Source: Astrocystis sublimbata
Taxonomy: Eukaryota; Ascomycota; Sordariomycetes; Xylariales; Xylariaceae
Direction of reading: 5' to 3'
Assembly: GCA_022453515.1 (NCBI GenBank)
Contig: JAJNNY010000024.1
Coordinates: 310,001-374,000 of the forward strand
Length of the DNA stretch: 64,000 nucleotides
The position numbers and the translations under genes are program-made. Every line of letters begins with the position of its first letter. Positions within the stretch are counted from its first letter, which is position 1. Shown here piece by piece: positions 1 to 64,000 of the stretch. Under the pieces are notes generated by a model. It was not told the origin of the DNA. It saw only the letters and a program-made list of their open reading frames with translations, and did no database searches.

Positions 1-75
1 GGTATTGGCGAGGTTCCCTACCTCGATCCTGCTTCGAAGGGACGCCGCGAAGCTCTTGAGCTGCCCTGGAACTGA
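1..75 (+). CDS. 3' end of an unidentified protein-coding gene (cut by window edge)
   Basis: The frame beginning at base 1 is open for 24 codons and stops at TGA 73-75. It ends in a charged tail (residues read GIGEVPYLDPASKGRR, then EALELPWN). Codon use is GC-rich at third positions, like the neighbouring real genes, and the next several hundred bases are AT-richer and full of intergenic palindromes. That pattern suggests the last exon of a gene entering from the left. I do not recognise the protein and propose no function. It could also be a chance open frame, because it is short and has no visible start. Confidence 0.4.
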   Translation, partial: GIGEVPYLDPASKGRREALELPWN

Positions 76-796
76 TATTGTAGAGGTACCTAGCTTATTG
101 AGTTTCGCATGTTCGTGTTACGTACCTAGTTGAACAGGTGCGCTCATGCATTTAATTTATCTTATCATACCTTCACCGTCAGTTTAGCTTCATCGACGGA
201 TGACGGTCGGATAGTGAGGCAGAGCAAGAACCATTGAGCCCGTACTCAATACCTCCATAAAAACGATCAAAATGACCCAAGACGCTGCTTTTGATGGTTT
301 CAATCAGAAGTTAGCCTTGAAATACGAACTTTCGCTGCTATCTGCGTACCTAGGTGTGCCTACCTACCTATGTACCTAGGTAGGTAGTTAGAACTGTATA
401 TTTTCTGTAGTCTCATCACGATGCAGGGGTTTGAGAAGGGGCTGTTCAGCTTGGTTCTTACGACACCGGAGGTCAAACTCATGTCACGAAGACCTCCCTA
501 GATAGGTAATCTGTGCAAACATGGTTTGAATTTTTGACGATGCCTTTTGCAGAATAGAGGTGCTATGTACATAGGAGGTAAGTGCACCACCTACTTTATC
601 AAGTGACGTCCTGTGGAACCTTGGAACCTGCCCAGAAGGTGTTATCACCCACTCAAATATGTTGTTGAGCAGTAATATGCATTTAACCTAGACAGATCTC
701 AATGTGCCCCTCCATCCCATCTTTAGTAATTTGGGTGGGGTGAATAATACCAACCTTCTCTCTCATCCACTCTCACCTCGTCGGGGATCACTGAAT
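76..796. other. intergenic region with TACCTAGGTA palindromes
   Basis: No gene seen. TACCTAGGTA-type palindromes lie around 347-382. The right part is presumably the promoter and leader of the parvulin gene. Confidence 0.6.
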
Positions 797-1406
797 ATGG
801 CGGGAAAGAAGAACAACAACTCCAAGGCCAAGGGGGACAGCAAGTCTGGTGGCGATGGTGAGAAAGGCAAGGGTGGTGACAAGTTAAAGGGTGGGCAAAA
901 AATCGAAGTCAGGCATATTCTTGTAAGTTCCATTGACCCTATGCTTGAGTATGCACCCAATTATGTCTGATTATTGCCGTAGTGCAGTAAACACTCGAGG
1001 AAAGAAGAGGCTCTCGCCGAAATTCAGCGCCTTACCAGGGGGGACCCCAAGGAAGGTGCCCCATCAAACGAAGCAGAGCCAACAGGGAAGACGGACCCGA
1101 AGACGAAGTCCAAGGCGCCTACACATGCTATATTCGTCCATGTGGCTAAACAATTTTCCGAGGACAAAGCCAGCCAAGGTAAGCTTCAATATTTCCAGCT
1201 ACCTTCTACCCGTGATCGACGTACTGGCCAAAGACTTACAGTACCCTCCAGGAGGCTCACTTGGCCAGAAAACGAAAGGCTCTTTACACCCGGAATTTGA
1301 AAAGGTTGCGTATAGTTTGCAGCCAACAGAAAACGGCATTGTTCACATTGGGGAAGCCAAAACAGATTTTGGCTATCATCTAATTGTGGTAGACAAGCGC
1401 CTGTGA
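797..1406 (+). CDS. pin4: PIN4/PAR14-type parvulin peptidyl-prolyl cis-trans isomerase
   Basis: Predicted exons are 797-922, 983-1178 and 1252-1406, giving 158 residues. The start at 797 opens a lysine/glycine-rich N-terminus (MAGKKNNNSKAKGDSKSGG) typical of eukaryotic PAR14/PIN4 proteins. The parvulin domain follows: the strand IEVRHIL, the helix that includes KHSRKEEALAEI, the FSEDKASQGGSLG segment and the C-terminal FGYHLIVVD strand. The family catalyses proline cis-trans isomerisation; human PAR14 is linked to pre-rRNA processing and chromatin. A stretch of about 30 residues rich in K, T and P is inserted between the first helix and the VAKQFSEDKA motif, so the protein is somewhat longer than the roughly 130-residue human protein. 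Both introns have GTAAG donors. The gene is convergent with the eS12 gene. Identity is clear; the exact acceptor at 1251 is chosen by phase and by the conserved GGSLG. Confidence 0.9.
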
Positions 1407-1643
1407 AGGATGCGTAGATACTAAGATCTTCTACCAGCACGCCACGGCTCGGAGAGCCACAAGAACACAGCCCGGGTCCTATTTTATGCAATTTTTTGTC
1501 TTGATTGAAATGTGTAGTGATTTCCTGACATTTGGCGTCGTTGCCGCTTGAGGACATCAGATACATTTATGGGATTTAATGTAGATGACAGGAACACCGG
1601 ATTCGGATCGTCCGTTTTCCCCTGACACATAAACCAACTCCAT

Positions 1644-2351
1644 TTATTGCTCGGTCTGGAAGTAATTAAGGAGGACGGATCGCTCAGTAGATTCCTCACC
1701 CCAGTCCTTAACGACAACGCAGGAGCAGTTCACAACCTTGCGGGCATTACCCTCACGGTCCAGAACGCCTAGCATACCAATGTTAGTTCACGTGTAGCCT
1801 CACAACAGAGGGATTTTCGGCACATACAAAGACCGGCCCACTCGCCAAGTTGCTTTCCGTCGGGAACCTTGATAAGAGGGATCTTGTGCTCTTGGCACAG
1901 AGCAATGACCAGCTTCTTGTAGGCCTCCTCCTCGCACGTCTCGTTCAGGACGCACATATGAGCCTGGCGTCTGTCGAGAGCCTTGGACGCCTCACGTAGG
2001 CCACGGGCAAGACCGTCGTGCATGAGGGCGAGCTTCAGTACACCTTTCAGGGCGTCCAGAACGGACATCTGACCCTTGGAGGCATCGGCGGAGACTTCGA
2101 CCTCCTCGGGGGCGTCGGGGGCGTTGTTCTCTTCTACGTCCGACTGTGAGAGGAGATGTGTTAGCTACGGGACGGGACGGGACGGGGACGGTCGGTGTCC
2201 TGTGCGATGCGACAAGTTCAATGGCCTGGCAGCCCAGCCGATCTTTTTTTTATTTATTTTTTTGAGGAAGTTCGAGGCGGGGGAGATCCGTCGCGTGCGT
2301 GGGAAAGGCTGCTGGTCATAAATTCCAAAGGAGTTTGATCAAACATACCAT
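1644..2351 (-). CDS. rps12: 40S ribosomal protein S12 (eS12)
   Basis: Exons on the minus strand are 2349-2351 (only the ATG), 1828-2143 and 1644-1768, giving 147 residues. The acidic N-terminus ([17 protein letters not shown]) is followed by the classic eS12 body: [17 protein letters not shown], the [12 protein letters not shown] motif, then [19 protein letters not shown] and a C-terminal NYFQTEQ. Length fits the family (about 145). eS12 sits in the beak of the small ribosomal subunit. The first intron falls directly after the start codon (ATG, then GTATGT), so exon 1 contributes a single codon. It contains a GGGAC-type tandem repeat around 2167-2190. The last intron splits a Cys codon. The gene is divergent from the uS8 gene, with about 0.8 kb between them. 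Family identity is certain; the one-codon first exon rests on splice motif and phase. Confidence 0.93.
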
Positions 2352-3186
2352 CTTGACTTTTGTTGATACCGGTGCGATCCTCGAAGAGTTGGTGTTGATG
2401 TATGTAGGTTGTAGGGGTGAGTAGGTGACGTGCTGGGGGAAAAGAGGCGTGCAGGAAAGCCGATTAATGTTTCGCGATCTGAGATATCAATTGAGCCTGG
2501 TACCGGGGGCTTGGTGGGTGGCCGCCGCAACTTTTGGTGGGGTCTAGCTCTTTATCGCTGTGCGTATCGGTTAGGGTTCGAGGCACTAGAGCACTGCTTA
2601 TGGGTGCTCAGCAGCTGGCAGTGAGCCCCGCGACCCACTCTCGTCTGTTCACAGCTGCCCAGCCTCTCACCTCTGCAAATTGCTGGCAGCGAACAACAGG
2701 GCTGGGATGCTGCCCGTCGGTGCAGGCGGGCCAGGCGGGTGCGTGCGTGGTCAGTGGTCACTGCTCGCTGGCGGAGAACTTTCTGATGGTCTCCACTTCT
2801 ACCTAAGTCAACATCGTGAGCTCAGCTCTACTTTTTCTCTTCCGTCACCTTCCTTTCACCTCTACACATCAAACAAGTCTGAACAACGCCTTAGACCCCC
2901 ACTGGTTCCAACACTGCTCGTGGAATACGATCGGTCTACGCATCATGTGAGACTCTCGGTGCACCGGTTCCAATGATCCGGGCATGCCAAACCCCCCCAT
3001 TCCCGATATGCCATTCTAAGGCCAGGGGAGAGCAATCAGGCGCCTAGCCGCGTCCTGATACGCTTCTCCTCTCCGGTACAGAGCGGGCAGAACCTCTTCA
3101 ACTACCTAGGTAGCATTGAAGCAAGGCACTCTCCATGCTCTAGGCTGATGAATGCTAAACTGTCGCGTCGGTGTAGTTATCGCAAT
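2352..3186. promoter_or_regulatory. shared upstream region of the divergent eS12 and uS8 ribosomal protein genes
   Basis: No convincing gene. The region separates two divergently transcribed ribosomal protein genes and should hold both promoters and the missing first exon of uS8. C/T-rich tracts around 2820-2870 resemble fungal ribosomal-protein leader regions. A possible acceptor (GTGTAG, ending 3176) lies just upstream of the first recognisable uS8 codons. Confidence 0.5.
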
Positions 3187-3937
3187 ATGGCTCTCGAGGA
3201 CGCGCTCAACGCCATCAACAATGCCGAGAAGATGGGTAAGCGTCAGGTGCTTATCCGCCCTTCATCCAAGGTCACGGTGAAATTCCTCGAGGTCATGCAG
3301 AAGAAGGTAAGCTACTGTCATCATCGCATATGTTGCACATGTGGAAGATTTCGCGTCGGGCTGCCCACCTACTGTCCCCTCCTTCCCATTCGGCATGATA
3401 ACTGGATGACGGTTTCAACAATCCCCACGACCAAAGTCTTTTAAGTTGCCGATAGATCAACCCCCAGGCGAAGGAATCTTACACGTATCTCTGATTCATC
3501 ACATGAAGTTCTTACGTTTAGTTCGTCGTCACAATTCACTAACTAATACTTGGAATAGGGATAGTATGTCGACCAAACACCAAGCATCAGTGTGCAGTGT
3601 CAAAATGACTAACTTGCTTGTCTCATCAGTATCGGGGAGTTCGAGGTAGTCGATGATCACCGATCTGGCAAGACCGTTGTTCAGCTCAACGGTCGTATCA
3701 ACAAGGCCGGTGTCATCTCGCCGCGCTACAACGTCCATCTCTCGCAGCTCGAGAAGTGGGTTGTCAAGCTGCTCCCTGCTCGCCAATTCGGGGTAAGTAC
3801 TGTGCCTCCGTGCCAGGAGCGACCCGACATTGACTGTTCTGTAGTACATTATCCTAACTACGTCGGCTGGCATTATGGATCACGAGGAGGCCCGTAGGCG
3901 GCACGTGTCTGGCAAGATTATTGGTTTCTTCTACTAG
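3187..3937 (+). CDS. rps22: 40S ribosomal protein S22/S15a (uS8), with a 5-nt micro-exon
   Basis: Coding exons are 3187-3306, 3559-3563 (five bases), 3630-3792 and 3845-3937. The chain includes [67 protein letters not shown] and [19 protein letters not shown], then the terminal GFFY. This is uS8, which binds helix 21 of 18S rRNA. From Met 3187 it has 126 residues against about 130 in yeast. Alignment suggests three to five more N-terminal residues, because the codons just before 3187 read Y-R-N in frame, matching the family's conserved Arg. An upstream exon joining at the acceptor ending 3176 is therefore likely but not located. Exon GGATA (3559-3563) is required to supply the invariant Gly-Tyr, and both flanking introns have good CTAAC-like branch points. 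The family's His before Gly-Tyr is Lys here. Confidence 0.9.
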
Positions 3938-5125
3938 GCACTTGTTTATTGGTGGGCGAGGAGGAAAAGTTTCGAGCCTTTTGCTTTCTAAGCATTTTCT
4001 GGCGTTGGGGAATGAATGATGGCTGCTGCCGCGGCGAGATTGCAATCTCAAATGACGATCCCCCATATTTGATATCAGCCACTAATTGAACTTTGACTGA
4101 TGCGATTATGTCGAATGTGGAATTAACGTGGTAGAACTGCCCAGGTGATAATTGTCTGTGTATCGGACGTACATATGCGCTGCAACGATGATCGTGGGAC
4201 ACTACACTGTGTACATGGGCCAACTGACGGCAGACACAACCTAGCTTAGGTACTATGGAGTGTGGTAATTGATTATGATTGGGGGACTGGAGTTGTGGAA
4301 CTGCTTCCTTCGATTTTTCTGTTGTGCCACCCAACCTTAATTGATTATACGAGTACCTTCAGTTCTTGCATGTACTTGTATCTAAGCCGAGACGAGGAAA
4401 AGTAAATCGTGCACCTTGTCGGGTCGAACCAACTCATGTACTGTATCAGTGTATTCTATCTCGGTTTCTCCCTGCCCACGGCGACTCTGTAAGCACATTG
4501 GCCTAGGTACTACCTCCATATACCCCTAGGTAGTAAGTACCTAGGTACATAAAATAGGTACCTACCATTGGAACGCCTGCCCTGATTGGTGCTTGGGCAG
4601 CTGGGCCTTTCAAGGACCCGCCTGCGGTAGTCTAGCCTCTAGGGCCCGCCAGACTCCTGAACCTGGCGTGCCTGGAATTGCATCATGATCCATCAATACC
4701 ATACGTACCAAGTACAGGTACTGTACCGTTTCCGAATCTTCAACCTTCTATCCAGTCGGGCCAGTCCCCCAGTCCCCCAGTCCAAGCCTCAAGTCCCAAG
4801 TGCCAAGCCACTTGATTTGATTGACGAATGACCGCAAAAGCGTGATGAGTTGCAACCTCAGGACAGCGACATCCCTCACCGTGGCCGTCTTCCGTGTACC
4901 CACCGGCCTCGACTAGTTGCGCCCGCCTCTACCCTTCTCGAGATATCGTCCTTGACGTTGCCCGAATGTACCTACCGATAGCCTCCCAACTGGGTACACA
5001 TCCGCGACCGCGAGAAACTTGAACACCGCCCTGAACATCGCCGAGCGCAAGGGAGCGAGCGAGCTTCTGATCGCACCGCACGCACCGCACCGGTTGCGTC
5101 CCGTGTCCCGTGTCCCGTACGCGCA
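3938..5125. other. intergenic region with palindromic repeats
   Basis: No gene seen. A cluster of CCTAGGTA-type palindromes lies at about 4500-4570, and a short CCCCAGTC-type tandem repeat at about 4766-4784. The 3' part is the GC-rich leader of the GT90 gene. Confidence 0.6.
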
Positions 5126-7253
5126 ATGCGGCGGCGTCAGCTGCTGTTGATCGGCGGCGTTGCCTTCCTTATCATATGCTTCGCCAGCATATTCCGCCTG
5201 GGCACCGACAGAGAATTCCTCGACGGCACCTTCGACACCCCCCAGGCTCATTCTCCCGCCCGCGCTCCTGACCCGGCCGCAGAACGGCCAGCTCATGCGC
5301 CCACCGAGGGCGACCAGAAGACACATGGCCATGCGCCAGATGCCCAGGCGCAGCTGCCGGCCTCCGGGTCTTCATCATCCTCGTCGACATCCTCGGAATC
5401 GAGTGCCAAACTCAAGCACAAGAACGCGCCCCCTGGCGTCCATCCCGTCAAATTACTCGTAGCGGAAGCAGAGAAGCAACTGAAAGACACAAGAGCTCGA
5501 CAGTCCAAGAGCCTCGATCAAGCCGTTGCCGAGTACCGCCGCCGTTATGCCATCCCGCCCCCGCCGAATTTTAACAAGTGGTTCGAGTTTGCGCAAGCGA
5601 AAGGCGTCCAGCTGATTGACGAGTTCGACATGATCCATGAGTCCATCACACCCTTCTGGGGGCTGAAACCTTCAACGATACGAGAGCGTGCTGTTGAAGC
5701 CTTAGGATTCGACAACGCACTCCTCGGTATCCAGATTCGCGGCGGTAAGATCACGCACATGGAGGGCGGAGCCGACTGGCAGCGGGAAGCGACCGCGGGC
5801 ATGATGGGGAAGTTCCTCAAGTGGCTGCCCGATATGGACCTTTGCTTCAACCTTCACGATGAATCGAGAGTCGTGGTGCCCCACGACGATATGGCCAGAC
5901 TGGTCAAGAGGGCCAAGGAAGTGAACATGCCTGCGGCCAACATCCCCAAACCGAACAATGTGTTCACGGAACAGCCAGAGGGGATCAATGATGGAACAAG
6001 GTTCGAGGAAAGCAAGCTGACGCGATTCAATGTGTTTGCCCACCAACCGACATGGACGCATTCGAGAATGTCTTGCCCACCCGACAGCCCTGCGAGAGGC
6101 CTCGAGGAGGACGAGAGGCACGACCATGTCTCGAGATACGGACTCAGCGAGCTGGGATTTGTGTACAACGTAACCGCCATGTCGGACATTTGTTATTCGC
6201 CGACCCTGAGCTCTTCGTTCGGTTTCTTCGATCGCCCCAATGCATATAATATCGTGCATGATCTGTTTCCCATCTTCTCGCAGTCCAAGATCTCTTCGTA
6301 TGCCGACATCCTGTATCCGTCGCCATGGTACTGGTACGAAAAGGTACATTACGACGAGTCGCAGGATTACGAATGGGACCAGAAGAAGGACAAGTTTTAC
6401 TGGCGGGGGTCGACGACGGGTGGATTCAGCCGGAACGGGGGCTGGCGACGACAGCACCGGCAGCGGTTCGTGCAGAAGATCAATGCCGTCGAGAGCGCCA
6501 AGGTTATGCACAATGCCGGAAGCGCGCGAAACGAGCGGTGGGAGACGCAGGTGGTTCCGCGGGGCGACTATCGACAACTTATCGATGTGTATTTCTCTGG
6601 CGTGGGGCAGTGCGACCCGGGAGACTGCGTCGCACAAGAGGAGTTTTTCAACATCCAGGGGCACGCCGAGCAGCAAGACGCGTGGGGCTACAAATATCTC
6701 CTCGACATAGACGGCAACGCCTTCAGCGGCCGCTTCTACGCCTTCCTGCGAAGCAAGAGCCTCACGTACAAATGGGCCATATTCAGAGAATGGCACCTCG
6801 AGTGGCTCAAGCCGTGGGCGCATTACATCCCGCTGAGTCTGCAGGGCGACGAATGGCTTGAGGCCGTCAGGTACTTTGCGGACCGAGAAGAAGGGAAGCA
6901 GGAGGCGCAGCGCCTCGCTAACCAGCAGAGGGACTGGGCCGACAAGGTGCTTAGACATGAGGACATGGAGGTCTGGTTCTTCAGGCTACTTTTAGAGTAT
7001 GTTTTTTGCCAACCCCCCTTTCCCTCTCACCCTCAAGTTGTTCTTATCTTGTCATATCACTCAGTGGTGGATGTGCTACTAATACAAGAAAATCAGATAT
7101 GGTCGCGTTATAGATGATCAGCGAGCCACGATCGGTTACATGACTAGCGCATCCTCCAAGATGCGTGCCGCGGAGATAAAGGCCGAGGCGAAAAAGAAAC
7201 AGGAAAAGGAAAAGGCACAGAAACAGGATGAAGCCACGTTCATGGATGGATAG
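5126..7253 (+). CDS. GT90 / CAP10-like glycosyltransferase, type II membrane protein
   Basis: Exons are 5126-6996 and 7097-7253, giving 675 residues. The N-terminus MRRRQLLLIGG continues into a single hydrophobic segment (residues about 6-23), a signal anchor that would place the catalytic part in the Golgi lumen. Residues about 45-110 are Pro/Ser-rich linker. The family core follows: WLPDMDLCFNLHDESRVVVP around residue 240, the FYWRGSTTGGF motif around 430, and YKYLLDIDGNAFSGRFYAFL around 525. These identify the DUF821/GT90 family, which includes the Cryptococcus capsule gene CAP10 and related xylosyl- or mannosyl-type transferases. The substrate here is not known. The C-terminal exon encodes a Lys/Glu/Gln-rich, probably coiled tail ending in FMDG. 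The intron splits a Glu codon, and without splicing the frame stops soon after exon 1. Confidence 0.88.
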
Positions 7254-8080
7254 GTACGGACATCGGCATACTGGTGCACTGACTACATAGCGAGTCACCT
7301 TCAGCATACAACAATGCGTTTGTCTCTGTATATTTATTATATTATGATCGGGTAGTAGGCTGCGGCTTCCATTTCCCAGCGATCCTGGTGTACATTTAGT
7401 CTACAGAATAGAGCGTCAGCATTTTCAGGATGCTCAAGAGTCATCATGGGATGGCAAGCACATCGACGACAGTATGCAGTCGGCAGTCTGCCTTGAATTA
7501 CGATGCCGACGGTGGGTGTGATTTTAAGATTGTGCCAATGCTCATGGATATGTATCTCTACGCAGTAGTGGCATTCAGTATAAAGATGCCTCCCTTTCCC
7601 GCCCTTAGGTTCCATCCACAGTGGTAAGGTTCGAGTTTGCTCCATGAGCGAGCGGGATGAGCAAGCCACGAGTGAAGCCCGAAATGCCCATCACAAGTAC
7701 CTAACGGTGCATACTACTATACCTACCTAGGTACTCAAGTACTTACCCAGGTCGCCAGGTACCTAAGGTACCCTGCCATTGCTTACCTAAGGTACAGACA
7801 GAGACAGGGTGGACAGTCCAGTCCCCACAATTAGCCGTTGGACTCTCATCAGGGTAGGGATCCCGCATCTTCTCTTTCTCCCTCGTTCAACACTCCTGCG
7901 TTGTTACCATGTTCAACTACATCGTGCCAATCGATCCCACGCCACAACCCCGGGCCGACGACTTGGGTTATTTGGGTTATCCTGGAACAGTTGGCCATCG
8001 GCGACCCGATCCCAATCGTTGAAACCCTCCTCGGCTCCTCGCGCTTCGAAGGCGACGAGCTCCTCTCCTCTACATCAGCC
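7254..8080. other. intergenic region with palindromic repeats
   Basis: No supported gene. A 110-codon open frame on the minus strand (7337-7669) has no family signature and overlaps the probable 3' UTR of GT90. TACCTAGGTA-like repeats cluster at 7715-7800, just upstream of the swd2 leader. Confidence 0.55.
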
Positions 8081-9425
8081 ATGGCTTCGACGCCCATGGA
8101 CCTTGACCAGACCGAATCCGCGTCGCCGGCCAATGGGACACCTACGCTCAACATCGCGCGGACGCTGGCCAGCAACCTGCCGAGCACTTCTGCGGTGCCA
8201 GACATCGTCGCCAAGTTCAGACCGACCAAGGTACTGCGCGCCCCTCGCCGGCCCTGTAATGCTAAGCCTGTTGAGCGGGCCAGGGACAGTCGACTGACTC
8301 TTTGGGACCTTTGCTGACCGTCCACAGCTGTTCAAGCGCGATGAAGCAAAAGACAACCGCCCACCACCCTACGTCCTCAGTCTCGACTACGACGACCCTG
8401 GCGAGCTTTTGATGACGTCGGAGAGCGACGAAGCGATACAGATCTACAAAATCCGAGAAGGACGGCACGACAAGCAATTACTCAGCAAGAAGTACGGCGT
8501 GAAACTGGCCAAGTTCACGCGTAATAGCTCCAGCATCATCTACGCCAGCACCAAGCAGAACGGTAAAAGATAACCATAACCCTACGATGCTCCAACCACA
8601 GCGCGCCAGGGCGGAATGCTGACTTACGATCCTATCGCAGATGCGATACGATACCTGACGACGCACGACAATGCCTTCATACGGTACTTCGAAGGCCACG
8701 ATGGCGCCGTCACGAACCTAGCCATGCATCCCGGTAGCGATGACTTCATATCGTGCAGTAGGGACAACACGGTACGGTTGTGGAATGCGGGGACCAAGAA
8801 CGCGACCGGCGTGCTGCACCTGAATACGCCCAACCTGGCCGCCTTTGACCCCAGCGGCCAGGTCTTTGCGGTCGGATCGCCCTCAGCCGGACATGTTCTC
8901 ATATACGACCACCGCAACTTCGACAAGGCCCCCGTCAACATGTTCGACGTCGTCGAGTCATGCGCGTCGGCAGACAAGGAGCAATTGATGAGCGGCTGGA
9001 CCAAGTTGGAGTTCTCTAACGACGGGAAATCCATATTACTGGGCACCAAGGGCGGGGGCCATTTCCTTCTCGACTCGTTCAAGGGACATCTCAAGGCGTA
9101 TCTGCAGAAGCCGGAGGGCGGCCGGACAGGGCGCAAACCGCCGGGAGAAGATGCGGCGATGAACGGCGGAGGCGCCAGCAGCAATGTGGAGAGCAGCGGA
9201 GACTGCTGTTTCACGCCAGATGGCAGGTTCGTGATAGGCGGCACCAAGCTGGGCGTGGTGGTGTGGGATACGCTGGCGGCGGTGGACCAGAACAAGAAGC
9301 TGCCGCCAACACATACGATCGAGGATGCGCGACAGGCGGCCGTGGTGGCGTTTAACCCGCGCTTCAACTTCTTCGCGACAGCAGATCAGGAGGTGCTCTT
9401 CTGGTTACCAGATCCTCACGCCTAA
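8081..9425 (+). CDS. swd2: SWD2-like WD40 subunit of COMPASS and of the cleavage/polyadenylation factor
   Basis: Exons are 8081-8230, 8328-8562 and 8641-9425, giving 389 residues. A low-complexity N-terminus of about 40 residues is followed by a beta-propeller: LFKRDEAKDNRPPPY, LSLDYDDPGELLMTSESD, then IRYLTTHDNAFIRYFEGHDG, an SRDNTVRLWN repeat end, and KLEFSNDGKSILLGTKGGGH. In yeast, Swd2 is the WD40 protein shared by the Set1 H3K4 methyltransferase complex and CPF. It binds the SET1 N-terminus and, in CPF, takes part in transcription termination. The order of motifs, including the HDNAFIRYFEGH signature, is diagnostic. An insertion rich in Gly and charged residues (around residue 300) is typical of filamentous fungi. 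The first ATG with an in-frame link to exon 1 is at 8081. Confidence 0.9.
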
Positions 9426-10581
9426 GGTGGAGGAGGAGGAGCATTGCGGTCTGACAAACTCGACGACAACATCAGGACGGGCTCACAGCGCGTGCTAGCC
9501 CGCGGTGTTTGATGATGAGATTGTACGATGGATAAAGATCGAGCGCCTGCCTGCGTCCACAGGTGGTATCTGGCTACTTACCAGATATGTATTCACCTAT
9601 GCAATGTAGGTAGATAGGTACTGGCTACGTTACTCGATCTGTGTATTTGATGGATAGATTCCAAAGGATTAGATACCCGCTTAGTTGTTTTCCAGCTCAT
9701 GAAGAAGCAGAATATTGGGAACTTGCAAGTTGTTGGGTGCCAGAGAGGGGGACAATTTACTTCGGCTGCCATTATCCTGCCATCTACAAGCCTAGATGAT
9801 GAAAATCCGATGTTGTGCAACTTTACCTTTTGTTGAAAGTTTTCAAAATGATTTCCCTGGTCAACACACCTGGGCATACCTACCCGGGGTACATGTAGGT
9901 ATGCCCAGGCTCGTGAGGTCGTGAGGCTGTCGTGGTGTATTGCCCCGCGATCTGAGCTGCTAGGTTGAGGTACCCAGTAGCTCCCCGCACCCGCGCAGAC
10001 ATGATTGGACAAGAATCTTAGGGGCAGCATGCGAGCGTGCCCCACCTTCGTCAAAGCCGCTATCTCCAATGGTACATATGCACCTCTTGCCTACATGTAC
10101 CTCCAAAGGTCCTATGGTATACCTACCTACCTAGGTATAATCTTGAATTCTCCCAGGCTGAATTTGGAGGAGAGCACAGGCAGCATCCATCTCTCAGGCC
10201 CAGGTCGCAATCACCACCACGAGCACCACAACCACCTTTCCCCAGAATACGAACACACCGATAGCTCGAAACCTCGCACCTTCTGAGGCGCTTTTGGGCA
10301 TCGCATCTATCTCACTTGCGAAGTACCATTCCTTTACCGCCCGCACACTGGCGACGAACCGGACGAGCTGATCGATCTGCCATCCTCCGCTCACACGTCT
10401 GTATACCAGCCAGTGCGTGACTGAGCGATCGTTCAGCTGGAGGAGGAGTTCGGTACATCGAGTTCGCGAATAGCAGCACAGCGCAGCGCAGCGTAACAGT
10501 CGCATTAGAGAAGACATAATAGCCCTTTGCGAGGAAACGCAATCCTGCCGAAAGCGAGAGAAAGGGACACCAAATCGAACC
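9426..10581. other. intergenic region
   Basis: No gene seen. Long open frames on both strands (for example 9593-10069 minus) lack any family signature or plausible splice pattern. CCTACCTAGGTA palindromes lie near 10118-10140. Confidence 0.55.
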
Positions 10582-11217
10582 ATGCCCACGTACACCACAA
10601 GCCAGGAATGGCTGCGGCAGTCCGCGCTCCTGATCGAGGCCCGACCAAGCACCGTACGTCTGTCTGTTTATCACTCCATCTCTCCATCTTTGCATCCCCC
10701 GTCCTCGCATTCCTCCTCCATTTCTTCCCAATGAACCAAAAACTAACATCCGCCTTTCCCCCCATCTTAGACCCGCATAACAACCAAATACCACCTGACC
10801 GACCGCACTGGCTCGTCCTCGAAGCAGTCGAAGCGACGCGCCGCCGCCTCTTCCGCCTCAACTTCAACAACGACACCTACCTCTACCCCCGCACCGCGTG
10901 CCTCCCTGACCCTCAAGACCTTCGACCCCTGCTCCGGCGCCTGCCTCAAGTACCGCACGACCAAGGCCGCCGAGGTGTCACGCCTGATTCTTTCCCTGGG
11001 CCAGCTGGGCCAGCGCATGGCGGGGCTGCCTCTGCCCGATATCTCCGATGCCGTTATGGCCGATTCCGGGGCCGATGCCGGGACACCTGCTGCTGTTGAC
11101 AAGGGCGAGGGCGAGGGTGAGGGTGCTGGTGGCGCGAAAAGAGAGCAGACGCCTGCGCCTGCGCAGGCAGGGGGCGGAGCGGGTGGAAAGGGGAAAAAGA
11201 AGCGTGGGAAGAAATAA
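10582..11217 (+). CDS. srp21: signal recognition particle SRP9/SRP21-type protein
   Basis: Exons are 10582-10653 and 10771-11217, giving 172 residues. The N-terminus MPTYTTSQEWLRQSALLIEA and the continuation RPSTTRITTKYHL match the fungal SRP9-21 domain. After a Ser/Thr-rich insertion (residues about 42-68) come LKTFDPCSGACLKYRTTKAAEV and SRLILSLGQLGQRM, the second half of the SRP9 fold. SRP9/21 contributes to the Alu domain of the signal recognition particle, which slows translation while ribosomes are brought to the ER. The C-terminus is Gly/Glu-rich and ends in a basic GKKKRGKK tail. The start at 10582 is chosen because it gives the conserved SQEWL motif; the frame with the longer open reading frame here does not encode the family. 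The intron has a GTACGT donor and a pyrimidine-rich acceptor. Confidence 0.88.
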
Positions 11218-11980
11218 ACCCAGAGAAAAGGCCTTGGTGACTTAGCAGAATAAACTCAAGAGGAGATTTGACGCCAAATGAAACATATAGTCAGAGGACA
11301 TGCTCGCATCCCGAACCCCAAAGAAACATAAAACAATCTGAAACTGTTAAATTACACTGATATAGATGACTATGACAGTGACTGGTCACAGTCAGTCAGT
11401 CAGTCACACACTCATCCAAATCACGGTTCAATCGATCAAAGGTTCCAAACATCGTTGTTCGCATTAATCAACTCGCAGGCTAGTCGCCCAGGGCTAGCTA
11501 CCTAGATACTTTTGATAGCCACACGATCCTCCCACCGTGGCCATTGGCTTTCCCTCATGTCATACTCGTATAGTGCGCCTCGCACAGTCCCCATTTCCAT
11601 TTTGCACCACAAAGCCTAGCCTGGCCACCGATAAATCAGAATTTCAAGAGGCTCCGGGCCAAGAACCTCGTTATAACCCAACATTGACGCCAGTAACAAA
11701 CAAACGCCTTCAAATATCAACAGGTGAACACAAAACGTGTACTTGAAACTCGAAAATCAAGATGCTACGGAAGACAAAACGCCGCCCGATTGCTCGCCAT
11801 GCCTTTCGCTCTATGGTCTAATGCCGTGGAGAAACTGGTAAGACTTCGTCTGAGACGAGGCTTAACAAGAAACAGTGTGGCAGGCGTAGTTATGATATGA
11901 GAACTAGAAAAGGGGGGGGTATCATGAGAAGAGAGGTCGTGGAAAGCTCCACTTTGAAACAGACGTAACAAGCGACACGC
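11218..11980. other. intergenic region between convergent srp21 and rnr2
   Basis: No gene seen. It should hold both 3' UTRs; an AATAAA-like signal lies near 11250. A GTCA tandem run lies at about 11386-11406. Confidence 0.55.
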
Positions 11981-13429
11981 TTAGAAGTCTTCATCGAAAG
12001 TGAAATCACCTCCGTTCTCATTCACGTCCTCGGTCGCCTCCGAAGCGGCCTCGGTAGAGGGCTTCTTAGTGCTGTTCATGACACCGGCCTTCTGGTACTC
12101 GCCCACGCGCTTCTCGAAGAAGTTGGTCTTGCCGCCAAGCGAGATGTTCTCCATGAAATCGAAGGGGTTGGTGGCACGGTAGACCTTATCGTTGCCCAGA
12201 GCGACAAGCAGACGGTCGGCCACAAACTCGATGTACTGCTTCATAAGGTCGGCGTTCATGCCGAGCAGAGCACAAGGCAGAGCCTCGGTGAGGAATTCTT
12301 GCTCGATCTTGACTGCATCGACAATGACGGCTTCCACAACCTCCTTGCTGGGTCGGTTCTTCAGGTGAGAGAACAGGAGGCAGGCAAAGTCAGTGTGGAG
12401 ACCTTCGTCACGGGAGATGAGCTCGTTGGAGAAGGTCAAGCCGGGCATGAGACCACGCTTCTTGAGCCAGAAGATGGAAGCGAAAGCACCGCTGAAGAAA
12501 ATACCCTCGACGGCGGCGAAGGCAATCAGACGCTGAGCGAAGGTAGAGCTGCGGTCACTGATCCATTTCAGAGCCCAGTCGGCCTTCTTGCGAATGGCAG
12601 GGACTAGATTTGCAGGTTAGCCTCGGGATTACTAGTGCACACGGAATCGGGAGACATACTGGTGTCAATAGCATTGAAGAGGTGGGTGCGCTGCGAGGGC
12701 TCCTTGACATAGGTATCAATGAGGAGAGAATAAGTCTCAGAGTGGATGTTCTCCATCATGATCTGGAAACCGTAGAAGCATCGGGCTTCGGGGATTTGGA
12801 CCTCGCCGCTGAAACGCTCGACAAGGTTTTCGTTGACGATTCCGTCCGAGGCAGCGAAGAAAGCCAATATATGAGAGATGAAGTACTTCTCATCCTCATT
12901 GATTCTGTTGTTCCAGTCGTGCAGATCCTTGGACAGATCGATCTCCTCGGCGGTCCAGAAGGAGGCTTCGGCTTTCTTGTACATTTGCCAGATCTATGTC
13001 GCCAGATGGATTAGCCACAGGTCGCGTCACGAAACCACTTTACGCGCTAAAGACGCGTCACTCACCTCGTGGTACTTGATAGGAAACAAGACGAATCTCT
13101 GTGGGTTCTCTTGCAGGAGAGGCTCATCAGCTTCAATGGCCTTGATACCAGCAGCAACAGCCTTGGGATCCTCCTTGGGCTTATGGGGAGTGGTAGCTGC
13201 GGGCTTCTGGGTGTCGATCTGGTTGGCCAGGATGTGAACATCGGCATCGTGGGGCGCGTTCTCTTTGCCGGAAGCAGCAAGGTCTAGCTTCTTCACAGGG
13301 GATTCCATCTTGAAAGATTCGATGGCAGAGGCAGCCTAGGTGGAAGAAAGTGGTTAGTCTCATCAACAGAAAGATGCGAGAAGGGGAATTATCATATACC
13401 TTCTTGGAGGGTGTGATCTCGGTTGCCAT
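11981..13429 (-). CDS. rnr2: ribonucleoside-diphosphate reductase small subunit (R2)
   Basis: Minus-strand exons are 13400-13429, 13066-13335, 12660-12993 and 11981-12603, giving 418 residues. The enzyme makes deoxyribonucleotides for DNA synthesis as a complex with the R1 subunit. The diiron/tyrosyl-radical core is intact: FFAASDG (Asp150), the MENIHSETY segment (Glu181, His184 and radical Tyr188), [11 protein letters not shown] (Glu), and [11 protein letters not shown] (Glu and His). Residues 1-95 form a variable N-terminus including [19 protein letters not shown]. The C-terminus ends in FTFDEDF, the acidic peptide that docks on R1. Residue numbers are my own count. The first exon codes only ten residues ([10 protein letters not shown]). 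All four introns or joints follow GT-AG rules, and every joint keeps the conserved protein in frame. Confidence 0.96.
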
Positions 13430-14178
13430 TGTATGTGATGGAAGTGTTTGATTGATTGATTGTATCAAAGACGAAGATGCAAGAGACAGGCCAATTGAAG
13501 ACTGAGGTGGCCACCGAAAGTAGTAATATCTCACGCGTAAAGTGTCCGGGAGGAGGAGTGAGATGTGGTGAATGGTGTTGATTGAGCAGAGGCAGACTTG
13601 GGAGCGTGTTCTGGCAGGCCAACCTTTTAAGCAGCTTGTCGCGCCAAGTCACGTGGGTCTAATCACTTTAAAAGTCAACCACTTTCACCATGTCAATGGC
13701 TGGGCGACGAGCAGTAACGGGCATGACGCGCTACAAAGGGCCGGAAATGGAGCTCCCCACCTTCTCAGCTGGCCCCTGGCAACGCGTCGTGCGTGCCCCG
13801 CCATCCCAATTTCACGCGTTGACAGGGTTTGAAATGGGCTGCCAGCAGGGGGCTGCAGATGGACTGCAGGGGGGCTGCAGGGGGTTACAGGGGCCTCGGG
13901 GGGCGTTCACGCACAACTCTGGCGAGCTGGCTAAGCCAGCCTCGCCCCTACCCTAGCCAGACAGTCTAGACAGACCCTAGCATGGTACAGCGCACTGTAC
14001 TGCACTACAGTACTACCTAAAGTACCTAGGTACTCAGTCTCGCCTACCGTGGCACTATGTGTCACAGATTCGTCCGCCCTTCCGCTAAACAGCCAGGACA
14101 CAGTTTGCCAGGCCTAACAAAGCTACCTCACAATGGATCCTCGAGTCTTGGTCAAGATTATCTGATCAGATAAGCGGA

Positions 14179-14665
14179 ATAACTTTAGAGGCACATAGGG
14201 CATTCCTTACGGGCACATAGATCCACTACACTTAACTCCTTCGAGCAGTATCTCCAGCTAAACTACCTTACATATTAATTTACATATAAACCAGCTATAC
14301 AATCGACATTTATATACTTACTGCCCGAGAGGGCTCTGCCCAAGAGCTCTAAGAACTCGGCCGCTGTCCATCCTCGCCTTAGCCGGCCCTTTCTCTTTAC
14401 ACCTATACGTCTATTAGGGTTAGGGTTAATAGCTAGGGTTAGTAGCTAGGGTTTAAGTTAGATCTAGTATTTAAGTCTCTTAGAATATATATATTAATAG
14501 GGTAGTACGAAAGGCTAGCTAACTAAAGTATTAAAAACCTCAAAGTAGCTAAATATATACTTTTTTGTACAAGTATCTAATAAAGAGCTGGATTATCTCA
14601 TTAAAGTCAAGTGTAGTAGATCCATATACCCGTAAGGAATGCCCCATATGCCCCTAAAGTTACCT
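14179..14665. mobile_element. non-autonomous TIR transposon (MITE), possibly Mutator-like
   Basis: Two 57-bp terminal inverted repeats face each other: 14181-14237 on the left and 14605-14661 on the right. They differ at only eight positions, all transitions. The core shared by both ends reads CATTCCTTACGGG. An exact 11-bp direct repeat, agataagcgga, flanks the element at 14168-14178 and 14666-14676 and is a good target-site duplication. Duplications of 9-11 bp are typical of Mutator-like elements. The interior is AT-rich with no open frame for a transposase, so the element is non-autonomous. Transition-only divergence fits RIP-type mutation or simple ageing. Confidence 0.8.
14414..14453 (+). 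repeat. short interstitial telomere-like (TTAGGG) motif
   Basis: Two perfect TTAGGG units at 14414-14425 are followed by two degenerate CTAGGGTT units up to 14453, inside the TIR element. TTAGGG is the usual telomere repeat of filamentous fungi. The run is far too short to be a telomere. Confidence 0.6.
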
Positions 14666-15338
14666 AGATAAGCGGACCTATATGGTTAAAAGATTCGCCT
14701 AGTCACCAGTCTTTTTCTCGTACCAGCTTTTTCAGCGGTTTTTGGTACCCACTAGGTAAAGTAGGTAAAGTAGGTACTTTACTGCACATTTAGTTGCGCC
14801 GTGAATAGCTTGTCATAACGTGTAATGAGGATACAATTGGCCCCCTGGTGGCGTGTGGTGGCATCCATGCATTGTCTCATGAGTACAACGCAATAACACA
14901 CTGTCAATCGGACATCTCCCCAAATTCAAATTGAATGGAAGGCTGTTTCGTGCGAGGCTGATGTCGATTTGATTCAAAGTCACTACTAAAGGCCAAATTG
15001 GACCAATCTGATTGCTAATTGCTGAACGTGCCGGTCATCAAATTACTTGCTGAGTCTAATCTAGGAGCCATAATCATACGTGTCTCATCCTCTTTAGAAA
15101 TCCATTCTATCCGCCGGATTCCAGCGCCCATCAACTCAGACACAATCAAAAGCCAATAAGTGGTATCTTCAATCTCAAAAAAAAAAAAACAAGCGTTGTC
15201 TCATACACAGTGTGCCTAGCTGAAGTGCTGCTTCCATATTACCCCACACTGTTGTTAGTAAATATTACAAAAGCAGCTGTTATGGCACACCCCCCCTCTT
15301 AGGTAATTCGGAGTTCCCACTAGGTATAACGAGGTGGA

Positions 15339-16538
15339 CTATGTCCGCCGACTTCGGTTGGCAGGGGAAACCCCGGTTTCGACGTCAGCGGGCCGAGACT
15401 TCTTGCGACCAAAACCGAAGAGACCACCGCTTGACCTGCCTTCCCGGCGGTCATGGTGAACTCTCGCCGGGGCGGGTTGCGATACAGGAGATTGCGAAGA
15501 TGCAACACCACTCGTTTGGGGAGTATGGTGCCTTGGCGGGTTGTTGGTAGGTTTTCGGTTCGCGCGCGAAGAATGCGATCTGTCGGGTGTTTCGCTCTGG
15601 AGGCGGTCGAATTCGGCTGGGTCGCTGGGATCAACGGCGGGAACAGGCTGCCCATTGGCACGGAGGTTCTTTTTGCCCTTTTGGCGAAGATGCTCCTCCA
15701 ATGCAGCAGCGTTCCGTGTATTGGCAAGGACCAGGGCATCGGCAAGATCGCCGACAAACGGGACCAGCCCAATGATCAGGTCCACGATCACCCAGAAGTA
15801 CATCTTAAGGAGCAGGCCGAACGGGAGACCACCTTCGATCTGTTTCGCTGTGCGGACAACAAGCAATGCAAGGAATGTATCGGCAAGGTCTCCAAGTCTA
15901 AAACAGGCAAAGTACTTAGTCGAAGGAAGAAACAGCGAATATGAACTGGCCTACTTACATGGGAACGAGAGCCAGGAGACTTCCCCATCCGAACTTGATG
16001 CCCAAAACGCTACCGAAAGCCATATCTAGGCGGTATGCCCTTCTCTTCACCTTGGTGAGAACCTCCGCGTCGTGAACGGAGATGCCAGGCGGTGCGGCTT
16101 TGCGGACTTTCTTGGTTTTGCCGTTTGGGTTGCCATCAAGCCTCGTTGCTGGAACCTTATTTATCACGCTGGAGTCAACAATTGCCTTTTCACAGCAAAA
16201 GAAGCTGCTTATGAAGCGGGGGTATGCAGGTGTCTCGCGAGCACAGATACGGAGCTGTTAGAGTAATGTGTGCCCCCGAGCCTTGCCAGCGCGGGGGGAT
16301 AGAAGACGTGAACTAACCTGTTCAAAATAGGGATCCTATACAGCCATTCGGTCAGTCAAATTGTATTGCGCCTTGCATCGTGTGGCCCGCCGATTGGCGT
16401 ATAGTTCAAGCAGCTGGTGGGTGCCCGTTCTGACAGTGCAATACTTACATCCACTCCAAATCTGTTCTCAAGTCTCTCCTTTAGAATCTTGTCTTTGATG
16501 AGCTTCCCCCCAACCCATTTCGCAATATAACTACCCAT
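15339..16538 (-). CDS. DUF4112 membrane protein
   Basis: Minus-strand exons are 16449-16538, 16318-16335 (18 bases), 15959-16155 and 15339-15897, giving 287 residues. The N-terminus is MGSYIAKWVGGKLIKDKI. DPYFEQVPATRLDGNPNG follows, then the DUF4112 core: LTKVKRRAYRLDM, FGWGSLLALVPILGDLAD and FWVIVDLIIGLVPFVGDLAD. The two VPxxGDLAD hydrophobic hairpins are the family hallmark and suggest two to three membrane passes. The C-terminal 110 residues are hydrophilic and low-complexity. No reaction is established for this family. The second intron (16156-16317) belongs to the introner-like family described separately and abuts the 18-base exon. Its acceptor is AAG rather than the usual YAG; it is chosen because the TAA just upstream would stop any longer exon. 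Confidence 0.85.
16156..16317 (-). mobile_element. introner-like intron, copy in the DUF4112 gene
   Basis: This 162-nt intron shares ordered blocks with introns in the catalase, alcohol dehydrogenase and NSS transporter genes. On the coding strand these include GGCTCGGGGGCACA, GCTCGCGAGACACCTGCA and AGGCAATTGTTGACTCCAGC, followed by GTGATAAATAAG. The first two blocks are partly complementary and can form a hairpin. AGGTT occurs at both exon junctions, a possible short target duplication. Confidence 0.75.
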
Positions 16539-19500
16539 GGCGGATAACGAGCGATTGCGAGATATCTCTGAGGCGATCGAAATGATGGTGTTCGTTGGGA
16601 TGAGGTGGTATGGCGTGTGCTTCTAGATTTCTGGCTGCCCGTGGACTGAGAAGCCTTACCTGAGGCCGCAACAGAAACTTGTCCGCTCGCTGCCAAGCAG
16701 TTTCAGGTTATTAGATAATATCTTTGAAAGTCGAGATTTCCCAGCGGCACGGGTGTCTCTCGGAACCAGTAAGGCTTTATCTTCAAGGTAGATCAAAGGC
16801 TCAAAGATTGCAGGTGTCTAGACACGTCAACACGCATCTAGCTGAGGTAGGCGCCCTCCCAAAAGCTTGGAAATTACTGCACATACCTATGATGTCATGG
16901 CCCCTTGTCGCGAGCTTGACCCTTCACAGACACGGGGCGCTCGTACTGTGGCTGTGCTGTGGCGGCAAGTGTGGCCAGTCGCAAGTGCGATGACCTCACC
17001 TCCACGTGTCTCCTATCCTAGATTAGGTACCTAGGTCCTTAGCAAAAGAGCAAAAGCACAAAAGCACAAAGAGGCAGCCTGCAACATCTCCGTACAACTT
17101 GTAAAGTCCAAGAACCTTGAAATAATATCATACTTTGCCAACATGCACTTGTGTGCTGTTCAATCCTCTACCTTATTTCGTCTGACTAGGTAGTCTCTTT
17201 AGGTATTGAGTAGCATGATCGAGGCCCTGGCTCATTGGAGACACCAAGATGGGTACTATCCGTCGGCAGGTGCCTTTCTTCCAATACAACAACAATCTCG
17301 CCTCTTTCTGAATATATCTATGTCTACCAAACCTTGAAGTGAGTACAAGTGAAAACTCTGTTCTGTCGGCACGCACGTGTAAGGCAAGAGTCTAGGAGAG
17401 AGCTAGAAACATGTATTAGGTATGGTTCAAGATCATCGATGGGCAAGATCTAGACCGGGCGTGCTGCTAATTTCCTATGCTATCTTACCCGCCAATACCG
17501 GTGCTGCTTGCACCATATTCGCCCATATCTTCGATCTAAAAGTACCGTCCCTACATCAACCTCCATCAACGCTGACCTTGACTAGCCCAACACCCCCTTC
17601 AGCATTCTATCCTCGGAGGGTTGATAAACTGTACCGTTAGTTGCTGATCCATAACGAATTTTATCTTACGAAAGTGTCCGCTGCTTGCCGCCCGGGAAGA
17701 TACGCGCGTCTCCTATATCCAAGAGCTCAGTTGACGTTCAAAGCCCGCAAGGTGTAATCCAGACTCGATGTGGCCCAGCACCACAACACAGCGTGGCGTC
17801 GACTTCTTGAAGGCACACCTTGGGTACGACCTAGATTGTTAATACAGTTACCCCAGCAATGTTTAGCCATGGCGTTGGTGTTGCTACAAGTTCACGATGC
17901 AGCAAGCTGCACAAGCCATCATCGCCCTAGCAGGTTCTCTTCAGATATGAATCCCCTTCTTCTCGGAAATATGTAGCCGGATTGGAGAAACAAAACGACT
18001 CGCGAGGAGATGTCATTGAATCCATCCAAGGGATAGGACAGCTAGGGATGGGATTTCTTATTGCGGCAGGTAACAATTGATTAGTAAGTGGTCAAGAAGT
18101 AGTGATTATATGATAAATAACATTAATAGTCATACATACATAATACATGCATGCATATAAATATATGATTCTAGTATATATATCTACATAAATTTCTTCA
18201 CCCCACGAAAAAAAACTATCATGTAGTCGTACCGTGGATCGAACACGGAACCTTCTCGGGACAAAGTACACATACATGTGAACGAGAAATCATAACCATT
18301 AGACCATACGACTTTCAATCCATCTAATTTGAGATGGAAATTTCATCTACGAGCTAGATTATAAAGTCTTGCCTGTGATACCATACCTATTATATGTTCT
18401 TAAGCTATAATTATGAACTCGAAAAGCGTAGTTTGCATAGATTCATTCAGCTCGGTATAAACAGAGTTGTAGGAAACTGTATTCTTTCAAGAATCTCTCC
18501 TAAACGCTTCATAGATATCATATTCAGCGTCTAGATCCTGACGCCCGGTATCCTCCGAGATTGTCCGAGGAGCTTGCAGGAGAGGTTGATGTTTCGCATA
18601 CTTATCGGCCGTCTCAAACACAAATTTCAAAGAACAGATCGGAGCCCTCGTTGACCAGAATAAGTAGGAAAAGTATAGAGCTGTAAGTCCTAGTCACTCA
18701 GTCTTATCGCTCATTACTTCAGGTCCGAAGTTACAGTATTTACTTGATTGCGCCCAACAAGTGTGGAGTTTCATAGCATACCAACTCCTATGTCGGAGCA
18801 AGTGCTGCATCTCTACGGAGACAACGGCTCGCAGAAGCTTGCTTTCTACGAGGGCATATATTAAAACGTAACTACATACGTCACGAAAACGAACCTTTTG
18901 TTGATTCTATGTGTTTACCGGATAGCATTTAATGCTTTTCGGCGATGAAAACTCGCCCCGTCAACTTTGGTCATAGCCATATCGCTTTTAAAGATAAGCT
19001 TGTTCGTGTACCATTCGTTGCATAGGACTCCCGCAGCTGCTTTTTGACTGGAAGAATCGGAAAGGGTGACTGGCTACAATGGCACTTAAATTTGACGATG
19101 GATATCCGTGGGTTGCTGGGCGCTATGAAGACCTTAGATTAGAGTGTGAGAACTTTGTAATTGGAGCCAGTCGATGCCGCCATGAGTTGGATTATGTCCA
19201 GTGTGCTCCTGAATGACGAGGACGGGGTTGTGTTAGAGGCCGGTTGAGAAGAGCCGGTCAGCAGTATTGCCGGCATGATAGACAAAAGGCTTGATCCAGT
19301 TCCGTCCTTCAAATGATTGATCATCTTGGGACAGCGTCGAACCATCTCGCGCCGAGATCATATAGGTCGGATTGTTGCGACTTGTGGTAATTAAGTATGT
19401 AATATTGAGAGCTAGGCAAAGTTGAACTTGAGTCGACTACCAAGCCACCTCGAAAAGTAAAATACCCTGTGCCAATGATGCCATAGACTCTCTAGGCTCT

Positions 19501-19652
19501 CTTGGTTTTGATCGCCACGCGACTTGGGTAGTTGATCGGTTCTATGGGGTTGTGCCACCTCCTTCAGCTTTTGGAAACAACAGAACTATCGCACTGCCTG
19601 GTTTCCATGAAGACACTGCTGCTGACATGAATGAGGTAAGTGAACCCAGCTT
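16539..19652. other. gene-poor, relatively AT-rich stretch with one tRNA
   Basis: No protein-coding gene can be supported. Open frames are short, lack family motifs and do not join by splicing. The stretch 18090-18200 is low-complexity AT sequence. A tRNA-Val lies at 18224-18313. Part of 19140-19400 (minus strand) resembles decayed coding sequence, but I cannot assign it. Confidence 0.55.
18224..18313 (-). tRNA. tRNA-Val (anticodon CAC) with a 17-nt intron
   Basis: Read on the minus strand, the 7-bp acceptor stem AGTCGTA/TACGACT pairs perfectly, with discriminator A. The D arm contains the A box TGGTCTAATGG. The anticodon stem is TCTCG/CGAGA and the T arm is CCGTG-TTCGATC-CACGG. The anticodon loop is 24 nt. 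Placing the intron at the canonical position after base 37 leaves the loop TTCACAC, so the anticodon is CAC. The intron contains ATGTG, which can pair with CACAT across the anticodon, as eukaryotic pre-tRNA introns do. Base pair 1-72 is A-T rather than the common G-C. Confidence 0.85.
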
Positions 19653-20471
19653 TCACAGCCCCCATTTGTCAATATCTGCCATAAGACTATTGTTCTTCAC
19701 ACCGTCCGGGAAGTCTTCTTCGCCAAGATGCGTGGTATGCGCCCACGGTTTCAAGCAATTTTCTTGTCTGATGGTCTCGGAAAAGCATTGACTCCAGCCC
19801 TCGCGTGGAAACTGTTTGTTGACATCGAGTCTCGTCGCCTCATCGATGAGCCCGGGGTTCCCACCCATGTTGTCATAGACTGTAGCGAGCTGGATTACCT
19901 GCCCTAGAAATGTTATGGTCCCAATACTTCCCAGATCCTGGTGGCGTATGATGGCCTCAGCGACAGCCTCTGCTTGTGCCTTCGATGCCCCATGTTCCTG
20001 TGTGAGATTCAGGGCAAGTATGCCACCGTAGAACTCAAACGACAGTAACGTCGCGCGTAGATTGTCATGCGTGGTACCGATATCGTGGAGCAAGCAGGCT
20101 AAGGCCAAAGTCGACAGGGACATTTTGCTACCAAGCTCCGGAAATTGGTCTTTGATAATTGAGTAACCTGTAAATGGCCAAGGTAAGCATCGTTTTGCAA
20201 TCATGACGTTTGTGTCAAGGCATCGGTAATTACCCCAGTGATATACACGCATCGAATGGTTATATGTCTGCTCCGTCAAATGATGCTTTGCATATTTATG
20301 AACTTGTGCCACCACAGGATCATCGGCCGGGAAGTGCACATCGGATGATAGTAGCGGTGATGGTTTGATTATGGGTTTCTTTTCGAATATGACGTTTGCG
20401 TCGACCGGAACAGCTGTCCATCCGTGTACAGCAATCTCGTCCAGCGAGGCAGCTGGCGTGATAGAGGACAT
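19653..20471 (-). CDS. HD-domain protein resembling cyanamide hydratase (DDI2/3-like)
   Basis: Minus-strand exons are 20234-20471 and 19653-20167, giving 250 residues. The start MSSITPAASLDEIAVHGWTA aligns with the N-terminus of Myrothecium cyanamide hydratase (NGWTAVPV motif). The HD phosphohydrolase metal site is complete: His in YNHSMRVYHWG, His-Asp in LACLLHDIGTTHDN, His in AEAIIRHQDLG and Asp in LATVYDN. The ending WAHTTHLGEEDF also fits. The family converts cyanamide to urea using zinc; the yeast homologues DDI2/DDI3 are induced by cyanamide and by alkylating agents. The activity in this fungus is inferred, because related HD proteins may act on isocyanides or other nitriles. The single 66-nt intron (20168-20233) has no stop and keeps the frame, so retention would add 22 residues in front of the catalytic HD. 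I removed it because family members read straight from HWG to YS. Confidence 0.85.
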   Translation of the reverse strand: MSSITPAASLDEIAVHGWTAVPVDANVIFEKKPIIKPSPLLSSDVHFPADDPVVAQVHKYAKHHLTEQTYNHSMRVYHWGNYRCLDTNVMIAKRCLPWPFTGYSIIKDQFPELGSKMSLSTLALACLLHDIGTTHDNLRATLLSFEFYGGILALNLTQEHGASKAQAEAVAEAIIRHQDLGSIGTITFLGQVIQLATVYDNMGGNPGLIDEATRLDVNKQFPREGWSQCFSETIRQENCLKPWAHTTHLGEEDFPDGVKNNSLMADIDKWGL

Positions 20472-22242
20472 GACTTTCTGGCATGTAATTACAATACAAG
20501 ATATATGGTAATATACGCAATGAGCTGCGAGGACACGTGTTTGATGATGGAGACTACTTGGGAATCCCAATTCTATTTATGAAGTGAATATCTCCCAGAG
20601 CATATTATATCATCAGCCCGTCAAAATGTCGATTGTGGAATATCACTACATGGGGGAAACGCACTTACCAAGCAAAGTAGCGCTTACCTAAGATATGAAT
20701 ATTATTTGAACTTCCGCGGCATTTGGCGCTATCAGATCCCGAAACAGGGCACTGGCGTATTGTTTGAGCCTTTATATTGGAATCTTACTCTGTATTTTAT
20801 AGTGGCTCCGTTGTTCCGAATCACCGCAAGCTTCGGATGGTTTGTGGGCTCCTGGGCCAGCTAATTACTCCAGTCTCCAACTAGAAGCAGGTGCAATCAT
20901 CCATATATTCATAGCTAGTGCAAAATTTGTCACTGATTGCATGTGGGTTCTACTTAAGAAAAACACGGTGGCCGTTGCTTTCTGCTTTGAGTACGCCAGG
21001 CTGGAGGAAGCCTGTGGATTAGTTAATACTTCGTTGGAAATAAACTTTAACTGACCTAAAATGTCGAACCCAGATCATGGATGAGCAACATAGTTTCTAG
21101 GTTGTGTTCTTATCAAGATGTCCGACTTTCGCTGCGATCCTCCAACTATAAGTTGGATTTCAGGGGAACAACAGTGTAGGGAGAATCTTTTCTCTTGATT
21201 TGGCCTCACAGACGCAAAGATTCTATCGGTGAAATGCTTGTATCCTTAATATTATAGACTTTGAGGGCCGTCAATGATGAAGAAGTCCGGCCACGAGTTG
21301 TTCTAGCTTCAAGGTCAGATGTACGATGACTTGTCAAGTCCGTTCCAGGGCATTGGCCAAGTACTCAATTAGCATATTCAAGTGCCAAGAAGGAACTAGG
21401 CAGAATATGATCTCGGTAATCCCTTGCCCTCCGTGATCATTTCCATACTGAACTGCAAGTTGAAAGTCACTTGAAGTTTAGGTACTTGCGACCACAATTG
21501 CAATTCATTTCAGAAAGTGAGTTCGAGCTGACTGGAACTTTCGACCGTGTCAATTTGCTGAATAGGCCCTTCAATAGGCTCTCGAGATACAACAACGCCA
21601 TTGTAGTTTCATCGAATTATCGATACCTGTGACATTATCTAGGTCTTCGTCGATGAGGTGTTGAGCAGGTATTGCCAATACAACAGGTAATATAATTACA
21701 CCACAAATAGCAGTACAGCCAGTGACTGGCTATTTACCGCGGAGTTCAAGAAACGATGAAAGTGTCAGCTATTTATATAGCGCTACTTCTTCTGCACCTC
21801 CAGTCACGCTGTAAACTCCGATATGGTCATAACATGGGAATATCGTTGACAAGCGGCACACAGCGTCAAGAAGACCCCTTCGTGTTGCCCAAAACAGCAC
21901 TAACCCGCATGGGGTCTGCAATCTCTGGGCGCCTGAAAGAATAATACCCAGTTATATGTGTATAGATCTCTGTTAGATCTGTACCTACTTGTAAATGGCA
22001 AACAGTTGAGATGAATGACTAAGCGAAGTGCGTTGAAGAACTGGTGGGGTGTAAACCCCGACCTATATCCTGCTTGACGGGGGTTGATTTACGTAGCGTT
22101 ACAGTCGAGAGTCTCAGCGTTCTGCACGGAAGCAGCTAAGGTTCCAGGTTAGGTTGCCAGCATCATGGATTCTGTGTTTGTAAATGAACAGCAGCTCTCG
22201 GCAGCTTGCATTCAAAGCCGAAAGTGCTAAACCCCGCGGGGA

Positions 22243-22268
22243 CCCGCCACCCCGCCACCCCGCCAGCC
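22243..22268 (+). repeat. 8-bp tandem repeat (CGCCACCC unit)
   Basis: Three copies of a CCGCCACC-type unit lie in tandem, an island of high GC in an otherwise moderate-GC intergenic region. Confidence 0.7.
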
Positions 22269-22533
22269 CCCAGTCCGGACCTTACAGTAGGTAGGTACCT
22301 TACTTAAGTACATAGAATAGCCCGATTGCCAACAGTGGCATCTTGATTGGTCGACTAGCATCATGAGAGGCAGCTTCGAGTGGGACGTGCCACGAGGTAG
22401 CGGACCAACTTCTCCGCCATTACATCAGTACTTGATCGTGTTCATCAACAAAATGCAACGCCATCAGAATCTCGCTCGTATTTGCTAGTTTCCTAGTATG
22501 GCAAATTGAGACCGAAACGTGCAAGAATCCCAT

Positions 22534-22561
22534 GCATTTCCGCATTTCCGCATTTCCGCAT
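22534..22561 (+). repeat. 8-bp tandem repeat (GCATTTCC unit)
   Basis: About 3.4 head-to-tail copies of GCATTTCC are visible directly in the sequence. Confidence 0.75.
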
Positions 22562-22919
22562 ATTTGCCGCATTGCAGTCCCTTGGCCAGGCGTACTGGGA
22601 CAGCTAATTGGGTTGTGAAGATACGTCCTGTGTTTCACCATGACGTCAAGGATGCTGGAATACACAGCGGGAAGGCGCAAATGGGGGAGTTTATTGCCTT
22701 ATAAGATAAGTCCACTGCTGCTACCTAATCTACATGTAGGAAGATAGGTACATAGGTAAGTAGGCTGTACCTGACAGAAGGTTATATGAGAGCCCATTTC
22801 TTGCCCTTACCAACCCAGCTACCTACCTACCCACCTACTTACTTGACGTCTGAGCTTCAGCACTCTACGGCTTATTGTAAATCCCCAAACCACCGCACGT
22901 TCTCACGTCACAGCTGGCA

Positions 22920-25650
22920 ATGTCCGCTGTAGATAAGGTTAAAGACATGGTCGCCGGCGAGAAAGAGCGCAAGATTGCCCAGCTCGACTCGTACAGCCAG
23001 TCTGTCACCACAGGCGACCGCCTCACCACCGACTATGGTGTAAAACAGCCCACAGCCGCCCCCGATGAGTGGCTCAGAGTGGTCAGAGATGGCCAGACCG
23101 GCCCCATGCTACTGGAGGATAGTATCGCGCGAGAGAAGGTAGGTGTCAAACTATTCTGCCTGCATAGACCAGAGGCGTAGTATCATGCTGGGCCGTCCCT
23201 GGACTGACCGAGCCAACCAACCCAGATCCACAGATTCGACCATGAGCGAATCCCAGAGCGAGTCGTACACGCTCGAGGCGCTGGCGCCTTCGGAAACTTC
23301 CGACTGTTTGAAAGTGCCGAAGACGTATCGTTCGCCCCCGTCTTGACAGACACTTCAAGAGAGACTCCCGTCTTCGTTCGTTTCTCGACGGTCCAGGGAT
23401 CGAGAGGTAGCGCAGACACAGTTCGTGATGTGAGGGGTTTTGCCGTAAAGTTCTACACCCAAGAGGGGAATTGGGATATCGTTGGAAACAACATCCCCGT
23501 GTTCTGTGAGTAGTTCATTGTCATTCTGCTTCCCGTCTTCAGGCTCCAGCAGCAGCTCATTTCTACAACAGTCATCCAAGACGCCATAAAATTCCCAGAT
23601 TTTGTGCATGCAGTGAAGCCTGAGCCGCACAACGAAGTACCACAAGCGCAGTCCGCCCACAACAACTTTTGGGATTTCGTATATCTGCATCCAGAGGCGA
23701 CACACATGGTATGTATAAATCCTGCAGTGCCGGATACCTTAGTCCCAATGTGTCGCTTGATGAAGCACTTTCCATCAAATGGAGGTTGGGAATCTTGACT
23801 GACATGCTTTTATGCACGCAGTATACATGGGCAATGTCTGATCGAGCTATCCCTAGATCGTACCGTATGGTATGTTTTAACTGAGGGTTTCCATTGCCCC
23901 CCCCCCCCCCCTCTGCGTATTCCACCTGCTTGAATTGTGATCACTGACTTGGCGATGTTTAGATGCAAGGGTTTGGTGTTAACACCTTTACACTGGTCAA
24001 CAAGAAGGGCGAGCATCACTTTGTCAAGTTTCACTTCACACCAGAGCTTGGCGTGCACTCATTTGTGTGGGATGAGGTCAGTTCACTGAAGTCTTTTTCC
24101 CCCCTCTTCTGGCAATGCTTGGATGCTTGAATTACCTTAACAGGTACCTCTGCTCCCGAGGCACCTGCAACCCCACGTTCACGAGCAATTCCTTCACTGT
24201 TAAAGGCAATTATTGACTTCAGCGTGATGAATAGGCATTGAAACTGGCTGGTCAGGACCCGGACTTTCACAGAAAGGATCTGTGGGAAGCCATCGAGAAC
24301 GGCGCTTTTCCGAAATGGAAGTTTGGAATACAGACCATCCCAGAATCGAACGAACACGACTTCGACTTTGATATCTTAGATGCCACTAAGATTTGGCCTG
24401 AAGACCTTGTTCCCGTTCGTTATATTGGCGAGCTGGAACTCAACCGCAATGTCGATGAGTACTTCACACAAACCGAACAGGTTGCGTTTTGCACCTCGCA
24501 TATGGTGCCTGGAATTGCCCACTCAGACGACCCTCTACTTCAGGGTCGAAGCTTCAGCTACCAAGACACCCAACTGTCACGTCTAGGCATCAATTGGCAG
24601 GAACTGCCAATCAATAAGCCGGTCTGCCCTTACATGAACTTCAACCGTGATGGCCAAGGACGCCACACTATTACGAAAGGAACTGTCAATTACTGGCCCA
24701 ACAGATTTGATGTTCGACCTCCTGCCAATGCTGAAGAAGGGGCGTATCACGACCCCCCTCGCGCAGTAGAAGGCATCAAAGCCCGAACCAAGAGCTCCAA
24801 GTTCAGAGAGCACTATAACCAGGCGCACTTATTCTACAATAGCCTAAGCGCTCCAGAGAAGAGCCATATTGCGGCAGCCTTTGCCTTCGAATTGGACCAC
24901 TGTGATGATCCAATCGTATACGAGCGTATGTCTCAGCGGCTAGCGGACATCGATTTGGAGCTCGCACAAACTGTGGCCGAAATGGTGGGCGGCACTAAGC
25001 CGACGAAGGCGACGAAGATCAATGCTGGAAAAAAGACCATACACCTTAGCCAGACCGAGTTTTCGCCTGCCAAGCTTACGATAGCAACCCGCCGAGTCGC
25101 CATTATCATCGCTGATGGCTTCGACAAGACAACTTATGATGCTATCACAACCGCTATCAAGGCCTCAGGCGCTTTGCCCTTTACCATTGCTCCACGACGA
25201 TCGGAAATCTATCCTGCGGGCGCCGAGAAAAACTCAGGTAAAGGTGTCCAGCCTGACCATCATCTCGAAGGCATGCGCTCGACCATGTTTGATGCGCTAT
25301 TCGTACCAGGCGGCGAAGAATCAATCAAGACACTTCAAAAGAGTGGCCGAGCTGTGCACTGGATTCGCGAAGCATTTGGCCATCTCAAGGCGATTGGTGC
25401 GACCGGAGAAGCTGTGAAATTGCTCGAACACGCAATTTCCCTGCCCGAGATCAAGATGTCAGATGATGGCACAACCATTGAATCTTACGGCGTGGTAACA
25501 ATAGGCAAGATTTCGCCTGATAGCTTGAAAGGTGCTGTCAACATCTTGAAGGAGGGTACCGATTTTGTGCAGCAGTTCTGGTACCAAATCTCGCAACACA
25601 AGAACTTCTCCAGGGAGATGGATGGCCTGAGTACCCAGGTGGCATATTAA
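22920..25650 (+). CDS. catA: large-subunit catalase, CatA type
   Basis: Exons are 22920-23138, 23226-23505, 23572-23708, 23822-23869, 23963-24076 and 24235-25650, giving 737 residues. Catalase splits hydrogen peroxide to water and oxygen. The N-terminus ([18 protein letters not shown]) lacks a signal peptide, as in Aspergillus nidulans CatA of spores, so it is probably intracellular. The active-site His lies in [15 protein letters not shown] and the Asn in [19 protein letters not shown]. The haem-ligand Tyr lies in [15 protein letters not shown]. Residues from about 560 form the DJ-1/class-I amidotransferase-like C-terminal domain ([18 protein letters not shown], then [16 protein letters not shown]) found only in large catalases. 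Intron 4 contains a run of 15 C (23897-23911). Intron 5 (24077-24234) is an introner-like copy. Exon joints were fixed by phase and conserved sequence; exon 4 begins YTWAMSDR where relatives have FMWAMSDR. Confidence 0.94.
24077..24234 (+). mobile_element. introner-like intron, copy in the catalase gene
   Basis: This 158-nt phase-0 intron carries the shared blocks CTCTGCTCCCGAGGCACCTG, CACGAGCAATTCC and GTTAAAGGCAATTATTGACT, and ends GCGTGATGAATAG. The last motif closely matches the end of the DUF4112 copy (GCGTGATAAATAAG). Confidence 0.75.
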
Positions 25651-26189
25651 TGGATTGGGATGAAGAAGTTATGGATTTGTGTATCATTCACAGTTTAGTT
25701 CTGTCTCCTGTAGTCTCAAGAAATTTGCACTTGCTGGACGATATATGGCATACCATCTACCCAAACTTGCACCGCCCTTGCTCCAATAGTAAGGTGCGTG
25801 CGTCTCGCAGGCTGTAACAGGAAGAGTGCTACTTCACCTGCATATCACTTCTGTTCCCCTCACGGATATGAGCGGATCGCAATAAAACAGCCTATAAGAT
25901 CCCTTGTCTCTGCAAGTAACAGCGAATGTAGTAGGAAGTTTTGGTATCGAGGTAGAATAGCCAAGCTTGTCTATGTCCACGCGCCTCTAGCATGCATGAG
26001 GAGATCTGTCCTCCTCAGTTGCCTCAAATAAAAAGATTAGGCAAGAAGGGGGTATTAACAACTTTTCTAAAACCTGTGGTATTCTCATCAATCTCTATGA
26101 AACCCCCATTAAAGCAGCTATCGCTTTATCCAATATATCTGTTGCGAGGGTGAGTATATCGCGAGCAACCTCGAGTCAGTAATAATACA
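25651..26189. other. intergenic region between catalase and alcohol dehydrogenase
   Basis: Tandem genes on the plus strand lie on either side. I see nothing but 3' UTR and promoter-like sequence; the open frame at 25798-26031 lacks support. Confidence 0.55.
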
Positions 26190-27574
26190 ATGAAGGCCGG
26201 GCAGTGGGACCCCGTAAGACTCGAAAGCCTCCAACCCCTCCCAAGAAGTTTTTTAACCCATATAAGAAGCCGTTGTGGGCACACAGCTGACACCTAGCTC
26301 ATAGCAAAACAAGAGGATTGTCATCAACGATGTGCCGGTCCCCGAGCCCTCCAAGGACAAGTTCTTGGTGCAGATTAAGTCGGCTTCCTTATGCCATTCG
26401 GACCTAATGGCTCTGATGCGAGACCAGGGGCCTGCAATGACAATGGGCCATGAAGGGGCTGGCGTCGTTGAGAAAATCCACCCCTCGGCCGAGGGAAAGG
26501 GCTTCAAAGTCGGGGATGCCATTGGATTCAATTACTTCGTCAATGTCTGTTACGAATGCGATGGATGCCAAATCCATAATTCGCATTGCGAGAACACGGA
26601 CTTGCCCATGTGTCAAGGCTTTCACGCCGATGGTTTCTTCCAGGAATACGCTCTTGTGGATTACCACAATGCCGTCGTGTTACCGCCAGAGCTGGACGTA
26701 AAGCTCGCATCGCCGTTGTTTTGTGCTGGGATTACGGGTATGTCGGCTGCATTGCCCTCATGTGCCAGTGGCTCATGAGGCGATTCATTCGTGTTTAGAA
26801 GCACTGAACTTCCCCCATTGAGACGGAATCATGTCTAACAGTCCCACACAGCCTTCAATTGTATAGACAGTTGCGAACTGCAGCCAGGCCAGTGGTTGGC
26901 CATCGTAGGCTGCGGCGGACTAGGCCAATATGCGGTGAAGTTCGCAAAGGCGATGGGGTACAATGTTATCGGGGTCGACATTAGCGACGACTCGCTGGCC
27001 TCTGCGACAAAATACGGCGCGGATGCTGTGTTCAACTCGCGGACTCAAGCTGATACCTACGTTGAAGAGATCAAGACGTTGAGCACCAAAGGTGTTCATG
27101 CGGCAGCTGTTTTCTCGGGCGCCAATGCGGCATATGACGGAGCTATCCCCTTACTGCGCACGAATGGCCTGCTCATGGTCGTAGGTAGCTCGCTGGAGTC
27201 ATTTCTTCCCGTTCCTTGCAAGTCTCGGGAGTATGAATTACCCCAACCGGTACCTGTACACCCGAGACACGGATTCACGAGCAATTTCAATTTCTTCACC
27301 CTAGTTAACAGGCAATTTACTGACTCCAGCGGTATAGGTCGGTATCGCTCCACAGCCAGTACAGTTTGATACTACAGACCTCGTCACCGGAAGATACCGA
27401 ATCAAGGGGGACAGTACAGGCATCCCGCAGCGCATGGCTAAGGCTGTCGATTTTGTGGTGAAACATAAGATTCAGCTGGATGTTGACTTGAATAGGATTG
27501 AGGACCTGCCAACCATGGTGGAGAATATGAAGAATGGAAAGGCGAAAAACCGACAGATCGTCACGTTGTTTTGA
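26190..27574 (+). CDS. zinc-dependent alcohol dehydrogenase (MDR family, ADH1-like)
   Basis: Exons are 26190-26213 (24 bases), 26305-26737, 26852-27180 and 27338-27574, giving 340 residues. The enzyme class interconverts alcohols and aldehydes with NAD. Visible motifs are SASLCHSDL (catalytic-zinc Cys), MTMGHEGAGVVEK (catalytic His-Glu), CYECDGCQIHNSHCEN (four structural-zinc Cys), GCGGLGQYAVKFAKAMG (nucleotide-binding loop) and GVDISDDSL (cofactor-binding Asp). The first exon gives MKAGQWDP and joins QNKRIVIND, matching family N-termini. The exon 2-3 joint follows FCAGITAFNCIDS. Intron 3 (27181-27337) is an introner-like copy that interrupts LLMV-VGIAPQP. Substrate preference cannot be read from the sequence. 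It follows catalase on the same strand and is convergent with the DUF4267 gene. Confidence 0.92.
27181..27337 (+). mobile_element. introner-like intron, copy in the alcohol dehydrogenase gene
   Basis: This 157-nt phase-0 intron shows the family blocks AAGTCTCGGGAGTA, TACACCCGAGACAC, CACGAGCAATTTC and GTTAACAGGCAATTTACTGA, then CTCCAGCGGTATAG. The first two are inverted copies of each other. It is the most diverged of the four copies. Confidence 0.75.
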
Positions 27575-27777
27575 ATTTAGTATTCGCTCTGAGTTGAGTC
27601 AGACCACCAGTTGATGGATACAATGTACCATCTCTTGACGAGACGAGAAATATGCGCAGTGGCATCCCGATGCTCATTACATTGGCTACAATGCAAGTAT
27701 GGGGTGAACCGCCTGTTCTTGGTGAACATCGCAGCCCAACAGATCGGGTCGAGCACAATCAAGACCATTTCGCCGTT

Positions 27778-28167
27778 TCAGCGCCCAGCCGTTGCCCCCA
27801 AGAACCCACACGCTGCAAGGAAACCGGAGCTGACAAGTCGGAAAACAGCTTTCTGCTTGTTTCCCTCCTTCCATACCAACAAGCTGTCCACCAACCCGCA
27901 GTAGGCCCCTGTGACAGCCAGTATGGTATCGACGACCTCCAATTGATTGCGGAAGTAGAAGATATATGTGAGGAGACCGATCACAGTCGTCCGCACATTT
28001 CCAACTTTGAATGGAGATGCCGCCGCCGGCGTTTCCGCGATGCGAGGTGGAAAGCCAAATTCTGACAAGGTGCCGTGAGGGTTCAGCAGCGAATACAAGC
28101 CGCCAAATGTCATTGTAGTGGCGACAATGAGCGCTGGAACGTGATTGAGCTTAAGTAGGACTGACAT
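27778..28167 (-). CDS. small four-helix membrane protein, DUF4267 type
   Basis: One uninterrupted frame of 129 residues starts at ATG 28167 and ends at 27778. The sequence opens MSVLLKLNHVPALIVATTMT and includes GGLYSLLNPHGTLSEFGFP, RTTVIGLLTYIFYFR, DTILAVTGAYCGLVDSLLVW and AVFRLVSSGFLAACGF. This order (GFP motif, then R-TT helix, then VDSxxVWKEG) is that of fungal DUF4267 proteins, predicted integral membrane proteins with four helices and no established function. The gene is convergent with the alcohol dehydrogenase, with 203 bases between stops. Length fits the family (about 130). Confidence 0.8.
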   Translation of the reverse strand: MSVLLKLNHVPALIVATTMTFGGLYSLLNPHGTLSEFGFPPRIAETPAAASPFKVGNVRTTVIGLLTYIFYFRNQLEVVDTILAVTGAYCGLVDSLLVWKEGNKQKAVFRLVSSGFLAACGFLGATAGR

Positions 28168-29000
28168 GGCAGCTGGTTTTGGTCATTCGTGTTTGTTTTA
28201 TGAGCGACGGATTGGCTGGGCCCCTGAGAGAGAGGAAGTGATTGACAGTTTGAGATGCTTTCCAAGTACTGCACACTGAAATCGTGGTTGAGTCTTCGTC
28301 ATAGGGCCGAGGCTTATTGTTAGTGTCATGAGTTTGGTCTGCAGCGAACTAACTACCAGGTAGGTAGAGTAGTTAATTGTTGGTCAGGTTGACGGATATG
28401 GCAATTTGATTGATTAGCTGGATGATCACTGGATACATATAGAGGAACCTAGGGATCTAGGTAGGTTAGCTCGGCTACCTACCTAGGTATGTAGGTTCAG
28501 ATAAAACGGTCGATCAGAAAGGTGGTTGTATTGGGAGAGATTCTACTGTGTGCAGGCAGGTGGGCTAGGGTGTGCCTGCCCAGGTGTAGGCTTAAGTACT
28601 TAGGTAGAAATCCAGGCTACAAGTGTGCCTTCCTTCTGTAGACGCTCCTACCTGGTTCCATTGTTCAGGAGGAATACTAGGTAGGTACATCTGAACCATG
28701 TGGGACCAGAAGTGGAGATACCTGGCGAATCAGACCCGGGGACTGCGTGGTTTCCACGCCAACAATGAGCCTGGGGGAGGCCCTGGCGCAACAAAACAAC
28801 ACAGCCCGCCTTCAATACGGTTACTGGCCCACGGCCCCAGCCTGAACTTGTACCTATAATTGCAGGTCGTCTCACATAACGTTCCCTCTACTGGTCGACT
28901 TTACAGCACTGCCAATCCCAAACCATTCTTTGCATTTTTAAACCGCTCATTCGAAACGAGGGACCACCTACTACCTACCAAGGTTGGAACGAAAACAACA
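28168..29000. other. intergenic region with a dispersed repeat
   Basis: No gene seen. It contains TACCTAGGTA palindromes at about 28445-28495 and one copy of a dispersed repeat at 28500-28640 (separate entry). The right end is the Aurora kinase leader. Confidence 0.6.
28500..28640 (+). repeat. dispersed repeat, copy 1
   Basis: This stretch matches 60970-61117 in the same orientation. Shared blocks in order are ACGGTCGATC, GAAAGGTGGTTG, TATTGGGAGAGATTCT, GTAGGCTTAAGTAC, AGAAATCCAGGCTAC and TTCCTTCT. Differences are short indels and point changes. No open frame is conserved between copies. Confidence 0.8.
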
Positions 29001-30279
29001 ATGGCGGCACGAACGCTCGAATCCCGCTTCGAGCGGATGTCGGTGAACGACGAGAACGAGTACCAGAAATCCAAGGTGAGGAGGCGCGATGTGAAATGGT
29101 CTTATTCTTGTCTGTCATGTATATTGACGGTGGAGTAACAGGTCGTCACGACTACCACGCAAATATCACATAGCTCGAGCAGGCCGAATCTCTACAAGGT
29201 CGCTTTACAATCCCAAAATGTTAACGCCGTCACTGCCGCGGTCACTCTTCCCTCCCAAGCCGCGCAAAGAAAGACCGGACAGCCGCCATCTCCTACTAGG
29301 AAAGCTCTTCCGACAGTCGCCGCTCGCACTTCGGTGGAGGAGACCACGGTAGTGGAGCGAAAATCTGCCATATTGATAGACCAACCGTCTATCAAGAACT
29401 TCCACCTGGGTATGTTCGAGATCGGCCGGCCACTCGGCAAGGGCAAGTTCGGGCGTGTCTATCTGGCTCGGGAGCGCACGAGCGGGTTCATCTGCGCCCT
29501 CAAGGTGCTGCATAAGACCGAGCTGTCGCAAGGGCGAGTGGAGAAGCAGGTGCGCCGGGAGATCGAGATTCAGAGCAACCTGCGGCACCCCAACATCCTG
29601 CAGCTGTTCGGGCACTTCCACGACAGCAAACGGGTATTCCTGATCCTCGAGTTCGCGGCCAAGGGCGAGCTGTACAAGCACCTGCGGCGCGAGAGCCGGT
29701 TCCCCGAGTGGAAGGCGTCCCAGTACATCGCCCAGATGGCCAGCGCCCTGCGCTACCTGCACCGCAAGCACGTCATTCACCGCGACATCAAGCCCGAGAA
29801 CATCCTCGTCGGCATCCACGGCGAGATCAAGATCTCCGACTTCGGCTGGAGCGTCCACGCCCCCAACAGCCGCCGCCAGACCATGTGCGGCACTCTCGAC
29901 TACCTGCCCCCAGAGATGGTCAATCCCGGCAGCTCCAACAACTCGTACAACGAGAAGGTTGACCTGTGGAGCTTGGGCGTTTTGACATACGAGTTCCTTG
30001 TCGGTGAGGCGCCGTTCGAGGATACCCCTGTCATGACCCAAAGGAGAATAGCGAGGGCCGATATGCAGATTCCTTCGTTTGTGAGCCCGGAGGCGCGGGA
30101 TCTCATCAAGAGGGTAAGTCTCACCTACCATTCCCCACGTCAACGAAGCTTCATTACTAACGTGCAACAAGCTGCTCGTTCTCGATCCCGAGAAGCGGAT
30201 ACCGCTGGAACAGCTGCAGACGCATCCTTGGATTGTCAAGCACTGTGTGAAGGGCACTGGCCGCGATAGAGCAAACTAA
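29001..30279 (+). CDS. ark1: Aurora-family serine/threonine kinase (Ark1/Ipl1)
   Basis: Exons are 29001-29075, 29142-30113 and 30172-30279, giving 384 residues. The kinase is the catalytic subunit of the chromosomal passenger complex, which corrects kinetochore attachments. The N-terminus [20 protein letters not shown] is the conserved start of filamentous-fungal Aurora. The kinase domain spans about residues 116-368: glycine loop [15 protein letters not shown], Lys in [10 protein letters not shown], catalytic [11 protein letters not shown] in [11 protein letters not shown], and the activation-loop Thr in [17 protein letters not shown], which carries the Aurora-specific WSVHAP and [16 protein letters not shown] signatures. 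The last exon reads [20 protein letters not shown]. Its acceptor is AAG. Nothing essential appears to be missing. Confidence 0.95.
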
Positions 30280-30594
30280 TGAAATTGACGATGGCATGAG
30301 TGGGCATTGATTTGCACCATTAACGGCGTAGGCGTTTTGGTTCAACTGGGAGGCATGGTGGGCGAAGGAGTTCAGGTTTTGCTTTCATGATCGTTGATCG
30401 TGTCTCGTCATCATCCATGATAATTAAGCGTTAGGACTACATGCACAGGCAATTGAGCAAAGTCTTCCTCTTGCCGGCTTCAGGTCAAGACAAGATGCTG
30501 CCCCGTGAGTGTGATATCTATTGGTACAAATTACAGGCAGGACCCTCCTGGCGTGCGTAGTGAGTGAGGGCTTCGTTCACTTGAATCTGCCTCA
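30280..30594. other. convergent 3' region between ark1 and atp23
   Basis: About 315 bases between two stop codons on opposite strands. I see only 3' UTR-type sequence. Confidence 0.6.
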
Positions 30595-31573
30595 TCATCT
30601 GTATACGTCATCGAATGGCCGGGTATCTGAAAAGCATGAGTCCCACACTTGGTTAACGACTTTGACAGCCTGAACGTCATCTTTGCAACGCGGCCGGTTC
30701 ATCACGGACTGTACGGCTCGCTTCCGTACGCAGTCTTGGAACTGCTGTGTCAGGGTGTAATTTCGTCTCGTGAGTGCCTCTTTCGTCCATCTGCATTCCC
30801 CACTCAACATCGAAGCCCTGATCTGTACTCGCATATTAGCGGCGTCGTTTCTGGCCACGACACAGAGGGGGCAAAAAGGGATTTGACGCAGGGGAGGGGA
30901 GCTGGATAGCGGGCCAGGCGGGAGCCAGGCGGGAGAGCAGGTGACATACTTCCGTACATGCAGCATGCTTCAAGTCCTTGTCCCCAGTCCAGTCCATCTT
31001 CCACCTCAGGTGATCCCATGCATGCACCATCTCGTGGGCAAGTGTGTCTTCGACATGTGACTGGCTGGATACGGCATTTGCGCACAGCAGGATGCCCTGG
31101 GAAGGGTTGAAACCGCCGCTCATGCCATGGATCTGGCCGTCCTCAGTGAGGCGCGCAGGGCACCTCGCGCAAACGACATTGGAAGCGTCAATCTTGCCGT
31201 TCAGGGCCTCGATCTTCTGTCGCAGAAACACGACCGTCGGCGAGTGCTGCAGCGCAAAGTCACGCCACTTCTCGCACTCCTTACAGTTCCTTTCCTCGTT
31301 CGCTCGGTAGCGGGATTCGCGGTAGTGGAAGACGCCTTCAGGTGTGATGGAGCCTGTCAAGATCTTGAAGTAGTTGATCCACCACTTGGTCTGCGGGTCG
31401 AAGCCGGTCCGCTTCGGGTCGTTCGTGAGGATCCGGGGAGGTTCCGATGCATCTTTACCAGGGGCTGAGGGTGAAGGTGAAGTTGACGACGACAAAACGG
31501 GTTGTGTGGAGGAGGATGCCGGCGCAGTGGCCGCCACTGGTGAGGTCGCTGTCGTTGGCTGTGATGACGACAT
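30595..31573 (-). CDS. atp23: mitochondrial inner membrane protease ATP23
   Basis: Minus-strand exons are 30950-31573 and 30595-30822, giving 283 residues. ATP23 is a zinc metalloprotease of the intermembrane space that matures mitochondrial Atp6 and helps assemble the ATP synthase Fo sector. The zinc motif HEMVHAWDH is in [17 protein letters not shown]. Family-specific cysteines appear in [21 protein letters not shown] and ILLCANAV, and the second exon gives [12 protein letters not shown] and the Cys-rich [12 protein letters not shown], then [12 protein letters not shown]. The first 60 residues are Ser/Thr/Pro-rich and could be a variable leader. The intron (30823-30949) joins CTE to IRA, as expected in the family. 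Confidence 0.93.
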
Positions 31574-31979
31574 GGCCGCGGTCTGCCTCGTCTGCTCTGT
31601 CGAATGTAGTGAGTGGGTTGCAGTGGGTTGCGGTGGATTGTGGTGAGCTGGGAGAATTAAGCACCTGCAGATTCGCGCCGCAAGGTACCCACTATTTCCT
31701 AGGTAAGGTTATACCTACATGTACCTAGTATCTACCAAGGAAGGTAGGCGGTACATAGTAGTAGGTCTCCGGCGCAGGCCAATAATAAGGTAGCTTCCCA
31801 CAGCTCCGATTTACCTCCGACGCGAGCTCATCGGGGTATCCTGCCGGCCGAACCAACCTTGAAGGCTATCACCATCACCCGTGCGCATCAGGTCCACTCG
31901 CTGCGACTCACCGGTCAACTTTGTCAAGCGGCATATCCAACAAGCACATCGAACAAGATGCGATGAGCGAACCCCTGCG
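31574..31979. promoter_or_regulatory. shared upstream region of divergent atp23 and pro1
   Basis: 406 bases separate the two start codons. The region includes short direct repeats (TGGGTTGC) near 31614-31632 and CCTAGGTA palindromes near 31698-31745. Confidence 0.5.
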
Positions 31980-33874
31980 ATGGCTGACCTTGGGAACTCG
32001 ACGCCCTGTATGTTGTATTATGATGCTTGACTTGGCTTTGTTGCCTTCCGTGCTGTGATCGTTGATCGTTGGTCGTTTTGTTTCGACCTTTAAATTGGCG
32101 CCGTCTACCTACCTCGACCTATCCTTCGTTCTGTGCATACCAGTTCACTAATAATTGCCTTTTTTTTTCTTTTTTAGACATGAAGGGCCCGAAACAACAT
32201 ACTGTGGTGATTAAACTTGGTACGCTTTACAATGAACACTTGACTTGTCGCGGATGGCCGCTGCTGTTGTGGAGTATTGTGTTATGTTACTGACTCTTGA
32301 CATGGTTGACTGACATGATCCAGGAACCAGCTCCATTGTGGACGAGAAGACACATGAGCCCCTACTCTCAACCTTAAGTCTCATTGTTGAAACCGCGGTC
32401 AAGCTCCGCAAAGATGGCCATAAGGTTGTCATTGTTTCATCTGGCGCCATCGGCGTCGGCTTGAGGCGGATGGATGTCGACAAACGTCCCAAAGGTCCCA
32501 AACACCTGGCTAAACTGCAAGCCTTGGCGGCCATCGGACAGTGTCGTCTCATGAGTCTTTGGGACAGCCTATTCGCCCATCTACAGCAACCCATTTCGCA
32601 GATATTGCTGACCCGGAACGATATAGCAGATGTATGGCGTCACCTGGTATAGCAATTGGCATCTCCGAGTTGGGCTAACATACGTTACAGCGCTCAAGGT
32701 ATCTCAATGCTCAAAATTGTATGGCAGAGCTCCTGGACATGGGCGTTATTCCTATTGTTAATGAGAATGACACGCTGGCCGTGGCGGAAATCAAATTTGG
32801 CGACAACGACACCTTGTCTGCCATTGCGGCTGCCATGGTGCACGCCGACTTCCTCTTCCTGATGACGGATGTGGATTGCCTATATGACAAGAACCCGCGG
32901 ACCAATCCAGACGCCAAGCCCATAGTAGAAGTTGAGGACATAGGGGCTTTAACAGCTGACGGTGAGTGAATCGTTCCAGCCGCTATGTATCGGTCCACCC
33001 ACCTAACCTACCAACACCAGTCTCATCTGCAGGCTCATCCTTGGGCACGGGAGGTATGGGCACCAAGATCGTCGCGGCACGACTGGCTACATCAGCGGGC
33101 GTGACAACGATCATCACGCGCTCCTCGAGTCCTGGAAACATCGTCAATATAGTCCGATATCTACAAGCGACAAAAAGCACGAAGACCAGCGCTTCACATT
33201 CCTCATTATCACAGGTAAATCACGCGACAGAGGAGAGCGGGGGAGTAGCCACGCCAGCTGAAACCCCCTCGCCGCAAACTCCTTCCACTGCGGCCTTAGG
33301 TGCGTTGGCGTTAGAGGAACCGCCTCTGCATACCCGTTTCCTTCCGCTCTCTACGCCGATGCGCGACCGATATTTCTGGCTCCTCCACGGTCTTGCACCC
33401 CATGGGACGCTATACATCGATGCCGGCGCGCACGCCGCGCTCTCAGACAAGGCAGGCTTGCTGCCTGTGGGCGTGCTCGACGTCGAAGGGAATTTTGCAC
33501 AACAAGAGGCAGTGCGGTTGGTTGTGGTAGACCGCCCTGCCTCGACATCTGCCGAGGCGAACTCGACTCACGCCTCGTCCACCTCTACCCCCGGATCCTC
33601 TACCCCTATCTCCGTATCAGCGAAGTGGGAGGCTTGCAATCCTGTCGAGGTGGGCCGCGCCCTCGTTAACTACGCAGCATCCGAGATCGCCCGCATAAAG
33701 GGTCACCGCAGTACCAAGATCGGCGAGTTGCTGGGCTATGCCGATACCGAATACGTAGCATACCGGGAGAATATTAGCTTGATCCGGAGGGAGAGCCGAC
33801 CTGTGTCGCCGGTGCATGAGTTCTCTGCTAATATTGGCGGCGTCGCTGGTTATGAGGCGGGGAGTTCAATGTAA
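31980..33874 (+). CDS. pro1: glutamate 5-kinase (gamma-glutamyl kinase) with PUA domain
   Basis: Exons are 31980-32007, 32178-32219, 32324-32631, 32691-32961 and 33021-33874, giving 500 residues. The enzyme phosphorylates glutamate in the first step of proline synthesis. The amino-acid kinase domain shows [39 protein letters not shown]-like [48 protein letters not shown] and [16 protein letters not shown]. After about residue 290 there is a long Ser/Thr/Pro-rich insertion ([19 protein letters not shown] region). The PUA domain then follows, with [11 protein letters not shown] and [13 protein letters not shown], and the chain ends in the [11 protein letters not shown] segment. The start at 31980 is inferred: exon 1 supplies MADLGNSTP, and a second Met (MKGPKQH) follows in exon 2 and could be the real start. 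As in yeast, the reductase step must be on a separate gene. Confidence 0.93.
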
Positions 33875-34180
33875 ACCAGAAGAGGTCAAGCCGGGGTTAC
33901 CTAAGTTTCCGAAACTATTGATTCTTGATGTCTCGCTTTGCGAAATGCATGTCAAATCGGATAGAGGTAGATAGATGATGGGTGGAGAAGAAACGGGTTT
34001 GTCTGGAGAGCCAATAGGATAAGATCACGTTAGAGGGCCGAAACGGTACTCGCGCGAAAATAATCAGAAGGGAAATATAATTGGTATCCCAAAACGCCTT
34101 CTATGCTTTTCTTATTCACATGAAAATGGATGGAACAGACTCCAGACTCCTATGCAGGCAGTTTCGAAGCCAGCATCCCA
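33875..34180. other. convergent 3' region between pro1 and nip7
   Basis: 306 bases between stop codons on opposite strands. Nothing beyond 3' UTR-like sequence is seen. Confidence 0.6.
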
Positions 34181-35395
34181 CTAACCAGAAAATAGGGTAT
34201 CCTCGTCACGGAGATATTCTCCGCAATCTGCTTGCCTGAATACAACGATGCCAGTGGGGTCTAATCGGCGTGCTCTACAATTGATAGTGTTAGCGAAGAT
34301 GTCCATGATGTGCGCAGAGTAGATATAGCGAGACGCTTACTCCGCCGTACTCCTCGACGATACGCCAACTACCACACTCGGTCAGCTTAGTTCTAATGAT
34401 CGTCCGATATCGCAATATGAAGAGACAACAGAACATACAGCCTATCGGGCTATCTGACATGTCGTAGACCTGTCAAATCAGTTAGCTGAAGGCCAAGGGG
34501 CATGTTGTCCATGAATCACTCACTATCACGCCCACATTGGAGGGACAGTCCTCGGTCCAGCGGCCTACATGAGCCTTGGATATGTGGCTACCGTATAAGA
34601 AGGGCATGACACCATTGGCTACGACACAGAGTCAGTAGCTGTTGCTATGTTGTGGGGACAGTCCAGCCGGACGTACGTTTGATCCAGATCTTGTATCTCG
34701 CGTGGCTGTGGTTGTATATGAGTATGCGTCGTCCGCACCAGGAGGGGACATCGTATTTCTTACGCCGCTAGGATTGGCAGAGCCGTGATGTGTAACCTGA
34801 ACTTCATAGTCTGCGCCTAACTTTTAGCTTGTGATCTTGTGATCGGTGCTATCTTTTCACTCCGCGTTTCTTTTCACAGGCATAATATCGACAGGGATCG
34901 TGATCGCACCTTCGTGAATTTGCCCAGACAGATGCCTACTGAAGCCAAATTGTCTCGAGCGACCGAAGTAGCAACTATAACTCGGCGTATCAGAAAAAGG
35001 TGGCCCCAAGCAGCGTATCTTGCACGTATTGAGAGGGGAAGTTGGAGGGCAAAGGAGCATACGGTTCGCTATCGAGAGAAGGACATAATAGACCTGGAGT
35101 GTCTTCGAGTCAGCGATCGCGGTAGCTTATCAGTTGCGAAGAGACATTCGTACGCGATCCTTGATCAGTCGGAACACATAACGGTCGGCATCGGGCGCAT
35201 CGCTCAGCGGGGCGATCAGAGGCTTCAGGTCCGTCGTATAGTTCGCGAGCTTCTCGAAGAGGACTTTCTGGAGCAAAGTCAATGTTGGGCATTGGTACTA
35301 CACCTAAAAAGAAGCAGGGAAAAAACAAAAAAAAACATAGGGAATTCTGCGCGCGTCTGGGTACGGACCGTCTCCGGCTCTGTTAAAGGCCGCAT
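34181..35395 (-). CDS. nip7: 60S ribosome assembly factor NIP7, split into ten exons
   Basis: Minus-strand exons are 35369-35395, 35154-35267, 35063-35093, 34910-34974, 34764-34810, 34677-34705, 34524-34618, 34439-34469, 34341-34368 and 34181-34274. Total is 186 residues (human 180). The order of motifs is unmistakable: MRPLTEPET, KVLFEKLANY, YVFRLIKDRVYYV, LATSVARDNLASVGICLGKF, KFRLHITAL, HARYKIWIK, FLYGSHISKAHVGRWTED, GVIVYDMSDSPIGFGV, RRLDPTGIVVFRQADCGEYL and a final RDEDTLF. NIP7 binds pre-60S particles through its C-terminal PUA domain and is needed for 27S pre-rRNA processing. No single open frame in this stretch exceeds about 40 codons of the gene, so it is easily missed. Weakest points are the GTCCGT donor after exon 1 and the short third exon, whose six residues before LATS are not conserved but have the right length. 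Confidence 0.9.
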
Positions 35396-35866
35396 TTTAA
35401 CTATGGATGGGTTGCGCGAAAAGTTGAGATGCGAAAAAAAAAAAGAAAAGAAAAGAAAGGAGGTGTTGGGTGTTGGAGATGACGGAGGGCTGCGAGCTGC
35501 TACCTGCTGTCGCATCGACAACACAATTCGCGGTGGGGTGGTGCTGCAACGGGGCGTTGTTCTGCTCAGCAACTTTTTGGAAAGTTTGGAACCAGGTTTG
35601 GGACCAGGTCCGTCGGGAATCAAGCCGATTGGTGGGCTACACGTCGTCGCCGTCTTATCGCTCCTAAGGTGGGGCTTATCTTTCAGGGCAGTGCTAGGGG
35701 TCCTCTAAAAAGTTTACGGAGCTTTCATCCGTCCCGTCGTGCATGTCTGCGCTCTGAAGAGGTACCTCCTACCTTACCTACTTACCTAGCCTGTGACCGC
35801 TCAACCTTCGCTCTTGATCTCACGTCCACTCACCCTGAGCACCCTTCAGCTTTAGGTACTCAAATA
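35396..35866. promoter_or_regulatory. shared upstream region of divergent nip7 and noc3
   Basis: 471 bases separate the two start codons. It holds an A/G-rich tract at 35431-35464 and AAAAAGTTT-type elements around 35705. Both genes act in 60S assembly, so a common promoter is plausible. No known ribosome-biogenesis element could be assigned with confidence. Confidence 0.55.
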
Positions 35867-38104
35867 ATGGCTTCACGACCAAGCAAAAAGAGAAAGTTGA
35901 CGCCTCCACAGTCAGAAGATGAGGGAGATTCCAAGTCTAGCCAGAAGCTTCAAAGATCTTTCTTCCAGAATGCAGCGAAATGGGACCTTGAAGACCAGTA
36001 TAAGGCTCGAAAGGGTAAAAAAAGGGAGAAGGAGAGCACCAGGTTACCGGTAAAGCGAGATGGGCGCATCCACGCTGTCGTTGCCCCCCTCGGGGATCTC
36101 AAGGAAAGCGATGATGACTGGCTGGAAGACGAGGGAGACCGATCGGGAGGCGACGAAGAAGAGGAAGAGGAGCAGGCGCCTCCGATAGAACCTGAGATCC
36201 CCGTCAAAGAACAGATCCGCAACGCGAAAGAAGAGCTGGCAAAACTCGCCACGGCGCTCAATGAAGAACCCTACGAGAATGCGGGGGCTTTCAAAGCGTT
36301 GACCAAGATCGGCGAATCCAGGATACCGGCAATCATTACCCTCTCACTCGTCACTCGGATGGCTATTTACAAAGACCTTATCCCGGGATATCGCATCCGC
36401 CCCATCATAGAAGGCGGTCCCAGAGGGGAGAAGCTCAGCAAGGAAGTTCGAGAAATCCGGGCTTTTGAGCAGTCGCTGGTCTCCGGCTACCAGGCGTATG
36501 TGAAGGAGCTCGCCCAGTACGCGAAGGCCCGGAAAAACGACATCGGCGGAAATGGAGTTTCGAGTGTTGCAATAACGTGTGCATCCACACTGTTGACGAC
36601 ACATCCTCATTTTAACTTCCACGGTGATCTCATCAATATTTTGGTCTGGAAATTGAGCACACGTCGCTCGGACAAGGATTTCGAGAAAGCGCTTTCGGCA
36701 CTTGTTACACTGTTTCGGGAGGACGACGAGGGCCGTCCCTCGTTTGAAGCTGTCTCGACGCTCTGTAGGATGATGAAATCGAAAGACTATGTTGTTCACG
36801 AGAGTGTCGTCAGCGTCTTCCTTCATCTGCGACTACTTTCAGAATTCTCTGGCAAGGGATCAAATGATTCCATCGATCTTCCTATGGAAAGCCGGAAAAA
36901 GCAAAAGAAGGCATTTCGCACCAAGCGGGAAAGAAAACAGTAAGTGTTCTCTACACTTTTCATGCAATTTATTGAACTTTTGCCGCATGAGACCTGACCT
37001 CCCTAACACCGAGGCCATGTTGCGTTTCCTCATTTACAGTTAGCCTCAAGCGACAATGACTAACTAATTGATCAGACTGAAAGAGGACAGGGCTCTGCAG
37101 AAGGACATGGATATGGCAGACGCAAATATCCTTCATGAGGAACGAGACCGGATGCAATCCGAATGCCTCAAAGCTGTCTTCGCTACATATTTCAGGATAC
37201 TGAAACTAAGAACACCTCACCTCATGGGCGCAGTATTAGAGGTAATGGCAACCAACAAGTTCAAATCAGAATTAGACAAGACTAACATGACCAGGGACTT
37301 GCAAAATTCAGCCATCTTATCAACCAGCAGTTCTTCGGTGATCTCCTTGAAGCCTTAAAAGATCTAATCCGCCACGCCGAAGCCGACACAAACGCCGGCG
37401 ACGACCCGGAGGCAGCAGCAGCAGAAGAAGAAGATGACGATGATGAAGACGAGCCGATCCGCAATTCAACACGCGAATCTCTCCTCTGCACGGCAACCGC
37501 ATTCGCCCTTCTCGCCGGCCAAGATGCACACAATGCGAAACAAGATCTTCATCTCGACTTATCGTTCTTCACCACGCACCTTTGGCGAACCCTTCTCTCC
37601 CTCTCTCAAAACGCCGACCTTGAGCTCGGCGCGCGGTCTCTCCACCTCCCCGATCCCGACGCCCGAGGAGGTTCCGCAAGTAGTCTCCGCCCCGATACAC
37701 GAGGGAACAAAGTGAACCTCCAAACCACGACAGTACTGCTAATCCGTTGTTTGACCGCGGTATTGCTTCCGCCCTGGAACATCCGCTCTACGCCCCCGCT
37801 TAGACTCGCCGCTTTTGCCAAGCAACTCATGACAACGTCGCTGCACGTCCCAGAGAAGAGCGCACAAGCGCTCCTCGCCCTGCTGGCTGACGTGGGCAAT
37901 ACGCACGGTCGTAAGATCGCTTCACTCTGGAATACCGAGGAGCGTAAAGGCGACGGCGTCTTCAATGCGCTGTCGCAAAGCGAGGATGGAAGCAATCCCT
38001 TCGCGACGACGGTCTGGGAGGGCGAGATTCTGAGACGGCACTACTGTCCTAAAGTCCGAGATGCTGTCAAAAATATGGAAAAGAGTATCATGAGTGACAG
38101 GTAG
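35867..38104 (+). CDS. noc3: nucleolar complex protein NOC3
   Basis: Exons are 35867-36939, 37076-37241 and 37295-38104, giving 682 residues. The basic N-terminus (MASRPSKKRKLTPPQSEDEG) is followed by WDLEDQYKARKGKKREKE and an acidic patch (DRSGGDEEEEEEQ). The NOC3p domain comes next: VKEQIRNAKEELAKLA, SRIPAIITLSLVTRMAIYKDLIPGYRIRP and LVSGYQAYVKELAQYAK. HEAT-like repeats continue to the C-terminal VWEGEILRRHYCPKVRDAVK, the CBF/Mak21-type ending. In yeast, Noc3 pairs with Noc2 in pre-60S maturation and transport, and it also has a role in replication initiation. An acidic loop (EEEDDDDEDE) sits near residue 440. The start at 35867 gives the conserved nuclear-localisation-like N-terminus; the frame is open further upstream but that part is not family-like. 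Confidence 0.93.
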
Positions 38105-39274
38105 TTGTGTTACAACAGTGCGGATGTAGCCAAGAAAGTATAATTGTATATTGACAAGAAATGTGCTTTATTAGTGCCTAATACCCAAGTTGACGACTGT
38201 TGCATCATGAAATGCTTCAACTAGTATGACATGCCAGAACTGTCAGGCTTTACACATCTGTATAACTTGCCATGACCCGGTGGCTGCGGCAAATCGTAGC
38301 CTTCGTGGAACCCTACACCTGGCGAGACATCATGGACCTCATCAAGATATTGAGCTGTTGTTTGTCTAAACTGCATAAGCAAGTAATCTCCTATGACTTT
38401 AGCACTGGCCCCTGAAAGTATTGTTCTTCGATGCATTATAATGATGCCAAGTCACATGAGTTTGTGGTATTATAGCATGCTTAACCGAGGCCATTCGACC
38501 AGAGCTTGACTCGTAGGAGTGTAATTACTGAAAGTTATGAAAACTTCGTCTCTATATAGCAAGTCTATTTGTTTCGATTAGCAGCAGCACAATCATCAGC
38601 TCCACAGCATTCTCCTTCGATATATCCTCAACAAGTTCAATGCCATAGTCGCTATCTAGATTAGTTACTTCGGTTGGTAATGAGAGAGATGAACTCGGCT
38701 GCGAGCGTAGCTGGCTGACAACTCTCCGTATTCAACTCTCACACCCGTAGGACTGAGACGCTACCATCCACACCCACTGCAATAACAAAACGCCACGCCT
38801 ACAATAGGTACAACATACACAGCAATGGACCCTACACGTGCCTTTTTCATCACCATTAGCAATGATCTCACTGCTCACACCGTAGATATCCTATCTGACC
38901 TCATCTTTACCTCTTCAGCAACATGGCTCACTGAACCTTGGCGATGACAGTGACGACAAGGCGCGGCGTGGACCGATGTTGTATCAAAATTATAGGCAGC
39001 TCGGATATGCGACTATTGATACAATGTGAGATACCACATTATGCCCCGATATATGATTATTCTCAGAACGGGACCAGGCGGAAAGCAGCCACCGTGATTC
39101 TCATCACGCCATTGGAGGAAAAGCTCAAATGGGATAGAACAAGCAAGATACCAGAAATAACTGGAGTTGTTTTAATAGAAGATGCTATCGTATCTGCCCG
39201 AAGAGACACCATGGTGAACCATCTGTGTCAATTTTACCTTTATACCGCGACGGACGGCAACTTTCAGATGTGCC
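38105..39274. other. intergenic region, no supported gene
   Basis: A plus-strand frame from 38944 to 39285 (about 113 codons) and a short frame near 38825 are open, but neither resembles a known family and they do not join convincingly. Composition is AT-richer than the flanking genes. Confidence 0.45.
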
Positions 39275-40186
39275 TTACATGGTAATATTTCTTGATTTCT
39301 TCTTGGCACCCATAGAAGCTTCGATGAGATTGATCTTCGTAGCCCGATATGTAGCACAATGGGCCTCTTGTAACCATGGCGCCTCGACTATACTGACGTG
39401 TTCCCGAATAAACTCGATCAAGGCATTTGAATTAGGAGCATCGCAACATATACCGATACACGAGACTCGAGGAATACCCAGAGCCTCATAAAGCTGTCCC
39501 TCACACGCCCGAGGAAGTTCAACTAGTCGAGTAGGAGGCTGTGAGGGACGGGATTGACAGGCCACTGCTACCATCTGGGGAAGATGGCTGCTCAAAACAC
39601 TCGGTTGGCCAGATCTCGCAACAAATATGGCAGCGTAATGACGACCGGGTAATTGAGCCATGGGGTCATCTTCATTTCGTAATGAGCCAGCAACTGTGGT
39701 CTCTGGCGAGACCGTTTGTAGAGAGCGCGTTACACTCGACAGACCAAGGTCGACGTAGGATTTGAGCTCAGGGGCAGGGGGGGTTGGTAATGGTGCATCA
39801 TGATCGGAGAGTTCCTCGTATTTTCTCTTCCTGGAGCGTTTGCCTCTGGATGTACGGATGTGCTGTGATCGGTAGTGGCCGAGGGGAGAGAGCAAGCTGG
39901 AAGAATCCCGTCAGCTTCAAGAGAAAATGTATCTCATAAACTGGGATGTCGCGTATAAGGTAGTCTGGTCAGTGATGAAGCGAAGTAAGTGTAGACTTAC
40001 TTGCAAAGCAACTGTAGGATAGTCTCCTGGTCCTGTGGTGAAATATCAGGCCTGGTGGATAAATGTCAGTGAGGTCTTAGTAGAGGACGCTGGTGACAAG
40101 AGCGATGGACTATGCGAGAGTACATACCAACCTACTGCCGAGAAAGGCGTATCTAGTTGGAAAACGAGTTTTTTCTTCTTGTCCAT
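39275..40186 (-). CDS. pop3: RNase P/MRP protein subunit POP3
   Basis: Minus-strand exons are 40128-40186, 40001-40051 and 39275-39896, giving 243 residues. The N-terminus MDKKKKLVFQLDTPFSAVGW joins PDISPQDQETILQLLC, then NLLSPLGHYRSQHIRTSRGK. This is the arrangement of filamentous-fungal POP3 proteins. Later motifs are SYVDLGLSSVTRSLQ, YAAIFVARSGQPSVLSSHLP, RLVELPRACEGQLYEALG and CIGICCDAPNSNALIEFI, then VEAPWLQ. POP3 is a Rpp38/L7Ae-like RNA-binding subunit shared by RNase P (tRNA 5' processing) and RNase MRP (rRNA processing). The exon 1-2 joint completes a Trp codon and the exon 2-3 joint an Asn codon. A longer open frame covering exon 1 in another phase (40110-40292) is a shadow. Confidence 0.87.
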
Positions 40187-42192
40187 TGCTAAGAATCTGA
40201 GGTGGCTTGTTTGAGGGTGTTGTTGCTCTTATGCGCACACCCGCACGATCCAATGGTTCAAGGTTGAATTGTTGGAACTTCTGTCGCCCCACAAACGCAG
40301 CTAGCTTGGATAAGGCTACCTATCTCCTAGTGTGCTCTAGACGGGAATCCGCCCAGATATTCCCTACCTCTCGCCTGCCTTTGATAACATAGGCAGATAA
40401 TCACTATTAGGTAGATGCCATTTTAGCCCTTGTTAACTGCTTCAAAACTTGATACAAAGATCTATATGAACACAAGGCTGGACAAATGAGGTAAGGTATC
40501 TATCTATCTAGCCTAGGTACTTACCTAGCCCCGACCTATATTAATAGTAGCTTCCAAGGTTCCTTCCAAACCTTAGGCACTTACCTAAGGTAGGCATCTA
40601 GGTAGGTCCCCATATATTTTATTGCATGTATGGATTGATTGAACACAGTTCGCCCCTCCCCCACCATTAGCTTACTCTCTATTATCAGTCCACCTAGGTG
40701 CTACTAGTACCTACCTACATAGGAGGTAAGTTGTAGCTTGGCAATCGGCGAAGAGGTGACCCAAGCAACCAAGTTCAATTTACCTCTACATCGATTTATT
40801 GGAAATCCCATGTCCCGAATCGACAAGGCTCCCAAGCAACCCTTAGGTATCCTAGGTACTAATGCAAGCTACAGTGATTACGTGATCATTACCGCATGAA
40901 GCTGCTCGCTGCGTCATTGCTAACTTGCACAGGCAGCTAAGTACATATTTTCCCACTTACCCTATCTCCTACCATACCCTACTGTTCATCTACTTGGGTG
41001 CCTATATAGAGTGTTCTAGACCCTACCTAATGTTTGGATACCTACCTAGGTAGTTGCTCACATGTTTCGGTCAAGATATTGCCTTAGATGACAGAGGACT
41101 TATACCTCCCAAAGAGGTTCCTAGGTACATGTATCTAAGGTACATAAACCTATCAACTTTTTAAGCATGGTCACAGGCACCTAGCTCGCCTAGCTCGCCC
41201 TGTGGTAGTGCCCCCGATCAGAACCCGGCATCCCGGGGGCCCGGGGGCCCGGATCACAAGCGTTCGTCCCAACCTGGTTTACTGACGTCCAGGAATTAAC
41301 CACAAAGGTTAAGTAGGTACGCCATAGAAGTTGTATGTAAGTTGCATTTTGTCCCCCAAAGGTCCACCCTACATGCATCTTACTATCGATGTTCAAGGTT
41401 GGTCAGGTAGGTGGTAGGTACGCGGGAGTTCAAGATTAACTCCAGATAGGTACTTCAGCACTTAAGTACACCTAGGTACCTAGGTAGGTGACGTTGGGCA
41501 TGCCCCTGGCTGTCTGGCTCAGATACAGAGACCTACAGATACTTAGGCTTCGCAGGTACGTGCGTTTGTTGGAGCTTCCCCAAAACGCGCGCCGCGTGTG
41601 CCTCGAGGTCTGTCGTCACAGGCTCAATGACAGGTACGGACTGCGGACTGCGGACTGTGGACTGTGTACCTCGTACCTGAAGTAGGTACCTCCTGCCAAC
41701 TTGAAGTATCGTACCCTACCTACATGTAGGTACCAGCCTACCTACTTCAGCACATATATATACCTACACCATGGATGTATCCATGGCGCTATCTAGCACT
41801 TTACGCCTGCACTAAAAGTCGTAGCTCCCCAAGCTTCCGCAAACCACCTCCCGCCTCCTACACCTCCAAGCATGTACGCGACCTGATCTGGGAATCTGCA
41901 TCTCGTCTCTCCCTGCCTCCTGCTTCCTGCCTCCTCCCTCATCCCTCCTCCTCCGCTCTGACGACTGCGCCCGCTTCCTCTGCCTCTTTGTCTGACTGCT
42001 CCCACGAATCCAATCGTCCTCTGTGCCCGGCACCCAGCGTCTACCCAGCGTCTACCCCGCATACTTCAACCCACATGCTAACCCTGCCGTCTGCCAGCCG
42101 CCGAGCCTCGTCGAGAGGACGTCGCTGCACGCTTTGTTATCCAGAGCCAGAGCTCCACGACTCTTCCCCAAGCATTTGCTTGTGCCAGCCAG
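40187..42192. other. 2-kb intergenic region, repeat-rich, upstream of the large ubiquitin protease
   Basis: No gene seen. The region is dominated by the palindromic repeat cluster listed separately. From about 41780 the sequence becomes C/T-rich (CCTCC runs) and is probably the long 5' leader of the ubiquitin protease. Confidence 0.6.
40500..41780. repeat. dense cluster of TACCTAGGTA-type palindromes
   Basis: Perfect or near-perfect CCTAGGTA/TACCTAGG units recur at about 40514, 40601, 40693, 40852, 41043, 41123 and 41471-41485. In several places they are doubled (CACCTAGGTACCTAGGTAGG). A G/C palindrome lies at 41232-41252 and a GCGGACT tandem repeat at 41638-41660. Confidence 0.75.
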
Positions 42193-45100
42193 ATGGACCA
42201 GGACTCCAGGACCGACGAGTCACGAGAACGTTGTCTCTCCTCCGAGCCTAGCTCAACCCGCCCCAACCCTTTTGACGACGACGACGCCAGCAACCTCTCG
42301 GCTCGCAAGCGTCGGAGGACCTCCCTCTCCGGCTCCCTCCCCGGCTCTCCCACCGCCTCCGTCGTGCGTCGACTCTCTCGTGAGCCCGCCGTCGCTGCTT
42401 CGGACATCAACGCCATGAAGATTGATACCCCCGAGCCCACCGTTCCCAGCACCCCCGACCGCCCCGAGTGCCCTGTCCACCCCGTCGAGCCCGTATCCAG
42501 TCGCGTCACGATCAACCTGCGCAATGCCGACAGCCTCGAGGCCACGCCTACGTCTCCGGCATCTCCGTCGCCTTCAGGCCAGCGGCGATCGGCCCATGTC
42601 CGGGCCAGTGTAGAGGCACCTGAAGTTGACATGGCCCCAGTGCACATGGCGGATGATGATTCGTCCTCGTCTTCTACATTTGGTCGCCCTGTGGACAATG
42701 CTTCATCCTCGTCCTCGACGTTTGGCAGCCCGGAGCCAGTGGGCACGACTGCTGAACGTGTGGGTGAAGAGGCTCAGTTCGCGGCCCGTGGGCCCTATTA
42801 CTCATACGAGACGGCTGACCTCAACTGCATCGTCTCTGACTTTCCGTATCGGTACGAGGGCGAGCTACCTCAGGATGCTGTTACTCGCCTCACCAATTAC
42901 TTTCGACAGCGTAAGTTATGGGACTACTACTTCGCACAAGCTTGCCAACTGACACTCGCAATCGTAGACCCGGCAAACGTGGATGAAGGCCTACTTCTTG
43001 TTCACAACTGGCTCAATCGATGCCTATCAAGCATTCGTTTTGAGCTCCGGAACACAGCCCTTGAGGCATACCGAGGAAATCGATGCTTTTGGACTCTTCT
43101 TCCGGACTTGTTTCTCCAGTTGGGGCATAGGTAAGTGTGTCAAACTGCGAGAACCGTGAGGGTCAGCTGACATCTATCCTAGAATGAGCTTCCCCAAGAC
43201 CAATGAGATACGGGACCTTATCACTCAATCGCTGGCTCATTTTGCAAAATTGGTCGATTTCCTCCTGACCATAGACAACCGCAGCCTGTCCCAAGGAATC
43301 GCCACAGAGGAAAACTTCGCCATGTTACTGAGTCCTCACTACCTCCGTGTGCTCTCTACATTTCCACACCCAGAAGAGGCTTACTCCGCAGATGGCGCGG
43401 AACGTAACTTGGTCTCCCTGGATCCCTTCGACGTATTCCAGTCTAGCCATGGCGCCTCCCTGGCTGCCGTCGTTTCCTTCATAGAGCACCATGTCGCTGC
43501 CCTGCCCAACTACCCCCGAACTATCATGGAAAACCTAGTTTGTTGTTGCTACCTTGTACAAGCCGTAGTAAAACGCAGTTACCAGACGCATGTATCATGG
43601 CCGACAGCTGGTCCTCAAGGTATAGGGGAGTCAGCGCGGCAAAACTTGGTTCTCGGTCACAAGTGCTTCAACCTGATATCGAGCGCCATGGAAACGCTAA
43701 TGGACAAGTCAATCAATAGTCTATCGCAGGACAATGCAACAAGCATAATTGTTCCGCTCTCGGATATTTTGAAGCACTGTTTGGGTGGCAGTCATTCAGA
43801 AGCCTTGCAGCGCGTCGAGCAACACGGCCAAGAACATCCTGGTGTGATGCGGTATACACCTGAGGCTATAGCACTGGAGTGGCGCTTTGAACTCTACTGC
43901 CGGCTGATACGATCACCTCAAATGCAACTCAGAGTCTCCGCTGCGACGTCCATGTCTGATGACCTAGTTCACCAATGGAAGAGGCATCCAGAGCAGCAGG
44001 ATCATGTCGAAGATCCACTCTCGTATCTGGAATTCCAACGGTACCTTTCAGGCTATATTACACACACAGGCATCATAGACTACATTCTCGGTCCAACTTG
44101 TCATCCAGAGATTACAGCTATCAGCAGCAACATCATCGGATTTCTTGGCGTTACCAAGACCTATACCGCAGCGCAGACTGACCTCCTGTGGCAAACACTG
44201 ACTTCTACACAGGACCCTCGCATCCCAGAGGCCCTAGTTAAGATGATGTTCAGGGTCACCAGTTTGCTGCAGCCAATGGACTTGATCTTCATTCTTGAAA
44301 AGTTCCGGCAAATTCCAGTTGGCTCCTTCACGCCTGTTATGCGTGACTTCTTCGATAATATCACTGAACTCTTGATGACAAGCTTGATACCGCAACCGGT
44401 GTCTACGGCGTTGTTTGAGGTCTGCGTTCGATTACTTCGCGAGTCGTCGGTGTTCACAGCACAAGGCTCTATCGCCTACCCTGATACCTATCATTTTGCA
44501 CAGTCGAAATTGAGAAGGCTTTTGACAGTACCTTCCAGCGAGGAAGGACGACGCGGTATTGTATTGAGTTGCTTGGACGACATATCATCTAGATCTGAAA
44601 CATCTTCTGGGAGTCTGCAAGTGTTGACCATATTCACCGCAAGCCAAAGCGCGATCCATGAACTGATCCGCGAGCACAACTTTATCCAGCTCTTAGTAGA
44701 TGATCTTGAGGCCACAGTCCATTCAGCTAAAACTATGGGTGTCTCCAGTGTCTATGCCCATCCATTGTGTCAAGCGCGCCGACGTTTCCTTTCAAGCATT
44801 ATGACGCAATTTGGGTCGGCCATCGACACGCCCCTGGGCCAGCGACTTTGGAACTATCTAGTCGGTGATCAAGCAATCAGCCAGGATGACCGAAGAGTCG
44901 CTTGGGAAGACCTGCAGGTGGCATTCAAGCGAAAACAAGCCGACAATCATTTCATTATTGACTGTGAACGCCTGTTTCTACCAAGCCTTCCTCCGTCGTG
45001 TTATTGTTATGGGTCTCTCCTCTTTGTGAAGGAGGCGATTGTCCCCATCGCCAACGATACCAATAACATCACCCTTGATGACGAAGAGAGCCTCAAGTCA

Positions 45101-48100
45101 TCAGGTCTTGAGCTGCTCTGGCAGATAATACTGGCAGCACCTGTCCAGAAAATTGCGAACATGGCAATTTCGACACTTGTCAACGAAATCTACGTCAACA
45201 GTTCAGTTATTCTGTCCTATCCATTTCAACGCGCCAGGAAGGTTCATTTTTCGTTGGCCCATCGATGTCTCCTGCAGTTGAAAGCCGCTTCTACGAAATT
45301 AAAAGCCTTGGAGGATGATACAACGAACGACGACGAGCCAATGGTCATTACTGACATTACTGACGTTGACGGTGTAAAACCTGAACAGAAGCTGCGCTTT
45401 GCACGGACCCTGCAAGTTCTCAATACCTTATCGAACGCACTGAGAACAAAATCTGTTTTCGCCGCCCCTGACCTGCGTTCCCTGATGTTGTCGTCGCCAA
45501 ATGCCCTTGAAGGCGAAGAGGCGAATCTGAAGTATCAATCATTTGACGGAAATGAGCATACAGAGATGAAGCCTTTGCGAATCGGCATGAAGAACAGCGC
45601 TGCTTCATTACTAGCCAGTTTACGAGAAGCAACTGGATTCGAGAATTATCGATTGTATTTCCGGGGAAGTATTTTCTCGCCATCTGAGGTGGATGTTTGC
45701 AAGCCACTGGAAGAGCTCAATATGAAGAGTGGGTTGCTGCTTGTGAAAAAAGAGCTTGATTCGGTCTCGTCCCCTAAACGCATCAAACCAGGAGCGTCTC
45801 CTTTGGAAATCGAGATCCTCAGCCATTTCAGTGACCTATGGGAATATTTGAGTATGGAAGAGGATTTAGCCCGACAGGTAATGATGAGACTAAGCCTCTA
45901 TTTATTGCTCTCTTTCATGCGCGACTAACGAGGCATCCAGATATACGAGTTCCTTATATCCTTGCCAGCTGACAATTCAACACTGGCCGCATTTGAGAGC
46001 CCCGCGACCTCCCCTCGAGATATTTTCCCCCTCGGCCAACCTTTCAAGTCCCTTTACGCAATCCACGCGCTTCGTGAGTATCTGAATACTTGGAGACTGA
46101 AGAGCACCATGCGAACGTTTTCCCGACCAGGAATAACTGAAAAACAACTGAAAAACGACCAGCAAGATGTTGTTACGAAAATTCTAGCTCTGGTCACTGC
46201 CGCAATATGCGACCCGGACGTTGTTGAACAGTGCTCAAATCAGGATTTAAGATTACAGCTTGGTTTGGAATTGGTAGACACTTTTGTCCAGCTACTCAAA
46301 GGTCCGTCATGTCCACTTGCTATTTATTGATTCCGTGTCATGGTCGTACTGATTCTGTTACTCAGAGTCACCTGAGCCCGCCCTGCTCTCTCAGATACTC
46401 ACGCAAGGACTTTACGAGCGACTTATGGCTATGCTGATAAGCGGTGCTAAGGCTTCCGGTAGTAAGATTAGCGTTGATCTTGTGCATCGATGCTTCGAAG
46501 CATTATTGGAATGCTGCGCCAAAAATGACAAGATCTGGATATTATTCCGCGGCCAAGCTATGGTCGGAAACGTGATCCAATCCCTCTTGCTATCTGACGA
46601 ACGCCCGTTCATCAGAAGGAGCATCGCGAAGCTCATTACTGCCAGAAGTGTATATGACAGTGGCCAATCAGGTGTTCCTGCAATTGATTTTGCGGAAGCA
46701 TTGTGGCCCATCATTTTCCAGCTATTGCCTGAAGCCGCGCTCAAGCCTCAGCAGTGTGAAGAGCTATTCAGTGTGGCGTCGCAGTTAACGAAAAAACTCG
46801 TTGACAACCAATCCAACGCTATCGACCTGCCGTCTTGCGTTAAGAGATGTGGCGATCTATTACTGAAGCATACGAGCACTGAAGACATCGCACATCCAGA
46901 GACGCTCGACAAAGTAGCTCATGGACTCGTACATCTTTTACTTCAAGGCATTGAGAAGCTGTCAACTGTCACGACGAGCAATGGACTTCCTCTTGCGTTG
47001 CCGAGGAGGCTGTTCTTAAAACATCTATTCCCTCCTGAAAGTGAGATTGGTCCGCTAGTGCCGCGTGCCATCTTCCACTCTTCCACGCGTTGTGCGCTCT
47101 ACGATGTTGTGTACACACTAGCCAAGGACAGCCGTCCTAAGATGACCAATGTCCTGCAAAGCCTGGATCGTTTGCTGGCGCACCAAGTAGAGGAAGGAGG
47201 CACGGAATCTTACCAATATGAGCTCCCGCAGGCATTTGAGCGGACAAGTGCCCAACGATCCATATGTGGGTATTCGGGTCTTCGAAATTTGTCTAATACC
47301 TGCTACTTGAATTCCTTATTTACACAACTTTTCATGAACATCGGATTCCGTCGGTTCATACTCGGTGCTCGGATTGACAGGCCGCACGCTCAACAGCTAC
47401 TCGCTGAAACCCAGCTCCTATTTGCAAACCTCCAAGATAGCAGGCGCCGCTTCATCGACCCACAGGCCTGCGTAGAGCAAATTACGACTTATGACGAGCT
47501 TCCTATTGATATTCACAGCCAAATGGACGTTGACGAGTTCTTCAATCTGCTCTTCGACCGCTGGGAAGCCCAATTTTCCTTTAGCTCTGATAAGAGGGCT
47601 TTGAGGTCCATATATGGAGGGCAGTTGGTTCAGCAGGTGAAATCAAAGGAATGCGAACACATCTCCGAACGAATCGAACCTTTCTCCGCCATACAATGCG
47701 ATATCAAGGGCAAATCGAGCCTCGAGAAAAGCCTCCAGGCGTATGTAGATGGGGAGATAATGGAAGGAGACAATAAGTACAAATGCTCAACATGTGATCG
47801 ACACGTTGATGCAGTCAAAAGGGCATGTCTGAAAGATCTTCCTGACAATCTCATCTTCCATCTGAAACGATTCGACTTCAACCTACGCTTGCTACAGCGC
47901 AACAAGATCAACGATTATTTCCCATTCCCTGACAAGATTGATATGCAGCCGTATACGGTTGAGCATCTGAAAGATCCTTCTCGTAGCGCAGAACCAGACA
48001 CTTTTGAGCTGGTGGGTATACTTGTGCACTCTGGGACAGCAGAGACCGGTCATTATTACTCGTACATTCGAGAGCGGCCAACGTCTTCTGGGACTTCCTG

Positions 48101-50212
48101 GGTCGAGTTCAACGATGACACAGTCACGTCTTGGGACCCTGCACAGATGGAGCACGCGTGCTTTGGCGGCGGTCCAGATCACCGACAGTATGATCATGGC
48201 GATGGTGGCTATGAGAAGGTCTTTAGCGCCTACATGCTCTTCTACCAACGATCTTCATCCCTACAACAAGAGCAAGAAACTCTCAAAGCGACCCAAAGCC
48301 CAAAGCCACTCCGAGTCGACACCCCGCCGGATCTGGAGATGCAAGTCAAGCTGGATAATTGGGCGATAATGCAACGACATAACTTATACGACCCAAGCCA
48401 TATGGCGTTTGTCATCAAGATCCTCGAGTTTACTCTCGCTGGCGAATGTTCCGAAGGACACAAAGAAGAGAACCTTGCTATGCAAGTCGCATTGGGGCAC
48501 CTCGATCAGATAGCATCACGGGCGAAGGACCTTCCGCATTTTGACGCTCTCAATGCCATAATCGCCACGGCCTGCCAGCAGTGTTCCCTTTGTTGCTTTG
48601 CCTTTTTTGACTACTTCCGAGTACACAAAGAAGCTTTTCGAATGCTATTGTTCAGGAATCTCGATTCATCCGTGCGCTTTGATATGGGCAAAAATTTGAT
48701 ATACGTTTTGAAGAGGCTCAAGGACGACTGCCCAGAAGAATACGATTGCACTGATTCTGATGGCGATGAGACCGGCACCTCCATCACATCAAAGCCCGCA
48801 ATCGTTGAATCAACTGCTGATCTCTTTGCCCACGTTTGGGAATCGTTTCATACACGCCCCGTAGCGTGGCCAGAGTACTTCGGTACTATGATCGATTTTG
48901 TGAAGCTTGGGAGACTCGAAGCTTGCGCGTTACTTGATCGGGAGTTCCTCGTTAAAATCATAATGGCCATCGCAGCAGATCAAAACTTGGATCTCCCCGC
49001 TCAATACAGCAGGCTTCTCGCAGTTGTTTCACGCAGGATAGCAGCAACAAAAGCAATCGATTATGATGGTATCATCACCTTGGCCGATAGTCTCATGGAG
49101 TGCATGGACACCGAGATGGGTAATTACGTCGAGAACAGCGCGGTGCGCGTTGCTATGGCCCGGCACCACGCAACTATCCCATTTAATGCAAATGAAGTCA
49201 ACATTCTGCACAAAACTTGGGGAAGGGCTGATACCGGAGTTTTCTTAGACAAACTGATTCAACTCAACCAGAACCCCATAGCCACGGACAGTATCATCAG
49301 CAGACTTGCGACGACCAACACACGCATGGACCACCTTGTCCTCCGGACCTTGTCCTCAGGCGCTACGGGTCACATCACACCCCAACCTGTTACTCCTTAC
49401 TTGCATGCAAGTTTGAATTATTGTGTCTCCAGCTCGAACAAAGATGGTGTCCATAAACTCATCCGACACATTACTGAACAATGCATGTCTGTGCAGAATG
49501 CCGAAGGAAAAGAGTTCTATGAATTCCAACGAAGCCTTTTTGACGCAGGACGCAATACTGGCGAAAACAGAAACGATGTTCAATTACATGGTCTACGCGT
49601 CTTACCTCTTTGGGTTCCGGGACTGTTAGGGTACCCCGACCGCTCTGTCAGTGGTTTAGTGGAGAGCTTTTTGCAAGAGAAGCTTTTCAAGTACGGCCCA
49701 ACCCCGGCTTTTGAGACATCTAATGGCGGGCCTATCAGGTCACAAGTGATGATGGAAGCAGGCAAGGAGCTTGCTGTTCGAATTCTCTATTACCTAAAGG
49801 AAACATATGTCGAGCGCATGGCTCAGGTCTCACGAGACATGATGCAGCCATTCTATCGGACCCTGCATAAATGCGGACTCTACTTCGGAGAAGACAACGA
49901 CGCAGACGACACCACTGGCACGAAGTTCAAAGAACTTAATCCGGGTGCGAAATCTCCTTTCAGAAGTCCCCTGTATACGTGGAAGTTTCGTAGCTAACCT
50001 GAGACACAGCTGTGCTGGAGGCTATACAGAATCTGGTCGTGGATGAGATTGAGGATGATGGTTCTGGTATGTCACCCAACTCTGTCGACAGTTATTTGCC
50101 ACGTTACTGACACTTGATAGACTGGGAGCAATCTGTTGGATCCTCTGCAAGTCTGGAAGACTTTGGCAATATGCAAGTTGACCACGATTTCACCAATCGC
50201 AGCATAGTATAA
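42193..50212 (+). CDS. very large ubiquitin carboxyl-terminal hydrolase (USP family, USP34/USP9X-like architecture)
   Basis: Exons are 42193-42910, 42968-43130, 43183-45877, 45941-46301, 46366-49944, 50010-50066 and 50121-50212, about 2,554 residues. Residues 1-200 are low-complexity and Ser/Pro-rich. About 1,400 residues of helical-repeat sequence follow. The USP catalytic domain starts near residue 1614: GLRNLSNTCYLNS with the catalytic Cys near 1625, two CxxC pairs around YKCSTCDRHVD, and the His box GTAETGHYYSYI near His1875 followed by WVEFNDDTVTSWD. A further helical region runs to the acidic C-terminus. Such enzymes remove ubiquitin from substrates; the target here is unknown. The conserved NLGNTCYMN is NLSNTCYLN. 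Intron 1 is 57 nt, stopless and in frame. The last coding intron (49945-50009) avoids a premature TAA and has a GCTAAC branch point. Confidence 0.9.
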
Positions 50213-53200
50213 ACTGGCTCCTTAGATCTTGGGTCGGAACACAGACAGGGGGCCAAATTGGCTTTCGGGTTTATGCATGATCTCACGGCGAAAAGGCGAT
50301 AGGTTCAAGGGTATTAGCAAGATAGCACTGGCGCCCGGCGTTTCTCACCCATTCACCAACTCTTTTGCTTTGTTTGCGCTTCAAGAACATACATGGCATA
50401 TGCTTGTTGTTTTGTAATGTAGAGATTAGTCTGTTTTGTTTGCTGGGGCTTGGCACTCTGGACTGGTAAAGTACCAGCAAATTCTGCACAAGCGAGAAGC
50501 ATAGTGCAAACAATGACAGACCGACCCCCTTGGTAAAGGGCCAGGCAACAGCAGCAGTAGTCTTATTATGGTACGAGACATCACTAGGGATATGCGTACC
50601 ATCCCAAACTATGATGGTCAGTCATTGCGCAAGTGAACAGCTTCGGTGTTGATAGCATACCTACTAGCTAGGTAAGTAGGTACTCATAAGCTAGGTAGTG
50701 CGCGAGTTTGATTTCTGCTTGTCCCTCTGTAGCGAGATAACTACCTACCTATGCCTAAGATAACATGGCATTAAAGATTGATTTGGAGATTGAGACACGA
50801 GATGGCATGCAAGATCAGAACTTTGGCTCAGCCAAGTAAGGGCGTGTGTCTGTTGTCATTGGGGTAAATATCGATAAGCCCCAGATACGCATATAAATGC
50901 ATACAGTGTACACACATTATAGGTGGTCATAGGCTGTTCATGTGCGAGTTCTCTTAGCTGCTGCATATGAATAAATTTGCAGTTGCTATATGCAGCTCGC
51001 GTGGAGGTTGATGGGAACTTGGGAAGAGACGACCTCGAGAGAGTTCCAAGTTGATTGACCTGCCGAGCCTGCCAATGCGCTATATACCTACCTGGTAAGC
51101 AAGCACTACCTAGCTACCTACACGAGGTAGGTAGATATCTGCCTGGCGAGCCTGGGTAGGTAACAAACAGATTATAGTAAGGTACAGGTAATCGACCCCA
51201 GCCCATGCCCAGTCTATATTTATCGTCCCGTCGTCACCTTGTTAGGTGAGGTGAGGTAGGCACTAGGTAGCTACTATACACGCTATCTAGCTTCTAGCTT
51301 CTAGCTAGTAACCTAGTTACTACAGTAGTATATGCCGATCTGTGGTTGCGACGCTTGTGGAGCTTGGCAGATGCCGGTAGAGATGTGTTGGTGCTATATT
51401 TGGCACGTAAGAAAACGAGGAACTACCTACATAAAGGCACCTTACCCATCTAGGTTGGCGCATCTCGCTGAGATTCAGTTGTAGCCGCCGCTGAGATCCC
51501 CTGCGCTTCTGGGTTGTGATGCGGGGAAGTAAGCTATCACTTAGGTAGACTTACTTTTTTTCTTTTTCCTATTTTTCATTTTATGTATTACTGCCCACTA
51601 CTAGTAGTACCTACTAGGTATAATAGGTAGTATGAATGAGTTGTCGTTGAGCTGCATATCTACCAAATATCCAAGTTGCGTTGTGCGAGGAGGGCAGGGT
51701 CAATCCATGCCCGTGATAGGAGTGTCTCATGGGAGGAACGTTAGTGACACTTGCATACGTGTACATGTGTAGATGAGAATGAGAAGCTTGAGTAAGAACG
51801 CACCCTGCTGCCAGAGCTGACTGCCTACCTAGGTACCTACTGCCTACCTAGGAGGTCAGCCACGTCACTTATCTGGGGGTCGGACTTATGCTAGGTAGTA
51901 CCTACCTAGGTAGGCTCGGGTAGGGCAGGTTCCTTTGTAGGTACCTGACGAGCCTGAGTCCCGTCGAGCCCGTCTGCAGTCCACCTGGCTCGCCCGCCTG
52001 GGCACCTCGCTGCTGGATCAGGGGTTCGGCGGTTAGGTACCTTAGGTACCTACCTCCAGAGGAGGAACATGCCAGTAGTAGAGCTCGGACCGCCTCCGGG
52101 GGTCCCATTGGCGGTGGAGGCACCCGCTTAGGTAGGTACTTATGTACCTAGGTAGCTACCTACCTAGAAAGTACCAAGTGCATGCCATATGCTGTCAGGT
52201 TGTTGCTACGGCTCAAACGGGCAAGAAGATAGTCCGCTTGGGCAACAAAGTGATTCGGACATTAGAAAAGCGGTTGGCTTATCATGACTTGTGCGTAACC
52301 TTGAAGTTCGTGGGATATTCCCCGAGAATACCTCTCGACTCTCGATTAGCACTCTAGGGGTATCCCTGTCCAGAGGTGGGCGCATCTGCAATCGACATGC
52401 GGGCTGCGATGCACATCACAACGCTGATCAAGAGTCTAGCCAATCCGAGATAGCTGATAGCCAAGTAACCTGCATGCTGCATGCTACCTTGGGTACTCAC
52501 GCAGAGTTTGGGCCAATGACCGGACCGTGCGACCGTGCAGCGGTGCAGCTGTGAGTCTGTCTCGAGGTTCACCGAACAACGGTCTGATGAGCAGCGTGCA
52601 AGACCAGCCAGCGTGCGAATCGAGGTTGGCATTGATCAGGCGGAGCTAAAAATAGGAGCGACCAGCGAGGAAGCGACGGAGCGGCGGGATTTAGAAACAA
52701 CAGCTTATGTTGTGTTGTAGTAATGATCAATGGCGAGGCAAGTAATGGATGGTAAATAAGCAAGTAAGTAGGTAGCCTCTATATCTGCCTACTACTAGTA
52801 GGTGGCGAGTGAAGTACCTATAGGTAAGTAAAGAAGGATAGCATTACTACAGGTATGTTATGAGCATTGGATTGATGAAACCAGGTCTTACTACCTCGTA
52901 GTCTCGGTAGTTAGTAGTACCTTGGGTCGTGGCGCATTGATGCTGCATATCCAGTGGTTGGTGGGTCTCACTCACCCAACAACTTGAAAGTCGAGCAAGC
53001 CAACCCGGCAGATATGTAGCATCGTGGGCTCTGCGTACCTACCTAGTACCTGGTGTACCGAGTGTACCAAATCCCATGCGCTCAGCACTGTTTCACGTTT
53101 CGCGGTTTCATGTTTCTGGGCTCGCCATGCGCTCTCTCTCCATGTGGTTTCCACTCATTTGGCCTACGAATGGTCGACGAGGCGTCAGACTTGCCCTTTT

Positions 53201-53769
53201 CCCTTTTCCATCTGATTTAGCCGCCCTGCTATATTTGTCTCTGCCCCATGCCAACCCTGCGGCCATCACATTCCAGCTCACCACCGACCGGCGACAAGGT
53301 ACCTGCATCCTTGTCACAGCACACCGTCGAGACCACCGCGTCCCCCCCGCGGGCCTACGTGTGGCCCACCCGGTCACAGCAGAGGCCGTTGTACACATGT
53401 TGTCTAATTGCTAGGGGTGTCCACATTCCCGTCGACTGTTTTCGGAAGAGAGGTTGGTTTCAAGATCTCATCTAGAAGATCCTCTCAATAAGACCCTCTC
53501 ATATGCCCGTGCGGCTATGGAGAGACGGGTAGATATATATAATTCTACCCACATAGTAGTAGTAATGGTCTCCGACTGACAGCCCACACCACTCGCCTGC
53601 TCCTCCATGTCGTCGAGTGTTTGGCGGCTTCGTTTGACTCGGACCAACGTCGAACCACCCGGAGAGGCTTGACTGCATACACTGCCTCCCATTATTTCTC
53701 TTCGCGCCACTCGCTTCTTGTCGTCCGATATTCTCTTTCCTCTAGCATCCTCTTCGTTTCGGAGGCAAA
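50213..53769. other. 3.5-kb gene-free interval
   Basis: No gene can be supported; frames are short and composition is uneven. 50650-52860 is rich in TACCTAGGTA palindromes (separate entry). 53480-53769 is probably the leader of the next gene. Confidence 0.55.
50650..52860. repeat. second dense cluster of TACCTAGGTA-type palindromes
   Basis: Units and half-units (TACCTACC, GGTAGGTA, CCTAGGTA) recur at about 50665-50700, 51085-51320, 51600-51630, 51826-51915 and 52034-52165, with weaker ones at 52770-52815. The best-preserved block, 51826-51915, has the full palindrome two or three times within 90 bases. Confidence 0.75.
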
Positions 53770-55482
53770 ATGTCACTTTCCAAACAGCGTATCTCATCGC
53801 CTCTCGAGGCAGGCAGGTCGATCCTCGACGCCAACCTGCCTCCACACCTGGTCGGGGCCCTCGAGTACGCGTCGAAGCGGCTCGCACGCAAGAACCTCAA
53901 TGTCTCCCTCATCGTAGTGAAGAACGAGCATCAGTTACCAAGTGCGCAATCTTGTGCCGCCCCCATATCACCCCCACAGACACCCGAACCCTCGGCGTCG
54001 GGCTTCGCCTCGCCGTCACGTTTCACGTCTCCGGTGGTCGGGCTACGGCATCTGGTGCGCAGAGGGACAAACACCTCTGTTGCTTCAACTAGCTCGACAT
54101 CCACGTCATCTTCATCTGCTTCAGAGACGACGCCCAGCAAGTTGACGTCTCCCACATTTCCTACAGAATCCATCAACAGCCCACGGCGATGGATATTGCC
54201 GCTAAGCCCGCTTCCTTCGACACCCATGACACCCCACACTCCTTCCAGCATTGCTACCATCACATCAGCCGCATCATCCTGCGCCACTTCCTTCCCGTTT
54301 CAAAACCTAGAGCCCTTGGGAATTCGCCTCGTCCATACGTCAACATACTCCTCAAAGGATGAGAGGATAATACTCTCAACCATCAACAAGGCTGAACGCA
54401 AGTTCCACATTGGGGCGGGTGGGTTGCCAACCGTCACAACCGCCTTGGCCTGTGGGCTGTGTGCCGATATTATGCAACGCAGTATCGAACAAAATGAGAT
54501 ACTCTTCTCGTCAGAAGGATTGACCCTTCTGGGGCTGGACCGGCTATATAGCTTCAAGGCCGCCCTCTGCGCTTATGCAACGTCGATCGGCACAGAAGCA
54601 CGCTCACCAGGGTTGTCAAATCATCCTATCTCCAAGATGCCTCCAACACCCACACCCACGTCCGCCACAGACAGCTCGCGTCTGGAAGAAGCCGTTGATT
54701 GTCTAAGGCGGCTAGTGCTATCGAATGGCGACCGCTCCCTGCCGAGGGCGGACCTCTACCGAAGCTTTGATTGGATAATAATCGATTCGACCGCGCTATC
54801 GGACGTCGAGGACATGTATCGACGTGCCTACGGCGGAACGGAGCGACGGGGGCCTTTCGCGGAACCTCCTCCTGTACCTGAAAAGGACAAGAAGTACGAG
54901 AAAGACGGTGCCTTTGACGTGAAGAAACATATCGGCCACTTCAAGATCGGCACACCGCCTCCACCAAAAACACAGACGCAGACAACGCCAGTCTTGAAGC
55001 TGAATACCAATGTTAACACGTCACCACACCTCATCAAGCCGAAACCGAGAACCATGCCGCCTCATGCCCCGACTCTGAACACCGCAGCAAGTCTTGGAGG
55101 AAGGCACGACACATATCAAGGCGCCAGTGGTAAAGGGGTCGTCGAAGTCGAAGAGCTGGAGATCAGATTTGACGCTGCAGAAATTGCGACGGAGAAGGGA
55201 AATGACTACAGTCACGATGAAGACGGCGACCGTACGCCGCTTCCATTGCGTGATGGGCCGTTGCGGCCATCGATGTTCTGGCGTAGAGGCGCCACGCTCA
55301 GCGGATCCATCGATGAACTGCTGTCACCATGTGATAACAGCAGGCAGTCACAGCAGCTAGGCCCGATGACGCCAAACGGGTACGATGATATCTCCCCAAT
55401 AACAAGGGGTGAATGGGGATTTTTGTTCAAGGGCGATACCTGGATGCAGGGAACTCGAGCCCCTGTAGCCTTTGTGCAATAG
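53770..55482 (+). CDS. fungal-specific protein, DUF7582-like, function unknown
   Basis: A single uninterrupted frame of 570 residues starts at ATG 53770. Residues about 18-55 (ILDANLPPHLVGALEYASKR, then LARKNLNVSLIVV) resemble the N-terminal segment of fungal DUF7582 proteins; the assignment is from memory of the pattern and is tentative. A Ser/Thr/Pro-rich block (residues 60-175) is followed by a globular part with LGIRLVHTSTYSSKDERIIL, KAERKFHIGAGG and ALACGLCADIMQRSIEQNEI. The part after about residue 350 is mostly disordered. It includes PPPPKTQTQTTP and ends in FLFKGDTWMQGTRAPV. No signal peptide or membrane segment is seen. Many Ser/Thr-Pro sites suggest phosphorylation. The gene is convergent with the PRCC-like gene. 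Confidence 0.75.
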   Translation: MSLSKQRISSPLEAGRSILDANLPPHLVGALEYASKRLARKNLNVSLIVVKNEHQLPSAQSCAAPISPPQTPEPSASGFASPSRFTSPVVGLRHLVRRGTNTSVASTSSTSTSSSSASETTPSKLTSPTFPTESINSPRRWILPLSPLPSTPMTPHTPSSIATITSAASSCATSFPFQNLEPLGIRLVHTSTYSSKDERIILSTINKAERKFHIGAGGLPTVTTALACGLCADIMQRSIEQNEILFSSEGLTLLGLDRLYSFKAALCAYATSIGTEARSPGLSNHPISKMPPTPTPTSATDSSRLEEAVDCLRRLVLSNGDRSLPRADLYRSFDWIIIDSTALSDVEDMYRRAYGGTERRGPFAEPPPVPEKDKKYEKDGAFDVKKHIGHFKIGTPPPPKTQTQTTPVLKLNTNVNTSPHLIKPKPRTMPPHAPTLNTAASLGGRHDTYQGASGKGVVEVEELEIRFDAAEIATEKGNDYSHDEDGDRTPLPLRDGPLRPSMFWRRGATLSGSIDELLSPCDNSRQSQQLGPMTPNGYDDISPITRGEWGFLFKGDTWMQGTRAPVAFVQ

Positions 55483-55663
55483 ATCATGTATAAATCAACG
55501 ATATCCACAATAGCGAGATTGCTTTGAGAATTACAAGAATAGCTTTGACATCAAAGTTTGATGATGCCACCGCGAGACCGTGACGTGACTTGACATGCCG
55601 TGATTTATGGCATTGCTGCTTATTGTGACTCTTCAGAAGAAGAAAAAGTGCCTAAGCGCCATG

Positions 55664-56896
55664 TTAACGCCAGCCGTACCGCGACCCAGCGTCGTTCTGC
55701 TTGGACTTTCCCTGCGCGAAGCTCTCCTCGAGCGCGTCTCGCTGAGTCTGGACCTGGTTGACGAGCTGGCGCAGATTGTGCTTGCCCGGGGCGATGGCCC
55801 GCAGCGGGTTGTGAACCTGTTGCTCCCCGCTCGCCCGCAGCTCCTCGTTGTGTGCATACTCTTTCTCGGTGTTGAAGTTGATAACTCTGGAGGCGGCTAC
55901 GCTGGCGTTCGGGGCGCCGCCTCGTCCGAACAGCTCGCGTCGCGCGGCTGCTGAGAGGTTCATGTCGCTAGCTATGCTGTCCAGCGAGTTGGCGGTGGCA
56001 TAGTTTGTGCTTGGGGCCGATGCGGCTTGCGAAGGCGCGGCGTAGGAGTTGTACTGGGCGTCGTAGGCGGCAAAGGCGTCGGCTGAAGACATATCCGTGC
56101 TGCCGGTGGCCATGATCGGTTCGTACTCATCGTGGCTCGCGTCTCGGGACTCGGGGATGTCTGGCGTTTCGTCGGGTACGAAGAACAGGGATACTTTCTT
56201 CTTTGGCGGAGGCTCAAGCTTAGCGGCCGACCCTTCAGTTTCCGGTGTTGCCGAAGTAGGCGCAGAAAGAGTTGCAACGGGGACAGTGGATTTCGCAGCG
56301 ACCTTCTTCGCGAGTTTCTTTCTCGACACAGATAACGGCTTGAACATCAGTGGTTTGCCAACCAGCTCCACGTCGTCTGCTGGCTTCTGGCCCGCCGGAA
56401 TCGATGGCTGCTGTGATCTAGGCTCTGGCAGCCGCATGCCACCATCTCCATCCGTGTCGGCGTCGCCCTGACCGTCCACATCTCTGCTGAAGCCAGGCGC
56501 AGCACCTGTCTTCAGATGGACGCCTGGCCGCGGCGGGTTTGTTCCTTTGGTAGCGCCGCTGCTGCTGCTGGCACTAGCCACCGAACTTGCCGACGTCTTG
56601 CCAACGTTTTTGGGAGGCGGAAGAAAGGAGTTGAAGCCGCTGAAAGCTCCGCCCTTCGTGATCCGCGCGCGCTTCGCCGGGGGTCCATCTCCGTTCGTCG
56701 CGGCGTTGCCGGAATCCTGCCGGCCTGACGAGCTCTTTGGCAGGCTGACTAGGATTTTGCCTGGTTTGGAGCGGTCGACGACCTTCTGGAATGGCTTCTT
56801 GCTTCCACTCGCGGTGGGCGGGTGCTGAGGTGGCGGCGCTGGCTTCGCGACGGTCTCCGTCTCGGACTCCGAGTCGGAGTAGTCGACGAGCCCCAT
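55664..56896 (-). CDS. PRCC-like protein (mitotic checkpoint regulator / MAD2B-interacting family)
   Basis: A single uninterrupted frame of 410 residues starts at ATG 56896. The start MGLVDYSDSESETE is the family hallmark. A Pro/Ser/Lys-rich disordered stretch follows, with KILVSLPKSSS and KRARITKGGAFSGFNSFLPP. The conserved C-terminal part has RRELFGRGG, VINFNTEKEYAHNEELRASG, NPLRAIAPGKHNLRQLVNQV and a terminal SRYGWR, all typical of the PRCC family. Human PRCC is a nuclear proline-rich protein associated with splicing factors and reported to bind MAD2B; the fungal role is not established. About 180 bases separate its stop from that of the DUF7582-like gene. Confidence 0.85.
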   Translation of the reverse strand: MGLVDYSDSESETETVAKPAPPPQHPPTASGSKKPFQKVVDRSKPGKILVSLPKSSSGRQDSGNAATNGDGPPAKRARITKGGAFSGFNSFLPPPKNVGKTSASSVASASSSSGATKGTNPPRPGVHLKTGAAPGFSRDVDGQGDADTDGDGGMRLPEPRSQQPSIPAGQKPADDVELVGKPLMFKPLSVSRKKLAKKVAAKSTVPVATLSAPTSATPETEGSAAKLEPPPKKKVSLFFVPDETPDIPESRDASHDEYEPIMATGSTDMSSADAFAAYDAQYNSYAAPSQAASAPSTNYATANSLDSIASDMNLSAAARRELFGRGGAPNASVAASRVINFNTEKEYAHNEELRASGEQQVHNPLRAIAPGKHNLRQLVNQVQTQRDALEESFAQGKSKQNDAGSRYGWR

Positions 56897-58354
56897 TATC
56901 GACAGCTATAGAGCGGACTATAGAAGAAGAAAAACCTTTTTGGTAGAGCTCGTCGCGTGAGGGACGCGAAACATTGATGATGCTCGAAAAATGATCGTGG
57001 GTGATGCAAGAAATGTATGCGCTAGGCACCTCGGCACCTAAGCTTCCTAGGTAGGTGGTGGCCTGTAGGTGCCCTAAGGTATACCTTACTGAAGGACATC
57101 AGGTAGGTACCTAGACCAACCAACACCTCACTTCCAAGCTTCAGCAACGTCACCCATGACTAAGTATTATTTTACAACAGTTATCACAGTCGCAGACCTT
57201 TTTTCCCCTAAATGCCGGCCTTCATGAATTGCCTGCAATGTATTTTATCCGGTATTATTCTCCAGTGCTATCTAGCAGTAGTCGGGTACCTAACAGCCTA
57301 AGCGTGAGTTGTACCGACAATATGAACAAGCCTACCTACTCTGAAAAGATGCCTTTACAGCTTAAACCATCTTACTGGCCATATAAGAGAACGGTTGCAC
57401 TTCAAAACACGGCCTTGTTGAGCTGACCAGATGTCGCGAGGCTAATGTCCATTAGCGTATACGCCCGAGGCTGGACTTCATCCCAGCCGTCTGAACAAGA
57501 TGGTTGTACTTACACATATAGGCCTGGCGTCGTGTGACACGATCTATGACCATGCGTATTTGAGCAACATTCGACATATGCTTCCTCACCACGCGGCCCT
57601 GCGTGAACCCGGAATTGTTTTATTTTATTTTATTTTATTCCATTTCGTTTCATGTGGCCCGATTCTTCAGCTTAGGGATATCCTACTAGTTCTTAGAAGA
57701 CATGTCCACATTCGATAATATGGTCCAACGATAGAAACGGTAGCTTTGCCCGTCAACGCTCGCTTATCAGGTACTCCCGTTTCTACCATGTATGACGATG
57801 TTCGCACACCACGTGCTAATTCCCATACCAAGCCTGACCAGTGTCTTGGCTGTCCATCACAACATCAGTTGCCAAGCGGTGCTGGGGACTGTCCTGACTG
57901 TCTCGCGACCGTGTTGTGCGTCTAGTTCAATACTCGATGGTGCCGTATACCCGCCGAGGCCGCACCCGGTATGTCTCGGCGCTCTCGGCGGTCTTGGCCG
58001 AACCTGAGAACCGACTTGGTCTCCGGTCTGTTGACCTCGAAACGGCATCGTTGTCGAACATGGATTGAATCCCATCGCACTTGGCGACCCGATCGCTCCA
58101 ATGACGCGATGGCCATCAAGATTAGGAAAGAGTGGCAATGGCAAACTCATATCTTCCCTCCCATGGTGTCGGGCCTGCCGCTGTGGGGGGGGTTCTTGCT
58201 ATAAGTGGAAAGCATCCCCAGGCCAAGAACGTGTCTGATGTTTATGTCGATTCGTGCGCAGCCTGTCGACTTTCTGTTCAATTCCACCATCTAGCCCACA
58301 TCTCGAATTCACTGCGACGTGAGTCTCGAAGGTGACGAAGGGACAATCCGAACA
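56897..58354. other. intergenic region upstream of the NSS transporter
   Basis: No gene seen. It includes CCTAGGTA motifs near 57045-57115 and a (TTTTA)n run at 57618-57638. Open frames such as 57857-58150 (minus) lack family support. The last 250 bases are probably transporter promoter and leader. Confidence 0.55.
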
Positions 58355-60687
58355 ATGGTAGCTGGCAAATTGAAAAATGCTGTTGCATGGTTGGCTCCGC
58401 CACCAGCCAAGTCAACAGATGGACGTGATCAATGGCCGTCGAGGGCAGCTTTCCTGCTTGCTGCCATGGGTGGATGCGCTGGCCAGGGAAACCTGATTCG
58501 ATATCCATCGGTGGTCTACAACAACTACGGATTGCAATGGTTCATCCCCTATCTGGCTGCCATCCTATTCGTAGCCATCCCGGCTCTTGTCTTAGAGATC
58601 TCCATTGGACAGGCTTACCGCGGCGGTACAGTCATAGCCTTCAACAACATCAATCGGCGGCTGAAGGGCGTCGGCCTCGGTTCTGTGTTTGTCAGTTTCA
58701 TAGTTTGTGGATATTTCACTGTGAATCTCTCCTGGATCCTCGTTTACTTCCGCCATTCGTGTAAGTTCTCCCGATGGTATGATGGGTCGTGGGAATAATA
58801 ACTGACTAGTTATGTTTGTGTAGTCTGGAGCCCCTTACCATGGGAAGGCAGAATCAACGACTTCTACAACAATGATGTTATTGCCAACACAGATCCCATT
58901 GAGGGGAGCTTAACAGCTGGGAACGCGGCAGTGGCATCTTATACTTCATATCCCGGCATTGGTCTAATAGGCGAGACGGTGGGATGGACCGTATTCGTCT
59001 GGTTTCTGATTTGGTTTTCCATCTTCCGTGGTGTGGGGATGACTGGCCGTGTCGTCTATTTTACCATGGGATTACCGATTATCACGACCCTCATTATTGT
59101 CGGTCGGTCAGTGACCCTCGACAACGCCAGCGAGGGAGTTAAACTAGTATGGGCTACTTGGAGAGGCGACCAGCTGGCTTCCGGGACATTGTGGCAAACT
59201 GCTGTTGGCCAAGTCTTCTTCTCGACAGGTATTGGGTTCGGATACTTCACATCATACGCCTCGTACAATGCGAAGCACTCCAATGCCGTCATGGACGCGG
59301 TCCTTATCTGTGTGAGCAATGTTTTGTTCGAAAATGTCGCCGCGTTTGCTGTGTTCGGTGTGGTCGGTTTCCTCCGGCTGTGGCCGCAAGATGGTGTGCG
59401 GCTGGGTGCTTTCGTTGTGGGGTTCCTCACACTTCCCGAGGCTGTACTGCATCTACCGGCTCCTAACTTTTGGGCGATCCTGCTGTTCTTCACTCTCATT
59501 GTTCTCGGTTTCAGCTCTGCTTTCGTCATGCTCGACGCTACGGCAACACTGGTCATGGACTCCGGAGTAAAGTGGTCTCGGCCCGTCGTTGTCACAGTGC
59601 TGACGTTCGTGTCATTTCTGATATGTCTACCGTACTGCACGCAATTCGGATACTATCTCCTTGATGGTGTAGACCGATGGGTGAACAATGGTGCGTAAGG
59701 CTCTTGTTCTAAAGCTAATCTCTCCTACTTCATGCAACCCCATGGAGTGAGTCATTTATTTCCCCTTCTGGCATGTCTCGGGGGCACAAATTGCCCTAAT
59801 AGATATCTATGCTCCCGAGACACCTGCAAACCACTGTTCCATGAGCAATTCTTATACTGTTAAAGGCAATTACTGACTCCAGCTGTTACAGTCCTTGTCA
59901 TCTTTGTCGTATGGGCCGAGGTGACCAGCGCATCATCTGTCTACCGCTGGTCAGATGTCGTCAGTCAGACAGGTGTTGCAGCTTTCGCAGTCTACAACAC
60001 CGGATATTTGGGAGCCCAGGTGATTGGGATCTCAATTGCTCACGGGGTCGGCAATCCCGGCGCTGGCGCCGCCGCCGGTTTCGGGTTCTACATCGTCTGT
60101 TCAGTTGCCGCAATGCTGAGTTCCAAGACACCCGATATCATAGCCCCGTCGTTCTGGGGCAAGAACACTTTCACGGCACGGTACTGGTACCTAGCATTCT
60201 ACTCTGTAAGTCAAAGACCGATACCATTCAAGAACATGCAAAGTAGAAACATTCGGCTGATCGATGAACTGCCCATCAACAGGGCAACCAACTAAAGCGT
60301 GACCTCAACTGCGTGGTTGGCGTAGGCAATAACTGGAAGATTCCGAGCTTCTTGCCTGTTCTCCTTCGCTATGTCAGTGGACCAGCTTTGGCCATAATCT
60401 TCAGCTTCGCGTATCCCGAATTCTATACGCTCCGCTACGACCCCTTGATGATCACAGGCTTCGCCCTCGCTCATGTCCTGCTCGTCATGGTGCTGATTGG
60501 CTTCATCATGCCGAGATACTACAATGTGTTCATTCCTCCCAGTCGGCAGAGCGAGGGGACGGAAAGGACGGTGGTTGGCCAGTCCAAGATGGAGGTGCCT
60601 GAGATCGAATCAGGAAGCGTGGACGGTGCGGCGTCAAAACCCAGCGTCGAGAAGAACCAAGATTCGCCCAAGTTGTCCGAATCCTGA
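58355..60687 (+). CDS. neurotransmitter:sodium symporter family (SLC6/NSS) transporter
   Basis: Exons are 58355-58760, 58824-59690, 59883-60205 and 60283-60687, giving 666 residues. NSS proteins import amino acids or related small molecules with sodium. The fungal signature DQWPSRAAFLLAAMGGCAGQ leads into TM1, where GQGNLIRYPSVVYNNYG corresponds to LeuT G-L-G-N-F-L-R-F-P. Then come FIPYLAAILFVAIPALVLEI and GQAYRGG (TM2), FFSTGIGFGYFTSYASYN (TM6-like unwound region), about ten further hydrophobic segments, and a hydrophilic C-terminal tail of about 60 residues (RQSEGTERTVVGQSKMEV). Leu of the LeuT-type GLGN is Gln here. The frame is open 12 codons upstream, but 58355 is the first ATG and fits relatives. 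Intron 2 (59691-59882) is an introner-like copy. Confidence 0.91.
59691..59882 (+). mobile_element. introner-like intron, copy in the NSS transporter gene
   Basis: This 192-nt phase-1 intron is the longest copy. Blocks in order are GGCATGTCTCGGGGGCACAA, ATGCTCCCGAGACACCTGCA, CATGAGCAATTCTTA, CTGTTAAAGGCAATTACTGA and the end CTCCAG. The first two blocks are inverted copies that could pair over about 12 bp. Splicing occurs directly after CTCCAG, without the extra 3' tail of the other copies. Confidence 0.78.
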
Positions 60688-60969
60688 TCTATCCGAACCC
60701 GGGGCCTTGGAACCTGCATTCTACATACCTATGTAGAAGTTCTGTGTTATATTATATGTATTAGACTATATCATCATGCAGGTATAACTTAATTAACTAC
60801 TGCTAATGACTACTACGTACACAGGAACTCCTGTAGTCCTTACTGTTGCTATGTTGTTAATCAGCCCGAAACAAGGTCATAAAGTATTAGGTAGTATGTT
60901 TGTACATAAAGCTACGAAAAGCTACTTAGAGCCCTGTATATGTATACTACTATTAGGTACCTAACCTGA

Positions 60970-61117
60970 GATAGAACGGTCGATCCGAAAGGTGGTTGTT
61001 GTATTGGGAGAGATTCTCTACTGTGCGGGCTAAGGGGGTGTGCCTCAGGCTGTAGGCTTAAGTACGAGTACAAGTACTCGTATGTAGAAATCCAGGCTAC
61101 ACTGTGCTTCCTTCTAT
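60970..61117 (+). repeat. dispersed repeat, copy 2
   Basis: Same orientation and block order as 28500-28640. It differs by a TTG duplication near 61000, loss of part of the central C/G-rich segment and an insertion of ACGAGTACAAGTACTCGT type near 61063-61080, itself a small palindrome. Confidence 0.8.
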
Positions 61118-61160
61118 ACCTACCTAGGTAGGTAGAAATGAACTAAACAGTGAAAACCAA

Positions 61161-61233
61161 TAGCGCTGTTAGGAATCGAACCCAACTTACTATTTGTGTG
61201 TCCCTCTGGTAGACCGTTTCACTGGTAGACGCT
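61161..61233 (-). pseudogene. tRNA-like remnant with an intact B box
   Basis: Read on the minus strand, a T arm (TTGGG-TTCGATT-CCTAA) with a perfect B box GGTTCGATTCC precedes CAGCGCT plus discriminator-like A. The 73-nt span equals a normal tRNA, but only the first four or five acceptor pairs (AGCG/CGCT) form and no good D or anticodon arm is found. It could be a decayed tRNA or the head of a tRNA-derived SINE. Confidence 0.35.
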
Positions 61234-61822
61234 CCTGCTTTAGTTGAGAAGTGCTTCGGTACATTAGGCCGTGCTAATGCGAGCGGCCAAGGACTGGCTT
61301 CCCCACACCACACTGTCTTGACCCCGCAGTTCGCAGTCCGCAGTCCGCAGATCATACGCCAACTACCTAGGTAAGGGGCCAAGAAGCAATTAAAGTGGGA
61401 CCTGGAGTGGGACTTTTCGAGCTCTGAGCTCTGAGCTCTGAAACAACCCTGACACCCTGACGAGCCTGACACGCCTGAGTCGTGACCCCCCCACCCCCTG
61501 GCAGCCTGGCAATGCCTGGCGAGGGGGTCGTCTTATCCAACCATTCCATTCCTCGCATTTCATTGACCTACGACCTACACTACAACCAACCCACGTCCGG
61601 GTGACCTGTGATGACCTGTGATGACCTCAAATATTCTCCATTCAGTTGTTGATACCTACCTAGGCAGTTGTTTCTTGAGGATTGAATCACGGGCAAGCCC
61701 TACAAGAGACTACTACGCTCCCTGCCCTCTGAGCGTGATCATGGGCGTGGCCAGACACGCCAGGTGATGTCCCATCATTTCGCGCGAGCGCAAGTATCTG
61801 CGATCCTATCCCATCATCGACC

Positions 61823-64000
61823 ATGTCCTTGATTCAGGTGGAAGAGTAGGTCGCTTGCTTGTCCCGGGTGGCTTGAACTCCCCTCAGGTCCATGACTACC
61901 GGCACTGTGTCTATATGCTAATCCGTCGCCTCCCACAGTCTGGTTTCGTACCAGCTGCGGACCAGCTACCTCACCGAGGTCGCCGACGGCGTGGGCGAGC
62001 GACTCATCACCATCGACGACAGTGTCCTGAATACTGCCCCCTTCAAAGCCGCTGGCTGGCGCTTCGACCCCGCGCATATAAAACGAACACATTCCCCTCC
62101 CATACCCACTGCTGTTGCGTCAGAGTACTTCCAGGCCGCCCCGCGATTGACTGGCCTGGCCCTCGAAGATGAGGTTGACGAGGGCGGCATGCTGACCAAC
62201 GGTGGCGGCGATACCTTGGGACCCGGCAGCGCCGTCAAGCGCCGCAGGGAGCGACGGCGTGAGCAGATGGAGGATGACGACAGCAGCGACCTCAGCGACG
62301 AGAGCGACGATGACACCGACCAGCGAGCCGCCCAGCAGATCAGATTTGCCAAGATGCCCGTCCGCAGCCGTGCCGGCTCGTCCCCCATCCAGTCCTCCAA
62401 CTTACGGCAGATGACGACCGTATCCTCGCCACGGCAGGCCCCTAGCGCAAGACGCGGATCGCAGTCTGCCCTGGAAGTCGTCAAAGAACGCGCGCGTCGA
62501 GATACCGTCACCAGCAGTGAATTCTCCTCCGAGAACGAGTTTGACGCATCCGGCTACCATAGACAAAAGGCGCTCAAATCGGCCACTCGAACGACGAGGT
62601 CACACACCCAGTCCAGCGACGAGCCCACTCAAGCCGTTGCACGAAAGGACAGCGAGCCCCTGGTTGAGGAGGAGGACTCCGACTTGTCCGACACGTCCTC
62701 TGCCTTTGTCGGAAGCGCCGATTCCACCTCGATCCTCGATACTGTCGAAGCCCCTGTTGTTGGTGCCTCCCCTGGCGAGCAGGTTGTTGGTACTGTGCCA
62801 AAACAATTACTACGACAATCGACCGTCAGAAGGGTCCCAGTGCCACAAGAGCCGCAGCTGCTGCGTGCGCTGCCCCCACCTCGCCCGATGAGCACCATCC
62901 GGCCCCTGAGTGTTGTCCAGCCTCGAAGTCTGCTGTCGGAGGCCCTCAAAGTGAAGGAAACCAAGAGATCTGCGCCATTCGACCAATTTGCGTCGTTATC
63001 GGGGCAGGGTGACCCGAACCCCTTCCGATTGCGAATTTATGCACCGTTCTCTGACGATCCAGAGGAACCTTTTGAGGTTTTGATCAGGCGTAATATCCAA
63101 GAGGCAGACGGGTCCTTTAGACCAGTTACTGTAGCCGAGTCCATCGGATTGAGCTTGTGGAGGTATCATGCCGAGAAGCTTGAGCCTTCCATCGCCACAG
63201 AGGCGTTGAATGTGAATTGGTGGACGTTGAGGATGGTCGAGGAAGGTGGCGAGGTCGACGAGGATTTTGAGCCTCTAGATCGAAAGAAGCCGCTGAACTC
63301 GTTCACAACGGCGAACAATCGGGCGGCCAGATCAAGGTCGGCATCAAATATATACGACGAGTTTGCGCTGGTACAAGCGTCCGAAGCTGGCTTTGCCGAG
63401 AACCGACTCCAAACACCACAATTCGAACAGCAGGAAGTAGAGACGGAAGAACACGAAGACGAGGATACACCGAAGAACACACCTCAGCCACCCTCTACAC
63501 TCCCTGTAGATGCACTACCTCGTCCAAATCCCATCATCACCACCACTTACCGGGTAGATACAATCTTTGCGGATAAGCCAGCTGCACCAGCGAACACTCC
63601 TGCGGCTGCTGCCAGAGGACAGAAGAAGCTATTGAGAATCCATATTCTTTCGGCCGACGTGGCACCGGGACAGATGATAACGATAGACGTGACAACTGAC
63701 ATGTACTTCGCCGAAGTCCTCGATATGGTCTGTCGTAAGAGGCAACTAGATAAGAACAGCCATGTCCTGAAGCTACCTGGTTCTGGTGCGGTGGTCTACG
63801 TTGACCGGGCGGTGTCATCCATAGGCAACGCCATGGATCTTGAACTTCACCGTCGTCGATTCGCAACAGATGGTCCGCTCACCATCACGGGTTCGCCTGG
63901 AAGCACCTCCCCTAAGTTACATATGTGGGACAGTCAAATACCGCAGAAAGTGAAGAAAAAGATGATGACAGTACATCCTCTCGCTCAGCAAGCAATGATG
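61823..64000 (+). CDS. sin1: TORC2 subunit SIN1/AVO1, 5' part (cut by window edge)
   Basis: Exons are 61823-61845 and 61939 onward, open to the window end, giving 695 residues so far. Exon 1 gives MSLIQVE and joins, through a split Asp codon, LVSYQLRTSYLTEVADGVGE. A matching QLRT-x-Y-L-x-x-x-x-D-G-V-G-E-R start is typical of fungal SIN1. A long acidic, disordered region follows (EDDDSSDLSDESDDD), then SEALKVKETKRSAPFDQFAS and NPFRLRIYAPFSDDPEEPFE, which begin the CRIM domain that recruits substrate kinases. VAESIGLSLWRYHAEKLEP and LNVNWWTLRMVEEGGEVDED continue it. A Ras-binding-like region (LLRIHILSADVAPGQMITID) lies near the edge; the PH domain is beyond the window. SIN1 scaffolds TORC2 and directs it to AGC kinases at the plasma membrane. 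Confidence 0.9.

Follow-up and report, generated by a model that had tools for sequence, protein, structure and literature searches.

How new spliceosomal introns originate is an old question that is still open, and landing sites that differ between the clades of one intron family give a handle on it. The window analysed here, the whole 64,000-nucleotide stretch of DNA from Astrocystis sublimbata, a bamboo fungus of the Xylariaceae (a xylarialean Sordariomycete, no Dothideomycete), raises the question directly: are similar introns in four of its genes copies of one mobile element, and how could such copies reach their sites? We read and aligned the four introns and identified, in the same order, the shared sequence blocks that a first-pass annotation had described. 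Their alignment has a mean column identity of 64%, and a profile built from 24 genomic copies outside the window recovers all four, at 155.9, 95.0, 82.3 and 76.5 bits. The likeness of the four introns is beyond chance.

The positions proposed for the first three introns agree with ours (Table 1), and that of the fourth, in an NSS transporter gene, needed correction at its end, which is 59891 and not 59882. The transporter query is 100% identical to the public A. sublimbata protein P0001, which reads ...VNN|VLVIF across the junction, and the junction is ungapped in the 59 other NSS homologues aligned (of 845 found), indicating that this intron occupies 59691-59891. Its first 42 nt (59691-59732) do not match the introner family and have a donor of their own, GTGCGT, as well as a GCTAAT; this stretch may be an earlier intron, within or next to which the copy inserted.

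Table 1. Introner copies and their parts in the window (clades as described in the text; a vertical bar marks an exon boundary)
Feature	Position	Strand	Evidence
Introner copy, clade B, intron of DUF4112 gene	16156..16317	-	exon ...CAG|GTTAGTTC...AATAAG|GTTCC; translated join ...DPYFEQ|VPATRLDG
Introner copy, clade B, intron of catalase gene	24077..24234	+	exon ...GAG|GTCAGTTCAC...GATGAATAG|GCA; spliced protein ungapped against PDB 1sy7
Introner copy, clade C, intron of alcohol dehydrogenase gene	27181..27337	+	...GTC|GTAGGTAGCTC...GGTATAG|GTC; spliced reading LLMVVGIAPQPVQFD
Intron of NSS transporter gene, holding a clade A copy	59691..59891	+	splice sites from P0001 and 59 aligned homologues
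Clade A introner copy within the NSS intron	59733..59891	+	5' GTATGC decayed to TCATGC; 3' end GTTACAG|T
Internal hairpin (TGTCTCGGGG...CCCGAGACA) in the clade A copy	59774..59822	+	self-complementary profile match on the opposite strand; fold of copy L008
Branch-point-like CTGAC within the 3' inverted-repeat arm	59873..59877	+	sequence; conserved across the 24-copy alignment; probable role from the fungal consensus

Searching the host genome, as had been proposed for these introns, revealed a family well beyond the four copies of the window. A first look gave 134 candidates, and all 40 that were scored, the query included, match the fourth intron at 82-100% identity. A 17-nt core, allowing up to 3 mismatches, occurs at 341 places in the host genome and its reversed control at 119, indicating roughly 220 places in excess; by our own count 42 places are exact and 43 have one mismatch (85 together). 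Two places with at most one mismatch in the core, L067 (21 bits) and L073 (8.7 bits), score too low to count as copies. The terminal arms of clade A, also at up to 3 mismatches, were identified at 49 (five-prime) and 80 (three-prime) genomic places, compared to a single place for either reversed control, and the viral collection searched with the core gave no exact match. From the core places, nearby further copies and two more searches, we assembled a set of 124 copies (72 of clade A, 32 of clade B and 20 of clade C), each placed in the clade whose profile scores it highest, with 25 bits as the minimum; copies seen later were not added. GT and AG stand exactly at the profile ends in 90 of the 124, the other 34 being left out of this exact-end set for ends that are not GT..AG there, for lying at the edge of a piece or for duplicate flanks. 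The window, with four copies between 16156 and 59891, compares with an expectation of 0.3 per 64 kb (about 220 in 42.6 Mb).

The copies lie predominantly in sense orientation within coding sequence. Codon scores were obtained for 97 of 101 copies (4 could not be scored), and prefer the sense strand at 89 of the 97, compared to 1987/4000 random window positions. The frame restored by removal of the copy is best in 69/97 (random, 1088/4000), and both hold in 65/97 (488/4000). The exceptions, some of which have decayed ends, comprise 8/97 copies in which the antisense strand scores higher and 28/97 in which the restored frame is not the best. Among 20 hand-picked examples of 48 spliced readings, 16 contain a Pfam domain in the sense reading, which crosses the junction in 12 (in one by 2 residues only), and the Pfam-matched host genes are of different families. 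The codon frames and the public protein P0001 are consistent with splicing, and together suggest that the copies are spliced out by GT..AG removal. Several copies may lie close together on one strand, as in the three about 1 kb apart at L039 (contig C99), in the two 371 nt apart (start to start) in an arginase-like gene at L037 (C67), and in the two 249 nt apart (start to start) at L055 (C113).

Whole-length likeness is found among introns of several unrelated genes in one genome, and extends to the splice sites in the exact-end copies; on sequence grounds, the family belongs among the introners. The interpretation of the first-pass annotation as introner-like elements is supported by the presence of more than 100 copies, the sense bias, the Pfam domains after splicing and identical copies in unrelated genes. 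The single family that it envisaged is one family by sequence, and comprises at least three lineages, A, B and C, with one, two and one copies in the window, respectively. In our tree, half of whose inner branches are weak (15/118 starred), C is recovered as a clade (support 98/93), and neither A nor B is strictly a single clade, with the older members of both intermixed at the base. The family had also been suspected to be active or recent, and this is borne out by copies L041, in a GNAT gene, and L042, in a 6PGD gene, which are identical over all 157 nt; as these genes are unrelated, the spread is recent. The nearest pairs outside duplicated segments are 98.7% identical in B and 96.8% in C. 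We are nearly certain that the family is one of introners and has moved recently. Two other pairs of identical copies have the same flanks: L034/L035 belong to a segment duplicated in inverted orientation on contig C11, and L069/L076 (C95, C107) to a segment of C107 that is also present on C95, a 13-kb contig.

Clade A copies read GTATGCAACTCCTGGAGTCA...CTGACTCCAGCGGTTGCAG, most commonly over 157 nt. The ends of a family copy are inverted repeats, as in introners derived from DNA transposons; the 3' arm includes CTGAC, and the middle is occupied by an inner hairpin. The RNA fold of copy L008 has a z of -7.8. Over 89 different exact-end copies the median z is -4.0 in A, -2.4 in B and -3.2 in C, and values below -2 were obtained for 42/51, 13/20 and 13/18 copies, respectively. 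A terminal stem of at least 8 pairs between the first and last 30 nt was identified in 39/51 A, 17/20 B and 17/18 C copies (73/89 in total), compared to an average of 3-4 terminal pairs in shuffled copies. The RNAalifold consensus structure is poor, with almost no covariation and a two-sided change in only 1 of its 29 pairs, so the terminal stem may be merely inherited. At L011 (G000:C126:167225-167527) one clade A copy directly follows another, head to tail and without an intervening exon letter (...GTTGCAG|GTATGC...), as though one of them had inserted precisely at the end of the other.

The three lineages differ in the exon letters at which they landed, as counted in the 90 exact-end copies (52 A, 20 B, 18 C). 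The site of clade A is CA^TG, with T at +1 in 49/52 copies, G at +2 in 34/52, A at -1 in 27/52 and C at -2 in 25/52, the complete CATG being present in 5. Clade B lies after AG (17/20; A at -2 in 19/20, G at -1 in 18/20), and clade C before GT (17/18 at +1,+2). Compared to nearby exon letters, the binomial p is 9e-31 for A, 8e-19 for B and 8e-22 for C. At confident clade A sites the interrupted codon is ATG in 7/19 phase-1 cases, and TGG is found at 5/7 phase-0 sites; 11/17 confident clade C sites lie directly before a Val codon.

Comparison with homologues indicates that these letters can be older than the intron. At the junction of the A copy L042, 59 of the 60 homologues aligned (of 120 listed) have Met, which is encoded by ATG only, and all 60 are ungapped; at that of the C copy L045, Val is present in 118 of the 120 homologues listed, and all 120 are ungapped. 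As the homologues keep Met and Val, the landing letters preceded the intron at both sites. The fungus-like PDB chain 21ap retains, ungapped, the junction Met of the GH43 gene that carries the A copy L016. In distant homologues the junction residue differs: two bacterial GH43 chains have Leu at the L016 site, and the 6PGD 2w8z, again ungapped, has Asp where L042 inserted. Searched against PDB, copy L088 had no match, and L020 had weak ones that do not decide its junction.

The continuity of related proteins across the junctions shows that insertion was seamless where compared, and in clade A proceeded without target duplication. Clade A flanks contain no direct repeat of 1-8 nt above shuffles, so that the target site duplication of DNA-transposon introners is not seen in this clade. 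The exon letters AG in B, and GT in C, are the same as those at the intron's own end, such that a 2-nt duplication would look like a seamless insertion. Three other modes were considered for clade A and rejected. Duplication of a GT target would shift the frame by one, and the frames mostly follow removal of 157 nt, with the Met codon intact; for a longer duplication, no flanking repeat of up to 8 nt stood out from shuffles; and for a Helitron-like insertion, blunt A^T fits in part, and the TC..CTRR ends of Helitrons are absent.

We compared the family with previously described introns in the available text of six papers (PMC9860276, PMC8469720, PMC9024468, PMC12403724, PMC4457414 and PMC3510045). 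The Xylariales stwintrons, reported there to have inverted repeats, seamless insertion and no exon bias (2021, PMC8469720; 2022, PMC9024468; 2025, PMC12403724), are the closest in several respects: they occur in the same order, as many similar introns across unrelated genes, inserted seamlessly, with inverted repeats near both ends, the 3' one beside the branch point, and with short cropped forms. The Astrocystis copies differ in being single GT..AG introns of about 157 nt, in their near-terminal repeat (UGCAAC..CUGGAGUCA, compared to 5'-GUAUAAAAAC in the accounts of stwintrons), and in strong clade-specific exon letters where those accounts report none. A sister stwintron of the [D1,2] type, which starts G|GT and in which an internal intron splits the donor, was rejected, G being present at -1 in only 9/52 A and 1/18 C copies. 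In clade B, G at -1 (18/20) is the last exon letter, and the frame is best with this G kept in 16 of 21 scored B copies.

Introner-like elements of Dothideomycetes (van der Burgt 2012 as cited; Collemare 2015, PMC4457414) are likewise described as near-identical introns in unrelated genes, which decay into ordinary-looking introns (PMC4457414) and have stable secondary structure (as cited in PMC9024468). These features recur in the Astrocystis family, which belongs to another class of fungi and is likened to these elements by description, not by sequence; our results lend no support to kinship with the elements of Cladosporium. Introners attributed to DNA transposons are known from algae and protists (Gozashti 2022, PMC9860276; Huff 2016 as cited), and share with our family the inverted repeats and, as regards B and C, an element flanked at either end by a splice-site dinucleotide; they differ from it in that clade A has no target duplication and that a limited search with its arms found no enzyme-coding partner. 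Ascomycete introners are an outlier in the DNA-transposon account, terminal inverted repeats and target site duplications being reported absent in the available text of PMC9860276, whereas the Astrocystis family has inverted repeats. The combination of inverted repeats with clade-specific landing letters is what is new. The literature searched contained no description of this family, and the main text of PMC12403724, as available, does not name Astrocystis; the species may be listed in supplementary tables. We have here an ascomycete family with inverted repeats, with identical copies (perhaps still moving), and with three related lineages that have three landing motifs within one genome, which makes the mechanism testable.

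The best explanation, to which we would give a probability of about 55%, is a young introner family in which a spliceosomal intron, non-coding and about 157 nt long, spreads to further coding positions by an RNA-borne route; the RNA link in the movement, taken by itself, has close to even odds. We infer that the intron moves as excised RNA, whose terminal arms, TGCAAC..CTGGAGTCA and TGACTCCAG..GTTGCA, would pair, shield the RNA and bring its terminal Gs next to each other. Once folded, this RNA would join a transcript, or else a transcribed strand, via reversal of splicing or ligation, at a short site fitted to the RNA's ends, and the joined intron would be copied into DNA. We advance only tentatively the further idea that the self-folded RNA is itself the mobile agent and chooses the landing site through its own end letters, so that a few changed end nucleotides would have given the three clades their three sites, CA^TG, CAG^ and ^GT; this would be the nuclear equivalent, carried by the spliceosome, of the retrohoming of group II introns. 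The sense bias, the seamlessness and the end-joining stem lean towards an RNA form; against it, plain reverse splicing does not predict strict landing letters, and inverted repeats are a mark of DNA elements too.

The strict letters and the palindromic CA^TG lean instead towards an enzyme acting on DNA, since a palindrome suits an enzyme that acts on a double strand. The copies might accordingly be non-autonomous, MITE-like elements, whose inverted repeats are bound by an unseen enzyme that inserts DNA, either blunt at CA^TG (A) or with a 2-nt duplication in which GT becomes the 5' splice site (C) or AG the 3' splice site (B). The terminal inverted repeats, the short and exact target letters and the identity of exon GT/AG with the intron ends in C/B, which resembles the splice-site co-option described in the available text of PMC9860276, all fit such an element. 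We nonetheless consider it rather unlikely, given the lack of duplication in clade A, even at a Met codon, target letters that vary among lineages of one family, and the strong preference for the sense strand. Further, 36 of the 49 five-prime arms have a three-prime arm at most 180 nt away, and the 12 unpaired five-prime arms that we read, of 13 (the thirteenth is on C80), are copies with changed or short ends, with no long element starting there. Searches of the host genome with both clade A arms, at up to 3 mismatches, yielded no autonomous partner; just one pair of arms was spaced by more than 180 nt and less than 20 kb (C113:651355, 652374), and it comprises a short intron and a separate copy. 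The capture of intron RNA or cDNA at random DNA breaks during repair, as put forward by Fekete and co-workers for Xylariales stwintrons, would agree with seamless insertion, inverted repeats that unite the terminal Gs and the order Xylariales (PMC12403724 and PMC8469720, available text), but we judge it improbable, as random breaks would not yield T at +1 in 49/52, AG in 17/20 and GT in 17/18 copies. Old introns with converged ends, or likeness through gene duplication, might be suggested by the two copy pairs in duplicated segments; this explanation, already at odds with the whole-length likeness, the different families of the Pfam-matched host genes and the different exon flanks of the 90 counted copies (duplicate flanks removed), is refuted by the identity of L041 and L042 in unrelated genes, and we give it practically no weight.

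We additionally identified two mini copies, L120 (G000:C179, locus bases 72-130; 59 nt) and L122 (C77; 63 nt), which consist of barely more than the two arms. T follows the 3' splice site in both, and similar cropped introns have been described in Hypoxylon.
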